A stretch of 64,000 nt of DNA from Streptomyces sp. NBC_00425 (GTDB taxonomy: Bacteria > Actinomycetota > Actinomycetes > Streptomycetales > Streptomycetaceae). Location of the stretch: the NCBI RefSeq assembly GCF_036030735.1, contig NZ_CP107928.1:3968001-4032000 (forward strand). The letters are read 5' to 3'. A model generated the notes under the pieces. That model saw nothing but the letters and a program-made list of their open reading frames with translations, made no database searches and was not told the origin of the DNA. The translations under genes were made by a program, and so were the position numbers. Shown here piece by piece: positions 1-64,000 of this stretch. Each line of letters starts with the position of its first letter. Within the stretch, counting starts at the first letter, position 1.

Positions 1-2
1 CC

Positions 3-158
3 CCCCCGTCGGCGCCCCGCGCGGCCCCGACCACCGCCACCCCGGCGCCCCAGCCGCCGAAGCCCCCGAAGGCCGCGGAGCCCGGGCAGCGGGGTCTCTG
101 CGTCCCGATCATCGGCCTCTGCGTGGACCCCTTGAGCGCCCCGGCTCCACAGCGCTAG
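3..158 (+). CDS. C-terminal end of an unidentified Pro/Ala-rich protein (5' end outside window)
   Basis: An open frame enters from the left edge and stops at TAG 156-158. About 51 codons are visible. The first 30 residues are a low-complexity Pro/Ala/Lys stretch; the end is more ordered and holds two Cys-Val pairs (GLCVPIIGLCVDP). Nearly every third codon position is G or C, which supports real coding. The family cannot be named from this tail. It converges on the adenylate cyclase gene across a repeat-rich spacer. Confidence 0.5.
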   Translation, partial: PPSAPRAAPTTATPAPQPPKPPKAAEPGQRGLCVPIIGLCVDPLSAPAPQR

Positions 159-239
159 ACCCCGACTCACCCCTGGACGACCAGCGGGACCGGCCTGTCG
201 CAGGCCGGCACCCCCGAGTCGCCCCCCCGGCCGCCGACC

Positions 240-600
240 GTCACGGTCATCCCGCGCGCCGGTCACCAGACCCCGGGCACAAGCAGTCGTCACGGGCATC
301 CCGCCAGCCGACCGGCACGGGCGCCCAGAACCGTCGGTGGCCAGAGGCATCGGCGCCGCCGACCGTCCCCACGCATCCCGCCCGCCGGTCGTCACGGCAT
401 CCGGCACCCGACACCGCAGGTCGCCACGAGCATCCGGCACCGCCGGTCGTCACGAGCATCCGGCATCCGGCACCGCCGGTCGTCACGAGCATCCGGCGAT
501 GTCCGTGGCCATGGGCAACCCCGCACCGTCCGTCGCCACGGGCAGCGTCCTGCAACCGCCGGCCGTCACTGGCTCCCGGCGCGGGCGGTCGGCGGGGTGG
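240..600. repeat. Degenerate tandem repeats between convergent genes
   Basis: The 443 bases between the left-edge gene and cya hold repeated units of about 26-33 bp built on CCGGTCGTCACGAGCATCC. The cleanest copies lie at about 386-500, with worn copies (GTCACGGGCATCC type) out to about 240 and 560. Each good copy starts with GCCGG and ends with CCGGC, so it can fold into a short stem. I see no gene here. The array may act as a bidirectional terminator; that role is inferred. Confidence 0.55.
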
Positions 601-601
601 G

Positions 602-1753
602 TCAGATGTCGGTGTCGTTGCGGCGGGTGAGGAGCCAGGGTTCGACGACGCCCAGGCCGCGTACCGGGCGCTGCCACATCGGCTGCAGGGCGAAGCGGTA
701 CTTCGGGGGCTCCTCGCCCTCCTTCTCCGCGGCGGCGGCCTCCTCCGCGGCCTCGGCCTCCGAGGAGGGCGCGTCGCCGGTGCGGATCAGCTCCTCGGCG
801 AAGGCGCTGTCGACCAGGACGGCGTCGCGGGGAGCTATCGACGTCAGCCGGGAGGCCAGGTTGACCGTCGTGCCGAAGACATCGCCCATCCGGGTGGTGA
901 CCGTGCCGAACGCCATCCCGACGCGCAGTTCCGGCATCGTCTCGTCGTTGCTCATCGTCTCGACCAGCAGCAGCGCGATGTCGGCGGCGGTGCCCGCGTC
1001 GTCGGCCGCGTAGAGCACCTCGTCGCCGAGGGTCTTGATCAGACGTCCGCCCCGGGCGGCCACCAGGTCGGCGGAGGTGGTCTCGAAGGCCTCGACGAGC
1101 TCGCCGAGTTCCTCCTCCTCCATCCGGCGGGTCAGCCGGGTGAAGCCCACGAGGTCGGCGAAGCAGACGGCGAGCCGCCGGTCCACCATCTCCTCGTCGT
1201 CGGCGGCCTGCACGACCCGCCCGGCCGAGGCGGCGAGCTGGCGGCGCCAGACGTAGACGAGGAACTCCTCCAGCTCGGGCAGCAGCAGCTCGACGATCGG
1301 GTACGTGACCTCGGTGCGGGTCATGCCCGGCTCGGGCGGCTCGGTCAGACCCTCCAGGAAGGAGTCGATCTGCCACTCCGCCAGACGGGCGGTGGTCTGC
1401 CCGGTGGACCGCGCCACCTGCACGGCCATCGCCTCGCTCAGCAGCCCTGCCTCGACGAGACCCGCCAGCCGCCGCAGGGCGAGGACGTCGGCCTCGGTGA
1501 GCGCCTTGGCCTGCCCGATGTCGGCGAAGCCCATGGCCCGCCAGAAGCGCGACGCCAGCTCCATGGAGACGCCCGCGCTGCGGGCGGCCTGGAAGGGGGT
1601 GTAGCGGCGCTCGGCGCCGAGGATGAGCTGTTCGAGGCGCAGCGCTAGAGGATGCGGGTCCTCACCGGGGTCGCCCGGCTCGCCGGGGTCGGCGGCCGGC
1701 AGGTTGCCCCGGCCGTCCTCGCCCGCGCCGGAGCCCGTGTCGTCGACGGTCAC
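602..1753 (-). CDS. cya: Class III adenylate cyclase
   Basis: 383 aa, expected to make cAMP from ATP. The N-terminal half (about 35-185) resembles the regulatory domain of mycobacterial Rv1264-type cyclases. The class III catalytic domain spans about 190-325. All key residues of an active cyclase are visible: metal Asp200 (FADLVGFT) and Asp244 (LGDE), adenine-specifying Lys240 and Asp291, and transition-state Asn298 and Arg302 (VNLASR). The extreme N-terminus and residues 325-352 are acidic or low-complexity. No membrane segment is seen, so it should be cytosolic. In S. coelicolor the single cya affects germination and antibiotic production (established). It faces birA in the same direction across a spacer of about 190 bp. 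Confidence 0.93.
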   Translation of the reverse strand: MTVDDTGSGAGEDGRGNLPAADPGEPGDPGEDPHPLALRLEQLILGAERRYTPFQAARSAGVSMELASRFWRAMGFADIGQAKALTEADVLALRRLAGLVEAGLLSEAMAVQVARSTGQTTARLAEWQIDSFLEGLTEPPEPGMTRTEVTYPIVELLLPELEEFLVYVWRRQLAASAGRVVQAADDEEMVDRRLAVCFADLVGFTRLTRRMEEEELGELVEAFETTSADLVAARGGRLIKTLGDEVLYAADDAGTAADIALLLVETMSNDETMPELRVGMAFGTVTTRMGDVFGTTVNLASRLTSIAPRDAVLVDSAFAEELIRTGDAPSSEAEAAEEAAAAEKEGEEPPKYRFALQPMWQRPVRGLGVVEPWLLTRRNDTDI

Positions 1754-1943
1754 GCCTGCTGCCCTTCCGATCTTCCGCGGTCAGGTTTCGACCGGCCTCA
1801 ACTCTACGGCAGGTGTGCGCCAGCTCACTCCGTTCTCTTCGGCAGGGGCTGAGGCCCCGTTGGCTTCGGTCGCCCCCAAGGGCCCCCGGAGGGGCCGCCG
1901 GACGGCCTCGGAGCCACCGCCCGGCCCGTGCTGCGTCGTGACG

Positions 1944-2813
1944 TCACACCGGTCTCAGGTGGACGATGTCGCCCGCTCCCACCGGTTCCTGCACCCCTTC
2001 CTCGGTGGCGATGACGAGGCGGCCGTCGCCGTCCACCGCGACCGCCTCGCCGACGAGCGACCGGTCGCCGGGCAGCTCGGCCCGCACCGTTCGTCCCAGG
2101 GTCGCGCATCCGGCCGCGTACGTCTCCTGCAGACCGCTCGTGTCCGGGTCGCCGCCCGCGGCGCGCCAGCGTCCGTACCACTCCTCCAGCGACCGCAGGA
2201 CGGCCCGCAGCAGCGGGTCCCGGTCCGTGGTGACCGCGCCGGCGAGCGCCAGGGAGCCCGCCTGCGGCACCGGCAGCTCCTCCGCGCGCAGGGTGACGTT
2301 GAGGCCGACGCCGACGACCACCGCGTCCGTGCCGGCCCGTTCCGCGAGGATGCCGCCGGCCTTGCGTTCCTCCCCGCCGACGGTCACCAGCAGGTCGTTG
2401 GGCCATTTGAGTGCCGTGTCGACGCCCGCCGCCCGGGACAGTCCCGTCGCGACCGCGACGCCGGTGAGCAGGGGCAGCCAGCCCCAGCGGGCCACGGGCA
2501 CCTCGCTCGGGGTGAGGAGCACGGAGAAGAACAGCCCGGAGCGCGGGGGCGCCGTCCACCGGCGGTCCAGCCGGCCCCGGCCCGAGGTCTGCTCCTCGGC
2601 CACCAGGACCGCGCCCTCACGCGCCCGGCCCTCGCTCGCGGCCGTCACCAGGTCGGAGTTGGTGGAGCCGGTGCGCTGCACCACGTCCACCCCGGACCAC
2701 AGACCGCCCTCCCGTACCAGCGCCCGGCGCAGGGCGGCGCCGTTGAGGGGCGGGCGGTCGAGGTCGGACCACCGGCCGTCGCCGCCCGCCTCTGATGCAT
2801 CTCGCGGTGTCAT
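1944..2813 (-). CDS. birA: Biotin--[acetyl-CoA carboxylase] ligase
   Basis: 289 aa, the ligase that activates biotin and attaches it to the lysine of biotin carrier domains. The biotin/ATP loop SGRGRLDRRW is at 77-86, the KWPND motif at 136-140, then GGILAE and a small C-terminal SH3-like domain ending GDIVHL. There is no N-terminal helix-turn-helix, so this is a non-repressor type. An upstream in-frame start at 2867 exists, but ATG 2813 has a GGGTGG ribosome site and fits family length. It is divergent from pccB, and its natural substrate AccA2 is encoded 4 kb away. Confidence 0.93.
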   Translation of the reverse strand: MTPRDASEAGGDGRWSDLDRPPLNGAALRRALVREGGLWSGVDVVQRTGSTNSDLVTAASEGRAREGAVLVAEEQTSGRGRLDRRWTAPPRSGLFFSVLLTPSEVPVARWGWLPLLTGVAVATGLSRAAGVDTALKWPNDLLVTVGGEERKAGGILAERAGTDAVVVGVGLNVTLRAEELPVPQAGSLALAGAVTTDRDPLLRAVLRSLEEWYGRWRAAGGDPDTSGLQETYAAGCATLGRTVRAELPGDRSLVGEAVAVDGDGRLVIATEEGVQEPVGAGDIVHLRPV

Positions 2814-2923
2814 GCAAGCCACCCTAGGTGTGTTGAACACCGCACTGCCGATCCGAAGGGGCACCACTACGCTACGGATGAGTAACCGTCCCCCCTTTTG
2901 AGCAGGCAGGGAGCCGCATCCCG

Positions 2924-4537
2924 ATGTCCGAGCCGGAAGAGCGCCACGAGATCCCAGGGATCGACATCCACACCACCGCGGGCAAGCTCGCGGATCTCCA
3001 GCGGCGCATCGAGGAAGCGACGCACGCCGGTTCGGAACGTGCCGTCGAGAAGCAGCACGCCAAGGGCAAGTTGACGGCCCGTGAGCGGATCGAGCTGCTG
3101 CTCGACGAGGGTTCCTTCGTCGAGTTGGACGAGTTCGCCCGGCACCGTTCCACCAACTTCGGTCTGGAGAACAACCGCCCGTACGGAGACGGCGTCGTCA
3201 CCGGGTACGGCACGGTGGACGGCCGTCCGGTCGCCGTGTTCTCGCAGGACTTCACCGTCTTCGGCGGGGCACTGGGCGAGGTCTACGGCCAGAAGATCGT
3301 CAAGGTCATGGACTTCGCGCTGAAGACCGGCTGCCCGGTCATCGGCATCAACGACTCCGGCGGCGCCCGCATCCAGGAGGGTGTGGCCTCGCTGGGCGCG
3401 TACGGCGAGATCTTCCGCCGCAACACCCACGCCTCCGGGGTGATCCCGCAGATCTCCCTGGTCGTCGGCCCGTGCGCGGGCGGGGCCGTCTACTCCCCCG
3501 CGATCACCGACTTCACGGTGATGGTCGACCAGACCTCGCACATGTTCATCACCGGCCCGGACGTCATCAAGACGGTCACCGGCGAGGACGTCGGCTTCGA
3601 GGAGCTGGGCGGCGCGCGCACCCACAACTCCGTCTCGGGCGTGGCGCACCACATGGCGGGCGACGAGAAGGACGCCATCGAGTACGTCAAGCAGCTGCTG
3701 TCGTACCTGCCGTCCAACAACCTCTCCGAGGCGCCGGTGTTCGCGGAGGAGGCGGACCTGTCCGTCACCGAAGAGGACCTCGAGCTGGACACGATCGTGC
3801 CGGACAGCGCGAACCAGCCGTACGACATGCACACGGTGATCGAGCATGTGCTGGACGACGCCGAGTTCTTCGAGACGCAGGCCCTGTTCGCGCCCAACAT
3901 CCTCACCGGGTTCGGCCGCGTCGAGGGCCAGCCGGTGGGCATCGTCGCCAACCAGCCCATGCAGTTCGCGGGCTGTCTGGACATCACGGCCTCCGAGAAG
4001 GCGGCCCGCTTCGTGCGCACCTGCGACGCCTTCAACGTCCCGGTCGTCACGTTCGTGGACGTGCCCGGCTTCCTGCCCGGCGTCGGCCAGGAGCACGACG
4101 GCATCATCCGCCGCGGCGCGAAGCTGATCTACGCGTACGCGGAGGCCACGGTTCCGCTCATCACCGTCATCACCCGCAAGGCCTTCGGCGGCGCGTACGA
4201 CGTGATGGGCTCCAAGCACCTGGGCGCCGACCTCAACCTGGCCTGGCCGACCGCCCAGATCGCCGTGATGGGCGCCCAGGGCGCGGTCAACATCCTGCAC
4301 CGCCGCACGATCGCGGAGGCGCAGGCGGCCGGCGAGGACCTCGAGGCGGTGCGCGCCCGGCTGATCCGCGAGTACGAGGACACCCTCCTCAACCCGTACG
4401 TCGCGGCCGAGCGCGGCTACGTCGACTCGGTGATCATGCCGTCCGACACCCGCCGGCACATCGTGCGCGGACTGCGTCAGCTGCGCACCAAGCGGGAATC
4501 CCTGCCCCCGAAGAAGCACGGCAACATCCCCCTCTAA
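2924..4537 (+). CDS. pccB: Propionyl/acyl-CoA carboxylase beta (carboxyltransferase) subunit
   Basis: 537 aa. Carboxyltransferase subunit moving CO2 from biotin to propionyl-CoA (or acetyl-CoA), supplying methylmalonyl-CoA or malonyl-CoA for lipids and polyketides. It has the two crotonase-like halves of the family, with oxyanion-hole glycines in GGARIQEG (146-153) and in the FGGAYD stretch (421-426). Asp426 aligns with the residue (Asp422 in S. coelicolor PccB) known to set propionyl preference. The gene is followed after 9 bp by pccE. A similar length and the C-terminal KKHGNIPL ending support an intact protein. Confidence 0.95.
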
Positions 4538-4546
4538 GGAGCCGCT

Positions 4547-4759
4547 GTGACGATCAAGGTCGTACGGGGCAACCCGACCCCGGAGGAGCTCGCCGCCGCC
4601 CTGGCGGTGGTCCGGGCCCGCGCCGCGGCGGTGGCGGCGACGCCGCCGTCCGGCGCGGAGACCCCGAGGGACGCATGGTCCGACCCCGCCCGCATCGCGG
4701 GCCGGCGCGTGCCCCAACCCGGCCGGGCGTCCTGGACCCGCACCTACTGGCCGAGCTGA
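4547..4759 (+). CDS. pccE: Acyl-CoA carboxylase epsilon subunit
   Basis: 70 aa, GTG start after an AAGGAG site, 9 bp behind pccB. The start MTIKVVRGNPTPEELAAAL and the end WTRTYWPS are hallmarks of the small actinomycete-specific epsilon subunits. These bind the alpha-beta carboxylase and raise its activity (family knowledge). The middle is Ala/Pro-rich. Its co-transcription with pccB is implied by the spacing and the hairpin that follows it. Confidence 0.9.
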   Translation: MTIKVVRGNPTPEELAAALAVVRARAAAVAATPPSGAETPRDAWSDPARIAGRRVPQPGRASWTRTYWPS

Positions 4760-4778
4760 GCGCGGCCCGCCCGCCTGC

Positions 4779-4826
4779 GGCCCGCAGTCGAACGACAGCC
4801 GGACATCCGGTGAACGACTGCGGGCC
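4779..4826 (+). terminator. Hairpin after pccB-pccE
   Basis: GGCCCGCAGTCG (4779-4790) pairs with CGACTGCGGGCC (4815-4826), a perfect 12-bp stem with a 24-nt loop, 20 bp past the pccE stop. No T-run follows, as is usual in Streptomyces. Confidence 0.6.
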
Positions 4827-4884
4827 CGCAACTTGAGTACGGGTACTCAGGCGCCGTCGACCCGCCACGCCGCACGCTGGTGAC

Positions 4885-5013
4885 ATGCTGTGGTCCGACC
4901 CCGAGAACGAGCCCCCCGAGGAACTCCGCGACATGCAGGAGACCCTGCGCAGACTCGGCCTCTTCCTCGCGCTGGCCATGGTGCTGGCGATGATCGTGCT
5001 CGGCGTCAGATGA
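4885..5013 (+). CDS. 42-aa single-span membrane peptide
   Basis: ATG 4885 to TGA 5011-5013. An acidic N-terminus (SDPENEPPEELRDMQ) is followed by a short amphipathic stretch and one hydrophobic span (LFLALAMVLAMIVLGV), ending in Arg. Third codon positions are G or C apart from the stop. It lies between the pccE terminator and maf on the same strand, 24 bp before maf. No function can be named; the layout suggests a small inner-membrane accessory protein. It may be missed by automatic annotation because of its length. Confidence 0.65.
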   Translation: MLWSDPENEPPEELRDMQETLRRLGLFLALAMVLAMIVLGVR

Positions 5014-5037
5014 GAGCACCGGCGATACGCTGACCGT

Positions 5038-5652
5038 ATGACCGCTGCGCGCCGCCTCGTCCTCGCCTCCCAGTCCCCCGCCCGGCTGAACCTGCTGCGG
5101 CAGGCCGGCCTCACCCCCGAGGTGATCGTGAGCGGGGTGGACGAGGACGCCGTCACCGCCCCCACCCCCGCCGAACTGGCGCTCGCCCTCGCCGAGGCGA
5201 AGGCCTCCGTCGTCGCGGCGAAGCCCGCCGTCAAGGGCGCCCTGGTGATCGGCTGCGACTCGGTGCTCGACCTGGACGGCGAGGCGCTGGGCAAGCCTGC
5301 GGACGCCGAGGAGGCCACCGCGCGCTGGAAGGCGATGCGCGGCCGGGCCGGCACGCTGCAGACCGGCCACTGCGTCTACGACACCGCCAGCGGGCGCTAC
5401 ACCTCCGCGACCGCGTCCACCGTGGTGCGCTTCGGCGACCCGACCGACGCGGAGATCGCCGCATACGTCGCCTCGGGCGAACCCCTCTACGTGGCCGGGG
5501 CGTTCACCCTCGACGGCCGGTCGGCGCCGTTCATCGAGGGCATCGACGGCGACCACGGCAACGTGATCGGCCTCAGCCTGCCCCTGCTGCGCCGGCTGCT
5601 GGCGCAACTCGGCGTCGGCATCACGGAGTTGTGGGCGCCGCCGGAGGCGTGA
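5038..5652 (+). CDS. maf: Maf-like nucleoside triphosphate pyrophosphatase
   Basis: 204 aa. House-cleaning enzyme hydrolysing dTTP/UTP or modified nucleotides to monophosphates (family knowledge). The N-terminal SQSPAR signature is at 11-16, the catalytic Asp74 in GCDSVL and LGKP at 84-87; [11 protein letters not shown] sits near the C-terminus. There is no ribosome site. A TACGCT -10 box lies 6 nt before the ATG, so the mRNA is probably leaderless. The 3' end overlaps the convergent membrane protein gene by 32 bp. Confidence 0.92.
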
Positions 5653-6124
5653 CGGGCGCCGGCGCGACCGGCGCCGCCGGAGAGCCGCCACCGTCGCCCT
5701 TGGCGTCCTCGGGCGCCGGGGCGACGGGCCGCTGCCGGGCGTCGTAGGTCATCAGCAGCAGCACGATCAGGGCGAGCACGACCACCATGAAGACGAACTG
5801 CGACACGCCCAGCAGTCCCCAGGCGAACGCGCCCAGCAGTCCGTGCACGACGGCGGCGCTGATCAGCAGCACCCGGCCGAAGCCGGCGGGCGCACGGTCG
5901 CGCAGCGCCACCAGCAGGGCCACCACGCCGCACAGGACGAAGTAGAGACCGAAGACGATCCCGCCCACCTTGGAGGACGTCGACATGACGTCCGGGTCCA
6001 GGCCGGCCAGGGACATGTCCTGCCGGTCCACCACGACGCCCATGAACCAGTTCAGCGCGGCGACGCCGAGCCCCTCCGCGAAGAGCACGACCGCCACGAT
6101 CCACGCCACCGGTCTGCGAACCAC
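5621..6124 (-). CDS. Small integral membrane protein, unknown function
   Basis: 167 aa with a GTG start. Four hydrophobic spans are visible (about 7-29, 53-74, 84-103, 107-126), followed by a cytosolic Pro/Ala-rich tail that begins [15 protein letters not shown]. There are no catalytic motifs. It is convergent with maf; the last codons overlap maf coding on the other strand. The tail looks disordered. I do not recognise the family. Confidence 0.75.
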
Positions 6125-6382
6125 CGGTCCCCACCCACTTTCGACCCCGACCCGAGCAAGGGTGCTGTTACCTCAAGTACGTTCGAGACATCCTGAACGC
6201 TACTAACGGGTAAACCCTGGGACAAGGGTTCTGCGCGGGGCAAAGAATCATTGGGCCATTCGTAGGGACTCCACAAAGAAACAGAGTGGGCCGCAGCACG
6301 CTCTCACAGAGACCTTGACCACATCGGAGGGCTAGGGTTTCCCGGAGGAGTGCTGCGTACGGCGGTACTGCAAGGAATTTCG

Positions 6383-6466
6383 GTGTCGAGTGAGCCTCGC
6401 ATCACGCTCCGTGTGGGCAAGCTCACCTGTGGGCACGGGTCGATGAGTCGTGTCGGCAGTCCCTAA
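6383..6466 (+). CDS. Possible 27-aa leader peptide ahead of accA2
   Basis: GTG 6383 with an AAGGAA site 7 nt upstream, reading [20 protein letters not shown] and on to TAA 6464-6466, 32 bp before the accA2 start. GC at third positions is only about 74 percent, below the neighbours, so coding is doubtful. The stop overlaps a TAAACT sequence that could itself be the accA2 -10 box. It could be a regulatory upstream frame or chance. Confidence 0.25.
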
Positions 6467-6498
6467 ACTCGGCTTGTTTCAAGGAGGGAGCCTCAATC

Positions 6499-8271
6499 GT
6501 GCGCAAGGTGCTCATCGCCAACCGTGGCGAAATCGCTGTCCGCGTGGCCCGGGCATGCCGGGATGCCGGTATCGCGAGCGTGGCCGTCTACGCCGACCCG
6601 GACCGGGACGCTCTGCATGTCCGCGCCGCGGATGAGGCGTTCGCCCTGGGCGGTGACACTCCAGGGACCAGCTATCTCGACATCGAGAAGGTGCTGAACG
6701 CGGCCCGGGAGTCGGGCGCGGACGCCGTCCATCCGGGTTACGGATTCCTCTCGGAGAACGCAGAGTTCGCCCAGGCGGTCCTGGACGCGGGCCTGATCTG
6801 GATCGGCCCGCCGCCGCAGGCCATCCGCGACCTCGGCGACAAGGTCGCCGCCCGGCACATCGCCCAGCGCGCCGGCGCGCCTCTCGTGGCCGGCACGCCC
6901 GACCCGGTCTCCGGCGCCGACGAGGTCGTCGCCTTCGCCGAGGAGCACGGCCTGCCGATCGCGATCAAGGCCGCGTTCGGCGGCGGCGGCCGCGGTCTGA
7001 AGGTCGCCCGGACGCTGGAAGAGGTCCCCGAGCTGTACGAGTCGGCGGTCCGCGAGGCGGTCGCCGCCTTCGGTCGCGGCGAGTGCTTCGTGGAGCGCTA
7101 CCTCGACAAGCCGCGCCACGTGGAGACGCAGTGTCTCGCCGACAGCCACGGCAACGTGGTCGTCGTCTCCACCCGTGACTGCTCCCTGCAGCGCCGCCAC
7201 CAGAAGCTGGTCGAGGAGGCCCCGGCGCCGTTCCTCTCCGAGGCGCAGACCGCCGAGTTGTACGCCTCCTCCAAGGCCATCCTGAAGGAGGCCGGCTACG
7301 TCGGCGCCGGCACCGTGGAGTTCCTCGTCGGCGTCGACGGCACGATCTCCTTCCTGGAGGTCAACACCCGGCTCCAGGTCGAGCACCCGGTGACCGAGGA
7401 GGTCGCCGGCATCGACCTCGTCCGCGAGATGTTCCGCATCGCCGACGGCGAGGAGCTCGGCTACGGCGACCCGGAACTGCGCGGCCACTCCTTCGAGTTC
7501 CGCATCAACGGCGAGGACCCGGGCCGTAACTTCCTGCCGGCCCCCGGCACGGTCACCCTCTTCGCCCCGCCGTCGGGCCCGGGCGTCCGCCTGGACGCCG
7601 GCGTCGAGTCCGGCAGCGTGATCGGTCCGGCCTGGGACTCCCTCCTCGCCAAGCTGATCGTCACCGGCGCGACCCGTGAGCAGGCGCTGCAGCGGGCGGC
7701 CCGCGCCCTGGCCGAGTTCCAGGTCGAGGGCATGGCCACGGCGATCCCGTTCCACCGCGCGGTGGTCGCGGACCCGGCGTTCGCCCCCGAACTCACCGGC
7801 AGCCAGGACCCGTTCACGGTCCACACCCGCTGGATCGAGACCGAGTTCGTCAACGAGATCCCGGCGTTCGCGGCCTCTGCGGACACCGACGCCGAGGACG
7901 AGACGGACCGCGAGACGATCGTCGTCGAGGTCGGCGGCAAGCGGCTGGAGGTCTCCCTTCCGTCCTCGCTCGGCATGTCGCTGGCCCGCACGGGCCTCGC
8001 GGCGGGCGCCAAGCCGAAGCGCCGGGCGGCCAAGAAGTCCGGCCCCGTGGCCTCCGGCGACACCCTCGCCTCTCCCATGCAGGGCACGATCGTCAAGGTC
8101 GCGGTCGAGGAGGGCCAGGAGGTCAAGGAGGGCGACCTGGTCGTCGTCCTGGAGGCCATGAAGATGGAGCAGCCCCTGAACGCCCACCGCTCCGGCACCG
8201 TCAAGGGCCTGAGCGCGGAGGTCGGCGCGTCCATCACGTCGGGCGCGGCGATCTGCGAGATCAAGGACTGA
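6499..8271 (+). CDS. accA2: Acyl-CoA carboxylase alpha subunit (biotin carboxylase plus biotin carrier)
   Basis: 590 aa with a GTG start and a strong AAGGAGGG site. Residues 1-450 form the biotin carboxylase: [13 protein letters not shown] start, Gly-rich ATP-grasp loop [23 protein letters not shown] metal/active-site motif. A charged linker (about 455-515) leads to the biotin carrier domain. The biotinyl Lys555 sits in the MKM signature 35 residues from the end. It is the shared alpha subunit for PccB-type partners in Streptomyces (family knowledge) and the expected target of BirA. A hairpin terminator follows 20 bp after the stop. Confidence 0.95.
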
Positions 8272-8291
8272 CCCCACCCGTTCACCGTGTC

Positions 8292-8317
8292 GAGGCGCCC
8301 GCTCCCGCGGGCGCCTC
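8292..8317 (+). terminator. Terminator of accA2
   Basis: A perfect 11-bp stem: GAGGCGCCCGC (8292-8302), loop TCCC, GCGGGCGCCTC (8307-8317), 20 bp after the accA2 stop. Confidence 0.8.
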
Positions 8318-8333
8318 ACCGCGTCAACCCCGG

Positions 8334-8484
8334 GCCCGCACACTCAGCCCGTCCGGCACGATCCACCCGCCCCCGCACACTCAGCCCGCCGGACGCTCAC
8401 TCCGGGCCCGCACCATTCAGCCCGTCCGGCGTTTGAGGACGAGGCCCGTTCAGGGCCGATCGGGGGCCTGGGGGCGGAGCCCCC
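8334..8484. repeat. Streptomycete intergenic repeat element (three part-copies)
   Basis: A motif of the form CCCGCACACTCAGCCCG occurs at about 8335, 8372 and 8407. The last copy runs into CGTCCGGCGTTTGAGGACGAG and a G-rich hairpin (GGGGGCCTGGGGGC...GCCCCC). I recognise this as the kind of element found many times downstream of genes in Streptomyces genomes. It carries no gene. Confidence 0.6.
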
Positions 8485-8611
8485 GCATGCGGCCCGCGCG
8501 AGGGTCCCGGGGCGGCGGAACCCCCGGCATGCGGCCCGCGCGAGGGTCCCGGGAGCGGCGGAACCCCCGGCATGCGGCCCGCGCAAGGACCCCGGGGGGC
8601 GAAACCCCCGG
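8485..8611. repeat. Three direct repeats of 42-43 bp
   Basis: Units begin with GCATGCGGCCCGCGCGAGG at 8485 and 8527, and with a variant GCATGCGGCCCGCGCAAGG at 8570. Each ends in a run of five C. The third copy is the most diverged. They directly follow the intergenic element and abut the end of the DeoR-family gene. Confidence 0.75.
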
Positions 8612-8627
8612 CAAGCAGACCGCGAGG

Positions 8628-9593
8628 TCAACGCCGACGCAGGTCCGCAACCCTCGCCCGCTCCGCACCCGGCGCCTGCTCCCCCAGGACGGATCCGGCA
8701 CGCAGACCCGACGCGGCCCCCGGAACCTGGCCCCGCCGCGGGGCCGGCAGCGGTACGTCCCGGCGCTGTTGCTGATGGCGCGCCGGGGCCGCATCACCCC
8801 CCGGGCTTCCCGACGCCCCGGCCACGGCGATCTGCACCCCCTGGTCCGCCAGGGCCTGCAGCTCTGTGGCGGCACGGTCGTCGTGCGCGGGCGGCTCGTC
8901 CGTCACCAGGCGGGTGACGAGGTCCGTGGGCACGGTCTGGAACATGGTGTCCGTGCCGAGCTTGGTGTGGTCGGCGAGGACGACGACCTCGGCGGCCGCC
9001 TGGACGAGCGCCCGGTCGACCGACGCCGACAGCATGTTGGACGTGGACAGCCCGCGCTCGGCGGTCAGCCCGCTCCCGGAGAGGAAGGCACGGGACACCC
9101 GCAGTCCCTGGAGGGACTGTTCGGCCCCGCTGCCCACCAGGGCGTAGTTGGAGCCGCGCAGGGTGCCGCCCGTCATCACCACCTCGACCCGGTTGGCGTG
9201 GGCCAGGGCCTGGGCCACCAGAAGCGAGTTGGTGACCACGGTCAGACCGGGCACCCGGGCGAGCCGGCGGGCCAGCTCCTGTGTCGTGGTGCCCGCCCCG
9301 ACCACGATGGCTTCGCCCTCTTCCACGAAGCCCGCGGCGAGGTCCGCGATGGCGGTTTTTTCGGCGGTCGCGAGATGGGATTTCTGCGGAAAGCCGGACT
9401 CTCGCGTGAACCCGCCCGGCAATACCGCACCGCCGTGTCGGCGGTCGAGGAGTCCTTCTGCCTCCAGTGCGCGTACGTCCCGCCGCACGGTCACTTCGGA
9501 GGTCTGGACGACGCGGGCGAGTTCACGGAGCGACACGGCCCCGTTCGCTCGCACCATTTCGAGGATCAATTGACGACGTTCTGCAGCGAACAC
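8628..9593 (-). CDS. DeoR-family transcriptional regulator with long C-terminal tail
   Basis: 321 aa. The N-terminal DeoR helix-turn-helix is at about 3-57 (RRQLILEMVRANGAVSLREL, then TSEVTVRRDV), followed by the sugar-phosphate-sensing DeoRC domain (about 75-235, with GAGTTT and LADHTK-like motifs). The usual fold ends near VQIAVAG (about 250). The remaining 65-70 residues are Arg/Ala/Gly-rich and lie over the 43-bp repeat border. The GTG start at 9593 is preceded by TACTGT and 7 nt, so the transcript may be leaderless. The effector and targets are unknown. It is a candidate, among others, for control of nearby sugar or nucleoside genes. Confidence 0.85.
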   Translation of the reverse strand: MFAAERRQLILEMVRANGAVSLRELARVVQTSEVTVRRDVRALEAEGLLDRRHGGAVLPGGFTRESGFPQKSHLATAEKTAIADLAAGFVEEGEAIVVGAGTTTQELARRLARVPGLTVVTNSLLVAQALAHANRVEVVMTGGTLRGSNYALVGSGAEQSLQGLRVSRAFLSGSGLTAERGLSTSNMLSASVDRALVQAAAEVVVLADHTKLGTDTMFQTVPTDLVTRLVTDEPPAHDDRAATELQALADQGVQIAVAGASGSPGGDAAPARHQQQRRDVPLPAPRRGQVPGAASGLRAGSVLGEQAPGAERARVADLRRR

Positions 9594-9805
9594 GAAACTG
9601 ACAGTAACGCGGACGACCGTCTGCTTTCAGCTCTTTGCGCCGAATAGTAGAAGTTGTTCGCACAGAGGCACGGCGGGTGGTATAAGGCTCACTTACGGTG
9701 CCTGTGCCTCCCGCGCCGTCCACCGACACAAAGCCGACCCGCCGGTCAACTTCCCGTGACCGGCGGGGAGTCCGGCGGGTGGCCGGGGGCGATCGAAACG
9801 GACCG

Positions 9806-11245
9806 TCAGCCCTCGCCCGACGTCTTCCGGGTGTGCAGCTGCCTCGCCACCTCCGCGATCGACCCCGAAAGGGAGGGGTACACGGTGAACGCGTTCGCGA
9901 TCTGTTCGACCGTCAGGTTGTTGTCGACGGCGATCGAGATGGGGTGGATCAGTTCCGAGGCGCGCGGGGCGACGACCACTCCGCCGACGACGATCCCCGT
10001 GCCGGGCCGGCAGAAGATCTTGACGAAGCCGTCCCGGATGCCCTGCATCTTGGCGCGCGGGTTACGCAGCAGCGGCAGCTTGACGACCCGGGCGTCGATC
10101 TTCCCGCCGTCCACGTCGGCCTGGCTGTAGCCGACGGTGGCGATCTCGGGGTCGGTGAAGACGTTCGAGGAGACCGTCTTGAGGTTGAGCGGGGCCACCG
10201 CGTCGCCGAGGAAGTGGTACATGGCGATCCGGCCCTGCATGGCGGCGACGGAGGCGAGGGCGAAGATCCCGGTCACGTCGCCGGCCGCGTAGACGCCCGG
10301 GGCGGTGGTACGGCTGACCTTGTCGGTCCAGATGTGCCCGGACTCACGGACCTTGACGCCCGCCTCCTCCAGACCCATCCCCTCGCTGTTGGGGATGGCG
10401 CCGACCGCCATCAGGCAGTGCGAGCCGGTGATGACCCGGCCGTCGGAGAGGGTGACCTCGACCCGGTCGCCGACCCGCTTGGCGGACTCGGCGCGCGAAC
10501 GGGCCATGACGTTCATGCCGCGACGGCGGAAGACGTCCTCGAGGACGGCGGCCGCGTCCGGGTCCTCGCCGGGCAGCACGCGGTCACGGGAGGAGACCAG
10601 GGTGACCTTGGAGCCGAGGGCCTGGTAGGCGCCGGCGAACTCCGCGCCGGTGACGCCCGAGCCGACCACGATGAGCTCCTCGGGGAGCTCGCCGAGGTCG
10701 TAGACCTGGGTCCAGTTCAGGATGCGCTCGCCGTCGGGCTGCGCGTCCGGCAGCTCGCGCGGGTGGGCGCCGGTGGCGAGCAGCACGGCGTCGGCGGTGA
10801 GGGTCTCCTCGGTGCCGTCGGCGGCGGCGACCACGACCTTGCGCGAGCCGTCGAGGGCCTGCATGCCCTGCAGCCGGCCCCGCCCGCGCAGCACGCGCGC
10901 GCCGGCCCGGGTGACGGAGGCGGTGATGTCGTGCGACTGGGCGAGCGCGAGGCGCTTCACGCGCCGGTTCACCTTGCCGAGGTCGACCCCGACGACCCGG
11001 GCCGCCTGTTCCAGCGGCGGGGTGTCGTCGGCGACGATGATGCCGAGCTCCTCGTACGACGAGTCGAAGGTCGTCATGACCTCGGCCGTAGCGATAAGGG
11101 TCTTCGACGGCACGCAGTCGGTCAGCACCGACGCTCCGCCCAGACCGTCGCAGTCGACGACGGTCACCTCCGCGCCGAGCTGCGCGGCCACCAGGGCCGC
11201 TTCATAGCCGCCGGGTCCGCCACCGATGATCACGATCCGAGTCAC
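9806..11245 (-). CDS. lpdA: Flavoprotein disulfide reductase family NAD(P)H-quinone dehydrogenase (LpdA type)
   Basis: 479 aa from GTG 11245 (ATG 11254 is possible, but GGGAGA is better spaced for the GTG). FAD-binding GGGPGG is at 8-13; further Rossmann and dimerisation domains have TGAHPRELP, VVGSGVTGAEFA and AGDV. The redox-active site reads GGASVLTDCVPSK: the first of the two cysteines is Ser39, leaving only Cys44. This matches the mycobacterial LpdA subgroup, which reduces quinones rather than lipoyl groups (family knowledge). It is therefore not a true lipoamide dehydrogenase. It stands alone, divergent from the next gene. Confidence 0.88.
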   Translation of the reverse strand: MTRIVIIGGGPGGYEAALVAAQLGAEVTVVDCDGLGGASVLTDCVPSKTLIATAEVMTTFDSSYEELGIIVADDTPPLEQAARVVGVDLGKVNRRVKRLALAQSHDITASVTRAGARVLRGRGRLQGMQALDGSRKVVVAAADGTEETLTADAVLLATGAHPRELPDAQPDGERILNWTQVYDLGELPEELIVVGSGVTGAEFAGAYQALGSKVTLVSSRDRVLPGEDPDAAAVLEDVFRRRGMNVMARSRAESAKRVGDRVEVTLSDGRVITGSHCLMAVGAIPNSEGMGLEEAGVKVRESGHIWTDKVSRTTAPGVYAAGDVTGIFALASVAAMQGRIAMYHFLGDAVAPLNLKTVSSNVFTDPEIATVGYSQADVDGGKIDARVVKLPLLRNPRAKMQGIRDGFVKIFCRPGTGIVVGGVVVAPRASELIHPISIAVDNNLTVEQIANAFTVYPSLSGSIAEVARQLHTRKTSGEG

Positions 11246-11353
11246 GTGCTCCATTCTCCCGCACGGGACGCGGTGGTACCGCCCCGGGGCCCGTGCGGGA
11301 GCCCACGCCTGTGACGGGAGTGCCGCCCGGGGCCGCTGCCGTACTCTCCTTGC

Positions 11354-11791
11354 ATGTCGCTCTACGCCGCGTACGCCGGCAACCTCGACGCGCGGCTGAT
11401 GTCCCGCCGCACCCCGCACTCGCCGCTGCGCGCCACGGGCTGGCTGAACGGCTGGCGGCTGACCTTCGGCGGCGAGCAGCTCGGCTGGGACGGCGCGCTG
11501 GCGACGGTGGTGGAGGAGCCCGGTGCGCAGGTGTTCGTCGCGCTGTACGACGTCGCCCCCATGGACGAGGAGTCGCTGGACCGCTGGGAGGGCGTGGGCC
11601 TGGGCATCTACCGGCGTGCCCGGGTGCGGGTGCAGACGCTGGAGGGCGAGGAGTCCGCCTGGATGTACGTGCTGAACGGCTACGAGGGCGGTCTGCCGTC
11701 GGCACGGTACCTGGGCGAGGTCGCGGACGCGGCGGAATCGGCGGGCGCGCCCCACGATTACGTGATGGAGCTGCGCAAGCGGCCCTGCTGA
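11354..11791 (+). CDS. Gamma-glutamylcyclotransferase-like protein
   Basis: 145 aa. The N-terminal YAAYAGNLD matches the YGSNL-type substrate loop of the GGCT fold, and EESLDRWEGVGLGIYRR gives the conserved acidic region and following strand. The predicted reaction is cyclisation of gamma-glutamyl groups to 5-oxoproline; the substrate is not defined. No ribosome site: TACTCT, 6 nt, then ATG suggests a leaderless mRNA. Confidence 0.8.
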   Translation: MSLYAAYAGNLDARLMSRRTPHSPLRATGWLNGWRLTFGGEQLGWDGALATVVEEPGAQVFVALYDVAPMDEESLDRWEGVGLGIYRRARVRVQTLEGEESAWMYVLNGYEGGLPSARYLGEVADAAESAGAPHDYVMELRKRPC

Positions 11792-11845
11792 GCGCGGCCG
11801 CCTTCTAAACTCGGTGGGGCACAGGAACACGAACGGGAGACCGCG

Positions 11846-12127
11846 ATGACGGGCAGGACTGCGTACACCGTCTTCTACACGGAGCAGGCGGCAGCGGCGC
11901 GCGACCGACTGGACGGCCAGCAGCGGGCCGCCTTCGAGAAGGGCATCATGATGCTCGCCGCGGACCCGTTTCCCGATCTGTCCCGACCCATAAGCTCCAC
12001 CGGGGACGACCGGACGATCCGGCTGACCCAGAACATCCTCATCGAGTACACGGTCAGCGTCGGCAGGCTGTTGATCTTCATCGTCGAGGTCTTCAACGAC
12101 AGGGACATCTTCGTCACGGGTGAGTGA
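11846..12127 (+). CDS. Small RelE/ParE-like protein, function uncertain
   Basis: 93 aa, ATG preceded by GGGAGA at 6 nt. The order of a helical N-terminal half ([20 protein letters not shown]) and a strand-rich C-terminal half ([20 protein letters not shown], then [12 protein letters not shown]) recalls RelE/ParE toxin folds, but no antitoxin gene is adjacent. It sits just before the PNP gene. The toxin label is a weak fold guess; it may be a solitary housekeeping paralog. Confidence 0.7.
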
Positions 12128-12194
12128 CCGCCCCGGCGGTCCGGCCTCGTCGGAAACGACAAGACAACGATCGCATTCCCGTGGGCTCCGTCAT

Positions 12195-12206
12195 CTACGC
12201 GCGTAG
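12195..12206. promoter_or_regulatory. Palindromic operator in the purine nucleoside phosphorylase promoter
   Basis: CTACGCGCGTAG, a perfect 12-bp palindrome. A TACGCT -10 box (12219-12224) follows and GTG 12232 lies 7 nt later, so the operator covers about -37 to -26 of a leaderless promoter. The same palindrome recurs in the deoC and add promoters and in variant form at the transporter genes. Confidence 0.8.
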
Positions 12207-12231
12207 GCACAAACCGGCTACGCTCTCCCGC

Positions 12232-13056
12232 GTGAACGCATCTCTTCTCCCGGACGACATCCAGGGCGACCCCCACGCCGCCGCCGACGCCGCCGCCGCG
12301 CGCCTGCGCGAACTGACCGGCGCCGAGACCCACGACGTCGCCCTCGTGATGGGCTCCGGCTGGGCGCCCGCCGTGGACGCCCTGGGCGCCGCCGACGCCG
12401 AGTTCCAGGTCACCGACCTTCCCGGATTCCCGCCGCCCGCGGTGGAGGGCCACGGCGGCAAGGTCCGCTCGTACCGGATCGGCGAGAAGCGGGCGCTGGT
12501 GTTCCTCGGCCGCACCCACTACTACGAGGGCCGCGGCGTCGCCGCCGTCGCCCACGGCGTGCGCACCGCGGTGGCGGCCGGCTGCAAGACGATCGTGCTG
12601 ACCAACGGCTGCGGCGGCCTGCGCGAGGGCATGCGTCCCGGTCAGCCGGTGCTGATCAGCGACCACCTCAACCTGACGGCGACCTCGCCGATCATCGGCG
12701 CCAACTTCGTCGACCTGACGGACCTCTACTCGCCGCGGCTGCGCGCCCTGTGCAAGGAGATCGACGCCACCCTGGAGGAGGGCGTCTACGCCCAGTTCCC
12801 CGGCCCGCACTACGAGACGCCGGCCGAGATCCGCATGGCGCGGACCATCGGCGCTGACCTGGTGGGCATGTCCACCGTGCTGGAGGCCATCGCGGCGCGC
12901 GAGGCGGGCGCCGAGGTGCTCGGCATCTCCCTGGTGACCAACCTCGCCGCCGGCATGACCGGCGAGCCGTTGAACCACGAGGAGGTCCTCCAGGCGGGCC
13001 GGGACAGCGCGACGCGCATGGGGTCGTTGCTGGCCCGGGTGCTCGGCCGGCTCTGA
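12232..13056 (+). CDS. Purine nucleoside phosphorylase
   Basis: 274 aa, trimeric low-molecular-mass PNP type. It splits inosine/guanosine (and deoxy forms) with phosphate to base plus (deoxy)ribose-1-phosphate. Seen: phosphate loop GSGW (41-44), THYYEG (95-100), [10 protein letters not shown] (191-200) with the purine-site Glu, VGMST (211-215) and TNLAAG (236-241) with the base-contacting Asn. An open frame extends upstream to 12124, but it runs through the operator; GTG 12232 sits at the leaderless position. A mutase that can process the sugar phosphate follows. Confidence 0.93.
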
Positions 13057-13063
13057 GCACGCC

Positions 13064-13085
13064 ACCGGGGGCCGCCGCCCCCGGT
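13064..13085 (+). terminator. Hairpin after purine nucleoside phosphorylase
   Basis: A 9-bp perfect stem ACCGGGGGC / GCCCCCGGT with loop CGCC, 8 bp past the stop. It may end transcription or reduce read-through into the mutase gene 127 bp on. Confidence 0.6.
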
Positions 13086-13211
13086 CCCCCAAGGGCCCCG
13101 AGCGGGCCTCGTCCTCGCACTTCCCCCGGAGGGGGACCCGGCCCGGGCCGGGCGGATCCGGCCCGAGCCGGCAGACAACCGGCGTCCACACGCAACCGGA
13201 GGGTGACCCCC

Positions 13212-14843
13212 GTGCACGACGATCTCCTCGCCCGCGCCCAGGCCTGGCTCGCGGAGGATCCCGACCCCGAGACCCGCGCCGAGCTGGCCGAGCTCCTCGA
13301 AGCCGGGGAGGCCACCGAGCTCGCCGACCGCTTCGGCGGCACCCTCCAGTTCGGCACCGCCGGCCTGCGCGGCGAGCTGGGCGCCGGGCCCATGCGGATG
13401 AACCGGTCCGTGGTGATCCGCGCGGCGGCCGGTCTCGCCGCCTACCTCGCGAAGAACGGCCAGGCCGGCGGCACCGTCGTCATCGGCTACGACGCCCGCC
13501 ACAAGTCCGCCGACTTCGCCCGCGACACCGCAGCCGTGATGACCGGCGCGGGATTCCGGGCGGCCGTGCTCCCCCGCCCCCTGCCCACGCCCGTCCTCGC
13601 CTTCGCCATAAGGCGGCTGGGCGCGGTCGCCGGGGTCGAGGTCACCGCCAGCCACAACCCGCCCCGCGACAACGGCTACAAGGTGTACCTGGGCGACGGC
13701 TCACAGATCGTGCCGCCCGCCGACGCGGGGATCGCGGCGGAGATCGACGCGATCGACTCGCTCGACGACGTCCCCCGTCCCGAGGCCGGCTGGGAGACGC
13801 TCGACGACGCCGTCCTCGACGCCTATCTGGCCCGCACGGACGCCGTCCTCGCCCAGGGATCCCCGCGCACGGCCCGCACCGTCTACACGGCGATGCACGG
13901 CGTGGGCAAGGACGTCCTGCTCGCCGCCTTCGCCCGGGCGGGCTTCCCGGAGCCGGTCCTCGTCGCCGAGCAGGCCGAGCCCGACCCGGACTTCCCGACC
14001 GTCGCCTTCCCCAACCCGGAAGAGCCCGGCGCGATGGACCTCGCCTTCGCCGCCGCCCGCGCGGCGGCCCCGGACCTGATCATCGCCAACGACCCGGACG
14101 CCGACCGCTGTGCGGTGGCCGTCCCGCACGACGGCGACTGGCGCATGCTGCGCGGCGACGAGGTCGGCTCCCTGCTGGGCGCCCACCTCGTCCGGCGCGG
14201 CGCGCGGGGCACGTTCGCCGAGTCGATCGTCTCCTCCTCCCTCCTCGGCCGCATCGCCGAGAAGGCGGGCCTGCCCTACGAGGAGACCCTCACCGGCTTC
14301 AAGTGGATCGCCCGCGTGGACGGCCTGCGCTACGGCTACGAGGAGGCCCTCGGCTACTGCGTGGACCCCGAGGGCGTCCGGGACAAGGACGGCATCACCG
14401 CCGCCCTGCTCGTCACGGAACTGGCCTCGGAGCTCAAGGAGCAGGGCCGCACCCTCGTGGACCTGCTGGACGACCTCGCCGTGGAGCACGGTCTGCACGC
14501 CACCGACCAGCTCTCGGTGCGGGTGCAGGACCTCTCCGTCATCGCCCGCGCGATGGACCGGCTGCGTGCGGCGCCCCCTGCCTCCCTCGCGGGCCTGGCC
14601 GTGACCGCGGCGGAGGACCTCACCCGGGGCACGGACCGGCTGCCGCCCACCGACGGCCTGCGCTACACGCTCGACGGCGCCAGGATCGTCGTCCGGCCCA
14701 GCGGCACCGAGCCGAAGCTGAAGTGCTACCTGGAGGTCGTCGTCCCGGTCGCCGTCCACGCCGACCTGCCGGCCGCCCGCAGCAGGGCGACCGCACTCCT
14801 GGCGGACCTCAAGCGGGACCTGTCGGCGGCAGCGGGCATCTGA
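13212..14843 (+). CDS. Phosphohexomutase/phosphopentomutase (PGM2-like, annotated phosphomannomutase)
   Basis: 543 aa. Alpha-D-phosphohexomutase fold: phosphoserine Ser147 in TASHNP, Mg loop DPDADR (294-299), sugar loop GEEALGYC-like (YEEALGY), phosphate loop PSGTEPK near the C-terminus. GTG 13212 has GGAGGG 8 nt upstream and is preferred over GTG 13203. Length and the GTAGLRG motif fit PGM2-like enzymes, some of which use ribose-1-phosphate. Next to PNP and upstream of deoC, a phosphopentomutase role (deoxyribose-1-P to -5-P) is a good inference, since no DeoB is seen here. Confidence 0.88.
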   Translation: MHDDLLARAQAWLAEDPDPETRAELAELLEAGEATELADRFGGTLQFGTAGLRGELGAGPMRMNRSVVIRAAAGLAAYLAKNGQAGGTVVIGYDARHKSADFARDTAAVMTGAGFRAAVLPRPLPTPVLAFAIRRLGAVAGVEVTASHNPPRDNGYKVYLGDGSQIVPPADAGIAAEIDAIDSLDDVPRPEAGWETLDDAVLDAYLARTDAVLAQGSPRTARTVYTAMHGVGKDVLLAAFARAGFPEPVLVAEQAEPDPDFPTVAFPNPEEPGAMDLAFAAARAAAPDLIIANDPDADRCAVAVPHDGDWRMLRGDEVGSLLGAHLVRRGARGTFAESIVSSSLLGRIAEKAGLPYEETLTGFKWIARVDGLRYGYEEALGYCVDPEGVRDKDGITAALLVTELASELKEQGRTLVDLLDDLAVEHGLHATDQLSVRVQDLSVIARAMDRLRAAPPASLAGLAVTAAEDLTRGTDRLPPTDGLRYTLDGARIVVRPSGTEPKLKCYLEVVVPVAVHADLPAARSRATALLADLKRDLSAAAGI

Positions 14844-14937
14844 CGCGCGGACACGCAAGGCGCGGCGGGCGGACGACGGCCGGCGCACCGTCGGCGCCCC
14901 CGCGCGGAAAGCAGCACCGCCGTGCGCCCGGCGGGCC

Positions 14938-16647
14938 TCACCGCACGAGAAGCAGCGCCGCCGCGACCGCCGTCGCCAGGGCCACGCCGAGGGGCCACAG
15001 GGGCCGTCCGCGGCGGTGGCCGGTCGCCGTGACGGTCGGCCGCAGGGCCGGGGTCCGCCACATGGCCGTGATCTCCGCGGCCGTCCGCTCGTACGGATGC
15101 AGCACCCCGAGCCTGTCCTCCAGCCAGGACCAGCGCGGGGAGGACACCCGCCACTCCGCGGACGCGGCAGGGTCGCCGCCGATCCTCAGGCGCGGGCCCT
15201 CGCACTTCACGATCCCGACGTCGTCCCACAGGACGTGCCGGGTCCCCCGCAGCCCGTTGAACCACAGGCCCTCCCGGTCGGCGGTGACGCGCCAGGCGAG
15301 CCGGCGCGGCACCACCAGGCCGGCGAGGACCGTGAGGACGAGGGCGTAGACGTCGCCCCACCAGCCGGACCTCAGGTAGCACGCGAGGAACAGCGCCGTG
15401 AGCGCGACGGCGGTCCGGTCGGCCCACCCGGCGCTCCAGTGCCGCACCCGCTCCGGCGCCTCGTGGTCCCGGTCCCGTTCGACGGCGGCCTCCGCGGCCG
15501 TCGTGCGCAGCCGAGCGTCCCGGGCCGCACGGACGGACTTCCGCTTCCCGGCTCTGTTCCTGCTCCGCAACGCGCCCGGGGTCATCGGCCGCACCGGCCC
15601 GAGGGACACCTCCGTCACCGGCGCCGCGCCGGCCACGGACGCGGCGGCGAGGAAGACGGCCTCGCCCCCGTCGTAGGGGATTCCGTGGAGTACCGCCTCC
15701 CGCAGCGGCCCCGCGCGCTCGGCGTCGATCCGGTCGATCAGCGCGTGCAGCTCGTTGTCGTCACCGTCGCCCTCGTCGCCGTCGTCGCCCTCGTGGCCGT
15801 CTCCCCCGTGGCCCTCGCTCCTGTCCGCGTCGGCCGCCCGGGTGGCCTTGGACCTGTACGTGGAGACCGTGAACAAAGGACGCAGCGCGGCGGGATCGTC
15901 GGCGGCGTAGACCTCGGTGTCGGCGTCGCTGTTGTCACGCACGAGGACCCGCAGCACCGGGACGGGCTCGCGGCGCAGACCGAGGGCGCGGCGGCGGCCC
16001 AACACCCCGGAGAGCATCAGGGTGATGCCCAGTCCGGCGAGACACCAGCCGGCCGCCGGGACCGCCTGCCGGGCGGCGGACCGGTCCCAGAGTCCGGCGG
16101 CGGCGTACAGCGCCCCGCCCGCGACGACCGTGCCGAGCCCGCACCACAGCAGGAACGTCCCGCGTTCCGCCCGCTCGCCTCCGGGCGTCGGCGCCGCGGC
16201 CGTCACGCCTGAGGCGGCCTCCCGTCCCGCCGCCCGCTGCCGCCGGCGCACGGTCAGCCGCAGACAGACGGTTCCCCAGACGCCCGCCAGCACGGCCACC
16301 GCGCCCAGCCGTGCGCCGAGGGCGAGGTCCCCCGCGGTCAGCACCACACCGACGGCGACGGGCCCGAGGACCGCGGCCGCCTCGGGCCGCAGCACCAGCC
16401 ACACGAGGTGCAGGGCGACCAGGGCGGCGGCCCACGCGGGCAGTGCGCCCGACGCGCTCAGCAGACCGGCGACGAGGACGGCCAGGAGCGGCAGCGCCAC
16501 GAAGGCCGGCACAGGGGGCCGCACCGGCGCCCAGCGCGGCGGCAGCGCCCGCGTCCAGTGCGCCGCCCGCTCGCCGTCCCAGGGCGGACAGCCCTCGGGT
16601 ATCGCCGCCTCCGGCAGCCGCAGCACCGCGCCGACTTCCGTACTCAT
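14938..16647 (-). CDS. Multi-span membrane protein with PH-like domain
   Basis: 569 aa from ATG 16647 (ribosome site GGGAGAG). Hydrophobic spans cluster at about 48-120 and 170-230, with another pair after residue 395 and one at the C-terminus. Between spans lies an acidic Asp/Gly-rich stretch (EGHGGDGHEGDDGDEGDGDD). A domain after the last paired spans (LAWRVTADREGLWFNGLRGT... WDDVGIVKCEG) resembles bacterial PH domains. The function is unknown; the next gene on the same strand also carries a PH-like domain, so the two may be related. Confidence 0.75.
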   Translation of the reverse strand: MSTEVGAVLRLPEAAIPEGCPPWDGERAAHWTRALPPRWAPVRPPVPAFVALPLLAVLVAGLLSASGALPAWAAALVALHLVWLVLRPEAAAVLGPVAVGVVLTAGDLALGARLGAVAVLAGVWGTVCLRLTVRRRQRAAGREAASGVTAAAPTPGGERAERGTFLLWCGLGTVVAGGALYAAAGLWDRSAARQAVPAAGWCLAGLGITLMLSGVLGRRRALGLRREPVPVLRVLVRDNSDADTEVYAADDPAALRPLFTVSTYRSKATRAADADRSEGHGGDGHEGDDGDEGDGDDNELHALIDRIDAERAGPLREAVLHGIPYDGGEAVFLAAASVAGAAPVTEVSLGPVRPMTPGALRSRNRAGKRKSVRAARDARLRTTAAEAAVERDRDHEAPERVRHWSAGWADRTAVALTALFLACYLRSGWWGDVYALVLTVLAGLVVPRRLAWRVTADREGLWFNGLRGTRHVLWDDVGIVKCEGPRLRIGGDPAASAEWRVSSPRWSWLEDRLGVLHPYERTAAEITAMWRTPALRPTVTATGHRRGRPLWPLGVALATAVAAALLLVR

Positions 16648-17258
16648 CGCCCACTCTCCCGACTCACCGGATCGCCCTGCCCCGACCACCGCGCCGGCGG
16701 ACGAACGCCGACGCCGCGGATCCCTGCACCGTGGACACCCGCCCACGCCGTGGGCGCACACCGGACCACCGCACCCCGGACCCACACCCCACGACCGGAG
16801 CCCGAAACCGAGGGGTGGCCCGAACATGCCCACCGGGGCGCAGCAGCGAGGGGTGCGCCGCCCTCGGGCCGCGCCCGGCGCCCATGACCACGCCCGAGCG
16901 CCTCGCCCGATGCCACGCCGACGGCACGGACCGCGGCCCGACGGCTGACCGCGGGCCGGGTCCCGGCCCGCCACCCCGACTGCCGCAGGGCCACACCCCG
17001 CGCCCCTCACCCCGCGTCCACCGCCACCGGGCACCTGCCCCGACCCGCAGGCCGGGCACCCGCCGGCCCGACCCGGATGCCGGCACGACACCGGCCCCGA
17101 CCCAGGACTCCCGGCACGCACTCTTCGGATCCCAGCAGACAGACCCGGCCTCGGTGCCGGTCACCGCCGCACCCACGACACGCCGAACCCGCGCCACTGC
17201 GAACCCTCGACACTGCGAACCCTCGACACGCCGCCTCCGCGGCGGCGCCGGCCCGGGC
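16648..17258. other. 611-bp spacer without a supported gene; T-poor on the + strand
   Basis: This stretch is very rich in C and A and poor in T on the + strand. Open frames exist but lack codon bias, ribosome sites or recognisable motifs. A 16-bp direct repeat, CACTGCGAACCCTCGA, occurs at 17195-17210 and 17211-17226. A small GCCGC/GCGGC stem at about 17230-17245 may end the 17259 gene. Confidence 0.5.
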
Positions 17259-18110
17259 TCAACCCACGGCCAGCAGAATCCCCAGCACCACGGCTCCCGC
17301 CGCGACCGGGCCCAGGATCTCCCAGGCCCAGCGCACGGACACCTCGCCCTGCGCGCTCTCCTCCTGCTGCCGCGCCTCCCACACCTCGCGCAGCTCGTCC
17401 ACGTCCCGGTCGCCGCGGGCGCGCAGAGGAACGTCCGCGGCAGCCGTGCCGGTCCGGCCCGGTCGGCCGCCCTTGCCCCGGGCCGCCCGCTTGCGTTCCC
17501 GCAGCGAGACGGGGATGGACCACAGCTGGAACTTCTTCCCCGACACGGCGATCGCCTCGTTGGAGTAGCCCGACCGCAGCGTGGCGACCTGCCCCCAGGG
17601 CAGCACGATCAACCGGAACGGGTTGCGCACCCGCAGCCGGTCCGGGCCCGCGTACACGGCGGGCCGCAGTGTGAAGGCGATGATCAGCGGCACGACGATG
17701 ATCAGCGTCGCGAGCGCCAGCCAGGGCGTGCGCCCCTCACCCGCGACGATCGCGTCGACGCCGAGCCAGGCGGCCAGCCCGAGCAGCGCAGCACCGGTGG
17801 CGACGCCCGCGGACGAGCGGTAGACCCGGTCCTTCGTCACGGGCTCCGGGGGCTCCTGGAACCCCGAAGCCGCCGCAGCACCCGAGTCCGCCGGAGAATC
17901 CGAGGAAGCCGCAGAACCCGAGTCCGCCGCAGAACCCGAGGCGACCGGAGAATCCGAAGCGGCCGGGGAGCCCGAGTGGGCCGGGGACTCCGGGGAGCCG
18001 GAGGGCCCGGAAGAGCCCGGCCCGGGGGTCGCCGCGGGCCCTTCGGGCTCCGGGGCGCCCGTAGGCTTCGCGGGCCGTGGCTCTGGTGACTGGTCTTCCG
18101 GGCTCGTCAT
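17259..18110 (-). CDS. PH-domain membrane protein with low-complexity N-terminus
   Basis: 283 aa. Residues 1-90 are disordered, with repeated Ser-Gly-Ser/Asp-Ser-Pro units. Two spans follow (about 105-122 and 127-145), then a PH-like domain (VYAGPDRLRVRNPFRLIVLP, then WGQVATLRSGYSNEAIAVSG) typical of actinobacterial bPH6-type proteins, a basic linker and a C-terminal span. The acidic Ser-rich head should face the cytosol. It is divergent from deoC, with 117 bp between the starts. Confidence 0.8.
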   Translation of the reverse strand: MTSPEDQSPEPRPAKPTGAPEPEGPAATPGPGSSGPSGSPESPAHSGSPAASDSPVASGSAADSGSAASSDSPADSGAAAASGFQEPPEPVTKDRVYRSSAGVATGAALLGLAAWLGVDAIVAGEGRTPWLALATLIIVVPLIIAFTLRPAVYAGPDRLRVRNPFRLIVLPWGQVATLRSGYSNEAIAVSGKKFQLWSIPVSLRERKRAARGKGGRPGRTGTAAADVPLRARGDRDVDELREVWEARQQEESAQGEVSVRWAWEILGPVAAGAVVLGILLAVG

Positions 18111-18202
18111 GGCCCCGATTGTGCCCGAAGCCCGCGATCCGCTCATACGCGGTGCCCCGGCGTGCGATGAGCGCCCGAACGGCTTCCGGGGGTGTACACC
18201 CG

Positions 18203-18214
18203 CTACGCGCGTAG
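18203..18214. promoter_or_regulatory. Palindromic operator in the deoC promoter
   Basis: CTACGCGCGTAG, identical to the PNP site. It ends 1 bp before the TATGCT -10 box (18216-18221), and GTG 18228 is 6 nt after that box. The site lies in the -35/-10 spacer (about -25 to -14), where a bound protein would block RNA polymerase. Confidence 0.85.
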
Positions 18215-18227
18215 ATATGCTCGTCTG

Positions 18228-19196
18228 GTGACCATGCCCACCAATGCACCCACCGCAGCCCCGGCGCTCACCGACGTGACCGCGTCCGACGCCGCGTTGC
18301 GCCGCTTCCTCCACGGGCTGCCCGGCGTCGACGCGGTCGGCCTGGAGGCGCGCGCCGCCACGCTCGGCACCCGTTCCATCAAGACGACCGCCAAGGCGTA
18401 CGCCATCGACCTCGCCATCTCGATGGTCGACCTGACGACGCTGGAAGGCGCGGACACCCCGGGCAAGGTCCGGGCGCTCGGCGCGAAGGCGGTCCGTCCC
18501 GACCCGACCGACCGGACGGCCCCCGCCACGGCCGCGGTCTGCGTCTATCCCGACATGGTGGCCGTCGCCAAGGAGGCCGTCGCGGGCTCCGCCGTGAAGG
18601 TCGCCTCGGTCGCCACCGCCTTCCCGGCCGGCCGCGCCGCCCTCGACGTGAAGCTGGCCGACGTCCGTGACGCGGTCGCCGCCGGCGCCGACGAGGTGGA
18701 CATGGTCATCGACCGCGGCGCGTTCCTGGCGGGCCGGTACATGAAGGTCTACGACGAGATCGTCGCCGTCCGCGAGACCTGTGGGACGGCCGCCCGTCTC
18801 AAGGTCATCTTCGAGACCGGCGAGCTGTCGACGTACGACAACATCCGGCGGGCGAGCTGGCTCGGCATGCTGGCCGGGGCGGACTTCATCAAGACGTCCA
18901 CCGGCAAGGTCGCCGTCAACGCCACCCCCGCCAACACCCTGCTCATGCTGGAAGCCGTCCGCGACTTCCGCGCCCAGACCGGCGTCCAGGTCGGCGTGAA
19001 GCCGGCCGGCGGCATCCGCACCAGCAAGGACGCGATCAAGTTCCTGGTCCTGGTCAACGAGACCGCGGGCGAGGACTGGCTGGACAACCACTGGTTCCGC
19101 TTCGGCGCCTCCTCGCTCCTCAACGATCTGCTGATGCAGCGCCAGAAGCTGGCCACCGGCCGCTACTCCGGCCCCGACTACGTGACGGTGGACTGA
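18228..19196 (+). CDS. deoC: Deoxyribose-phosphate aldolase
   Basis: 322 aa. Cleaves 2-deoxyribose-5-phosphate to acetaldehyde and glyceraldehyde-3-phosphate. TIM barrel with Schiff-base Lys222 in DFIKTSTGK and proton-relay Lys258 in GVKPAGGIR. GTG 18228 is taken as start because it is at the leaderless position; ATG 18234 is the alternative. It is the first gene of deoC-ALDH-ALDH', with a 6-bp gap to the next gene. The acetaldehyde it releases is a plausible substrate for the aldehyde dehydrogenase behind it. Confidence 0.95.
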   Translation: MTMPTNAPTAAPALTDVTASDAALRRFLHGLPGVDAVGLEARAATLGTRSIKTTAKAYAIDLAISMVDLTTLEGADTPGKVRALGAKAVRPDPTDRTAPATAAVCVYPDMVAVAKEAVAGSAVKVASVATAFPAGRAALDVKLADVRDAVAAGADEVDMVIDRGAFLAGRYMKVYDEIVAVRETCGTAARLKVIFETGELSTYDNIRRASWLGMLAGADFIKTSTGKVAVNATPANTLLMLEAVRDFRAQTGVQVGVKPAGGIRTSKDAIKFLVLVNETAGEDWLDNHWFRFGASSLLNDLLMQRQKLATGRYSGPDYVTVD

Positions 19197-19202
19197 GACC
19201 CC

Positions 19203-20654
19203 ATGACCATGGAAAAGCTGACTTCCGCATTCGAGTACGCACCGGCGCCCGAGTCCCGCTCGGTCGTCGACATCGCCCCCTCCTACGGCCTGTTCATCGA
19301 CGGCGAGTTCACCGACGCCGCCGACGGCAAGGTGTTCAAGACCGTCTCGCCGTCCTCCGAGGAGGTCCTCTCCGAGATCGCCCAGGCGAGCGAGGCGGAC
19401 GTGGACCGCGCCGTGAAGGCCGCCCGCAGGGCCTTCGGCGCCTGGTCGGCGCTCCCCGGCGCCGAGCGGGCTAAGTACCTGTTCCGCATCGCCCGGATCA
19501 TCCAGGAGCGCAGCCGCGAACTGGCCGTCCTGGAGACGCTGGACAACGGCAAGCCGATCCGGGAGACGCGTGACGCCGACCTCCCGCTGGTCGCCGCGCA
19601 CTTCTTCTACTACGCGGGCTGGGCCGACAAGCTCGACCACGCCGGGTTCGGGTCCTCGCCGAAGCCGCTGGGCGTGGCCGGCCAGGTCATCCCGTGGAAC
19701 TTCCCCCTGCTGATGCTGGCGTGGAAGATCGCCCCGGCGCTCGCCACCGGCAACACGGTCGTCCTGAAGCCGGCCGAGACGACGCCGCTGTCCGCCCTGT
19801 TCTTCGCGGACGTCTGCCGTCAGGCGGGTCTGCCCAGGGGCGTCGTCAACATCCTGCCGGGGTACGGCGACGCGGGTGCGGCGCTCGTCGCCCACCCCGA
19901 CGTGAACAAGGTGGCCTTCACCGGTTCCACGGCCGTCGGCAAGGCCATCGCGAAGACGGTCGCGGGGACCCGCAAGAAGCTCACGCTGGAGCTGGGCGGC
20001 AAGGGCGCCAACATCGTCTTCGACGACGCGCCGATCGACCAGGCCGTCGAGGGCATCGTCAACGGCATCTTCTTCAACCAGGGCCAGGTCTGCTGCGCGG
20101 GCTCCCGTCTCCTCGTCCAGGAGTCGATCCAGGAGGAGCTGCTGGAGTCCCTCAAGCGCCGGCTGTCGACGCTGCGCCTCGGCGATCCGCTGGACAAGAA
20201 CACCGACATCGGCGCGATCAACTCCGAGGAGCAGCTGACCCGTATCACCTCGCTCGTCGAGCAGGGCGAGGCCGAGGGCGCGGAGCGCTGGTCCCCGGCC
20301 TGTGAACTGCCGGACGCGGGCTACTGGTTCGCGCCGACGCTCTTCACGAACGTCACCCAGGCCCACACCGTCGCCCGGGACGAGATCTTCGGCCCCGTCC
20401 TGTCGGTCCTCACCTTCCGCACTCCGGACGAGGCCGTCGCCAAGGCCAACAACACGCCGTACGGCCTGTCGGCGGGCGTCTGGACGGAGAAGGGCTCCCG
20501 CATCCTCGCGGTGGCGAACAAGCTCCGGGCCGGCGTCGTCTGGTCCAACACGTTCAACAAGTTCGACCCGACCTCGCCGTTCGGCGGGTACAAGGAGTCG
20601 GGCTTCGGCCGCGAGGGCGGCCGCCACGGCCTGGAGGCGTACCTCGATGTCTGA
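19203..20654 (+). CDS. Aldehyde dehydrogenase, full-length catalytic partner
   Basis: 483 aa NAD(P)-dependent aldehyde dehydrogenase. All catalytic residues are present: Asn166 in PWNFP, general base Glu263 in LELGGKGAN, nucleophile Cys297 in GQVCC, and EIFGPV. Cofactor motif GSTAVG is at 241-246. It overlaps the following gene by 8 bp (ATGTCTGA), implying translational coupling. Position after deoC suggests acetaldehyde oxidation in deoxynucleoside catabolism (inference). Confidence 0.94.
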   Translation: MTMEKLTSAFEYAPAPESRSVVDIAPSYGLFIDGEFTDAADGKVFKTVSPSSEEVLSEIAQASEADVDRAVKAARRAFGAWSALPGAERAKYLFRIARIIQERSRELAVLETLDNGKPIRETRDADLPLVAAHFFYYAGWADKLDHAGFGSSPKPLGVAGQVIPWNFPLLMLAWKIAPALATGNTVVLKPAETTPLSALFFADVCRQAGLPRGVVNILPGYGDAGAALVAHPDVNKVAFTGSTAVGKAIAKTVAGTRKKLTLELGGKGANIVFDDAPIDQAVEGIVNGIFFNQGQVCCAGSRLLVQESIQEELLESLKRRLSTLRLGDPLDKNTDIGAINSEEQLTRITSLVEQGEAEGAERWSPACELPDAGYWFAPTLFTNVTQAHTVARDEIFGPVLSVLTFRTPDEAVAKANNTPYGLSAGVWTEKGSRILAVANKLRAGVVWSNTFNKFDPTSPFGGYKESGFGREGGRHGLEAYLDV

Positions 20655-21558
20655 CAAGTCCGAGAAGACCGAGCAGCCGCGTCTGAGCGTCTTCAAGACC
20701 TACAAGCTGTACGTCGGCGGGAAGTTCCCGCGTTCGGAGAGCGGCCGGGTGTACGAGGTGACCGACGCACAGGGCAGGTGGCTGGCCAACGCGCCGCAGT
20801 CGTCCCGCAAGGACGCGCGTGACGCGGTGGTCGCCGCGCGCAAGGCGTTCGGCGGCTGGGCCGGGGCCACGGCGTACAACCGGGGCCAGATCCTCTACCG
20901 CGTCGCGGAGATGCTGGAGGGCCGCCGGGGGCAGTTCGCCCGCGAGGTCGCCGACGCCGAGGGTCTGTCGAAGACCAGGGCTGCCTCCGTGGTGGACGCG
21001 ACGATCGACCGCTGGGTCTGGTACGCGGGCTGGACCGACAAGATCGCCCAGGTGGTGGGCGGCGGGAACCCGGTCGCGGGACCGTACTTCAACCTCTCCT
21101 CGCCGGAGCCGACGGGCGTCGTGACCGTCCTCGCGCCGCAGGACTCGTCCTTCCTGGGTCTGGTCTCGGTCGTCGCCCCGGTGATCGCCACCGGCAACAC
21201 GGCCGTGGTGATCGCGAGCGAGCGGTCGCCGCTGCCGGCGCTGTCGCTCGGCGAGGTGTTGGCCACCTCCGACCTGCCCGGCGGCGTCGTCAACGTCCTC
21301 TCCGGCCGCACCGCGGAGATCGCGGCGCCGCTGGCGTCCCACCAGGACGTCAACGCGATCGACCTCGCGGGCGCCGACGAGGCGCTGGCGAAGGAGCTGG
21401 AGATCGCCGCGGCCGACAACCTCAAGCGCGTTCTTCGTCCACAGCCTGTGGACGACTGGGCGGCGACTCCCGGCATCGACCGTATGACGGCCTTCCTGGA
21501 GACGAAGACCGTCTGGCACCCCACGGGCTCGCTGGGCGCGTCCGGCTCGTCGTACTGA
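20647..21558 (+). CDS. Truncated, catalytically dead aldehyde dehydrogenase-like subunit
   Basis: 303 aa. Clear ALDH homology over residues 15-240 (LYVGGKFPRSESGR, ATGNTAVVIASERSPLPAL, LPGGVVNVLSG), but the oxyanion Asn motif PWNF is replaced by APQDSSF. The chain leaves the fold before the Glu and Cys active-site region and ends KTVWHPTG. It therefore cannot catalyse. Overlap with the active ALDH gene and the clean reading frame argue against random decay. A full ALDH followed by a non-catalytic ALDH-like half is the domain order of ALDH16 enzymes, here as two polypeptides. Confidence 0.88.
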   Translation: MSDKSEKTEQPRLSVFKTYKLYVGGKFPRSESGRVYEVTDAQGRWLANAPQSSRKDARDAVVAARKAFGGWAGATAYNRGQILYRVAEMLEGRRGQFAREVADAEGLSKTRAASVVDATIDRWVWYAGWTDKIAQVVGGGNPVAGPYFNLSSPEPTGVVTVLAPQDSSFLGLVSVVAPVIATGNTAVVIASERSPLPALSLGEVLATSDLPGGVVNVLSGRTAEIAAPLASHQDVNAIDLAGADEALAKELEIAAADNLKRVLRPQPVDDWAATPGIDRMTAFLETKTVWHPTGSLGASGSSY

Positions 21559-21594
21559 CGGCCTCGGGGCGTCGCACCGGCGCCCCCACGAGCG

Positions 21595-21632
21595 GGGCCG
21601 CGCCTCCTCTCCGTCCGGAGGAGACGCGGCCC
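21595..21632. terminator. First of two terminators between convergent genes
   Basis: GGGCCGCG (21595-21602) pairs with CGCGGCCC (21625-21632), with an inner CTCCTC/GAGGAG pairing. It lies 36 bp past the deoC-operon stop. Confidence 0.75.
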
Positions 21633-21638
21633 GAGATC

Positions 21639-21680
21639 GAGAGCCGCGCCCGCCCTCCGTCCGGGGCCGGCGCGGCTCTC
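21639..21680. terminator. Second terminator, 12-bp perfect stem
   Basis: GAGAGCCGCGCC (21639-21650) pairs with GGCGCGGCTCTC (21669-21680). It ends 15 bp before the stop of the convergent secreted-protein gene and can serve both directions. Confidence 0.75.
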
Positions 21681-21695
21681 CCGTACGGGCGGGCT

Positions 21696-22103
21696 TCAGC
21701 CGCCCAGCACCTTCGTCACCTCGCCCAGCACCGGGATCGAGCCGATCGACTGCGCCTGCGCGACCGGGGCGGTCAGCATCTGGGACGTCAGGGGCTGGAA
21801 GTCGGCGAGCTGGGTTCCCACGCCGTTGTCCAGGGGGTCGACGCCGGTGCCCGCGAGGGGGTTGGGCTTGAGGCCGGAGACGGCGCCGGTGACGTACGGC
21901 AGGGCGCCCAGCGCCCCCTGCACGCCCGCCTGCGGGTCGAGGGAGCCGATCGAGGTGGGCCGGCTGTTCACCGCGTCGAGGACCGGTTCGCCGGTCGCCG
22001 CCGAGGCGGCCGAGGCGCCCGCGCCCAGCGCCACCCCGACGGTCGCGAGGGCGGCGAGGGCGCGCCGGCCGGTGGAGGTCTGGGGGGAGTCGTGTCGGGC
22101 CAT
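21696..22103 (-). CDS. Small secreted protein, unknown function
   Basis: 135 aa. A Sec signal peptide is visible: basic TGRR, hydrophobic ALAALATVGVALGAG, AxA-type cleavage near SAASA. The mature part is Gly/Pro/Leu-rich without cysteines (VLDAVNSRPTSIGSLDPQAG, LKPNPLAGTG). It resembles in style the protein at 28633-28986: short, alanine-rich, no catalytic motif. It is probably an exported structural or surface protein. Confidence 0.75.
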   Translation of the reverse strand: MARHDSPQTSTGRRALAALATVGVALGAGASAASAATGEPVLDAVNSRPTSIGSLDPQAGVQGALGALPYVTGAVSGLKPNPLAGTGVDPLDNGVGTQLADFQPLTSQMLTAPVAQAQSIGSIPVLGEVTKVLGG

Positions 22104-22231
22104 CGTCGATGCCGCCTTCTGATGCGCAAGGTGATCAGGTCGCCACGAAGGGTAGTTGAGATGTGACGCGCGCATCAAAGCCGACCCGCGGGGTCGTTGA
22201 CGGACGGGGGGATGCCTCACACTGGTGTCCC

Positions 22232-22870
22232 GTGACGCCCCCTCCGCCCATACCGACGCGAGTCGTGCTGCTCTGCGGCCCTTCCGGCTCCGGCAAGTCC
22301 CTGCTCGCCGCCCGCTCCGGCCTGCCTGTGCTGCGGCTCGACGACTTCTACAAGGAGGGCGACGACCCGACGCTGCCGTCGGTCGCCGGGAGCTCCGACA
22401 TCGACTGGGACCACCCCGACTCGTGGGACGCGGACGCCGCCGTCGCCGCGATCGTGGACCTGTGCGGGACCGGACGCACACATGTTCCCGTCTACGACCT
22501 CTCGCTCAGCGCGCGCACCGGCGAGGAGGCGGTCGAGATCGGGCGGACCCCGCTGTTCATCGCCGAGGGCATCTTCGCCGCCGAGATCGTCGTCCGCTGC
22601 CGGGAGCTGGGCGTCCTGGCGGACGCGCTGTGCCTGAGCCGCGGTCCGGTGAAGACCTTCCGCCGCCGCTTCCTGCGCGATCTGAAGGAGGGCCGCAAGT
22701 CGGTGCCCTTCCTTCTGCGGCGCGGCTGGCGTCTGATGCGCGCCGAACGCTCCATCGTGGCCCGGCAGACCGGGCTGGGCGCGCACGCCTGCGACCGCGA
22801 CGAGGCGATGGGCCGCCTGGCCGCCGCAGCCGCGGGCCGCCGCGCCGCCACCACGCGAACCGCCGCCTAG
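22232..22870 (+). CDS. udk: Uridine kinase
   Basis: 212 aa P-loop kinase expected to phosphorylate uridine/cytidine to UMP/CMP. Walker A GPSGSGKS is at 16-23, LRLDDFYKEGDD follows with the catalytic Asp, DWDHPDSWD and YDLSL match the nucleoside-binding region, and an Arg-rich lid (KTFRRRFLRDL) is present. GTG 22232 is the likely start; upstream in-frame codons lack a ribosome site. No copy of the nucleoside palindrome is seen upstream. Confidence 0.9.
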   Translation: MTPPPPIPTRVVLLCGPSGSGKSLLAARSGLPVLRLDDFYKEGDDPTLPSVAGSSDIDWDHPDSWDADAAVAAIVDLCGTGRTHVPVYDLSLSARTGEEAVEIGRTPLFIAEGIFAAEIVVRCRELGVLADALCLSRGPVKTFRRRFLRDLKEGRKSVPFLLRRGWRLMRAERSIVARQTGLGAHACDRDEAMGRLAAAAAGRRAATTRTAA

Positions 22871-23176
22871 GGCCGCTTCGTCCGGATCTGGCCTGGCCGC
22901 ACGGGAAGGCCTCGGGACCGGTCCGGCGCTCCCGCCCGGTACGGCGGTCCGGGCGCTCAGGTCGCGTCGACGGGCCGCGACGCGGAAGAGCGGGACTGGA
23001 CGGACCCCCCGGCCCTCCAGCCCCGCTCCCCGGTGCTTCCCCCGTGCTCCCCCTGTGGTGCTTCCCCCGTGCTTGCGCGGTGCCGCTCCCCCGTACGTCC
23101 CCCGTCGGGTCCCCCCGGCACCGCTCCCCCGTTCACCGGCTCCCCTGAGCGGAGCCGGGCCCTCCCCCGTTCACCC
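22871..23176. other. 306-bp spacer with C-run repeats
   Basis: No gene is supported. From 23030 to 23175 the + strand repeats CTCCCCCGT / CTTCCCCCGTG about eight times, giving runs of four to six G on the other strand. It lies just after the sigQ stop and might form stems or G-quadruplexes there; I cannot test this. Confidence 0.45.
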
Positions 23177-23920
23177 TCAGGCGACCAGCTCCCCGAAGGC
23201 GTCCTCCTCGTCACGGCCGAAGCTGAGGACCTCGTCCTCGCGCAGCCGGCGGAGCGACCGCCAGATGCTCGACTTCACCGTGCCGACACTGATGTCGAGG
23301 ATCTCCGCGATCTCCGGGTCGGTGCGGCCCTCGTAGTAGCGAAGGACCAGCATCGTCCGCTGGAGTTCGGGCAGCCGGGCCAGCGCCTGCCACAGGACGG
23401 CGCGCAGCTCGGTGCCGCGCATCGCGTCCGTGTCGCCGGGCGTCTCCGGCAGTTCCTCGGTCGGGTACTCGTTCAGCTTGCGGCGGCGCCACGCGCTGAT
23501 GTGCAGGTTGGTCATCGTCCGGCGGAGGTATCCGCCGACCGCGGCCTTGTCGCTGATCCGCTCCCAGGCCCGGTAGGTCGAGAACAGCGCGCTCTGCAGC
23601 AGGTCCTCGGCCTCGAAGCGGTCACCGGTGAGGTGGTAGGCGGTGGCGTACAGGGAGGCGCGGCGCTCCTGGACGTAGGCGGTGAACTCCGCCTCCGTCA
23701 GGGAGCGACGCTCCCCCGAGTCCTCCCCGTACGCGGCTCCCCCGTGAGCCGCCTGTTCCCCCGTGTCGACCACCGTCATGAACCCGGTGTGCTGACGTCC
23801 GGCGCCGCGAGCGCACCCCCGCCCGCTCACTGCGCCAGACTTCTCGGAACCCCGGTTCACGTCGTGCAGACGCGTGACGACTGCGACTGCGTTGGTGCTC
23901 ATACCGTGCAGCGTGTTCAT
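23177..23920 (-). CDS. sigQ: ECF sigma factor SigQ
   Basis: 247 aa. Sigma region 2 is at about 80-150 (EFTAYVQERRASLYATAYHL, then DRFEAEDLLQSALFSTYRAW), region 4 at about 185-235 (LARLPELQRTMLVLRYYEGR, EILDISVGTVKS). Start ATG 23920 has a G-rich ribosome site; ATG 23779 would give a shorter form. Divergence from afsQ1-afsQ2 matches S. coelicolor, where sigQ is activated by AfsQ1 and counteracts AfsQ1 effects on antibiotic production (established). The anti-sigma partner is not evident. Confidence 0.93.
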   Translation of the reverse strand: MNTLHGMSTNAVAVVTRLHDVNRGSEKSGAVSGRGCARGAGRQHTGFMTVVDTGEQAAHGGAAYGEDSGERRSLTEAEFTAYVQERRASLYATAYHLTGDRFEAEDLLQSALFSTYRAWERISDKAAVGGYLRRTMTNLHISAWRRRKLNEYPTEELPETPGDTDAMRGTELRAVLWQALARLPELQRTMLVLRYYEGRTDPEIAEILDISVGTVKSSIWRSLRRLREDEVLSFGRDEEDAFGELVA

Positions 23921-24054
23921 CTCGCGCCCCCCGTCGTGGACTTCCGGTGTTCTGTCTGGTGCCTCGGCCGGGCCTCGCGGTGTTCGTTCTCCGCGTCGCC
24001 CCGCCTCGTGACCAAAAGACTGCCCGGGCCACTTCATCGCCGTGTCCGCCGTCT

Positions 24055-24083
24055 GTCACAGACCTGTCACAGGGGCCTGTCAC
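24055..24083. promoter_or_regulatory. AfsQ1 box with a third half-site, between sigQ and afsQ1
   Basis: GTCAC (24055-24059), 6 nt, GTCAC (24066-24070): an exact match to the known AfsQ1 consensus GTnAC-n6-GTnAC. A third GTCAC follows at 24079-24083 with 8 nt spacing. It lies 135-160 bp upstream of the sigQ start. The rest of the 595-bp divergent region (23921-24515) holds no gene I can support. Confidence 0.85.
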
Positions 24084-24515
24084 GGGAACACCACAGACGC
24101 TCCACAGGCTTGCGCGGTACGGCAGTTGACCTGGTCGGCACAGGTCGCCGGGCAAGGGGCGCGGGGTCCTGAACCGCCCCCGCGCCCCGACGGACCAGCC
24201 GGCGGGGCGCCGCGCGGTCACCGACCGATCTCATGTCATGGCCGCGACCTGCGGCGAGGAGCGGTCGATTCCGTCCCACCGCGTCCGGACGGCCGGCCCG
24301 CGGCCGCGCGAAGGAGCGCCCGAACTCGACGAAACCGCAGGTCCGCGGCGTGCGTACCGGACATTCGTACGCCTCTGGCGCAGGCGTTCGCGGGATTTTC
24401 GCGGCCCCTCGCACGCCGCCCGCGCCGCCGGAACCGCCGCTCCGCGGCGGCCGCGCCCGGACCGGCACCTACCCACAGGTCGAACGACAGCCCCCTCATG
24501 CGCCAGAATGAGCCC

Positions 24516-25193
24516 GTGCCTTCCCTGTTGCTGATCGAGGACGACGACGCCATCCGTACGGCCCTGGAGCTCTCACTGACGCGCCAGGGGCACCGGGTGG
24601 CGACCGCTGCGAGCGGTGAGGACGGTCTGAAGCTGCTGCGCGAGCAGCGGCCGGACCTGATCGTGCTGGACGTGATGCTGCCCGGCATCGACGGTTTCGA
24701 GGTGTGCCGTCGCATCCGGCGCACCGACCAGCTGCCGATCATCCTGCTCACCGCGCGCAGTGACGACATCGACGTGGTCGTCGGGCTGGAGTCCGGCGCC
24801 GACGACTACGTCGTCAAGCCCATCCAGGGCCGGGTGCTGGACGCCCGGATCCGGGCCGTGCTGCGGCGCGGCGAGCGCGAGTCGAGCGACGCGGCGACCT
24901 TCGGCAGCCTCGTCATCGACCGTGCCGCGATGACGGTGACGAAGAACGGCGAGGATCTGCAGCTCACGCCGACCGAGCTGCGGCTGCTGCTCGAACTGAG
25001 CCGTCGGCCGGGACAGGCGCTGTCGCGGCAGCAGTTGCTGCGGCTGGTGTGGGAGCACGACTACCTGGGCGACTCCCGGCTGGTGGACGCCTGTGTCCAG
25101 CGGCTGCGGGCCAAGGTGGAGGACGTGCCGTCCTCCCCGGTCCTGATCCGCACCGTGCGCGGCGTCGGCTACCGCCTGGACGCCCCTCAGTGA
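24516..25193 (+). CDS. afsQ1: OmpR-family response regulator AfsQ1
   Basis: 225 aa from GTG 24516, the same length as S. coelicolor AfsQ1; ATG 24498 would add six residues. Receiver domain 1-115 with acidic pocket Glu8-Asp9-Asp10 (IEDDD), phospho-acceptor Asp52 (LDVMLPG) and Lys in YVVKP. The winged-helix DNA-binding domain (about 130-222) has LTPTELRLLLEL and TVRGVGYRL. With AfsQ2 it controls secondary metabolism under glutamate-rich minimal conditions (established). It overlaps afsQ2 by 4 bp (GTGA). Confidence 0.96.
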   Translation: MPSLLLIEDDDAIRTALELSLTRQGHRVATAASGEDGLKLLREQRPDLIVLDVMLPGIDGFEVCRRIRRTDQLPIILLTARSDDIDVVVGLESGADDYVVKPIQGRVLDARIRAVLRRGERESSDAATFGSLVIDRAAMTVTKNGEDLQLTPTELRLLLELSRRPGQALSRQQLLRLVWEHDYLGDSRLVDACVQRLRAKVEDVPSSPVLIRTVRGVGYRLDAPQ

Positions 25194-26779
25194 CACAGGC
25201 GCAGGGGGGGCTCCGCGGCTGGTCCGCGGCGCGCAAGGGAAAACTGTCACGGCTGCGTCTGACCAGCCTGCGCCTGCGGCTGGTGGTGGTCTTCGGCGCG
25301 GTGGCGCTGACGGCCGCCGTGTCCGCGTCCGGCATCGCGTACTGGCTGAACCGCGAGGCCGTGCTGACCCGCACCCAGGGCTCGGTGCTGCGGGACTTCG
25401 AGCAGGAGATGCAGAACCGGGCGGGTTCGCTGCCGGCGCATCCCTCGCAGGACGAGCTCCAGCACACCGCGGGACAGATGGCCAACAGCAGTCAGCGGTT
25501 CAACGTGCTGCTGGTGGGCGCGGACGACAGCGGCAAGACCGTGTACGGCAACTCGAACGGGCTCAACGGGTTCTCGCTGGGGGACGTCCCCGAGTCGCTG
25601 CGCACGGCGGTGAACAAGCAGCAGGACGTCACCGGCGGCAACAAGTCGCCGTACCACCTGTACTGGCAGCGGGTCGTGGACCACGGGACGCCCTACCTGG
25701 TGGCCGGGACGCGGGTGAACGGGGGCGGGCCCACCGGCTACATGCGCAAGTCGCTGGCGCCGGAGGCCAAGGACCTCAACTCGCTGGCCTGGTCGCTGGG
25801 GATCGCCACCGCCCTCGCGCTGGTCGGGGCCGCGCTGCTCGCGCAGGCCGCCGCCACGACCGTCCTGAAGCCGGTGCACCGGCTGGGCGTCGCGGCGCGC
25901 CGGCTGGGCGAGGGACGGCTCGACACCCGGCTGCGGGTCTCCGGGACGGACGAGCTCGCCGATCTTTCGCGGACGTTCAACCGGACCGCCGAGGCGCTGG
26001 AGAAGCGGGTCGACGACATGGCCGCCCGTGACGAGGCCTCGCGCCGGTTCGTCGCCGACATGTCGCACGAGCTGCGGACGCCGCTGACCGCCATCACCAC
26101 CGTCGCGGAGGTGCTGGAGGAGGAGCTGGACGCCGAGTCGGGCAGCATCGACCCGATGATCGAGCCCGCGGTGCGGCTGGTGGTGAGCGAGACGCGGCGG
26201 CTGAACACCCTCGTGGAGAACCTGATGGAGGTCACCCGCTTCGACGCGGGGACCGCGCGGCTGGTCCTGGACGACGTCGACGTCGCCGACCAGATCACCG
26301 CGTGCATCGACGCGCGTGCCTGGCTGGACGCCGTCGACCTGGCCGCGGAGCGCGGCATCCACGCCCGGCTCGACCCGCGCCGGCTGGACGTCATCCTGGC
26401 CAACCTCATCGGCAACGCGCTCAAGCACGGCGGTTCGCCGGTGCGGGTGTCGGTGTCGGCGCAGGACGACTCGGTGGTCATCTCCGTGCGCGACCACGGG
26501 CCCGGCATCCCGGAGGAGGTGCTGCCGCACGTCTTCGACCGGTTCTACAAGGCGAGCGCCTCCCGGCCGCGTTCCGAGGGCAGCGGGCTCGGCCTGTCCA
26601 TCGCACTGGAGAACGCCCACATCCACGGCGGTGAGATCACCGCCGCCAACTCCCCGGAGGGCGGCGCGGTCTTCACGCTGCGGCTGCCGCGGGGCGTCGC
26701 CGAAGCGGCGGAACAGGACGGCGCGGACGGCGGCGAGCAGGGCGTGACGACCGGGCAGGACGAGGGGGACGCATCGTGA
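25190..26779 (+). CDS. afsQ2: Sensor histidine kinase AfsQ2
   Basis: 529 aa. Basic cytosolic start, span 1 at about 30-53, extracytoplasmic sensor domain (about 54-198), span 2 near 202-225, HAMP (VLKPVHRLGVAARRLGEGRL). The phospho-acceptor is His293 in DMSHELRTPLT. The HATPase domain shows the N box (LIGNALKHGG), DHGPGIP, DRFYK and GSGLGLSIA. GTG 25190 overlaps the afsQ1 stop, and the gene overlaps the lipoprotein gene by 4 bp, so all three should be one operon. The stimulus is not deducible from sequence. Confidence 0.95.
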   Translation: MTQAQGGLRGWSAARKGKLSRLRLTSLRLRLVVVFGAVALTAAVSASGIAYWLNREAVLTRTQGSVLRDFEQEMQNRAGSLPAHPSQDELQHTAGQMANSSQRFNVLLVGADDSGKTVYGNSNGLNGFSLGDVPESLRTAVNKQQDVTGGNKSPYHLYWQRVVDHGTPYLVAGTRVNGGGPTGYMRKSLAPEAKDLNSLAWSLGIATALALVGAALLAQAAATTVLKPVHRLGVAARRLGEGRLDTRLRVSGTDELADLSRTFNRTAEALEKRVDDMAARDEASRRFVADMSHELRTPLTAITTVAEVLEEELDAESGSIDPMIEPAVRLVVSETRRLNTLVENLMEVTRFDAGTARLVLDDVDVADQITACIDARAWLDAVDLAAERGIHARLDPRRLDVILANLIGNALKHGGSPVRVSVSAQDDSVVISVRDHGPGIPEEVLPHVFDRFYKASASRPRSEGSGLGLSIALENAHIHGGEITAANSPEGGAVFTLRLPRGVAEAAEQDGADGGEQGVTTGQDEGDAS

Positions 26780-27408
26780 CCATGGGCCGTGCGACCGTAC
26801 GACGACTGGGCGCCGCCGCGCTGCTGGCCGGCCTGGCCGGTCCGCTCGCGGGCTGCGGCATCCGGGCGACCGAGGTGCCGACCGACTTCGGTCCCGCGCC
26901 CTCCCGGGTGCGCTGCTCGCTCACCGACCCCGCCGTGTCGTCGCAGGCCGCGCGCGCGGGCGTGCCGGTCCAGGTGTTCCTGCTGTGCGGCTCGTCGCTG
27001 GTGGCCGTGGACCGCAGTGTGCGGGTGCCGGACGGCTCGGCCGGCTCCGCGCGGCGCGCGCTGGTCGCGCAGGGCCTGCTCGACCAGCTCGCCGAGTCGC
27101 CGTCCACCCCCGAGAAGGAGGCCGGGTACACGACGGACGTGCGCGGAGCCATGACCGTGAACGGTCCGGCGGCCAAGGACCCGGACGACGCGCTGCGGCT
27201 GAGCGTCCCGCCCGGGGACCTCACCTCGTACGCGCTCGCGCAGGTCGTGTGCACCTTCTCCGACTCGGCGGCGGCCGAGGGCGACGGCTCGGTGATCCTG
27301 GGCGGTCCCGGTCCTGAGCCCGTGCGCCGCTACGAGTGCACCGACGAGGTCCGCTCACGGCCCGGCAGCACGGAACCCCCGTCGTCGGCCGTCACGAGCG
27401 GCGGCTGA
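26776..27408 (+). CDS. Lipoprotein of the afsQ operon
   Basis: 210 aa. Lipoprotein signal with lipobox LAGC (Cys at about 27) after LLAGLAGP. The mature part, with CSLTDPA, VFLLCGSSL and VVCTFSD, may form disulfides; it resembles spore-germination/GerMN-like lipoproteins only loosely. Coupled to afsQ2 through a GTGA overlap, it may be an accessory of signal sensing at the outer membrane face (inference from operon position). Confidence 0.85.
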   Translation: MTMGRATVRRLGAAALLAGLAGPLAGCGIRATEVPTDFGPAPSRVRCSLTDPAVSSQAARAGVPVQVFLLCGSSLVAVDRSVRVPDGSAGSARRALVAQGLLDQLAESPSTPEKEAGYTTDVRGAMTVNGPAAKDPDDALRLSVPPGDLTSYALAQVVCTFSDSAAAEGDGSVILGGPGPEPVRRYECTDEVRSRPGSTEPPSSAVTSGG

Positions 27409-27674
27409 GGGTCCGCCCCCTCCCCGCTCCGTACTCCGCTCCCGACTCCGCACCGCCCGCCGTCCCCGCGCTTCCCGCGCCCGCACGCCCGCCCGCGCCC
27501 GCCTCTCGTCGGCGCACCCGGCCCGCTGGAACGGCGGCCGGGTGTGTCGGACGCCTCATGCGGGGGCGGGCGTCGACGTCGTCGCAGGTCATCGACTGTC
27601 ACATCGCGGCGGGGCGGAGAGCGGTCCGGGGGCCGCGCCGGTGAGCCGGAACCGATCGTGCCGGGGGGCGCGTC

Positions 27675-28235
27675 TTGGGGGGCGTGCAGCGTCAAGGCTC
27701 CATCGGCGGCAGCGCCGCGATCCGCATCCGCGCGGCCGGGATTCTCCTCCTGGCCGCCCACCTCGTGTTCGTCGCCTGGGTCACGCTGCGCCCACTGAAC
27801 GTTCCCTGGGTGATGCCCGCCAACCTGCATCCGTTCGACGGGATCCGCGCCGATCTGAGGCTGGGCTGGCCCGAGGCGGCGTCGCGGATCGGCGCCGGGC
27901 TCGGACTGTTCGCCCCGCTGGGCTTCCTGCTCCCGCTGGTGCACGGCAGGCTGCGCGTGTCGCCGCTCGCCTCCCTGGTCCGCACGGTCACGGCGGGCGC
28001 GCTGCTGTCCCTGGCCGTCGAGTTGCTGCAGACGGGGGTGCCCGGTCAGGTCGCGGACGTCGACTCGATGCTGCTGAACACGGTCGGCGTGGCCCTGGCG
28101 CACGTCGCGGTGGTGCCGGCGGTCCGCGGCCGGCTGCGCCGCCGGGAGGAGCCCTGGGGGCGTGCCGGGGTCCGGCAGGGGGAGACGGCTCAGGGTCGCA
28201 CCCCGAGGATTCCCAGGGTCGGCATCGCCCCGTAG
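27675..28235 (+). CDS. VanZ-family membrane protein
   Basis: 186 aa. Four hydrophobic spans (about 16-38, 70-92, 103-122, 131-150) with the VanZ-type motifs NLHPFDGIR after span 1 and DVDSMLLNTVGVALA at span 4. A basic C-terminal tail faces the cytosol. The start is uncertain: TTG 27675 or GTG 27684; both lie behind G-rich sequence. VanZ confers low-level teicoplanin resistance in enterococci by an unknown mechanism; a role here is not known. Confidence 0.82.
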   Translation: MGGVQRQGSIGGSAAIRIRAAGILLLAAHLVFVAWVTLRPLNVPWVMPANLHPFDGIRADLRLGWPEAASRIGAGLGLFAPLGFLLPLVHGRLRVSPLASLVRTVTAGALLSLAVELLQTGVPGQVADVDSMLLNTVGVALAHVAVVPAVRGRLRRREEPWGRAGVRQGETAQGRTPRIPRVGIAP

Positions 28236-28330
28236 AGCGACGCTTCGTCCCCCTTCGTCACCGTAGCGTTGTCGTCATGGGGAGCAGCCGCAAGGGCCGC
28301 CTCCGACGGACGCTCACGAAGGAGCCGCAG

Positions 28331-28534
28331 ATGTCCAGCCTCGCCCGCCCCACCCACGGCCGCATGATCGGCGGAGTGTGCGCCGCGCTGGCCCGCCGCT
28401 TCGGCACCTCCGCGACCACGATGCGCGTGATCTTCGTGCTCTCCTGCCTGCTGCCCGGGCCGCAGTTCCTGCTCTACATAGCCCTCTGGTTCCTCCTGCC
28501 GTCGGAGGACAAGGCGGCGCGCACCGCCTGGTGA
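28331..28534 (+). CDS. PspC-domain membrane protein
   Basis: 67 aa. RMIGGVCAALARRFGTSATT and the following hydrophobic stretch (MRVIFVLSCLLPGPQFLLYI) plus WFLLP are the PspC core. ATG 28331 has AAGGAG 6 nt upstream. An alternative ATG 28277 lies 7 nt after a TAGCGT box and would add 18 basic residues. PspC-like proteins sense or buffer membrane stress (family knowledge). A long hairpin terminator follows. Confidence 0.88.
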   Translation: MSSLARPTHGRMIGGVCAALARRFGTSATTMRVIFVLSCLLPGPQFLLYIALWFLLPSEDKAARTAW

Positions 28535-28550
28535 CCCACCACCGCACAGA

Positions 28551-28597
28551 ACGCCGTCGGGGCGTGCCCGGTACGTACGGGCACGCCCCGACGGCGT
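28551..28597. terminator. 20-bp perfect terminator hairpin
   Basis: ACGCCGTCGGGGCGTGCCCG (28551-28570) pairs without mismatch with 28578-28597 around a 7-nt loop. It lies between the PspC gene and a convergent secreted-protein gene. Confidence 0.88.
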
Positions 28598-28632
28598 GAC
28601 GGGTCTGCGGTGGGTGCGGCGGGAGGCGCCGC

Positions 28633-28986
28633 TCAGCCCAGCGGGATTCCGTTGACCGGCAGGCCGTGGGTGGGCAGGCCCTGCAGCGGCAGACCGCCGA
28701 GCAGCCCGGAGACGGGCGCGGTGGGGCCTTCGGCGAGCAGCTTCCCGGCGACCGGCTGGGCGGCGGTCAGGCCGGCGCCGAGCGCCGGCTGGGCCTGCGT
28801 CAGCACCTCGCCGGCGGCGGGCAGCGCCTGGGTCACGTTCTCCGCCGGCAGCGTCCGGGTGATGCCGTCCAGGGCCTGCGTGGCGTCCGGTACGGCAGGG
28901 GCGGCGTTCGCGGCGCCCGCACCGACGGCGGCGAAGGCGGCACCGAGAGCGGCGACGCCGAGGGTCTTGGCAGCAGACTGCTTCAT
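28633..28986 (-). CDS. Small secreted protein, unknown function
   Basis: 117 aa. Signal peptide MKQSAAKTLGVAALGAAF with a cleavage site after ANA. The mature chain is Ala/Leu/Pro-rich with LPAENVTQALPAAGEV and Gly-Leu-Pro repeats at the end (GLLGGLPLQGLPTHGLPVNG). There are no cysteines. It is the same kind of protein as the one at 21696-22103. Function not recognised. Confidence 0.75.
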   Translation of the reverse strand: MKQSAAKTLGVAALGAAFAAVGAGAANAAPAVPDATQALDGITRTLPAENVTQALPAAGEVLTQAQPALGAGLTAAQPVAGKLLAEGPTAPVSGLLGGLPLQGLPTHGLPVNGIPLG

Positions 28987-29163
28987 GATGAATGCGTCCT
29001 CGAATGGGATACGGGGAACTGAGCGGTTCTCGACCGTAAACACGGGACGGGGTCAGCGGCAAACATCGAAATGCGGACGGTTGGTGAACACCCGCCCGCA
29101 TTTCGTACGCCCAAGATTTCCCACTCAGCTTTCCGTCACCAAAGAACCGCTGGTGAAGACGGT

Positions 29164-30288
29164 TTACTGGAACAGCCATTCGGATTTCAGCTCGGCATAA
29201 CCGGGCTTGATCACGTCACTGATCATGGCGAGTCGTTCATCGAAAGGAATGAATGCTGACTTCATAGCATTGACCGAGAACCACTGCAGATCGTCGAGCG
29301 TGTAACCGAATGCGTCGACCAGGTGCTCGAATTCCCGGCTCATGCTGGTGCCGGACATCAGCCGGTTGTCCGTGTTGACGGTGGTCCGGAAGTGGAGCCG
29401 GCGCAGCAGCCCGATGGGGTGTTCGGCGTAGGAGGCGGCCGCTCCGGTCTGCAGGTTGGAGCTGGGGCACATCTCCAGCGGGACGCGCTTGTCGCGGACG
29501 TAGGAGGCGAGCCGCCCGAGCTTCACCGAGCCGTCGTCCGCGACCTCGATGTCGTCGATGATCCGCACGCCGTGCCCGAGCCGGTCGGCGCCGCACCACT
29601 GCAGCGCCTGCCAGATGGACGGCAGCCCGAAGGCCTCGCCGGCGTGGATGGTGAAGTGGTTGTTCTCGCGCTTGAGGTACTCGAAGGCGTCGAGGTGCCG
29701 GGTGGGCGGGTAGCCGGCCTCGGCGCCCGCGATGTCGAAGCCGACGACGCCCAGATCCCGGTAGCGGTTGGCGAGTTCGGCGATCTCCAGCGCGCGGGCC
29801 GCGTGCCGCATGGCGGTCAGCAGGGCGCCGACGCGGATGCGGTGGCCGTTGCCGCGGGCCGCCCGCTCCCCTTCCCGGAAGCCCTCGTTGACGGCCTCGA
29901 CGACCTGCTCGAGGGTCAGTCCGCCGTCGAGGTGCTGCTCGGGCGCGTACCGCACCTCGGCGTAGACGACGCCGTCCTCGGCGAGGTCCTCGGCGCACTC
30001 GCGGGCGACCCGCACCAGGGCCTCGCGGGTCTGCATCACGCCGACCGTGTGCGAGAAGGTCTCCAGGTACCGCTCGAGGGAGCCGGAGTCGGCGGCCTCC
30101 CGGAACCAGAGGCCGAGCTTGTCGGGATCCGTCTCGGGAAGGCGGGAGTACCCGGTCTCCCGGGCGAGGTCGACGATCGTGCCGGGCCGCAGCCCGCCGT
30201 CGAGGTGGTCGTGCAGCAGAACCTTGGGCGCCCGCCGGATCTGGTCCGGGCTCGGGGTGATGCCCGTCTGGATGCTCTGGCTCGTCAT
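29164..30288 (-). CDS. add: Adenosine deaminase
   Basis: 374 aa. Converts adenosine/deoxyadenosine to inosine/deoxyinosine, feeding PNP. Zinc ligands His26 and His28 (HDHLDG), the catalytic Glu in HAGE, GHGVR and the C-terminal metal Asp in NTDN are all present. ATG 30288 follows TAGAGT by 6 nt with no ribosome site, so the mRNA is leaderless. The promoter carries the shared nucleoside palindrome. Confidence 0.95.
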
Positions 30289-30304
30289 TTCGGCACTCTA
30301 ACTC

Positions 30305-30316
30305 CTACGCGCGTAG
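30305..30316. promoter_or_regulatory. Palindromic operator in the add promoter
   Basis: CTACGCGCGTAG, the third perfect copy. The add -10 box (TAGAGT on the minus strand) is at 30295-30300, so the site covers about -17 to -28. Confidence 0.82.
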
Positions 30317-30401
30317 ATCGCGCGTTGTACAACTCCGCCGATATGTAACGGTGACCGCACGGACAGGTGGAGTACACCACTGCTTCTGACACTGTTCTGC
30401 C

Positions 30402-31166
30402 ATGGCACAGGAACTGACGCCGGTTCGGACGGCCCGGCTGGGGAGGGCGCTCGGCCCGGAGCCGACGGCGGTGAGCGGAGCGGTGCTGTTGCTCCCGGGC
30501 GGTGAGGAGGTCTCCGGCCGCAGACCGTCGGCCCTGTGGGCGGCCGTCTCCGTCCGGGGCCTCGGGCGCAGACTCGCGCGGGCGGGAGCCGGGGAGGGGC
30601 TGGCCGTGCACGCCGTGCACTACCGCTACCGCGGCTGGAACGGCAGCGAGGCGCATCTCGCGACCGACGCGGCCTGGGCCGCCGACGAGATCGTACGGCG
30701 GTACGGGGACGTCCCGGTGTGCCTGGCCGGCGTCGACATGGGCGCGCGGGCCGCGCTGCACGCGGGCGGCCACGACGCCGTCAACTCCGTGCTGGCGATG
30801 GCTCCGTGGCTGCCGGAGGAGGACATGGCGGCTCCGCCCGAGCCGGTCAGGCAACTCGTGGGACGACGGGTGCTCCTCGTGCACGGCACCAAGGACGAAC
30901 GCTGCGACCCCGAGCTGTCGTTCCGGCTCGCGGCCCGCGCCAAGAAGGCGAACCGGGACGTGTGCCGGTTCGAAGTGCACTCCGACGGCCATGGGTTGCA
31001 CCAGTACCGCGCCGAGGTCCACGCCCTCGCCGAGGACTTCGTCATGGGCGTGCTGTTCGGCAGGGCCCTCTCCCGCCCGGTCGAGGACGCGCTCGCGGCG
31101 CCGCCCCCGCTGGGCCTGCGCATGCCGCTGGCAGCCGGTTTCGGGAAGTCGTTACGGCGACGGTAG
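30402..31166 (+). CDS. Alpha/beta-hydrolase fold protein with Asp at the nucleophile position
   Basis: 254 aa. LLLPGG near residue 30 and a nucleophile elbow at 110-114 that reads GVDMG: Asp112 replaces the usual Ser. The acid Asp165 (HGTKDERC) and a His (His197 or His200, DGHGLH) remain in place. An Asp nucleophile is typical of dehalogenases and epoxide hydrolases, but the rest of the protein is closer to dienelactone-hydrolase or lysophospholipase-like proteins. Activity is therefore uncertain. It stands alone between add and the LysR gene. Confidence 0.82.
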   Translation: MAQELTPVRTARLGRALGPEPTAVSGAVLLLPGGEEVSGRRPSALWAAVSVRGLGRRLARAGAGEGLAVHAVHYRYRGWNGSEAHLATDAAWAADEIVRRYGDVPVCLAGVDMGARAALHAGGHDAVNSVLAMAPWLPEEDMAAPPEPVRQLVGRRVLLVHGTKDERCDPELSFRLAARAKKANRDVCRFEVHSDGHGLHQYRAEVHALAEDFVMGVLFGRALSRPVEDALAAPPPLGLRMPLAAGFGKSLRRR

Positions 31167-31231
31167 GAACGGGAGGCCGCCAGCTCGGCCGTACGCCCCG
31201 TCGTGGTCGCCACGCCTGGGCCGTGTCCGCT

Positions 31232-32194
31232 CTAGGACGGGAGCAGGTTGCCCCGTCTCGAGAGCAGGAACTTCTTGAAAGCGGCCACCGGCGGGGTGTC
31301 CGGACGGCCGTCGAGCCAGGCCACGCCGATCTCGCGGGCCGCCCGCGGGGCCGTGACCGTCAGTTCCACCACGCCGGGACGGGCCACGGCCGGCGGTGGC
31401 AGCAGGGCGACGCCCAGGCCCGCCGCCACCAGTCCGCGCAGCGTCTCCGCCTCCTCCCCCTCGAAGGCGACCCGGGGCCGGAAGCCCGCCTCCTTGCAGA
31501 GGTCGTCGGTGATGCGGCGCAGGCCGTAGCCGGGTTCCAGGGTCACGAAGGTCTCGTCGGCGGCCTCGGCCAGGCGGACCCTTCTGCGGGCGGCGAGCCG
31601 GTGGTCGGCCGGGACGACCAGGCGCAGTTTCTGCTCGTCGAGCCTGCGGGCGACGAGGTCCGGGGCGTCCGGGACCGGGGAGGTGAGACAGAGGTCCAGC
31701 TCGCCGGCCCGCAGCCCTTCGAGCATCGCCTCGCCGTAGTTCTGCACGAGGCTGAAGCGCACCCGCGGGTGGTCGGCTCGGAAGGCGTGCAGCAGCCCGG
31801 GCACGGTCTCCGCGCCCATGGTGTGCAGAAAGCCGAACGCGACCTTGCCGGCCGTCGGGTCGGCGTCGGCGCGGACCTCGTCGGCGGCCCGTTCGATCTC
31901 CGCGAGGGCGCGTTCCACCGAGGCGAGGAAGGTACGGCCGGCCGGGGTGAGGGAGACCGTGCGGCCGCGGCGGGCGAACAGGTCGACGCCGAGATCCTGT
32001 TCCAGCCGGACCATCGCGCGGGACAGCGTCGACTGGGGAACGTCCATCTCCTGAGCGGCGCGCGTGACGTGCTCGGTGCGGGCGACCCCGGCGAAGTAGG
32101 CGAGTCGGGGGGCGAGCAGCCTCGCCATGTCGGTGGTGTCTTCTGTGTCACCGGACGGTGACAGGCGAGTCTGTGACCTCTGCTGATGCACCAT
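31232..32194 (-). CDS. LysR-family transcriptional regulator
   Basis: 320 aa from ATG 32194. Helix-turn-helix at about 35-75 (HVTRAAQEMDVPQSTLSRAM), then the two-lobed effector domain (VAFGFLHTMGAETVPGLLHAF ... LGVALLPPP). A CATAAT box lies 7 nt before the ATG and there is no ribosome site, which favours a leaderless start here over ATG 32128. It is divergent from an MFS transporter with 63 bp between starts and is the likely regulator of that gene. Confidence 0.9.
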   Translation of the reverse strand: MVHQQRSQTRLSPSGDTEDTTDMARLLAPRLAYFAGVARTEHVTRAAQEMDVPQSTLSRAMVRLEQDLGVDLFARRGRTVSLTPAGRTFLASVERALAEIERAADEVRADADPTAGKVAFGFLHTMGAETVPGLLHAFRADHPRVRFSLVQNYGEAMLEGLRAGELDLCLTSPVPDAPDLVARRLDEQKLRLVVPADHRLAARRRVRLAEAADETFVTLEPGYGLRRITDDLCKEAGFRPRVAFEGEEAETLRGLVAAGLGVALLPPPAVARPGVVELTVTAPRAAREIGVAWLDGRPDTPPVAAFKKFLLSRRGNLLPS

Positions 32195-32211
32195 GGGAAC
32201 GATTATGACGA

Positions 32212-32226
32212 GTCCATGCATTGGAC
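32212..32226. promoter_or_regulatory. LysR-type operator (T-N11-A) between LysR and MFS genes
   Basis: GTCCATGCATTGGAC is an inverted repeat (GTCCA/TGGAC, 5-nt spacer) and contains T-N11-A, the LysR box. A second inverted repeat, GGACGG (32223-32228) and CCGTCC (32239-32244), overlaps it towards the MFS start. Confidence 0.7.
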
Positions 32227-32257
32227 GGATCAGCGGGACCGTCCGTAGGTTCGAGGC

Positions 32258-33559
32258 ATGTCTCCCGCCAGTACCGGGGCGTCCACGATCGTGGTCGCCG
32301 CTTCGCCCGCCCGCTCGACCGCCCCCGCCCCCGCCTCCGCCTCCGCCGCCCCTTCCGACTCACGTCTGGCCCCCGGCGGCCCCGGCTACCGCCGGATGAG
32401 CTTCGCGCTCTTCCTCGCCGGCGTGGCGACCTTCGCCCTGCTGTACTCCACGCAGGCGCTCCTGCCGCTGATCTCCGACGACTTCGGGGTGGCGGCGAGT
32501 CAGGCGAGCTGGACGGTGGCGGCGGCGACCGGCGGGCTGGCGCTGTTCGTCCTGCCGATGAGCGCCCTGTCGGAGCGCTACGGCCGCCGCACCGTGATGA
32601 CGGCCTCGCTGGCGGTCGCGGTCGGCGTGGGCCTGCTGGTCCCGTTCGCGCCCTCCCTGGGCTGGCTGGTCGTGCTGCGGGCGGTGCAGGGCGCGGCGCT
32701 GGCCGGGCTCCCCGCCTCGGCCACGGCCTACCTCGCGGAGGAGGTCCGGCCGAAGGCGCTGGTCACGGCGATCGGTCTGTTCGTGGCCGGCAACAGCGTC
32801 GGCGGGATGAGCGGCCGGGTCATCACCGGCTGGGTCGCGCAGGAGTGGGGCTGGCGGATCGCCGTCGGCGTGATCGGCGCGCTGGCGGTGGCCTGCGCGG
32901 TCGCCTTCCGGCTGCTGCTGCCTGCGCCGCGCCACTTCACGCCCGGATCCCTGGCGCCCCGCGTCCTGGTCCGGACCGTCCGCGGCCACCTCGCCGACCC
33001 GCTGCTGCGCCGGCTGTACGCGATCGGCGCGCTGTTCATGACCGTCTTCGGCGGCGTGTACACGGTGATCGGGTACCGGCTGACGGAGGAGCCGTTCTCG
33101 CTTCCGCAGGGCGTCGTCGGCTCGATCTTCCTGGTGTATCTGGTGGGCACGGTGTCCGCGTCGACGGCGGGCCGGCTGGTCGGCCGGCTGGGGCGGCGCG
33201 GCGCGCTGTACCTGGCGGGCGGCACGACCGCCGCGGGCCTGCTGCTCTCCCTCGCGGACTCGCTGGCGTCGGTGCTGCTGGGCCTGGTCCTGATCACGGC
33301 GGGCTTCTTCGCGGGGCACGCGGTGGCGTCGTCGGCGGTCAGCAGGACCGCGACCACCGGCCGCGCCCAGGCCTCCGCGCTCTACCAGTCCGCGTACTAC
33401 GTCGGCTCCAGCGCGGGCTCCACCGTCGGTGCGATCGCCTTCCACTCGGGCGGCTGGTCCGGCACGGTCGGCGTCGGCCTCTTCGCGGTGCTCGGCGTCG
33501 TCGCGATCACGGTGGCGGGCACGCGCGCGGCGCGCCGGGAGGCGCCGGCGGCCGCCTGA
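32258..33559 (+). CDS. MFS transporter (YnfM-like)
   Basis: 433 aa. A Ser/Ala/Pro-rich cytosolic head of about 45 residues is followed by 12 predicted spans. The MFS motif between spans 2 and 3 reads LSERYGRRTVM; YLAEEVRPKA and the 12-span layout fit inner-membrane drug/metabolite exporters of the YnfM type. TAGGTT lies 6 nt before the ATG, so translation may be leaderless. Substrate unknown; likely controlled by the divergent LysR protein. Confidence 0.9.
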   Translation: MSPASTGASTIVVAASPARSTAPAPASASAAPSDSRLAPGGPGYRRMSFALFLAGVATFALLYSTQALLPLISDDFGVAASQASWTVAAATGGLALFVLPMSALSERYGRRTVMTASLAVAVGVGLLVPFAPSLGWLVVLRAVQGAALAGLPASATAYLAEEVRPKALVTAIGLFVAGNSVGGMSGRVITGWVAQEWGWRIAVGVIGALAVACAVAFRLLLPAPRHFTPGSLAPRVLVRTVRGHLADPLLRRLYAIGALFMTVFGGVYTVIGYRLTEEPFSLPQGVVGSIFLVYLVGTVSASTAGRLVGRLGRRGALYLAGGTTAAGLLLSLADSLASVLLGLVLITAGFFAGHAVASSAVSRTATTGRAQASALYQSAYYVGSSAGSTVGAIAFHSGGWSGTVGVGLFAVLGVVAITVAGTRAARREAPAAA

Positions 33560-33599
33560 CCGCCCTCCCTCGTTCCCGTTCCTGCCTGTTCAGAGCCCG

Positions 33600-33634
33600 T
33601 TGTCAGTGGTCGCGGATAGCCTCCGCGACCACTG
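33600..33634 (+). promoter_or_regulatory. PafBC (RecA-NDp) DNA-damage promoter embedded in a 13-bp inverted repeat
   Basis: TTGTCAGTG (33600-33608), 8 nt, TAGCCT (33617-33622): an exact match to the actinobacterial RecA-independent damage motif tTGTCRgtg-N8-TAnnnT. The predicted RNA start is about 33629, 36 nt before the next ATG. The same bases form a perfect stem, 33604-33616 with 33622-33634, which may also end the MFS transcript. Confidence 0.85.
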
Positions 33635-33664
33635 ACCGGTTTCTGGCACAGGGGGTTTTCATCC

Positions 33665-34786
33665 ATGGAGTTCCGGATCGACCGCGGTGATCTCGTCGAG
33701 GCCGTGGGATGGGCGGCCCGCGCGCTGCCGGCCCGCACGCCGGTGCCGGTGCTGGGCGGTCTGGTGCTTCAGGCGTCGGCGGGGACGCTGGCCGTGTCGG
33801 GGTTCGACTTCGAGACGGCCGCGCGCATCGAGGCGGACGCCGAGGTGGGAACCGGCGGCCGGGTGCTCGTCCTCGGGCGGCGGCTGCTGGACATCTGCAA
33901 GGTGCTGCCGGACGGGCCGGTGAGCTGTGCGCTGGAGGGGACGCGGTTCACGGTCGAGGCGGGCGGCACCGGCTTCGGCCTGTCCACCCTCCCGCACGAG
34001 GAGTACCCCTCCCCGCCCGCGCCCCCGCAGGCGTACGGCGCCGTCGACGCGGCCGCGTTCGCGACCGCCGTCGCGCAGGTCGCCGTGGCGGCGGGTCGCG
34101 ACGACACCCTCCCGGTGCTGACCGGCGTCCAACTGCGCCTGGAAGGCGACGAGATGGCGCTGTCGGCGTCGGACCGCTACCGGTACGCGGTGCGGCGGCT
34201 TGAGTGGAAGGCGGAGCCGGAGGCGGCGGGCGCGGGCGTGGTGGAGACGCTGCTGCCGGCGCGGCGGCTGCTGGACGCGGCCCGGTCGCTCGCGCGGTGC
34301 GGCACCGTGCGGATCGGCCTCGACGGGGCTGCCGGGAGCGGACCGGTCGGGTTCGGGGGCGGGCGGATGCGGACGGTCCTGCGGCCGCTGGACGGGCGGC
34401 TGCCGTCGTACGGGAAGCTGTTCGACATGGGAGAGGCCGTGGTGGCCGAGGTGGAGTGCGGGGCGCTGACGGAGGCCGTGCGCAGGGTCGCGGTGGTGGC
34501 GGAGACGAACAGCCCGGTGCGGCTGGACTTCACGGCGGAGTCGGTCCTGCTGCGCGCCGGATACGGCGACGACGTGGCGGCGCAGCGGCTGCCGGCCCGG
34601 CTGACCGGATCCGAGGACGTCACGGTCGCCTTCAACCCGGCGTATCTCCTGGACGCGCTGTCGTCGTTCGGGGCGGCGCGGCTGCGGATGGAGCTGCTGG
34701 GGACGGGCCAGCGGACGCTGCTGAGCGCGGCGGACGCGCCGGAGAGCCACCGGCACCTTCTGATGTCGGTCAGGCAGCTGGTCTGA
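33665..34786 (+). CDS. Second DNA polymerase III beta subunit (sliding-clamp paralog)
   Basis: 373 aa, close to the normal length of DnaN. All three clamp domains can be followed: MEFRIDRGDLVEAVGWAARA, then LPVLTGVQLRLEGDEMALSA with DRYRYAVR in domain 2, VAFNPAYLLDAL in domain 3. The C-terminus reads HLLMSVRQLV, where replicative clamps of this group end in LLMPVRL, so the partner-binding end differs. The essential dnaN lies near the origin, not among genes like these. With a PafBC promoter directly upstream, this should be a damage-induced clamp (inference). Confidence 0.88.
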   Translation: MEFRIDRGDLVEAVGWAARALPARTPVPVLGGLVLQASAGTLAVSGFDFETAARIEADAEVGTGGRVLVLGRRLLDICKVLPDGPVSCALEGTRFTVEAGGTGFGLSTLPHEEYPSPPAPPQAYGAVDAAAFATAVAQVAVAAGRDDTLPVLTGVQLRLEGDEMALSASDRYRYAVRRLEWKAEPEAAGAGVVETLLPARRLLDAARSLARCGTVRIGLDGAAGSGPVGFGGGRMRTVLRPLDGRLPSYGKLFDMGEAVVAEVECGALTEAVRRVAVVAETNSPVRLDFTAESVLLRAGYGDDVAAQRLPARLTGSEDVTVAFNPAYLLDALSSFGAARLRMELLGTGQRTLLSAADAPESHRHLLMSVRQLV

Positions 34787-34847
34787 GGGGCGGCCGCAAG
34801 GCCCGGACGGGGCGTTCCACCTGCGCTTTCGTCGACTCGGCAGGCCA

Positions 34848-34870
34848 TTGTCAGTGGGCTGCGGTAGCTT
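34848..34870 (+). promoter_or_regulatory. PafBC (RecA-NDp) DNA-damage promoter of the SigG-like gene
   Basis: TTGTCAGTG (34848-34856), 8 nt, TAGCTT (34865-34870), again an exact motif match, 55 bp before the sigma factor ATG. M. tuberculosis sigG is known to have this promoter type. Confidence 0.87.
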
Positions 34871-34925
34871 CCGAAGTGCTGGGCGCGAAGACGCGTGACA
34901 GGACGGCCACAGGGGTGGGTGTGCG

Positions 34926-35942
34926 ATGGGCGACAGCACGGCGACGACGACGGACCTCGACGTCGCACTGGAGAAGCACCGGACGGAACTGACCGGTTAC
35001 TGCTACCGCATGCTCGGCTCGTCCTTCGAGGCGGAGGACGCGGTGCAGGACACCATGGTGCGCGCCTGGCGGAGCTACGACAGGTTCGAGGGCCGTTCCA
35101 GCCTGCGCTCCTGGCTGTACCGGATCGCGACCAACGTCTGTCTGGACATGCTGTCGGCCGGCAACAAGCGGGCCCGGCCGATGGACCTCTCCGGGCCCAC
35201 CCCCCTCGCCCGGGCCGCGCTCTCGCCCCGCCCCGACCACACCTGGCTGGAGCCGATGCCCGACGCCCGCGTGCTGCCGACGGTGGAGGACCCGGCCGAG
35301 GCGGCGGTCGCGAAGGAGTCGGTGCGCCTCGCGTTCATGGCCGCGCTGCAGCAGCTGCCGCCGAAGCAGCGGGCGGTGCTGATCCTGCGGGAGGTGCTGG
35401 CGTGGCGGGCGAGCGAGGTCGCCGAGCTGCTGGACACCAGCGTCGCCTCGGTCAACAGCGCGCTGCAGCGGGCGCGGGCCACGCTGTCCGAGCGGAAGGA
35501 GTCGGGCGCGGACGCGGCGGTGTCGGATCCGCTCGACGAGGAGCAGCGCAAGCTCCTGGACCGCTATGTGGCGGCGTTCGAGGGCTATGACATGACGGCG
35601 CTGACGGCCCTGCTCCACGAGGACGCCGTCATGACGATGCCGCCGTTCGACCTGTGGCTGACCGGGCACGACGACATCACCGGCTTCATGACCACGCTCG
35701 GCTCCGCCTGCGAGGGCTCGCGGCTGCTGCCGGTCCAGGTCAACGGGCTGCCGGGGTTCGCGCAGTACAAGCCGGACCCGGAGAAGGGCGGGTTCGCCCC
35801 GTGGGCCGTGCAGATCCTGGAGATCTCAGACGGCCGCCTCACCGGGTTCCACTTCTACCTCGACACCCAGCGCTGGTTCCCCCTCTTCGACCTCCCCCTC
35901 CACCTGGACGGGGATTCCGACGAGGTCGAGCAGGGCGCGTAG
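34926..35942 (+). CDS. sigG: ECF sigma factor of the SigG type with SnoaL-like C-terminal domain
   Basis: 338 aa. Region 2 is at about 15-85 (LTGYCYRMLGSSFEAEDAVQ, RSSLRSWLYRIATN), region 4 at about 140-195 (LPPKQRAVLILREVLAWRAS, TSVASVNSAL). Residues 210-325 form a SnoaL-like domain (LLDRYVAAFEGYDMTALTAL, LLPVQVNGLPG, AVQILEISDGRLTGFHFY) that replaces a separate anti-sigma factor in such sigma factors. The architecture and damage promoter match mycobacterial SigG. Its last 117 bp overlap the STAS gene on the other strand. Confidence 0.92.
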   Translation: MGDSTATTTDLDVALEKHRTELTGYCYRMLGSSFEAEDAVQDTMVRAWRSYDRFEGRSSLRSWLYRIATNVCLDMLSAGNKRARPMDLSGPTPLARAALSPRPDHTWLEPMPDARVLPTVEDPAEAAVAKESVRLAFMAALQQLPPKQRAVLILREVLAWRASEVAELLDTSVASVNSALQRARATLSERKESGADAAVSDPLDEEQRKLLDRYVAAFEGYDMTALTALLHEDAVMTMPPFDLWLTGHDDITGFMTTLGSACEGSRLLPVQVNGLPGFAQYKPDPEKGGFAPWAVQILEISDGRLTGFHFYLDTQRWFPLFDLPLHLDGDSDEVEQGA

Positions 35943-36212
35943 CGCGGGGTCGGGGCCGCGCAGCCGTATGCGGCCCCCGGCCCGCCGCGCGGCCAGCTGG
36001 AGCCGCGCCAGCAGATCGACGGCGAGGAGCCCCGGCGGTCCGATCCCGGCGACGTCGCAGACCACGACCCCGGTCTCGGTGCCGGCCAGCAGCGCGCGCA
36101 CGGCGTCGCCCAGCCCTGCCGCCTGCCCTCGGGTGACGGGGCCGGTCAGGGTGAGCACGGGGGGTGTCGTCGCTTCCACGATCGGTAGACCGCGCGCAAC
36201 GCCCCGACTCAT
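35826..36212 (-). CDS. STAS-domain protein (anti-sigma antagonist type)
   Basis: 128 aa. The STAS core runs from PPVLTLTGPVTRGQAAGL through VVVCDVAGIGPPGLLAVDLL to LLDLVGIPVQVEG. The position usually holding the phospho-Ser is in GIGPPG, where no Ser is present, so classical kinase control is unlikely. The last 25 residues are Glu/Val-rich and antisense to the end of the SigG-like gene. It may bind an anti-sigma factor or act as a small sensor; no partner is adjacent. Confidence 0.7.
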   Translation of the reverse strand: MSRGVARGLPIVEATTPPVLTLTGPVTRGQAAGLGDAVRALLAGTETGVVVCDVAGIGPPGLLAVDLLARLQLAARRAGGRIRLRGPDPALRALLDLVGIPVQVEGEVEEGEPALGVEVEVEPGEAAV

Positions 36213-36231
36213 CGGAGGCGGCCGCGGGGAC

Positions 36232-36816
36232 CTACTCGGCGGGGAACTCGCTCGTGTCGATGACGAGGTCGAAGGGTGCGGGAAGCTTGAGCGGCTCGCC
36301 GAACTTGGCTGTGCTCAGCAGGCGGTAGACGTCGCCGCGCGGTTCTCCGTAGAGCGTCGCGCTGGGGCCTTCGGGAGCCCAGCGGTCGACGAGGAGGTAG
36401 AAGGGGATGCCCGCGGTGGCGTAGGCGGCGGGTTTGCTGATGCGGTCATGACGGGCGTTGGACTTCGAGGTGACCTCGACGACGAGCTCGGCCAGTCCGG
36501 CCGGGATGTGGCTGTCCGCCTCAATGTGCTCCCGCACGGGCGCCACCACGAGATCCGGGATGAGCATGCCCAGCCGCGACGGCACGGCGATGGCCAGCGT
36601 CTGGAAGATCCCCCAGTCATCGGGGATGACGGAGTAGAGGCGGCGCTGAATACGTGCCGCGATGATGTTGTGGCGGTAAGCGGGAGCAGGTGACACGGTG
36701 ATGATCCCCTCGATGATCTCCACCTTGCTGCCCTCGGGCCATTCCATCTCCTCCCAGAACCGGACGAGGTCGTCCCAGTTCTGCTCGGGGTCGTGGCCCA
36801 CGGTGAGTGCGCCCAT
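36232..36816 (-). CDS. Uma2-family (DUF820) putative endonuclease, copy A
   Basis: 194 aa. PD-(D/E)XK-like Uma2 motifs: GSKVEIIEGIITVSP, LIPDLVVAPV, LAELVVEVTSKSN and YATAGIPFYLLVDR. Uma2 proteins are abundant in streptomycetes and cyanobacteria; their biological role is unproven. It is one of two tandem copies; the flank upstream of it repeats almost exactly at copy B. Confidence 0.85.
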   Translation of the reverse strand: MGALTVGHDPEQNWDDLVRFWEEMEWPEGSKVEIIEGIITVSPAPAYRHNIIAARIQRRLYSVIPDDWGIFQTLAIAVPSRLGMLIPDLVVAPVREHIEADSHIPAGLAELVVEVTSKSNARHDRISKPAAYATAGIPFYLLVDRWAPEGPSATLYGEPRGDVYRLLSTAKFGEPLKLPAPFDLVIDTSEFPAE

Positions 36817-37019
36817 GGCAGTCTCCTAGATCGGTGCGTCACCGAGTCCAGCATGCCGAACGGGACCGGCGGAGGTCCACCGATCCCGTTCACCCGAAAG
36901 GGGGCTGTGACACCGATGGCCTCCGGCCGCAAGCCAGGTCAGGTCCGGGCGCGCTTGGTCAGGCGATGCGCTCCAGCACGACCGGGGAGGCCGTGAACGG
37001 GGCCCGGGGCGGCGATGTC
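36814..37019. repeat. Duplicated deoA-end/spacer segment, copy 1
   Basis: Positions 36814-37001 match 37612-37799 without gaps at an offset of 798 bp with only about nine differences. The segment includes a GAACGGGA/TCCCGTTC hairpin (36858-36891). Its right part (36959-37019) is a remnant of the thymidine phosphorylase 3' end. Confidence 0.88.
36959..37019 (-). pseudogene. Fragment of the deoA 3' end
   Basis: About 60 bp corresponding to the last 20 codons of deoA (SPVVLERIA and stop TGA at 36959-36961). A short length difference near 37000 breaks the frame towards its 5' side. It is a by-product of the tandem duplication and not a gene. Confidence 0.8.
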
Positions 37020-37020
37020 A

Positions 37021-37614
37021 CTAGCCGGCCGGGAAGTCTGCGGTGTCGAGCTTCAGTCCGAAGGGCTCGGGCAGCTCGACGGTGTCGCCGAACTTGCCCG
37101 CCCGCAGGACGCGGTAGACGTCCCCCTGGGGTTCCCCGTACAGGGTGACGGTGGGTCCGCCCGGTGCCCAGCTGTCGATGAGGAGGTACAGCGGGACGCC
37201 GGCCTGGGCGTATCCGGCAGCCTTCCGGATACGGTCGTTGCTCGCGTTGGCCTTGGAGGTGATCTCGACGATCAGCTCGGCCTCGGACGCGGGGACGCAG
37301 TTGCCCGCCTCCGTCCGCAGAACCTCCTTCGGCGCCACCGCGATGTCCGGGATGTAGAGCCCCACACGAGACGGCACCGCAGTGCCCAACGACTGATAGA
37401 TGCCCCACTCCCGTGGGATTACCCGATACAGCTCTCGCTGGACCTGGTCCGCGATGTCGTTGTGGGCGTTGGACGGCGGTGGTGCCACGGTGACGATCCC
37501 CTCGATGATCTCCACCTTGCAGCCCTCCGGCGCGTCCGTCTCCTGCCAGATCCGGACGAGGCCGTCCCACTCATGGCCTCCGGCCGTCGAATGGTCGACC
37601 GTGAGTGCGCTCAT
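37021..37614 (-). CDS. Uma2-family (DUF820) putative endonuclease, copy B
   Basis: 197 aa. Same family as the downstream neighbour: CKVEIIEGIVTVAPPP, YIPDIAVAP, EAELIVEITSKANASNDRIR, YAQAGVPLYLLIDS. By eye the two proteins are roughly 60 percent identical, much less than their non-coding flanks. ATG 37614 is matched in position to the start of copy A. It is separated from deoA by the duplicated spacer. Confidence 0.86.
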   Translation of the reverse strand: MSALTVDHSTAGGHEWDGLVRIWQETDAPEGCKVEIIEGIVTVAPPPSNAHNDIADQVQRELYRVIPREWGIYQSLGTAVPSRVGLYIPDIAVAPKEVLRTEAGNCVPASEAELIVEITSKANASNDRIRKAAGYAQAGVPLYLLIDSWAPGGPTVTLYGEPQGDVYRVLRAGKFGDTVELPEPFGLKLDTADFPAG

Positions 37615-37655
37615 GGCGGTCTCCTTGATCGGTGCGTCACCGAGTCCAGCATGCC

Positions 37656-37689
37656 GAACGGGACCGGCGGAGGTCCACCGATCCCGTTC
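37656..37689 (-). terminator. Hairpin after deoA (copy 2 of the duplicated spacer)
   Basis: GAACGGGA (37656-37663) pairs with TCCCGTTC (37682-37689), with a further imperfect CGGCGG/CCACCG pairing inside. Placed about 70 bp past the deoA stop, it would end the nucleoside operon. An identical hairpin lies at 36858-36891. Confidence 0.65.
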
Positions 37690-37756
37690 ACCCGAAAGGG
37701 GGCTGTGACACCGGTGGCCTCCGGCCACAGGCCAGGTCAGGTCCGGTCGCGCCTGG

Positions 37757-39049
37757 TCAGGCGATGCGCTCCAGCACGACCGGGGACGCCGTGAACGGGG
37801 TGCCCGCGGCCGCGATGTCGTAGGAGCCGTCCACCGCGTCGAGCGCGTACGCGAAGCGCTCCGGAGTGTCCGTGTGGAGCGTCAGCAGGGGCTGGCCCTC
37901 GCGCACGGTGTCGCCGGGCTTGGCGTGCAGCTCCACTCCGGCGCCCGCCTGCACCGGGTCCTCCTTGCGGGCGCGGCCCGCGCCGAGGCGCCAGGCGGCG
38001 ATGCCGATGTCGTAGGCGTCGAGACGGGTCAGGACGCCCGAGGCGCCCGCCTTCACCACGTGCTGTTCCTTCGCGATGGGCAGCGCGGCGTCCGGGTCGC
38101 CGCCCTGGGCCGCGATCATGCGCCGCCAGACGTCCATGGCCGAGCCGTCTGCCAGCGCCTTCGCCGGGTCGGCGTCCTTGACGCCGGCCGCGTCGAGCAT
38201 CTCGCGGGCCAGGGCGATGGTCAGCTCCACGACGTCCGCCGGGCCGCCGCCGGCCAGTACCTCCACCGACTCGCGGACCTCCAGGGCGTTGCCCGCGGTG
38301 AGGCCGAGCGGGGTGGACATGTCCGTCAGCAGGGCGACCGTCTTCACGCCGTGGTCGGTGCCGAGGCCCACCATCGTCGAGGCGAGCTCACGGGCGTCCT
38401 CGACGGTCTTCATGAAGGCGCCGGTGCCGACCTTCACGTCCAGGACCAGCGAGCCGGTGCCCTCGGCGATCTTCTTGGACATGATGGACGAGGCGATCAG
38501 CGGGATGGCCTCGACGGTGCCGGTCACGTCCCGCAGCGCGTACAGCTTCTTGTCGGCCGGGGCGAGACCGTCGCCCGCGGCGCAGATCACGGCGCCGGTG
38601 CCGTCCAGCACGGACAGCATCTCCTCGTTGGAGAGCAGTGCGCGCCAGCCCGGGATCGACTCCAGCTTGTCCAGCGTGCCGCCGGTGTGGCCGAGGCCGC
38701 GGCCGGAGAGCTGCGGGACCGCCGCGCCGCAGGCCGCCACGAGGGGGGCCAGGGGCAGCGTGATCTTGTCGCCGACGCCGCCCGTGGAGTGCTTGTCGGC
38801 GGTCGGGCGGGACAGGGCGGAGAAGTCCATGCGTTCGCCGGAGGCGATCATCGCGGCAGTCCAGCGGGCGATCTCCCGGCGGTTCATGCCGTTGAGCAGG
38901 ATGGCCATGTTGAGGGCGGCCATCTGGTAGTCGGCGACCTCACCGCCGGTGTACGCGTCGATGACCCAGTCGATCTGCTCGTCGCTGAGCTCACCGCGGT
39001 CCCGCTTGGTGCGGATGACGGAGACGGCATCCATCGACAATTGCGTCAT
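37757..39049 (-). CDS. deoA: Thymidine phosphorylase
   Basis: 430 aa. Splits thymidine (and possibly uridine/deoxyuridine) with phosphate. Seen: DKHSTGGVGDK (phosphate/pyrimidine site), KLESIPGW, SIMSKKIAEGT, LDVKVGTGAFM and the C-terminal GDTVREGQPLLTLHTD domain. ATG 39049 has an AAGGAAAG site. Last gene of the transporter operon; a 100-bp gap with GGTGGTGCA repeats separates it from cdd. The product deoxyribose-1-P leads to the mutase and DeoC encoded earlier. Confidence 0.95.
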   Translation of the reverse strand: MTQLSMDAVSVIRTKRDRGELSDEQIDWVIDAYTGGEVADYQMAALNMAILLNGMNRREIARWTAAMIASGERMDFSALSRPTADKHSTGGVGDKITLPLAPLVAACGAAVPQLSGRGLGHTGGTLDKLESIPGWRALLSNEEMLSVLDGTGAVICAAGDGLAPADKKLYALRDVTGTVEAIPLIASSIMSKKIAEGTGSLVLDVKVGTGAFMKTVEDARELASTMVGLGTDHGVKTVALLTDMSTPLGLTAGNALEVRESVEVLAGGGPADVVELTIALAREMLDAAGVKDADPAKALADGSAMDVWRRMIAAQGGDPDAALPIAKEQHVVKAGASGVLTRLDAYDIGIAAWRLGAGRARKEDPVQAGAGVELHAKPGDTVREGQPLLTLHTDTPERFAYALDAVDGSYDIAAAGTPFTASPVVLERIA

Positions 39050-39149
39050 GGCTTTCCTTCCGGTGGTGCAACGGTGGTGCACCGTGGTGCGACAAGACGG
39101 GGAGAAAGTGCGCGGCCCCTCTGCGGTTGTCAGAGGGGCCGCGCGGGAG

Positions 39150-39548
39150 TCACCTGGTGAGGTGGTCCGGGCCGAAGGCCTGCGGAAGCATCTCGGCGAG
39201 CGGCAGGATTCCCGCCGGCGTCTCCAGCAGGAGACCGGGTCCGCCGAACTCGTACAGCAGCTGGCGGCAGCGGCCGCACGGGACGAGGACCTCGCCGCGG
39301 CCGTCCACGCAGGTGAAGTGCGTGAGCCGGCCGCCGCCGGTGTTCTGCAGCTGCGAGACCAGCCCGCACTCGGCGCACAGGCCGAGCCCGTAGGAGGCGT
39401 TCTCGACGTTGCAGCCGGACACGATCCGGCCGTCGTCGACGAGCGCCGCCACACCGACCGGGTAGCCGGAGTAGGGGGCGTACGCGTGGGACATGGCCTC
39501 GCGGGCCACCTCGCGCAGCGCCTCCCAGTCGACGGCGGGCGCTGTCAC
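39150..39548 (-). CDS. cdd: Cytidine deaminase
   Basis: 132 aa, tetrameric small CDA type. Zinc ligands Cys58 with catalytic Glu60 (CAEC), Cys91 and Cys94 (PCGRC); substrate motif GCNVENASYG (45-54). GTG start overlaps the permease stop (GTGA). Deaminates cytidine/deoxycytidine to uridine forms for thymidine phosphorylase or uridine kinase. Confidence 0.95.
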   Translation of the reverse strand: MTAPAVDWEALREVAREAMSHAYAPYSGYPVGVAALVDDGRIVSGCNVENASYGLGLCAECGLVSQLQNTGGGRLTHFTCVDGRGEVLVPCGRCRQLLYEFGGPGLLLETPAGILPLAEMLPQAFGPDHLTR

Positions 39549-40828
39549 TTGCCCTGGCCCTTGCGGTAGCGCATGCCGTCGGCCCGTGGCATGCGCAGCC
39601 GCTGCGCGGACAGCGACAGCACCAGCAGGGTGACGACGTACGGGGTGGCGCCCACGAAGTCGCTCGGGACCTCGTCGGTGAACAGGTACCAGACCAGGAC
39701 GAGCGCGGCCACCATGAGGCTGATCCCGGCCTGCCAGTGCGCCTTGCGGTACAGCTTCCAGCCGGCCAGGCCCGCGAGGAGCACGACCAGCAGGAGCAGC
39801 AGCGCGTGGACGGTCTCGCCGCCGTTGCGCAGCTGCAGCGCGTCGGAGTAGCCGAACAGGCCCGCGCCCATGGCCAGACCGCCGGGACGCCAGTTGCCGA
39901 AGATCATCGCCGCGAGGCCGATGTAGCCTCGGCCGCCGGTCTGGCCCTCGAGGTAGGTGTGCGAGGTGACCAGGGCGAGGAAGGCGCCGCCGAGACCGGC
40001 GAGGCCGCCGGAGACGGCCACGGCCGCGTACTTGTACTTGTAGACGTTGACGCCGAGGGACTCCGCGGCGATCGGGTTCTCACCGCAGGAGCGCAGCCGG
40101 AGGCCGAACGGGGTGCGCCACAGCAGCCACCAGCTGCCGACGAAGAGCAGGAAGGCGAGGAGCGTCACCACGGACAGGTCGGTGACCAGACCGCCGAGGA
40201 TGCCCGCGATGTCGGAGAGCAGGAACCAGTGGTGCTTCTCGACGGACTGGAGGGCCTCCGAGAGGCCGGGCACGTCGATGTGGGGCAGGGACTCCACGGG
40301 CGGGGACTGCTTGGGGTTGCCGCCCGCGTCGGCCGGCTTGCCCTCCGAGAAGAACAGCTTCGCGAGGTACTGGGTGATGCCGAGCGCCAGCAGGTTGACC
40401 GCGACGCCGGAGACGATGTGGTCGACGCCGAAGGTGACGGTCGCGACGGCGTGCACCAGGCCGCCGAGGACGCCGAAGCCGACGCCGCACAGCAGACCGA
40501 GCCAGGGGTTGGACTGCCAGCCGATCCAGCCGGCGCCGAAGGTGCCGAGGATCATCATGCCCTCGAGGCCGATGTTGACCACACCGGACCGCTCGGACCA
40601 CAGGCCGGCCAGACCGGCGAGGCCGATGGGCACGGCGAGGCCGAGCGCGGCCGAGACCTGGCCCTCGGAGGTGAGCTGGTTGGCGCCGGTGATGATGCGG
40701 ACCACGGCGACGAGCACCAGCGCGGCGGCGATGATCGTGAGGATCCGGCCGACCGAGCGGCCCGACCGGCCGCCGGTGTCCGCCTTGGGCGCCGCGGGGG
40801 GCGGCGTGTCGGTCATCGTGGCAGTCAT
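39545..40828 (-). CDS. Nucleoside ABC transporter permease 2
   Basis: 427 aa, BPD-transp-2 family. Long cytosolic head, about nine to ten spans, with GLWSERSGVVNIGLEGMMIL and the ATPase-coupling loop RLRSCGENPIAAESLGVNVY. Pairs with the preceding permease in the RnsBCD/NupNOPQ-like nucleoside importer type. Overlaps both neighbours (TGATG upstream, GTGA downstream). Confidence 0.92.
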   Translation of the reverse strand: MTATMTDTPPPAAPKADTGGRSGRSVGRILTIIAAALVLVAVVRIITGANQLTSEGQVSAALGLAVPIGLAGLAGLWSERSGVVNIGLEGMMILGTFGAGWIGWQSNPWLGLLCGVGFGVLGGLVHAVATVTFGVDHIVSGVAVNLLALGITQYLAKLFFSEGKPADAGGNPKQSPPVESLPHIDVPGLSEALQSVEKHHWFLLSDIAGILGGLVTDLSVVTLLAFLLFVGSWWLLWRTPFGLRLRSCGENPIAAESLGVNVYKYKYAAVAVSGGLAGLGGAFLALVTSHTYLEGQTGGRGYIGLAAMIFGNWRPGGLAMGAGLFGYSDALQLRNGGETVHALLLLLVVLLAGLAGWKLYRKAHWQAGISLMVAALVLVWYLFTDEVPSDFVGATPYVVTLLVLSLSAQRLRMPRADGMRYRKGQGK

Positions 40829-41955
40829 CACGCCACCTCCTGCTTCTGGGTCGGGGCGGCGGCCTGGGCGGCGAGCTCGGCGCCGACCCGCTGCTGCTGG
40901 CGCTTGAGGCCGTAACGCCGGACGAGCTCGTAGGCGATGACGACGCACAGCACGATGACGCCCTGGATGACGCCGAGGATTTCCTTGTCGTACCCCTCGA
41001 ACTCGAGGTGGTTGGTCGTGCGCTCCAGGAAGCCCCAGAGCAGTGCGCCGAGCGCGATCCCGACCGGGTTGTTGCGGCCGAGCAGGGCGATGGCGATGCC
41101 GGTGAAGCCGATGCCCGACGGGAAGTCGTTGCTGAACTGGTGGCTGTCGTTGAGCAGGGTCGGCATGCCGATCAGACCGGCCACGGCACCCGAGATGACC
41201 ATGCTGGTGGCGACCATCTTCTTGACGGAGACACCGCTCGCGGTGGCCGCGCTCTCGGACTGGCCGACGGTGCGCAGGTCGAAGCCGAACCGGGTGCGGC
41301 CGAGCACGAACCAGTAGGCGACGCCGACGAGGATCGCGACGACGATGAAGCCCCACAGCACACCGGCCGCGCCGGTGTCGATGCTGAAGAAGTACGACGA
41401 CTTCGGCAGCGGGTCGGTCGAGACGACCGTGCCGCCGCTCTGCAGCTCTGCGAGCTTCCCCGGCTGCAGCAGGTAGGCGATGATCGCGGTGGCGATCGAG
41501 TTCAGCATGATCGTCGAGATGACCTCGCTGACGCCTCGGGTCACCTTGAGGATGCCGGCGATGGCCGCCCACAGGGCGCCGGTCGCCATGGCGCACAGGA
41601 TGATCAGCGGGATCGCGATCCAGCCGGGCACGGTCAGCGCGCCGCCGAGGACGGCGGCGACGAACGCAGCGAGCCGGTACTGGCCGTCGACGCCGATGTT
41701 GAACAGGTTCATGCGGAAGCCGATGGCCACCGCGACGCCCGCCAGGTAGTACGTCGTCGCCTTGTTGAGGATGTAGACCTGGCTGTCGCTCGCGGAGCCG
41801 TAGGTCAGCATGTCGCTGAAGGCCGCGCCCGGGTTCTTGCCGGTGGCGAGGATGACCAGGGCGGTGACGACGAGCGCGGTGACGATCGCCAGCAGCGGGG
41901 CCGCGACCCCGAGGAGCAGCCGCTCCTTGTCGATCCTTGCGGTCAGCTTTTTCAT
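40828..41955 (-). CDS. Nucleoside ABC transporter permease 1
   Basis: 375 aa. BPD-transp-2 family with around eight to ten spans; FRMNLFNIGVDGQYRLAAFV and the coupling loop FDLRTVGQSESAATASGVSV are typical. ATG 41955 overlaps the ATPase stop by 4 bp. With the second permease it forms the membrane channel of the importer. Confidence 0.92.
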   Translation of the reverse strand: MKKLTARIDKERLLLGVAAPLLAIVTALVVTALVILATGKNPGAAFSDMLTYGSASDSQVYILNKATTYYLAGVAVAIGFRMNLFNIGVDGQYRLAAFVAAVLGGALTVPGWIAIPLIILCAMATGALWAAIAGILKVTRGVSEVISTIMLNSIATAIIAYLLQPGKLAELQSGGTVVSTDPLPKSSYFFSIDTGAAGVLWGFIVVAILVGVAYWFVLGRTRFGFDLRTVGQSESAATASGVSVKKMVATSMVISGAVAGLIGMPTLLNDSHQFSNDFPSGIGFTGIAIALLGRNNPVGIALGALLWGFLERTTNHLEFEGYDKEILGVIQGVIVLCVVIAYELVRRYGLKRQQQRVGAELAAQAAAPTQKQEVA

Positions 41956-43511
41956 CGGGCGTCGTCCTCTGCGTGCTCCAGGTGGCCGGTGGCCGCACCC
42001 GTCATGGCGGAGCCCAGCTCCTCGGGGGTGATCGTGGCGGGATCGGCGTCGGCGACCAGCCGGCCGCGGTACATGACCCGCAGGGTGTCGGAGAGCCCGA
42101 TGAGCTCGTCCAGGTCGGCGGAGATCAGCAGCACGGCCAGGCCCTCGCGGCGCGCCTCGCGGATGTGGTCCCAGATCGCGGCCTGCGCGCCGACGTCCAC
42201 ACCGCGGGTGGGGTGGGCGGCGATGAGGAGCTTGGGCGCGTGGCTCATCTCGCGGCCGACGATCAGCTTCTGCTGGTTGCCGCCGGACAGCGAGGCGGCG
42301 GTCACGTCGATGCCGGGCGTGCGGACGTCGTACGCCTGGACGATGCGCTCGGTGTCGGTGCGGGCGGCCTTGATGTCGAGCAGCTGGCCGCGCGAGTTGG
42401 GCCGCTCGGTGACATGGCCGAGGATGCGGTTCTCCCACAGCGGCGCCTCGAGGAGCAGGCCGTGGCGGTGGCGGTCCTCGGGGATGTAGCCGACGCCGGC
42501 CTCGCGACGGTGGCGGGTGGGCACGTGGGAGATGTCGGCGCCGTCGAGGGCGATGACGCCGGCGTCCGGAGCGCGGATGCCCATGATCGCCTCGACCAGC
42601 TCGGACTGGCCGTTGCCCTCCACGCCGGCGATGCCGAGGACCTCGCCCTTGTGGATGGTGAAGGAGATGTCGTCGAGGATGATCCGCTCGACGCCGTCGA
42701 GGTCCGTCTGCGTCAGGTGCAGCCCGTCCAGCTTCAGCAGCGGGACGTCCGTGACCGTGGACTCCTCGGTCTCCGGCGTGGGCAGTTCGCTGCCGACCAT
42801 CAGCTCGGCGAGCTGCTTGGTGGTGGTGTTCTCCGGCTCGACCGTGCCCACCGTGGTGCCGCGCCGGATGACGGTGATCTCGTCGGCGACGGACAGCACC
42901 TCTCCCAGCTTGTGGGAGATGAAGATGACGGTGAGGCCCTCGGCCTTCAGCTCGCGCAGGTTGTCGAAGAGGGCGTCGACCTCCTGCGGCACCAGGACGG
43001 CCGTGGGCTCGTCGAGGATGAGGGTCTTGGCGCCGCGGTAGAGGACCTTGAGGATCTCCACGCGCTGGCGGTCGGCGACGCCGAGCTCTTCCAGGAGGAC
43101 GTCGGGCCGGACGTTCAGCCCGTACGCGTCGGAGATCTCCTTGATCTTCGTCCGGGCCTTGCCGCCGATGCCGTGGAGCTTCTCCGCTCCGAGGACGACG
43201 TTCTCCAGGACGGTGAGGTTGTCGGCGAGCATGAAGTGCTGGTGCACCATGCCGATGCCGCGCTCGATGGCGTCGGCGGGGTTGCTGAACGTGACCTGGT
43301 CGCCGTTCACGGTGATGGTGCCCTCGTCCGGCTGCTGCATGCCGTAGAGGATCTTCATCAGGGTGGACTTGCCGGCGCCGTTCTCACCGCACAGGGCGTG
43401 GACGGTGCCGGTGCGAACCGTGATGTCGATGTCGCGGTTGGCGACGACGCCGGGGAATCGCTTGGTGATGCCGCGCAGTTCGACGGCAGCGGGAGGGCTG
43501 GACGCGTTGAT
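41952..43511 (-). CDS. Nucleoside ABC transporter ATPase (two-domain), ATC start codon
   Basis: 519 aa if begun at ATC 43511. Two ABC domains, as in sugar/nucleoside importers. Domain 1 has Walker A GENGAGKST, VADRQRVEILK signature and LILDEPTA; domain 2 has GVEGNGQSE, SGGNQQKLIVG and LIAAHPTRG. No in-frame ATG, GTG, TTG or CTG precedes the first Walker A back to the in-frame TAG at the operator. ATC is placed 6 nt after GGAGAG, and the residues after it (NASSPPA) look like a normal N-terminus. The first in-frame ATG (43358) would delete Walker A. Confidence 0.9.
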   Translation of the reverse strand: MNASSPPAAVELRGITKRFPGVVANRDIDITVRTGTVHALCGENGAGKSTLMKILYGMQQPDEGTITVNGDQVTFSNPADAIERGIGMVHQHFMLADNLTVLENVVLGAEKLHGIGGKARTKIKEISDAYGLNVRPDVLLEELGVADRQRVEILKVLYRGAKTLILDEPTAVLVPQEVDALFDNLRELKAEGLTVIFISHKLGEVLSVADEITVIRRGTTVGTVEPENTTTKQLAELMVGSELPTPETEESTVTDVPLLKLDGLHLTQTDLDGVERIILDDISFTIHKGEVLGIAGVEGNGQSELVEAIMGIRAPDAGVIALDGADISHVPTRHRREAGVGYIPEDRHRHGLLLEAPLWENRILGHVTERPNSRGQLLDIKAARTDTERIVQAYDVRTPGIDVTAASLSGGNQQKLIVGREMSHAPKLLIAAHPTRGVDVGAQAAIWDHIREARREGLAVLLISADLDELIGLSDTLRVMYRGRLVADADPATITPEELGSAMTGAATGHLEHAEDDAR

Positions 43512-43586
43512 GGCGCACTCTCCTCGGGGAAAAGGGGCTGCGTAGGGGAGGGCAGGCGTCGGCGACGCTAGCGCGGCAACTCCGTG

Positions 43587-43598
43587 CTACACGCGTAG
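43587..43598. promoter_or_regulatory. Variant palindromic operator ahead of the nucleoside transporter operon
   Basis: CTACACGCGTAG, one change from the perfect site. A TAGCGT -10 box on the minus strand (43565-43570) puts the site near -29 to -40 of the operon promoter. Confidence 0.75.
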
Positions 43599-43617
43599 AG
43601 TTGACACATTGTTATGG

Positions 43618-43653
43618 CTCGACGAGGGGGTTGTCGAACACCCCCTCGTCGAG
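43618..43653 (-). terminator. Terminator of bmpA, 13-bp perfect stem
   Basis: CTCGACGAGGGGG (43618-43630) and CCCCCTCGTCGAG (43641-43653) with a 10-nt loop, 26 bp after the bmpA stop. It separates strong bmpA transcription from the transporter operon, which has its own promoter. Confidence 0.88.
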
Positions 43654-43678
43654 CCGGGGTCAGGCGGCGACCATCAGG

Positions 43679-44743
43679 TCACGGGGTGGTCTTGACCTTG
43701 ATGGAACCGTCGACGATCTTCTGCTTCGCCGCGTCCAGCTGGGTCTTGATGTCGTCGATGAAGCCACCGCTGGTGGCGAGCGAGACACCGTTCTTGGCGA
43801 GCGAGTAGTTGTTGACGCCCGTCAGCGGCTTGCCGTCGTGGACGGACTTGACGAAGTCGTACACACCGACGTCGACGTTCTTGACCATCGAGGTCAGGAT
43901 CGAGGCCTTGTACTTGGCCAGACCCGGGATGTTGTACTGGTCGGAGTCCACGCCGATGGCCCAGGCGCCCTTGACGCCGTTGACGGCCTCGATCGCGCCG
44001 TTGCCGGAGGAGCCGGCCGCCGAGTAGATGACGTCGGCGCCGTTGTCGAGCATGCCCGACGCGGCGGCCTTGCCCTTGTCGGGGCTGGCGAACCCGGAGA
44101 AGTCCGAGCCGTGGCTCAGGTACTGGGTGTCGACCTTGACGGCCGGCTTGGTGTCGTGGACGCCCTGGGTGAAGCCCGCCTCGAACTTCTTGATCAGCGG
44201 AACGTCGACGCCGCCGATGAAGCCGACGTGGTTCTTCTTGGTCTTCAGCGCCGCGGCGACACCGGCCAGGTACGAGCCCTGCTCCTCGGTGAAGGTGATG
44301 CTGTCGACGTTCTTCGCTTCGACGACCGAGTCGACGATGCCGAAGCTGACCTTCGGGTACTTCGCGGCGACCTTGGTCATCGAGGCGGCGTAGGAGAAGC
44401 CGACGCCGACGATGGGGTTGTAGCCGGCGTCCGCCAGGTCGGTCAGACGCTGCTCGCGGTCGGCCTCGGTGTCGGAGGTCTTGGCGGTCAGCTCCTTGAT
44501 CGAGCCGCCGAACTCGGCCTTGGCCTTGTCGGCGCCGCGCGCGGCGGAGTCGTTGAAGGAACGGTCACCACGACCGCCCACGTCGAAGGCGAGACCGATC
44601 TTGACGCCCGAACCGCCGCCGGAGGAGGCGGAGGACGAGCTGCTGCTGTCGTTCTCGGAGGAGGTGCTGCCACATGCAGTGGCAGTCAGTGCGAGAGCTG
44701 CGGTTGCGATACACGCAGCGGAAAGCTTGGCTACCCGGCGCAC
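43679..44743 (-). CDS. bmpA: BmpA-family nucleoside-binding lipoprotein
   Basis: 354 aa. Lipoprotein signal peptide with Cys24 (TATAC); a Ser/Gly linker follows. The BMP domain shows VGGRGDRSFNDSA (ligand-binding loop), GVGFSYAASM, FTEEQGSYLAGV, FIGGVDVPLIKKFEAGFTQG and SGNGAIEAV. This family binds nucleosides (Treponema PnrA, knowledge). GTG start with AAGGAG at 7 nt. It supplies the extracellular receptor for the ABC operon encoded just downstream. Confidence 0.94.
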   Translation of the reverse strand: MRRVAKLSAACIATAALALTATACGSTSSENDSSSSSSASSGGGSGVKIGLAFDVGGRGDRSFNDSAARGADKAKAEFGGSIKELTAKTSDTEADREQRLTDLADAGYNPIVGVGFSYAASMTKVAAKYPKVSFGIVDSVVEAKNVDSITFTEEQGSYLAGVAAALKTKKNHVGFIGGVDVPLIKKFEAGFTQGVHDTKPAVKVDTQYLSHGSDFSGFASPDKGKAAASGMLDNGADVIYSAAGSSGNGAIEAVNGVKGAWAIGVDSDQYNIPGLAKYKASILTSMVKNVDVGVYDFVKSVHDGKPLTGVNNYSLAKNGVSLATSGGFIDDIKTQLDAAKQKIVDGSIKVKTTP

Positions 44744-44849
44744 GGGAAGGCTCCTTCACCTGACCTGAGCGCCTTGTCGGCGCTTGATGTGAGCACCATG
44801 CCAGTGCCCGGGCCTGGACGCCCCGATCGGCGTTGGCTTCGCGGCATCG

Positions 44850-44861
44850 TAACGCGCGTAG
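44850..44861. promoter_or_regulatory. Variant palindromic operator in the bmpA promoter
   Basis: TAACGCGCGTAG, two changes at one end of the palindrome. It overlaps a TACGAT -10 box on the minus strand (44846-44851). Unlike the PNP, deoC and add transcripts, bmpA would keep a leader of about 95 nt. Confidence 0.72.
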
Positions 44862-44991
44862 ATGTCAGAAAAACACCCCTCGCGACGCCGTTATCGATTC
44901 GAGCTGAACGCCGTCTGAACTCGGTACCTTGCGGCTTCACGCCGATGATTTCGAACCGGGGACGAATGGCTTACAACAGGGTTGCGCCGAA

Positions 44992-45024
44992 CGGCGGAAC
45001 GCCCATGTGAGGGCCGTTCCGCCG
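44992..45024 (-). terminator. Terminator of the M20 amidohydrolase gene
   Basis: CGGCGGAACG (44992-45001) pairs with CGTTCCGCCG (45015-45024), 9 bp after the stop codon at 45033. Confidence 0.75.
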
Positions 45025-45032
45025 CCGTGGAC

Positions 45033-46286
45033 TCACCTGTCGGCCGCGTCCAGCAGGGCCGCCGCCGTGAAGAGCTCGACACCGACGGTGATCGCCGACT
45101 CGTCGGCGTCGAAGTCGCCCTGGTGCAGGTCGCGCACGGTGCGCTCGCCGGGCGGGCGCACGCCGAGCCGGGCCATCGAGCCGGGGACCCGCTCCAGGTA
45201 CCAGGAGAAGTCCTCGCCGCCGAGGCTCTGCTCGGTGCCCTCCACGGCCGACTCTCCGCGCCGGGCCACCATGGCGTCCCGCAACAGGGCGGTGACGTCC
45301 CCGTCGTTGACGACCGGCGGGACGCCCCGCACGTAGTTGATCTCCGACTTGGCCCGGTGCAGGTTGGCCACCTCGTCGATCGCCGCGACCACGATGTCCG
45401 GCGCCTGGCGCCACGCCTCGAGGTCCAGGCAGCGGACGGTCCCGGACAGCTCGGCGTGCTGCGGGATCACGTTCGGGGCGTGGCCGCTCTCGATGCGTCC
45501 CCAGGTGACGGCCAGTCCGGCGCGCGTGTCGACCCGGCGGCCGACCAGCGCGGGCACGTCGGTGACGACCCGGGCGGCAGCCGTGACGAGGTCGGTCGTC
45601 AGGTGCGGGCGCGCGGTGTGGCCGCCGGGCCCGTCCAGGGAGATCTCCAGCCGGTCGCAGGCCGAGGTGATGGCGCCCTCGCGCAGACCGACCTTGCCCG
45701 CGTCGACCCGGGGGTCGCAGTGCACGGCGATGATCCGGCCCACGCCGTCCAGCGCGCCCTCGGCGATGACGTCGGCGGCGCCGCCGGGCAGCACCTCCTC
45801 GGCGGGCTGGAAGATCAGCCGCACCGGCCGCGGGAGCCGGCCCTGCCGGTGCAGCTCCGCCAGGACGAGGCCGGCGCCGAGGACGACGGTGGTGTGCACG
45901 TCGTGGCCGCAGGCGTGCGCGCGGTCAGGGACGGTGGACCGGTAGGCGCACTCGGTCTTCGTGTCCGGGATGGGCAGCGCGTCGATGTCGGCGCGCATCG
46001 CGAGAACGGGGACGCCGTCGACCGCCGCGCCCTCCGCCCCCACGGTCCCGATGTCGCAGATGAGGCCGGTGCCGACGGCGAGCACGCGGGGCCGCAGTCC
46101 CGCCTTCTCCAGGCGGGCCTTGATCGCGGCCGTCGTGCGGAACTCCTGGTTGCCCAGCTCAGGGTGCATGTGCAGGTCGCGGCGGAAGGCCACGAGCTCG
46201 GCGCGCAGCGCCTCCGGCAGGGTGCCGGGAAGGGCACCGGGGAGCACGGCTTCCCCTGAGGGATCGGCCTCGGACTCTCGGGACAT
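45033..46286 (-). CDS. M20-family amidohydrolase
   Basis: 417 aa from ATG 46286 (GTG 46298 is an alternative). Metal-binding motifs of the M20D/HipO group: HMHPELGNQEFRT, MRADIDALPI, HACGHDVHTT, FQPAEE and a C-terminal GGEDFSWY. Typical substrates are N-acyl amino acids or indole-type amino-acid conjugates; this one is not known. It stands alone, followed by a hairpin and the bmpA promoter region. Confidence 0.9.
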   Translation of the reverse strand: MSRESEADPSGEAVLPGALPGTLPEALRAELVAFRRDLHMHPELGNQEFRTTAAIKARLEKAGLRPRVLAVGTGLICDIGTVGAEGAAVDGVPVLAMRADIDALPIPDTKTECAYRSTVPDRAHACGHDVHTTVVLGAGLVLAELHRQGRLPRPVRLIFQPAEEVLPGGAADVIAEGALDGVGRIIAVHCDPRVDAGKVGLREGAITSACDRLEISLDGPGGHTARPHLTTDLVTAAARVVTDVPALVGRRVDTRAGLAVTWGRIESGHAPNVIPQHAELSGTVRCLDLEAWRQAPDIVVAAIDEVANLHRAKSEINYVRGVPPVVNDGDVTALLRDAMVARRGESAVEGTEQSLGGEDFSWYLERVPGSMARLGVRPPGERTVRDLHQGDFDADESAITVGVELFTAAALLDAADR

Positions 46287-46670
46287 CAGTTGCTTCACCC
46301 TCTGAAGGGTAGGACGCCTGGGCGGTCGACCGACCTACGATCAACAAAACTTCAACCCGTCAGGCGAAGAAAAGTCGGCCGCGCGGCGCATGGCTGCTGT
46401 GCGGGATGGGTAAACTCGCCGGCTTTCGGGGTCGGCAACCCGCACTTCTTCCTTTCTCTCACGGATACCACGGACCACCAATGGCACGCCGTGCCAGTCC
46501 ACCTACCGGAACCGATCCTGAAATCATCACCTCCGCGCAGCGGTCCCGCCACACAGGGCGACCCGGCCGGTCCGGCCGGGGAGGGCGGGCACGACGCGAG
46601 CGTGGCGGCCCCGCACGGAGAACGGGCGGAGCCCCGGCGGAGGTCGTGGGCCGGTGGACGCCCGCCCCGC
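46287..46670. other. 384-bp spacer with promoter elements, no gene supported
   Basis: The sequence has lower G+C near 46340-46510 and contains TAAACT (46412-46417) and other -10-like boxes. Frames through it lack coding bias. It separates the mutase gene end from the amidohydrolase start. Confidence 0.4.
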
Positions 46671-46698
46671 TCAGAAGGCGTCCGTCAGAAGGCGTGCG

Positions 46699-46712
<14 letters not shown>
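46671..46712. repeat. Three 14-bp tandem repeats over the mutase stop codon
   Basis: TCAGAAGGCGTCCG (46671-46684), a one-base variant (46685-46698) and the first sequence again (46699-46712). The right copy contains the stop codon of the mutase gene; since 14 is not a multiple of 3, the copies present TGA in all three frames. Confidence 0.88.
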
Positions 46713-48279
<1,567 letters not shown>

Positions 48280-48600
48280 GGGTGCAGGCCTCCCGCCGGG
48301 CGGTCGCGGCGGCCGCCCCTGGTATCCGACCGAGTACCCGTCAGTCTGCCGGGCGGTTCACGACTCGTCATCCGGACGGGAGGCGGAGGTGGAGTGACGG
48401 GAGGGGAGAGAGGTATGGGGCGCGAGCGGGACCGGGGGAACGTGTCCCGCCCGCGCCGAGCGCACGAGCCGAAGGTACGGGGGGAACCCCCGGCTCTGTG
48501 CTGGGGCCGATGACCAGTCGGCTCACTCGGTACTGCGTACCGGCCGCGGAAAATGTCACACCCGCCGCAGAAGAATTTTCAGCGACCTGAAAACCGCAGG
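48280..48600. other. 321-bp spacer with several palindromes
   Basis: No gene. TTTTCAG-CGAC-CTGAAAA (48576-48593), an A/T-rich 7-bp hairpin, follows the membrane-protein stop and may terminate it. CGGTAC-TGC-GTACCG (48528-48542) is a second perfect inverted repeat. The mutase promoter must also lie here. Confidence 0.5.
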
Positions 48601-49761
48601 TCAGCCGTGGTGTCCGGGACCGCCGCCGGAACCGCCGCCGTCGCGGCCGTGTGCCTGGCCCTGACCGTGCCCGTGTTCCTGGCCCTGACCGTGCCCGTGC
48701 CCCCGGCCGTGTCCGCGGCCGTGCCCGTGGCCCCCTCGACCCGGGTCGTCGTCGTCGGAGCCGCCGCGGCCGCCCGTGTCGTCGGAGCCCTTCTGCCCGG
48801 CCTTGGCACCGCCCCCGCCACCGTGGCCCGACTGTCCCTTTCCGGTGTCCCGGCCCGCCGAGCCGCTCCCGGTGCGGACGCCGTCGAGCAGGGCTGCGCA
48901 GTACGCCTGGACGCGCTGTGCGCCGCCCGCCAGCTTCTCCAGGCGTCGGCGGCGTTCACGGTCCAGGGTCTTGCCGGCGCCGAGTTCACGGCAGGAGGAG
49001 GTCACGCCGGACGACCGGCCGCCACGGGCCTGCGGGGCGCTTGAGGCGTCGTCGCCCGCGTCGCCCTTCCCGGCCGTACCCCGGTCCGCGGCGCTCGCGC
49101 CGGGCTTCGGCGCGGACCCCGCGCCGTCGCCGGCCGAAGGGGTCGGGGAGGGCGAGCCGAGCGGACGGCCGTCGGAGGGCGCGGGGGCGGAGACGGACGC
49201 CACGGGCCGCCCGGGTCCCTCATCGTCGAACGGCGTCGGCAGATACCCGGCCGCCGTCGCGGCCGACACCCCGCCGACCATCCCTACGGCCAACGCGGCG
49301 GCCAGCCCCAGCCGCACGGGCCGGCCCCGGCGCGGACGACGTCCGCTCTCCCCGGCCCGCCCGCCGATGCGGACCAGCCCCGCGTCGCCGCCGCCGTCCC
49401 GCGCGGGCGCACCCGGGGCCACGGCACGGGCCGCGCGGCCGGCCCGAGCGCCCTGACCCGCACGCCCGGCAACGCCGGAGAAACCCGCGGAACCCGCGGC
49501 ACCCGTGAGACCGGGCCGGGCCGCGAGGTCATGGCGGTCGGCCTGGACCTTGCGGAACGCGGCGAGGGCCGCGGCCTCGCCGGGCAGCTCCTCGTCCGCG
49601 GGCGGCGGGGCGGCGGCCGACGCCGAGAGCGCGCCGAGCGTTCTGGCGAGGCGTTCGGCCTCTTCCCGGGCCGTGCCGGCGACAGCGTTGTCGGGCGACT
49701 CACCGCGCAGCAGACGCTCCGACGTCTCGCGGTCGAGCCACCTGTCGTGCTTGTCGGCCAT
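48601..49761 (-). CDS. Single-span membrane protein with His/Gly-rich tail, putative anti-sigma partner
   Basis: 386 aa. The N-terminal cytosolic part starts MADKHDRWLDRETSERLLRG and is helical; a hydrophobic span (LGLAAALAVGMVGGVSAATA) lies at about 150-172. An extracytoplasmic Pro/Ser/Gly linker follows, then a segment with two Cys (VTSSCRELG, VQAYCAALL), and a tail with repeated His-Gly-Arg and His-Gly-Gln units. Start overlaps the sigma stop (TGATG), so the two are co-translated. The layout suits a membrane anti-sigma factor with a metal-binding or disordered tail; this is inferred. Confidence 0.8.
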   Translation of the reverse strand: MADKHDRWLDRETSERLLRGESPDNAVAGTAREEAERLARTLGALSASAAAPPPADEELPGEAAALAAFRKVQADRHDLAARPGLTGAAGSAGFSGVAGRAGQGARAGRAARAVAPGAPARDGGGDAGLVRIGGRAGESGRRPRRGRPVRLGLAAALAVGMVGGVSAATAAGYLPTPFDDEGPGRPVASVSAPAPSDGRPLGSPSPTPSAGDGAGSAPKPGASAADRGTAGKGDAGDDASSAPQARGGRSSGVTSSCRELGAGKTLDRERRRRLEKLAGGAQRVQAYCAALLDGVRTGSGSAGRDTGKGQSGHGGGGGAKAGQKGSDDTGGRGGSDDDDPGRGGHGHGRGHGRGHGHGQGQEHGHGQGQAHGRDGGGSGGGPGHHG

Positions 49762-50420
49762 CACATGTCCCTCTGCGTCCGCGTGCGCACATGCGTCACA
49801 CCGGCGGACGTCACGGTACGGGAACGCGTTCCTCGCTGGGGCGGCAGCGCGTCGAGCACGCCGGCCGTCTCCGGGTCGTCGCCGAGCAGCTCGGCGAGTT
49901 TCTTCAGGCCTCGATGGGCGGCGGTGCGCACCGCGCCGGGCCGCTTGCCGAGCGTGTCGGCGGCCGTCTTGGCGTCCAGTCCCATGACCACCCGCAGGAC
50001 GACGGCTTCGGCCTGGTCCTGCGGCAGCCGGGCTATGAGGCCGAGGGTGCGGCCGGTGGCCAGCGCCTCGATGGCCTCGCCCGCGGTGTCCGACTCGGCG
50101 GCCCGGCCGGCCAGCTCGGTCTCGTCGCCGACCGTCGCCGGGCGTCTTCCGCGCATCCGTATGTGGTCCAGGGCGCGGTTGCGGGCGATCCGGGCGGCCC
50201 AGCCGCGGAAGCGGTCCGCGTCGCCGGCGAACCGCTCGAGGTCCCGGGCGATCTGCAGCCACGCCTCGGACGTCACGTCCTCGGCGTCGGGATCGCCGAC
50301 CAGTGTGCGCACGTATCCCAGCAGCCGCGGGTGCACGGTGCGGTACACGGTCCGAAACGCGGTCTCGTCCCCGTGCTGTGCCGCGAGCACCGCGGCTGTC
50401 AGCTCCGCGTCGTCCCCCAC
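49761..50420 (-). CDS. ECF-type RNA polymerase sigma factor
   Basis: 219 aa from GTG 50420 (AGGA 8 nt upstream). Region 2 at about 12-85 (GDETAFRTVYRTVHPRLLGY, DPDAEDVTSEAWLQIARDLE, FRGWAARIARNRALDHIRMR), region 4 at about 120-180 (LPQDQAEAVVLRVVMGLDAK, LGKRPGAVRTAAHRGLKKLA). The upstream open frame to 50714 lacks conserved features. Encoded with the membrane protein that overlaps it; a palindrome lies 115 bp upstream. Confidence 0.9.
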   Translation of the reverse strand: MGDDAELTAAVLAAQHGDETAFRTVYRTVHPRLLGYVRTLVGDPDAEDVTSEAWLQIARDLERFAGDADRFRGWAARIARNRALDHIRMRGRRPATVGDETELAGRAAESDTAGEAIEALATGRTLGLIARLPQDQAEAVVLRVVMGLDAKTAADTLGKRPGAVRTAAHRGLKKLAELLGDDPETAGVLDALPPQRGTRSRTVTSAGVTHVRTRTQRDM

Positions 50421-50534
50421 GTCGTGGTTCCTCGGTCGATGCTTCGCGGTCTCGGGACCGCAGGTCGTAGCGGTGGTCTTCCGCTTGGCCGTCCGGCGCG
50501 AAAGGCACGTTACGACCTGAAACCGCCGCCCGTC

Positions 50535-50551
50535 CATGTTCATAGAACATG
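50535..50551. promoter_or_regulatory. Perfect inverted repeat upstream of the sigma operon
   Basis: CATGTTC-ATA-GAACATG, 7-bp arms with a 3-bp centre, in a local A/T-rich patch. It lies in the 361-bp gap (50421-50781) that otherwise holds no gene. The spacing differs from the Streptomyces LexA box (GAAC-n4-GTTC), so another regulator is likely. Confidence 0.6.
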
Positions 50552-50781
50552 CAACTGGTTCGTGACGCGCGCAAGGTGTGACGGAAACCGCACTCCTGGC
50601 GCTGTAGGGAGTACGGGTCGCCGCGCGGCCCGTGCCGCGCGACGGCCGGGGCCTCTCCTGTGGGGGGTGGCGGCTCCGGCCGTTGCCTCGGTCGCGACGC
50701 CCCCGCCCGCTCACCGCGGGCCCGCACCCGGGCCGCGTGCGCCGAACACGCCCCCGGTCACGTCCTCCGTGGCACCCGCGG

Positions 50782-51207
50782 TCACCGGCTCCCGGGGACC
50801 GCGTCCCGGCACATCAGGCGCAGCGAGCCATGGCCGCCGAAGCAGCGGCGGGCCTCGTCGAGGGGCTCCCACAGGCGGCCGTCGGGGGTGCGGACCCAGT
50901 GGTCGCCGCCGGACGCCCACCACTCGGCGCCGGACCGGCGGACGATCACCTCGCCGGCGTAGGCGCCGAGTCCGCGCAGCAGGTCCTCGACGGAGGCGGG
51001 CGCGGCGCCGGTGCGCCGCAGTTCCGCGATCCACCGGTCGACGCGCCACAGGCTCTGCGGCGAGTGGTCGAGGTGCGGCCGCACGCCGTCGGGCGCGGCG
51101 GCCACGGCCTCCGCCGCCCATCGCACGGGCCTGGCCGCGGCGGAGGGCCGGGCGGCCGGACGGGGCTGTCCGGCCTGTTCGGTCTGCTCTGTCGTCTTGC
51201 GGGTCAC
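50782..51207 (-). CDS. Conserved-looking protein of unknown function
   Basis: 141 aa from GTG 51207 (the start is uncertain; the frame is open further to 51315). A charged, Ala/Pro-rich head precedes a compact C-terminal part (SLWRVDRWIAELRRTGAAPA, AYAGEVIVRRSGAEWWASGG, DHWVRTPDGRLWEPLDEARR). The Trp-rich end suggests a small folded domain. No known motif is recognised. The neighbour upstream on the same strand is also unknown. Confidence 0.65.
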   Translation of the reverse strand: MTRKTTEQTEQAGQPRPAARPSAAARPVRWAAEAVAAAPDGVRPHLDHSPQSLWRVDRWIAELRRTGAAPASVEDLLRGLGAYAGEVIVRRSGAEWWASGGDHWVRTPDGRLWEPLDEARRCFGGHGSLRLMCRDAVPGSR

Positions 51208-51301
51208 ACTCCATTGAGCGAGGCCGGCGCGTGTTCCGTCACGCGATCGAGCGGCGGACGCGAGACCGGTGCAGGACCGCCCCAGCTCCGCCGCGAAATG
51301 C

Positions 51302-51856
51302 TCACGATCGTCCACGAGCCCGCCGCGACACCACCGCGCGCAGCACCCGGCGCCCCTCCGTGGACACCTCCAGCGCCCGCCGCAGTCCGCCCGCGCCGTG
51401 ACCGGCGAGCACTTCCAGGACGATGACCTGGCGGCGCAGTTCGGCGGCGACGAGGGGCGACATGCCCGCCGTGCGGCCCTCGCGGCCGGAGTCGACCGGG
51501 CCGGCGTCCGCCGCCGGGTCGAGCAGGCGGTGGATCTGGAGCGAGGCGACCGAGCAGGCGTCGGCCCAGGTCCGCACCTCGGCGGCGCGTCGGTCGGCCG
51601 GAGCGGCGGCCAGCATGCGGTGGACCAGCAGCACGGCCTCGTCGCCCTCGCCCTCGGGAGAGTCCAGCTTGGCGCGCGTCTGCTCCAGCAACTGGCCCCA
51701 GTCGGCCGCGTCGGAGGCGTCCGCGAGGTTTCCCCACAGCGGGCGCAGGGTCTCGTCGTCGCCGCCGAGAAGGGGCACGCACCGGTCCAAACAAGCCAAC
51801 CCGCTGGCGGCCAGTCCGCGTTCGTCGGCCTGCGCGATCAGTTCCACCAGGCTCAT
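51302..51856 (-). CDS. Unknown cytosolic helical protein
   Basis: 184 aa; ATG 51856 with GGGAGG upstream. Mostly helical by composition (MSLVELIAQADERGLAASGL, WGQLLEQTRAKLDS, EAVLLVHRMLAAAPADRRAA), no membrane spans, no catalytic signature. Good third-position G+C supports coding. It lies between the preceding unknown gene and the hexosaminidase on the same strand. Confidence 0.72.
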   Translation of the reverse strand: MSLVELIAQADERGLAASGLACLDRCVPLLGGDDETLRPLWGNLADASDAADWGQLLEQTRAKLDSPEGEGDEAVLLVHRMLAAAPADRRAAEVRTWADACSVASLQIHRLLDPAADAGPVDSGREGRTAGMSPLVAAELRRQVIVLEVLAGHGAGGLRRALEVSTEGRRVLRAVVSRRARGRS

Positions 51857-52002
51857 GCACGCCTCCCTCGCCAGGGCCCGACCTGACGGAGCCCGCACTT
51901 CCCCTTACTGCGTGCGACGGCCCGGGAGTGTCACAGGAGATCTTTTCGGCCAACCCCGAGGGAGCTCTGCGCAGTCGGCCGAGCATGACAGATGAGCGGG
52001 AA

Positions 52003-53673
52003 TCAGCCCAGCCTGTTCGCAAGGGACGTGAACTGCGACCAGGTCAGCGTCGGCGTCCGCGCGTCCCACAGTTTCTGCGCGGTGGCCCGCAGCGGCATCC
52101 GCACTCCCGCCGCGACCTGCGCCTGCGTCTGGGCGTTCGCGAGGTCGCACCAGACCGAGAGGGAGCCGCCGAGGATCTGGGCGTCGTACCTCGCGGCGAC
52201 CGGGGTGGTGCCGCGCAGCACGCGCGGGGTCCACTCCTCGTAGATGCGCCGGCCGGTCGGGTAGACGAAGTCGTTGGGCTCGCCGAGGACGTAGTAGAGG
52301 TACTTGTCGTTGTAGTTGAGCATCTTGCGCCCCGCGCTCAGGTACTCGGTGGGCGTCCGGGCGCCGAACTCCTTGCCGGTCCAGTAGGCGACCACCAGGT
52401 CGGCGGCGGGCTTCACCGAAGTGCCGCGGAAGAACCCGTCGTTCCACGCCCGCATCGTCCGGCCGTGGGCGCGGACGGTGGCGGCACGGTCGTTGAGCCA
52501 GCCCGTGGCGAGGTCGGAGACGCCCGCGCCGGGACCGTACCGGGCCGCCGCGGCCGCGGCGAGCTGGGGGTAGGAGGCGGCCGGGTTGCGCACCGTCAGC
52601 GCCTGGTACTCGTCGCCGCCGAGATGCCAGTAGCCGCCGGGGAAGAGACCGGCGTACTCGTTCAGCAGGTCGTCGAGGAGATTCGCCGACGCCTTCTCGG
52701 AGATGTCGATCGCGCCGCGGGTGGCGACCCCCTGCGCGTTGCGCAGCTGCAGCTCGGGGTGGGCGGCGAGGACGGCGCCCAGGTGTCCCGGCGAGTCGAT
52801 CTCGGGCACGACGGTGATGTGCCGCTGGGCCGCCAGCGCGACGATCTGCCTGACCTGGGCCTTGGTCAGGTGCTCCCGGGCGACGATCTCCGGATGCGTG
52901 TCGGACTGGATCCGGAACGCCTGGTCGTCGGAGAAGTGCAGGCCGAGCTGGTTGTACTTGAGGTCGCCGAGCTCGCGCACCCGGTCCTCGATCCAGCCGG
53001 CGCTGAAGTTCTTGCGCGCGATGTCCAGCGTGAACCCGCGCTGCGGCTTGGCCGGCTGGTCGCGCACGACGCCCTCGGGGGCCGTCCCGCCGCCGCGCAC
53101 CTCCTGCTTGAGGGTGCGGGTGCCGTAGAAGACGCCGGCGTCCGAGGGCGCGCTGACGGTGACCCGCCCGCCGCGCACGGTCATGGTGTACGACTCCGGG
53201 TTCGCGCCCCGGTCGGAGTTGCGGGCGAGGCGCAGGTCGCCGGCTCGCGCGTCGCTGCGCACGCCGGCGTAGGCCAGTCCCAGCTCGCCGGCGACCAGAC
53301 GCCCCTCGTCGGCGAGCCCGGCGTCGCCGACCACGACCCGGCGGCCGGCCGCGGGACGCCAGCCCGGTCCGCGCGCCGGGGTGTGGGAGCGGACGGCGGG
53401 GATGGTGCGGGGGGCGGTGGACAGGGGGTAGGACCGGCTGGGGGTGGGGCTCGGGGACGGGGCGCGGGCCACGCCCGGGGCGCCGGCGGAGGAGCCCCCG
53501 GCGACCTGCCGGGAGGCCGACCCGGCCGGGGCGCCGTCGTCGCCCGAGGAGGCCCACAGCCCCGCTCCGACGCCGAGCACGGCGACCAGCCCGCCGGCCG
53601 TCAGTGCCCGTGTCACGACCCTCTGGTGCGGTTGCGTCTGCGGCGCCCGGCGCCGGTGCCTGTGCCTGCTCAC
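52003..53673 (-). CDS. GH20 beta-N-acetylhexosaminidase, exported
   Basis: 556 aa from GTG 53673. A basic head (SRHRHRRRAPQTQ) and one hydrophobic span form a signal anchor; a Ser/Pro linker follows. The GH20b domain precedes the catalytic barrel with RGFTLDIARKNFSAGWI, VVPEIDSPGHLGAVLAAHPE and HLGGDEY. Asp354 and acid/base Glu355 are the substrate-assisted catalytic pair. It should release GlcNAc from chitin oligomers or peptidoglycan fragments outside the cell. The Trp-rich end (SLSVWCDLANAQTQAQV) is typical. Confidence 0.93.
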   Translation of the reverse strand: MSRHRHRRRAPQTQPHQRVVTRALTAGGLVAVLGVGAGLWASSGDDGAPAGSASRQVAGGSSAGAPGVARAPSPSPTPSRSYPLSTAPRTIPAVRSHTPARGPGWRPAAGRRVVVGDAGLADEGRLVAGELGLAYAGVRSDARAGDLRLARNSDRGANPESYTMTVRGGRVTVSAPSDAGVFYGTRTLKQEVRGGGTAPEGVVRDQPAKPQRGFTLDIARKNFSAGWIEDRVRELGDLKYNQLGLHFSDDQAFRIQSDTHPEIVAREHLTKAQVRQIVALAAQRHITVVPEIDSPGHLGAVLAAHPELQLRNAQGVATRGAIDISEKASANLLDDLLNEYAGLFPGGYWHLGGDEYQALTVRNPAASYPQLAAAAAARYGPGAGVSDLATGWLNDRAATVRAHGRTMRAWNDGFFRGTSVKPAADLVVAYWTGKEFGARTPTEYLSAGRKMLNYNDKYLYYVLGEPNDFVYPTGRRIYEEWTPRVLRGTTPVAARYDAQILGGSLSVWCDLANAQTQAQVAAGVRMPLRATAQKLWDARTPTLTWSQFTSLANRLG

Positions 53674-53850
53674 TCCGCCAACCGTACGACCCGCGCGCGG
53701 CCGCGGCGCGCCGAAGTCCGCGCGAAGGGGTCCACGACACATTCTGAAACTCTCTCGTTCGAGTGAAATTCAGGCATCGGTCGGACACACTTCGACCGCT
53801 CTCGATAACGTGACGACACATCCTTCACCTCATCCCCTGCCACCACACAC

Positions 53851-54405
53851 GTGACGCGAGGATCCACGCTGCCTGCGCACCGCCTTCCCCACCTCTCCGG
53901 CCGCCTCGCCATACCGGCGCAGACCCGGACATCGCCGGTGCCCCTGCTGCACGGCTTCAACACCGCGTCCGCCGATGAGGCCCGCCGTGTGCTGCTGACC
54001 TGCCTGCACAGTCCCCGCTGGGCCCGTCGCCTCGCCGACCACCGCCCCTACCCGACGGTGGACTCGCTGCTGGCGGCGTCCGACGAGGCGGCGTACGACC
54101 TGACGCCGGACGACCTGGCGGAGGCGCTGGCGGCGGAGACCCTTCCCGCACTGCCGGACGACGCGTACGAAGCGGCTCACATGGCGCTGAACGCCGCCCA
54201 CTCCGCCTACGAGGCCAGATTCGGACACGTGTTCGTCATCTGCCTGGACGGGATGCCGCCGTCGGAGGCCCTGGACCATGTCCTGGAGGGCATCCGGTCA
54301 CGGTTGGCGAACGATCCGGAGGAGGAACGGGTGGTGGCGGCGGACGAACTGCGCCGTCTGGCCAGGGGACGGCTGGTAGGCGCCGTCAGGGGCGCCGGAC
54401 CGTAG
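53851..54405 (+). CDS. OHCU decarboxylase-like protein lacking the catalytic His-Pro
   Basis: 184 aa, GTG start. Matches the 2-oxo-4-hydroxy-4-carboxy-5-ureidoimidazoline decarboxylase fold: LLTCLHSPRWARRLADHRPY, YPTVDSLLAASDEAA, AYEARFGHVFVICLDGMPP, LDHVLEGIRSRLANDPEEER, ELRRLARGRL. At the site where active enzymes have AHPRIG, this protein reads AETLPAL (94-100), so the catalytic His is missing. It is probably not a working uricolytic decarboxylase. No other purine-ring catabolism gene is next to it. Confidence 0.82.
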   Translation: MTRGSTLPAHRLPHLSGRLAIPAQTRTSPVPLLHGFNTASADEARRVLLTCLHSPRWARRLADHRPYPTVDSLLAASDEAAYDLTPDDLAEALAAETLPALPDDAYEAAHMALNAAHSAYEARFGHVFVICLDGMPPSEALDHVLEGIRSRLANDPEEERVVAADELRRLARGRLVGAVRGAGP

Positions 54406-54578
54406 CCCGATGTCCGGCAGCGGCCGCCGTACGGCCGTGACCGGCCACCATGGCGCCGCGCCCGCACACACGGGGCATAACAGCCGAGACCGCCCCGGAT
54501 GCCGCAGGCGCTCACCCATACGCGTGCCACTTTGATCACACCGGTAGGCCCGGCGTAAGCCCTGCGCCGACGTCTCGC

Positions 54579-54584
54579 TACGAT
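54579..54584 (+). promoter_or_regulatory. Likely -10 box of the sdh operon
   Basis: TACGAT in the 265-bp gap before sdhC; the predicted RNA start is about 54591, giving a leader of about 80 nt. A convincing -35 box is not visible. Confidence 0.45.
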
Positions 54585-54670
54585 GCTGGGGGCCGGTGGA
54601 CCGTACCCGGCCGGGCCCGTCCGACACCCAAGCCGGCAGGCCCCAATCCCCGCTCCCGGAGGGTTCTTCC

Positions 54671-55051
54671 GTGCCGGCTGGAACGCTGTACCGCGGCCGG
54701 GAAGGAATGTGGTCCTGGGTGGCTCATCGAGTCACCGGCGTCCTCATCTTCTTCTTCCTGTTCGTCCACGTGCTGGACACCGCCCTCGTGCGTGTCTCCC
54801 CCGAGGACTACGACAAGGTCGTAGCCACCTACAAGACCCCCATCGTCGCGCTGCTGGAGTACGGCCTCGTCGCCGCCATCCTCTTCCACGCGCTCAACGG
54901 CCTGCGCGTCATCGCCGTCGACTTCTGGTCGAAGGGCACGCGCTACCAGAAGCAGATGCTCTGGACCGTCGTGGGCCTGTGGCTCGTGCTGATGCTCGGG
55001 GCGGTCTACCCCGTCCTCGGACACGCCGCTCGTGAACTGTTCGGGAGCTGA
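54671..55051 (+). CDS. sdhC: Succinate dehydrogenase cytochrome b556 subunit
   Basis: 126 aa from GTG 54671 (GGAGGG 8 nt upstream). LYRGREGMWSWVAHRVTG with the Ser/Arg quinone-site region, three spans, and HALNGLRVIAVDF holding a haem-ligand His. First membrane anchor of complex II. Confidence 0.93.
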   Translation: MPAGTLYRGREGMWSWVAHRVTGVLIFFFLFVHVLDTALVRVSPEDYDKVVATYKTPIVALLEYGLVAAILFHALNGLRVIAVDFWSKGTRYQKQMLWTVVGLWLVLMLGAVYPVLGHAARELFGS

Positions 55052-55056
55052 CACCC

Positions 55057-55539
55057 ATGGCGACCACTGAATCCACCGCAGCCGGCATCGGCCCCGTCGA
55101 GGGCGCCCCCGGCTACGGCGTCGACAACCCGGCGCCCTTCATCGAGGCCCCGCGCAAGCGCACCAAGAAGACCCCGAAGTCCACCCGGGGCAACTTCGAG
55201 ATGGCCGCCTGGCTGTTCATGCGTCTGTCGGGCGTCGTGCTGGTCGTGCTGGTCCTCGGCCACCTGCTGATCCAGCTGGTGCTGGACGGCGGCGTGTCGA
55301 AGATCGGCTTCGCGTTCGTGGCGGGCCGCTGGGCGTCCCCCTTCTGGCAGGTCTGGGACCTGCTGATGCTGTGGCTCGCGATGCTGCACGGGGCCAACGG
55401 CCTGCGCACGGTCATCAACGACTACGCGGAGCGCGCGAACACCCGGCTGTGGCTGAAGGGCCTGCTCTACACCGCCACGGTGTTCACCATCCTGCTGGGC
55501 ACGCTGGTGATCTTCACCTTCGACCCGAACATCCGCTAG
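55057..55539 (+). CDS. sdhD: Succinate dehydrogenase membrane anchor subunit
   Basis: 160 aa, 5 bp after sdhC. A hydrophilic head of about 45 residues, then three spans. [15 protein letters not shown] has the haem-ligand His and the conserved Asp-Tyr of the quinone site. Confidence 0.93.
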
Positions 55540-55558
55540 GCACGGGGTTGCGAGAATC

Positions 55559-57313
55559 ATGAAGATCCACAAGTACGACACCGTCATCGTCGGCGCCGGC
55601 GGCGCCGGTATGCGCGCCGCCATCGAGTCGACCAAGCGCAGCCGCACCGCCGTGCTGACCAAGCTCTACCCCACCCGCTCCCACACGGGCGCCGCGCAGG
55701 GCGGCATGGCCGCCGCGCTCGCCAACGTGGAGGAGGACAACTGGGAGTGGCACACCTTCGACACGGTCAAGGGCGGTGACTACCTGGTCGACCAGGACGC
55801 CGCCGAGATCCTGGCGAAGGAGGCCATCGACTCGGTCCTCGACCTGGAGAAGATGGGCCTGCCGTTCAACCGCACCCCGAACGGCACGATCGACCAGCGC
55901 CGCTTCGGCGGTCACAGCCGCAACCACGGCGAGGCCCCGGTCCGCCGGTCCTGCTACGCGGCCGACCGCACCGGCCACATGATCCTTCAGACGCTGTACC
56001 AGAACTGCGTGAAGGAGGGCGTGGAGTTCTACAACGAGTTCTACGTTCTCGACCAGCTGATCACCGAGGTCGACGGCGTCAAGAAGTCCGCCGGCGTCGT
56101 GGCGTACGAGCTGGCCACCGGCGAGATCCACGTCTTCCAGGCGAAGGCCGTGATCTACGCCTCCGGCGGCTGCGGCAAGTTCTTCAAGGTGACGTCGAAC
56201 GCGCACACGCTGACCGGTGACGGCCAGGCCGCCGTGTACCGGCGCGGGCTGCCGCTGGAGGACATGGAGTTCTTCCAGTTCCACCCGACCGGCATCTGGC
56301 GCATGGGCATCCTGCTGACGGAGGGCGCCCGCGGTGAGGGCGGCATCCTGCGCAACAAGGACGGCGAGCGCTTCATGGAGAAGTACGCGCCGGTCATGAA
56401 GGACCTCGCGTCCCGTGACGTCGTCTCCCGCTCGATCTACACGGAGATCCGCGAGGGCCGCGGCTGCGGTCCCGAGGGCGACCACGTCTACCTCGACCTC
56501 ACCCACCTCCCGCCGGAGCAGCTGGACGCCAAGCTGCCCGACATCACGGAGTTCGCGCGCACCTACCTCGGCATCGAGCCCTACACGGACCCGATCCCGA
56601 TCCAGCCGACCGCGCACTACGCCATGGGCGGCATCCCGACGAACGTCGAGGGCGAGGTCCTGCGCGACAACACGACGGTCGTCCCGGGCCTGTACGCGGC
56701 CGGCGAGGTCGCCTGTGTGTCGGTGCACGGCGCCAACCGCCTGGGCACCAACTCGCTGCTGGACATCAACGTGTTCGGCAAGCGGGCCGGCATCGCCGCC
56801 GCCGAGTACTCCCAGAAGGCGGACTTCGTCGAGCTGCCGGACAGCCCCGCGCAGCTGGTCGTCGACCAGGTGGAGCGGCTGCGCGCCTCCACGGGCACCG
56901 AGCGCGTGGCGGTCCTGCGCCGCGAGCTGCAGGAGACCATGGACGCGAACGTCATGGTGTTCCGCACCGAGCAGACGATCAAGACGGCGGTCGAGAAGAT
57001 CGCCGAGCTGCGTGAGCGGTACCTGAACGTCTCGATCCAGGACAAGGGCAAGCGGTTCAACACGGACCTGCTGGAGGCCGTCGAGCTGGGCAACCTGCTC
57101 GACCTGGCCGAGGTCATGGCGGTGTCGGCGCTGGCCCGCAAGGAGTCCCGCGGCGGCCACTACCGCGAGGACTACCCGAACCGCGACGACGTCAACTTCA
57201 TGCGCCACACCATGGCGTACCGCGAGGTGGGCGACGACGGCACCGAGACCGTCCGTCTCGACTACAAGCCGGTCGTCCAGACCCGCTACCAGCCGATGGA
57301 GCGTAAGTACTGA
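55559..57313 (+). CDS. sdhA: Succinate dehydrogenase flavoprotein subunit
   Basis: 584 aa. Covalent FAD ligand His42 in [10 protein letters not shown]; dinucleotide fold [11 protein letters not shown] (11-21); active-site [16 protein letters not shown] and [13 protein letters not shown]. The stop overlaps the sdhB start (TGATG). Oxidises succinate to fumarate on the inner face of the membrane. Confidence 0.97.
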
Positions 57314-58092
57314 TGGCTACCCCGACCCTCGACAAGGCGGACGCGGCCGGAGCCCCCGAGCCCGGCTTCGCCGACTCCCCGTACATCACCGTCACCTTCC
57401 GCATCCGCCGGTTCAACCCGGAGGTCTCGGCGGACGCGGTCTGGGACGACTTCCAGCTGGAGATCGACCCCAAGGAGCGCGTCCTCGACGGTCTGCACAA
57501 GATCAAGTGGGAGCTCGACGGCACGCTCACCTTCCGCCGTTCCTGCGCCCACGGCATCTGCGGCTCGGACGCCATGCGGATCAACGGCAAGAACCGTCTG
57601 GCGTGCAAGACGCTGATCAAGGACATCAACCCCGAGAAGCCGATCACGGTCGAGCCCATCAAGGGCCTGACGGTCCTGAAGGACCTGGTCGTCGACATGG
57701 AGCCGTTCTTCCAGGCGTTCCGGGACGTGATGCCCTTCCTGATCACGAAGGACACCAACGAGCCGACCCGGGAGCGTTTCCAGACGGCGGAGGACCGCGA
57801 GCGGTTCGACGACACGACGAAGTGCATCCTGTGCGCGGCCTGCACCTCGTCCTGCCCGGTGTTCTGGAACGACGGCCAGTACTTCGGCCCGGCGGCGATC
57901 GTCAACGCCCACCGCTTCATCTTCGACTCGCGTGACGAGGCCGGCGAGCAGCGGCTGGAGATCCTGAACGACAAGGACGGCGTCTGGCGCTGCCGCACCA
58001 CGTTCAACTGCACGGACGCCTGTCCGCGCGGCATCGAGATCACGAAGGCGATCGCCGAGGTCAAGAAGGCCCTGATCACCCGCCGCTTCTGA
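57313..58092 (+). CDS. sdhB: Succinate dehydrogenase iron-sulfur subunit
   Basis: 259 aa. The 2Fe-2S motif SCAHGICGSD with a further Cys in RLACKT; the 4Fe-4S motif CILCAACTSSCP; a third cluster with CTDACPRGI. Passes electrons from SdhA to the quinone. Last gene of sdhCDAB; terminator 21 bp after the stop. Confidence 0.97.
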   Translation: MATPTLDKADAAGAPEPGFADSPYITVTFRIRRFNPEVSADAVWDDFQLEIDPKERVLDGLHKIKWELDGTLTFRRSCAHGICGSDAMRINGKNRLACKTLIKDINPEKPITVEPIKGLTVLKDLVVDMEPFFQAFRDVMPFLITKDTNEPTRERFQTAEDRERFDDTTKCILCAACTSSCPVFWNDGQYFGPAAIVNAHRFIFDSRDEAGEQRLEILNDKDGVWRCRTTFNCTDACPRGIEITKAIAEVKKALITRRF

Positions 58093-58113
58093 CCTGCGTC
58101 GCAGTACGCCCAC

Positions 58114-58156
58114 GAGGGCCCCGTCTCCCGGATTCGTCACCGGAGGCGGGGCCCTC
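58114..58156 (+). terminator. Terminator of sdhCDAB
   Basis: GAGGGCCCCG (58114-58123) pairs with CGGGGCCCTC (58147-58156), with an inner CTCC/GGAG pairing. Confidence 0.82.
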
Positions 58157-58259
58157 CGGCGTGCAAACCCCACGATCGGGTGAACGTGATCAAGAGAGAC
58201 ACCGGAGCGCGCCCCGGCCTACGATGATGCTCTCGACACCAGCCCCAAGGAGGCACGCG

Positions 58260-58880
58260 ATGTCCGCTGCATCCGTCGAGCAGCCCTACACCGACGACGA
58301 GCCGTTCTCCCTCACGGCGATCGCCGACGAGATCATGGAGCGCCATCCGGGCTACCGCGTCGAGATCATCGGAGGCCACCTCCTCGTGACCCCTTCACCG
58401 GATGCCCCGCACGCCCGCGCACTGACCCAGCTGATGATTCCGTTCATCGCCGCCGGGCTGCACGGTACGGAAACCGAGGTCCTGCAGAACGTCGGGCTGT
58501 GGCTGCCGACGGGCGCGGAGGACTACGCGATTCCCGACCTCGTGATCGTCGACGCGGACATCGACGACCACTTCGTGGAGAACAACGCGTACGACCCCGG
58601 CTGCTTCCGCCTGGTGCTCGAGGTGACCTCGGGGAACTGGAAGGACGACCTCAGGACCAAGGTCGCCGCGTACGCCCAGGCCAAGGTGCCCGTCTACGTC
58701 ATCGTCGACCGCAAGCACCAGCGTGTCCACGTCCTCACCGAGCCGGTCGTGGGCGGTTACGACAACCACCAGTTCTACGCGCCGGGCCAGTCCGTCACGC
58801 TGCCCGACGTCATCGGCGCGAAGGTCACCCTGGAGGCGGCCGAGATCCTCGCGGCGGGCCGCCCGAGGAAGAGCGACTGA
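58260..58880 (+). CDS. Uma2-family (DUF820) putative endonuclease
   Basis: 206 aa; ATG 58260. Motifs YRVEIIGGHLLVTPSP, YAIPDLVIVDADID, LVLEVTSGNWKDDLRTKVAA and YAQAKVPVYVIVDR give the Asp and Glu-x-Thr of the PD-(D/E)XK-like core. It is diverged from the two copies at 36-37 kb. It is convergent with the SMI1/KNR4 gene (4-bp gap). Confidence 0.87.
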   Translation: MSAASVEQPYTDDEPFSLTAIADEIMERHPGYRVEIIGGHLLVTPSPDAPHARALTQLMIPFIAAGLHGTETEVLQNVGLWLPTGAEDYAIPDLVIVDADIDDHFVENNAYDPGCFRLVLEVTSGNWKDDLRTKVAAYAQAKVPVYVIVDRKHQRVHVLTEPVVGGYDNHQFYAPGQSVTLPDVIGAKVTLEAAEILAAGRPRKSD

Positions 58881-58884
58881 GCGC

Positions 58885-59322
58885 TCACCACCGCGCGTAC
58901 CACTCCGGGTCGTCGCCGAGCCGCCGGCGCAGGTAGTCCTCCAGGTCGTTCGCCGCCCAGCGGCGGCTGTCGTTCTCGTGGTCCCAGACGAAGACGTCCG
59001 GCCGCTGTGGCTTGACGACGCAGGCGAACAGGTCGCCGCCTGCGCTTTCGCCGAAGAGCAGCAGTGGATCGAACGGCATGTAGAGGTCGCGGAAGGCGGC
59101 CGAGCTCCTGAACTCCAGGTTGCGGCCCATCACCTCGCAGACCGAGCAGACGACGGCGAACCCGTCCTCGTCGTGCGCGCCGTCCGCGAGCCGCCAGAAG
59201 TCCTTGAGGGCAGCCGGAAGAGGATGCCCCAGCACGGCCTCGGCCGCCCGCATTTCCTCCTCGCAGCCGGGACCGCCGAACTTCACGTCGGCGCTGAGCG
59301 AGGAGACGAGATCGATCCACAT
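58885..59322 (-). CDS. SMI1/KNR4-family protein
   Basis: 145 aa from ATG 59322 (GGAAG upstream). AEAVLGHPLPAALKDFWRLA, DGFAVVCSVCEVMGRNLEF, LLLFGESAGGDLFACVV and VFVWDHENDSR are typical SMI1/KNR4 features. Many relatives are immunity proteins of contact-dependent toxins; no toxin gene is nearby, so that role is not supported here. Confidence 0.82.
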   Translation of the reverse strand: MWIDLVSSLSADVKFGGPGCEEEMRAAEAVLGHPLPAALKDFWRLADGAHDEDGFAVVCSVCEVMGRNLEFRSSAAFRDLYMPFDPLLLFGESAGGDLFACVVKPQRPDVFVWDHENDSRRWAANDLEDYLRRRLGDDPEWYARW

Positions 59323-59430
59323 GCGGCCATCTTCCACGGTTCCCCACGACGCACAAGCCCTTTCGCCCATCGCCTCCCCCGCCCGAGCGCCCTCCCGGTC
59401 GATCCCTCCCGCACGGCCCCGGCATCCGAG

Positions 59431-59444
59431 TTGAACATGTTCAA
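59431..59444. promoter_or_regulatory. TetR-type operator 1 with -35 box
   Basis: TTGAACATGTTCAA, a perfect 14-bp palindrome. TTGAAC (59431-59436) is also a -35 box, 17 bp from TACAGT (59454-59459). Confidence 0.82.
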
Positions 59445-59475
59445 AAGCAGGTCTACAGTCATCCCTGACAGCGTT

Positions 59476-59489
59476 TTGAACGCGTTCAA
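59476..59489. promoter_or_regulatory. TetR-type operator 2
   Basis: TTGAACGCGTTCAA, the same palindrome with CG at the centre, 45 bp centre-to-centre from operator 1 and just before the ribosome site of the next gene. The two flank the RNA start (about 59466). Confidence 0.82.
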
Positions 59490-59504
59490 GAAGAGGTGGG
59501 GAAC

Positions 59505-59921
59505 ATGGACCGCACGGTCATCGCCTACGTCGTCTACCTGATCGTCAGCATCGGGCTGACCGTCTGGGTGGCCAGGACCCTCAGTCGCAACGGGCGGGTC
59601 TTCCTCGCCGACGTGCTCCAGGGGGACGAGAAGCTCGCCGACGCCGTCAATCACCTCCTGGTGGTCGGGTTCTACCTGATCAACCTCGGGTTCGTCGCCC
59701 TGTACCTGAGCGGCGACGACACCATCGAGGACACCCGGGGCGTCTTCGAGGCCCTGTCGACCAAGCTGGGCGTGGTGCTGCTGGTGCTCGGCGCGATGCA
59801 CCTGGGCAACGTGTACGTGCTCAACCGGATCCGGCGGCGCGGGATCATGGAGCGGGAACAGCTGCCGCCCGTCGCCCCGCAGGGCTGGACCGCCCCGTCG
59901 GCGCCCGCGACCGGGGCGTGA
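59505..59921 (+). CDS. Small membrane protein, first gene of the TetR operon
   Basis: 138 aa. ATG 59505 (GTG 59496 possible). Three spans: VIAYVVYLIVSIGLTVWVA, LLVVGFYLINLGFVALYL and LGVVLLVLGAMHLGNVYVL, with basic/Pro-rich ends. FLADVLQGDEKLADAVNHL links spans 1 and 2. Function unknown; co-transcribed with a DCC-family protein and a TetR regulator (GTGA overlap). Confidence 0.82.
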   Translation: MDRTVIAYVVYLIVSIGLTVWVARTLSRNGRVFLADVLQGDEKLADAVNHLLVVGFYLINLGFVALYLSGDDTIEDTRGVFEALSTKLGVVLLVLGAMHLGNVYVLNRIRRRGIMEREQLPPVAPQGWTAPSAPATGA

Positions 59922-60463
59922 GCACCGTGACGGCCGACCGGGCCGCGCAGGGCGCACCGGCCGCGCAGGCCGCCGCCGACCGGGACGCCTCTCGCGTCCC
60001 GGTCCGCCGGCTCACCGTCCTGCACGACGCCGAGTGCTCGCTGTGCGGCTTCCTGTGCGACTGGCTGCGCCGGCAGCCGCAGCTGGTGCCGCTGGAGTTC
60101 GTCCCGGCGGGGTCGGCGCAGGCGTGCGCCCGCTATCCCGGCCTCGACCACCGCGCCACCCTCGACGAGATCACCGTCGTCGGCGACGCGGGCCAGGTCT
60201 ACCGGGGCGCCGCCGCCTGGATCGTCACCCTGTGGGCGTTGCGTGAGCACCGCGCGCTGTCCCACCGGCTGAGCACTCCGGCCGGGGCGAAGGTCGCGCG
60301 GGCCGCCGTGCTCGCCGCCGCCAGGTGGCGCCAGGGGCAGGAGCAGGCCGCCGGCTGGGGCGGGGGCGTGTACCGGCGCGGCGACGGCTGGTCCTACGAC
60401 CCGCAGCTGGGCTGGCTCTACGACCCGCCCGCCTGTGCGGGCGGCGCCTGCGCCACTGACTAG
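59918..60463 (+). CDS. DCC-family (DUF393) thiol-disulfide oxidoreductase-like protein
   Basis: 181 aa. The DxxCxxC motif (DAECSLC at about 37-43) after LTVLH gives the family its name; LRRQPQLVPLEFVP and YRGAAAWIVTLWAL follow. GTG start inside the previous stop. The C-terminal end is Gly/Trp/Tyr-rich with CAGGAC. A redox role is predicted by family only. Confidence 0.86.
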   Translation: MSTVTADRAAQGAPAAQAAADRDASRVPVRRLTVLHDAECSLCGFLCDWLRRQPQLVPLEFVPAGSAQACARYPGLDHRATLDEITVVGDAGQVYRGAAAWIVTLWALREHRALSHRLSTPAGAKVARAAVLAAARWRQGQEQAAGWGGGVYRRGDGWSYDPQLGWLYDPPACAGGACATD

Positions 60464-60474
60464 GCTCTCCTTCC

Positions 60475-61251
60475 GTGTCCGCGAACAACGACGGTCCCGA
60501 CGAGGCCGCTTCCCCGACCGGGTCCCCCGGCACCCCCGCGTCCAAGTCCGAGCAGACCCGTGCCCTGATCCTGGAGACGGCGATGCGGCTGTTCCAGGAA
60601 CGCGGCTACGACAAGACGACGATGCGGGTCATCGCCAAGGAGGCCGGGGTCTCGGTCGGCAACGCGTACTACTACTTCGCCGGCAAGGAGCATCTGATCC
60701 AGGGCTTCTACGACCGGCTCGCCGCCGAGCACCGGGAGGCCGTCCGGGACGTCCTCGCGCGGGAGACGAGCCTGGAGGCCCGGCTGGCGGGGGTGCTGCG
60801 GGTGTGGCTGGAGGTGGCGGAGCCGTACCACGAGTTCGCCGTCCAGTTCTTCAAGAACGCCGCCGACCCGGACAGCCCGCTCAGCCCGTTCTCCGCCGAG
60901 TCGGAGCCCGCGCGCGTGCAGGCCATAGCCGTCCACCAGGAGGTGCTCGCGGGGTCGAAGGCGAAGGTGCCGGAGGAACTGCGGGAGGTGCTGCCCGAGT
61001 TGATGTGGCTCTCGCAGATGGGCCTCGTCATGTACTGGATCTACGACCGCACGGAGGGCCGCGAGCGCAGCTACCGGCTGGCCGGGCGGGGTGCGCGCCT
61101 CACCGCGCGGGGGGTGTCGCTGGCCCGGTTCCGGGTGCTGCGACCGCTCGTCCTGGAGGTGCACGACCTGTTCACGGACTTCCTGCCCGGGATGACCAAC
61201 GCGCTGCCGGACCCGGCGAAGAAGAACCCGCCGGGCCCGGCCGAGGCGTGA
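60475..61251 (+). CDS. TetR-family regulator, likely autorepressor
   Basis: 258 aa, GTG start. Disordered head of about 23 residues, then a TetR helix-turn-helix (TRALILETAMRLFQERGYDK, TTMRVIAKEAGVSVGNAYYY). The ligand domain has FAGKEHLIQGFYDRLAAEHR and LMWLSQMGLVMYWIYDRTEG. Third gene of the operon whose promoter has two palindromes; autoregulation is the simplest reading. A TAGGCT box 8 nt before its start could add internal expression. Confidence 0.9.
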   Translation: MSANNDGPDEAASPTGSPGTPASKSEQTRALILETAMRLFQERGYDKTTMRVIAKEAGVSVGNAYYYFAGKEHLIQGFYDRLAAEHREAVRDVLARETSLEARLAGVLRVWLEVAEPYHEFAVQFFKNAADPDSPLSPFSAESEPARVQAIAVHQEVLAGSKAKVPEELREVLPELMWLSQMGLVMYWIYDRTEGRERSYRLAGRGARLTARGVSLARFRVLRPLVLEVHDLFTDFLPGMTNALPDPAKKNPPGPAEA

Positions 61252-61252
61252 G

Positions 61253-63661
61253 TCAGCCGACCTCCGCCCCCTCCTCCAGCTCCACGTCGAACACCAGGGG
61301 CGCCCCGGCGACCGTCAGCTGCCGGGTGCGCTTCAGCAGCGGCGGCTCGGCCGTCGTGACCAGCAGATAGGTCCCGGCGGCGGGGACGGAGAGGATGTAC
61401 GAGCCGTCGGCGAGCGAGGTCACCCGGTCGCGTTCCGCCCCGTCCCGCGTCAGCAGGGTGACCGTCGCGCCCCCGACCGGGTCGCCGGCCGTGTCGCGGA
61501 CGAAGCCGTGGACGACCGTGGCCGCGTCGCCGCCCGCCGCGGCCTGCTCCGCGGCCTCCTCCTTCGGCTCGACCGCGAGATGCGGCAGCCGCTTCTCCAG
61601 CCACCCGGGCAGCCACCAGTTGGAGTTGCCCAGCAGGTGCATCGCCGCCGGCACGAGGGCCGTGCGCAGGATGAACGCGTCCAGCGCGACCGCCGCCGCG
61701 AGGCCGACGCCCGCCATCGCCGCGCCCGAGTCGCCGCTGAGCACGAAGGCGAGGAAGACGCACACCATGATGAGGGCGGCGGAGTTGATGACCCGGCTCG
61801 TCTCCGCGAGGCCCACCCGGACGGCGCGGGCGTTGTCCCTGGTGTGCACCCACTCCTCGTGCATCCGGCTGACCAGGAAGACCTGGTAGTCCATCGACAG
61901 GCCGAACAGCAGGGACAGCATGATGACCGGCAGGAAGGCGTTGATCGGCCCCTCCTTGCCGAGGCCGAGCAGGTCCAGGCCCCAGCCCCACTGGAAGACC
62001 GCGACGAGGACGCCGAACGAGGCGGCGGCCGCGACCAGGTTCATCACGGCGGCCGTCAGCGGCACGACCAGCGAGCGGAACGCGACCAGGAGCAGCAGGA
62101 AGCCGAGACCGATGATGGTGGCGATGAAGAGGGGCAGCCGGTCGCCGGTGACCGTCGCGAAGTCCTTGGAGACGGCCGTCACACCGCCCACGTGCGCCTC
62201 GGCCCCGGACGCGGGGATCACGTCGTCGCGCAGCCGGTCGATCAGCGTGTCGGTCTGCTCGGACTGCGGCGAGGTCGTGGGCACCACCTGGATGACCGTG
62301 ACCCCGCCGGCGGGCGGCAGCGCGACCGACTGCGCGACGCCGGGCGTGTCCTCGATGCCCCGCGCGAGGGCGGTGGCGTCGCCGTCGGCCACGACCACCT
62401 GAAGGGGGCCGTTGAAGCCCGGCCCGAAGCCCTCGGCGAGCAGGTCGTAGGCCTGGCGGGTGGTCGTCGAGGCGTCGTCGTTGCCCTGGTCCGTGGCGCC
62501 GAGGCGCAGCGACAGCACGGGCAGCGCCAGGACGGCCATGACGACGAGGGCGAGCGCGGCGATCGTCCGGGGGCGGCGCTGCACGCCCGTCGACCAGCGG
62601 GCCGACGGACTGCTCGTCTTCTCCGGCTCGGGCCCCGTGGCCGCCAGCAGGCGCCGCTGCCTGCGGCTCAGCACGCGCACGCCGAGGAAGCCGAGCAGCG
62701 CGGGCAGCAGCGTCGTCGCGGCGAGGACGCTCAGGACCACCGTGAGAGAGGTGCCGATGACGACGCCGTCCAGGAAGCGCAGGTTCGTCACCAGCATGCC
62801 GGCGAGCGCGATGCACACCGTGCCGCCCGCGAACAGCACGGCCCGGCCTGAGGTGTTGAGGGCGGTGACCGTCGACTCCTCCGGGTCCAGGCCGCGCAGG
62901 ACGCCCTTGCGGTGCCGGGTGACGATGAACAGGGCGTAGTCGATGCCGACGCCGAGTCCGATCAGCGAGGACAGCAGCGGGGCCAGGTCCGGGATGTCGG
63001 TGACGTGGCTGAGCAGCTGGGTCGAGAACAGCCCCATGCCGACGCCGAAGACCGCCACGGCGAGCGGCAGCAGCATCGCGTACAGCGAGCCGAAGGCCAG
63101 GAACAGGACCACGGCGGCCGCCGCGAGGCCGACCATCTCGGCGAGGCCGGTGGGCGGCTCCTGCACCCGCTGGACGGCCTGGCCGCCCACCTCGACGTCG
63201 AGGCCGTCCCGACCGGCGCCCCGCGCGGTGTCGACGACGTCCTGGACGAGTTCCTTGGGCACCGCGTTCGCCTGCTCGGTGAAGGTGATCTGGGCGTAGG
63301 CGATCCGCCCGTCGCCGCTGATCTGCGCCGCACCCCCCGCGTAGGGGCCGGTGACCCCTCCGACGCCCTTCATCTTCGCGATGTCGTCGAGGACGGGCTG
63401 CATCCGGGACCGTACGCCCTGGTCCCGTACCGAGCCCTCGTCGACCTTCCAGACGACCGTGTCGGTGTCGCCCGCGCGCGCGGGGAACGCCTTCTCCATC
63501 AGGTCGTACGCCTTCTTGGAGTCCGTGTCGGGGAGGGAGAAGACGTTCGCGTAGTCCGTGCCCGCCGCCGAGGCCGAGAATCCCAGCCCGAACAGCGCCC
63601 CCACCCAGAGCAACAGGACCACCAGCCGGTGCCGATAGCACCAGCGCGCCAATGCCGCCAC
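61253..63661 (-). CDS. MMPL/RND-family transporter with C-terminal carboxypeptidase-regulatory-like domain
   Basis: 802 aa from GTG 63661 (AAGGAG 7 nt upstream). Twelve spans in two 6-span halves, each with an extracytoplasmic domain; the proton-relay Asp-Tyr pairs are in GLGVGIDYALFIVTRHR and FGLSMDYQVFLVSRMH. After the last span, residues about 715-800 form a beta-sandwich domain of the carboxypeptidase-regulatory type (VHGFVRDTAGDPVGGATVTL, LADGSYILSVPAAGTY). This is unusual for MMPL proteins. The substrate is unknown (lipid, drug or peptide). It is convergent with the TetR gene, 1 bp apart. Confidence 0.9.
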   Translation of the reverse strand: MAALARWCYRHRLVVLLLWVGALFGLGFSASAAGTDYANVFSLPDTDSKKAYDLMEKAFPARAGDTDTVVWKVDEGSVRDQGVRSRMQPVLDDIAKMKGVGGVTGPYAGGAAQISGDGRIAYAQITFTEQANAVPKELVQDVVDTARGAGRDGLDVEVGGQAVQRVQEPPTGLAEMVGLAAAAVVLFLAFGSLYAMLLPLAVAVFGVGMGLFSTQLLSHVTDIPDLAPLLSSLIGLGVGIDYALFIVTRHRKGVLRGLDPEESTVTALNTSGRAVLFAGGTVCIALAGMLVTNLRFLDGVVIGTSLTVVLSVLAATTLLPALLGFLGVRVLSRRQRRLLAATGPEPEKTSSPSARWSTGVQRRPRTIAALALVVMAVLALPVLSLRLGATDQGNDDASTTTRQAYDLLAEGFGPGFNGPLQVVVADGDATALARGIEDTPGVAQSVALPPAGGVTVIQVVPTTSPQSEQTDTLIDRLRDDVIPASGAEAHVGGVTAVSKDFATVTGDRLPLFIATIIGLGFLLLLVAFRSLVVPLTAAVMNLVAAAASFGVLVAVFQWGWGLDLLGLGKEGPINAFLPVIMLSLLFGLSMDYQVFLVSRMHEEWVHTRDNARAVRVGLAETSRVINSAALIMVCVFLAFVLSGDSGAAMAGVGLAAAVALDAFILRTALVPAAMHLLGNSNWWLPGWLEKRLPHLAVEPKEEAAEQAAAGGDAATVVHGFVRDTAGDPVGGATVTLLTRDGAERDRVTSLADGSYILSVPAAGTYLLVTTAEPPLLKRTRQLTVAGAPLVFDVELEEGAEVG

Positions 63662-63820
63662 GCTCAAACTCCTTCTGCAGATCGTCGGTCGGTCCCCCAG
63701 GTCCTGGGCACCAGGATCGGCGGGCGCGCACCGGTGCGGACATGCGGACGGGCCGACTCTCAAGGAACTCCAAAGCGGGAACCGGTCCCGGCGGCCCGGG
63801 GGCCCGCCGATACTGGGGGC

Positions 63821-64000
63821 ATGACGACGGCTTGTGGAACCGTGCTGGTCGTGGAGGACGAACCGAGCATCGCGGACGTCCTCGCCATCGCCCTGCGCTA
63901 TCACCGCTTCGAGGTCATGACGGCGGGCACGGTCCGTGAGGCCCTCGCCCTCGCCGACCGGACCAGGCCGGACGCGGCCCTCCTCGACGTGATGCTGCCG
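63821..64000 (+). CDS. Response regulator, N-terminal part (cut by window end)
   Basis: 60 codons visible: the receiver-domain start VLVVEDEPSIADVLAIALRY with acidic pocket Glu-Asp-Glu, ending at the phospho-Asp motif LLDVMLP. GATACT lies 6 nt before the ATG, so it may be leaderless. The output domain and kinase gene are outside the window. It is divergent from the MMPL gene. Confidence 0.9.
   Translation, partial: MTTACGTVLVVEDEPSIADVLAIALRYHRFEVMTAGTVREALALADRTRPDAALLDVMLP

Follow-up and report, generated by a model that had tools for sequence, protein, structure and literature searches.

The window, meaning the whole stretch of 64,000 nucleotides from Streptomyces sp. NBC_00425 analyzed here, carries genes for nucleoside uptake and breakdown whose names in the initial annotation hold by Pfam domains (PNP_UDP_1, DeoC, A_deaminase, ABC_tran, and Bmp). 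The forward strand encodes a purine nucleoside phosphorylase family protein (PNP; 12232..13056, PNP_UDP_1, 154 bits), followed downstream by a phosphohexomutase/phosphopentomutase-type protein (13203..14843, PGM_PMM I-IV), as well as the deoxyribose-phosphate aldolase deoC (18228..19196, DeoC domain), with which the aldehyde dehydrogenase gene at 19203..20654 (forward strand, Aldedh) is probably co-transcribed, judging by the spacing. The longest open frame of PNP starts at 12124 and spans the operator described below, the GTG start at 12232 being a reading of the letters; likewise, the longest deoC frame runs from 18192, and the start at 18228 was assigned by reading. The reverse strand carries the adenosine deaminase gene add (29164..30288, A_deaminase, 355 bits), the ATPase gene of a nucleoside uptake ABC operon, referred to as nup ABC (41952..43358, two stretches of ABC_tran, start provisional), an open frame with an ABC permease domain (39545..41998, BPD_transp_2 at residues 450-741, the true start being internal to the frame), a deoA-like pyrimidine/thymidine phosphorylase gene that is probably a member of the same operon (37757..39454, Glycos_transf_3 and PYNP_C), and bmpA, encoding a nucleoside-binding lipoprotein of the PnrA/Bmp family (43679..44743, Bmp, 203 bits). 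A DeoR-family regulator is encoded at 8628..9593 on the reverse strand (DeoRC, HTH_DeoR), and a LysR protein at 31232-32221.

A mismatch scan of the window returned the five palindromic sites of the initial annotation at the same positions and with the same mismatch numbers. The sequence CTACGCGCGTAG was perfect at 12195..12206, 25 bp before the GTG taken as the PNP start, at 18203..18214, 13 bp before the assigned deoC start, and at 30305..30316, 16 bp from the add start codon. The site of the nup ABC operon at 43587..43598 reads CTACACGCGTAG with one mismatch (CTACGCGTGTAG on the gene strand), and that of bmpA at 44850..44861 reads TAACGCGCGTAG with two (CTACGCGCGTTA on the gene strand). In agreement with the earlier reading of the letters, all of them appear to overlap or adjoin -35/-10 elements. 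Additional two-mismatch matches at 2280 and 46873, which had not been listed before, were taken as background. The only other perfect 12-bp palindrome occurring three times in the window was GACGCCGGCGTC.

With up to two mismatches, seven matches were found in the window versus 4.40 expected, and seven were reached by 16 of 100 shuffles, so that this count is near chance and by itself no evidence. It is the one point in favor of taking the palindrome for a chance repeat without regulatory meaning, a reading that is contradicted by the rarity of perfect copies and by the genus-wide conservation at the same promoters, and that we consider extremely improbable. In the whole genome of 9,805,310 bases, CTACGCGCGTAG occurred three times, all within 18.1 kb at window positions 12195-30316. 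The pattern CTACNNNNGTAG occurred 12 times versus 56 times for the reversed pattern; since the former count may be reduced by coding frames avoiding TAG, conservation was given more weight. The perfect 12-mer was present three to six times in each of 25 same-genus genomes, our own included, with a total of 95 versus 20 for the reversed pattern, and 16 more distant genomes gave a total of three versus 10. Matches to CTACNCGCGTAG were obtained in all 132 same-genus genomes searched, and outside the genus, within the same order, eight of 15 genomes had one to three matches, which is the background level.

The conservation extended to individual promoters. Before deoC, all 80 named Streptomyces loci compared had a perfect site in the same place; they were the 80 most similar among 565 to a query translated through the site, which makes them somewhat biased. 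The add site was found in 14/14 regions, a count that is not independent because these regions were fetched via this very site. Among the same 14, the nup ABC site was present with no or one mismatch in 10 of the 11 regions having the gene, and bmpA was preceded by the same imperfect variant CTACGCGCGTTA in 11 of 11, six of which had kept it even though the bmpA protein was 52-56% identical. The initial annotation had called for a scan of the whole genome and of related Streptomyces, and had named chance frequency and lack of conservation at orthologous promoters as grounds against a regulon. The motif proved rare genome-wide and conserved genus-wide, and the rarity of the perfect copies together with the deoC, nup ABC, bmpA, and purSQL promoters contradicts both grounds.

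A number of matches were set aside. Perfect copies in two genomes (G029 and G030) were judged to be chance because they lie inside a frame reading like IMP dehydrogenase, and one in G025 because no promoter was recognized there. On inspection, the one-mismatch sites L004, L006, L008, L009, L011, L012, L014, L200-L202, and L205-L207 of our own genome were coding or stood before genes without an evident link. The site at 5278092 (L054) fell in none of the frames kept by the gene caller, and another (L059) lay inside an open frame. There may be true regulon members among the one-mismatch sites set aside.

Outside the window, the site was found before the de novo purine operon purS-purQ-purL (purSQL), where it lies about 14 bp before a TAGTCT element that reads like a -10 box; with up to two mismatches, it was present in 16/16 same-genus genomes and in 0/9 others. 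Three paralogues with a 5'-nucleotidase C-terminal domain were also preceded by sites in our own genome, and 24 of 28 5'-nucleotidase loci carried one (≤2 mismatches), the four misses (L104, L105, L106, and L111) being partial matches for which the upstream stretch may not be the promoter. Two sites lie upstream of a gene for an Endonuclease I (Endonuclease_1 domain; L319). Thirteen of 25 genomes, every one from the same genus, had this protein. Here 12 of 14 loci had a site with up to two mismatches and six had both; the two loci without one were the copy in G010 and, in G009, a partial match. In our own genome, to which these three observations are confined, two sites precede a gene for an ExeM/NucH-like nuclease (L204; no Pfam match, and 118 bits where the cut-off is 300), and one each precedes an acid phosphatase gene (L324) and the gene of a purine permease, a Xan_ur_permease protein (L199). 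Several of the products have a signal-like N-terminal sequence and are thus presumably secreted. The genome-wide rarity and same-promoter conservation support the shared nucleoside regulon that had been suggested. Its scope is wider than nucleosides alone, extending to nucleases and nucleotidases of secreted type and to an operon for de novo purine synthesis. As far as sequence comparison can tell, it is nearly certain that a single Streptomyces regulon covers nucleic-acid digestion, nucleoside uptake and breakdown, and purine synthesis.

Some individual loci showed further sites. In G007, a perfect copy runs across the start of a second adenosine-deaminase-like gene (L043 at 5026). In G011, two sites 23 bases apart (L051 at 5027 and 5050) precede a secreted-looking protein without a Pfam match, which may be a species-specific regulon member. 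Two genomes have CTACGGGCGTAG immediately upstream of a nitrilase-family gene (L005, G000 2386980; L052 at 8603, G024), and the best NCBIfam model of the encoded protein, N-carbamoylputrescine amidase, stayed below its cut-off; this is perhaps a weak regulon member or the site of another regulator.

A symmetrized matrix was built from 15 own-genome sites that had been picked partly by likeness to the 12-mer, and its positions C4, C6, G7, and G9 were invariant. C6 and G7 were present in 15 of 15 matrix sites, giving an even palindrome with a central CG as is characteristic of LacI-family operators. The half-site is CTACGC, with C at -6 and TA at -5/-4. The initial annotation had favored a LacI-type repressor while pointing out that the window holds no LacI gene, and indeed all 43 LacI genes of the genome lie outside it. 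Our survey of possible regulators covered these 43 LacI proteins as well as the DeoR protein.

The DeoR-family protein at 8628-9593, which had been named as another candidate, could act as a repressor sensing a phosphosugar. Its gene lies 2.6 kb from the PNP site and is found almost genus-wide, in 24 of 25 same-genus genomes with the only absence in a genome that is 79% complete, while the matches listed elsewhere reach at most 44% identity. Its DNA-binding domain exists in two versions in 24, and that of the LacI protein introduced below in three versions in 24; near-invariance of the recognition domain in both therefore does not tell the two apart. However, the strongly conserved promoter of the DeoR gene lacks a CTACGCG-like element, with a best matrix score of -4.4 and no copy in the 24 promoters read, which lowers its candidacy, and DeoR operators are not known to resemble this palindrome. 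DeoR proteins need not self-regulate, but on balance we consider this protein an improbable reader of the operator. The conserved stretch upstream of its gene (9594-9720) probably holds another regulatory site.

The LacI protein that fitted the operator best, L239, is encoded outside the window (G000 contig 1, 5259279-5260307) and exceeds the Pfam cut-offs for the LacI HTH (PF00356, 51.9 bits) and a periplasmic-binding-type domain (PF13377, 108 bits). Its neighbor carries a GlnR_1st domain, and by synteny L239 is the putative counterpart of S. coelicolor SCO4158. A 2012 study by Meng et al. reportedly links SCO4158, as a LacI regulator, to an antibiotic pigment, going by its title. According to PMC9739823, SCO4158 lies downstream of glnR/SCO4159 in S. 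coelicolor, is tied to phosphate limitation, and is suspected to control glnR, and a table in PMC5839063 gives an ArgR site for it. In the literature on SCO4158, as far as it was accessible to us, neither an operator nor nucleoside targets were found.

L239 was present in 25/25 same-genus genomes with 83-100% identity (in two pieces in G010), and outside the genus the best identity among the matches listed was 40%. Twelve genomes had its gene and a site-bearing 5'-nucleotidase gene on one contig, and in 11 of them the two are no more than about 21 kb apart. Both CGCGTAGACT and the half-site CGCGTAG were kept in all 24 L239 promoters read, G010 being left out. Within its own promoter, the best matrix score was 7.8 versus at least 15.1 for the regulon sites used in the matrix; a score of 7.8 was reached by 7 of 988 background stretches (0.7%). 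No LacI gene was found to carry a clean operator for itself, and among the 43 own-genome LacI promoters that of L239 ranks second after that of L222 (10.1).

The recognition residues were considered in light of the LacI code of Camas et al. (PMC2978694), in which residue 20 goes with base 6 (Arg pairing with G) and residues 15-16 go with bases 5-4. Residues 15, 16, and 20 were read in all 43 LacI domains, fifteen of them by eye, and central-CG palindromes were sought before all 43 LacI genes, filtering out purely GC-rich ones. Residue 20 was Arg in 27 proteins and another residue in 16, five of which had Tyr. Among genes with perfect-core palindromes, those encoding Arg20 (L211, L213, L216, L217, L224, L233, and L235) had G at -6, those encoding Tyr20 (L215 and L219) had C, and the one encoding Leu20 (L234) had T. 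The Tyr20 gene L227 had C at -6 in one half only, and the Arg20 genes L210, L218, and L232 had weak palindromes with C at -6. The 7-versus-2 split between Arg20/G and Tyr20/C has a chance probability of 1 in 36, with some of the genes being near-duplicates. A pairing of Tyr20 with C at -6, as seen in L215, L219, and half of L227, is a possible extension of the published code. If it held more widely, operator prediction could reach LacI proteins beyond the Arg20 group, which has been studied well. The -5/-4 bases were GA for L215, L219, and one half of L227, TA for L209 (Val-Ala), GA for L249 and L250 (Ile-Ala), and AG for L224 (Arg-Ala); Ala16 does not fix bases 5-4.

L239 is the only one of the 43 proteins that combines Tyr20 with Thr-Ala at positions 15-16. 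Given the C at -6 of the operator, the Tyr20 pairing, and the unique Thr-Ala, it is the best fit, other fits being conceivable. The initial guess of a LacI-type repressor therefore agrees with the invariant central CG and with the recognition residues of a protein encoded beyond the window, and among the candidates surveyed it is somewhat more probable than not that this SCO4158-type protein reads the operator. A real regulon might also have another reader, either a further LacI protein without Arg20 or a member of a different family. The weak sign of autoregulation in the L239 promoter, the better-scoring element before L222, the focus of the survey on the LacI family, and the fifteen other LacI proteins lacking Arg20, including L223 (Arg-Ala, Tyr20) and L237 (Thr-Ala, Asn20), all speak for this, but the Tyr20 and Thr-Ala pair is unique to L239 among the LacI proteins of this genome, and L223, the best-fitting alternative, would be expected from L224 to favor AG at -5/-4. 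Accordingly, we regard a different reader as possible but rather unlikely.

The best explanation, to which we assign a probability of roughly 0.55, is that CTACGCGCGTAG is the operator of a regulon for nucleic-acid scavenging and purine supply that is bound by the SCO4158-type repressor. The sites, their rarity, their conservation, and the genes behind them were read from the sequence, and from these we infer the regulator, the repression, and the ligand with its sign. A dimer of L239 would bind CTACGCGCGTAG with one CTACGC half-site per monomer, and its hinge helices would open the central CG. Since promoter elements are overlapped or adjoined by the sites, transcription is expected to be blocked by binding. 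The effector and its sign are guesses; relief of repression in purine shortage is favored because purSQL is a regulon member, and the repressor would then leave the operator, as PurR does. Nucleosides would be released from nucleic acid by nucleases, 5'-nucleotidases, and phosphatase, BmpA and the ABC transporter would import them, adenosine deaminase, PNP, and the deoA-like enzyme would free the base, DeoC would drain the sugar, and purSQL would raise de novo purine synthesis. The same LacI regulator could alternatively respond, like CytR or RbsR, to a nucleoside, ribose, or deoxyribose derivative as the inducer, with purSQL as a side member, an account that overlaps the preferred one and differs solely in the ligand. 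Inducer logic is favored by the catabolic route that the regulon members in the window make up, and the closest NCBIfam model of L239 is RbsR (189 bits versus 183 for PurR), but the purSQL site in 16/16 same-genus genomes is easier to reconcile with purine shortage than with induction by a substrate, and we consider this ligand rather unlikely.

Going one step further with the SCO4158-type repressor, we tentatively suggest, at somewhat less than even odds, that the LacI protein beside glnR is a genus-wide switch joining nucleic-acid digestion, salvage, and purine synthesis by way of the Tyr20-C(-6) extension of the code. If true, nutrient release from dying hyphae would be tied to purine supply, and development and antibiotics would be reached via GTP and (p)ppGpp; post-lysis recycling would be connected with purine-based signals and with stress from phosphate and nitrogen. 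The search found no description of a Streptomyces regulator in which purine supply and nucleic-acid reuse come together. With a conserved operator and a named candidate protein, the model is testable in any laboratory Streptomyces.

Among the open-access titles and abstracts listed, none described this operator or its regulon, and an earlier prediction may be contained in the supplement on LacI regulons of PMC4052901. The 12-mer string itself occurs in two of the papers listed, which by their titles deal with DNA structure and GapR. XdhR is a TetR-family protein with xdhABC as its target and a regulon different from this one; it is a regulator of purine salvage in Streptomyces, as described in the accessible part of the review PMC6627660, where the word PurR does not occur. 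L239 scored below the NCBIfam cut-offs of PurR, CytR, UriR, and RbsR, with the best scores for RbsR (189 bits, cut-off 382; 178 bits, cut-off 531) and PurR (183 bits, cut-off 501). UriR of Corynebacterium is a LacI-type uridine regulator in Actinobacteria (PMC4052901, in part), and its model gave 120 bits at a cut-off of 550. According to excerpts of PMC3454398, the LacI-family regulator CytR of gamma-proteobacteria likewise controls nucleoside uptake and breakdown. Its model gave 168 bits at a cut-off of 436. To our knowledge, CytR regulons do not include purine synthesis. The gamma-proteobacterial PurR resembles the present system in belonging to the LacI family, in its even palindrome with a central CG, and in controlling de novo purine genes (PMC4052901, in part). 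Unlike the PurR regulon, the one described here comprises nucleases, nucleotidases, and nucleoside catabolism, with purSQL as the sole purine operon seen and CTACGC as the half-site. For the regulon of a LacI-type operator, its gene set and the recognition residue of the candidate are both unusual.
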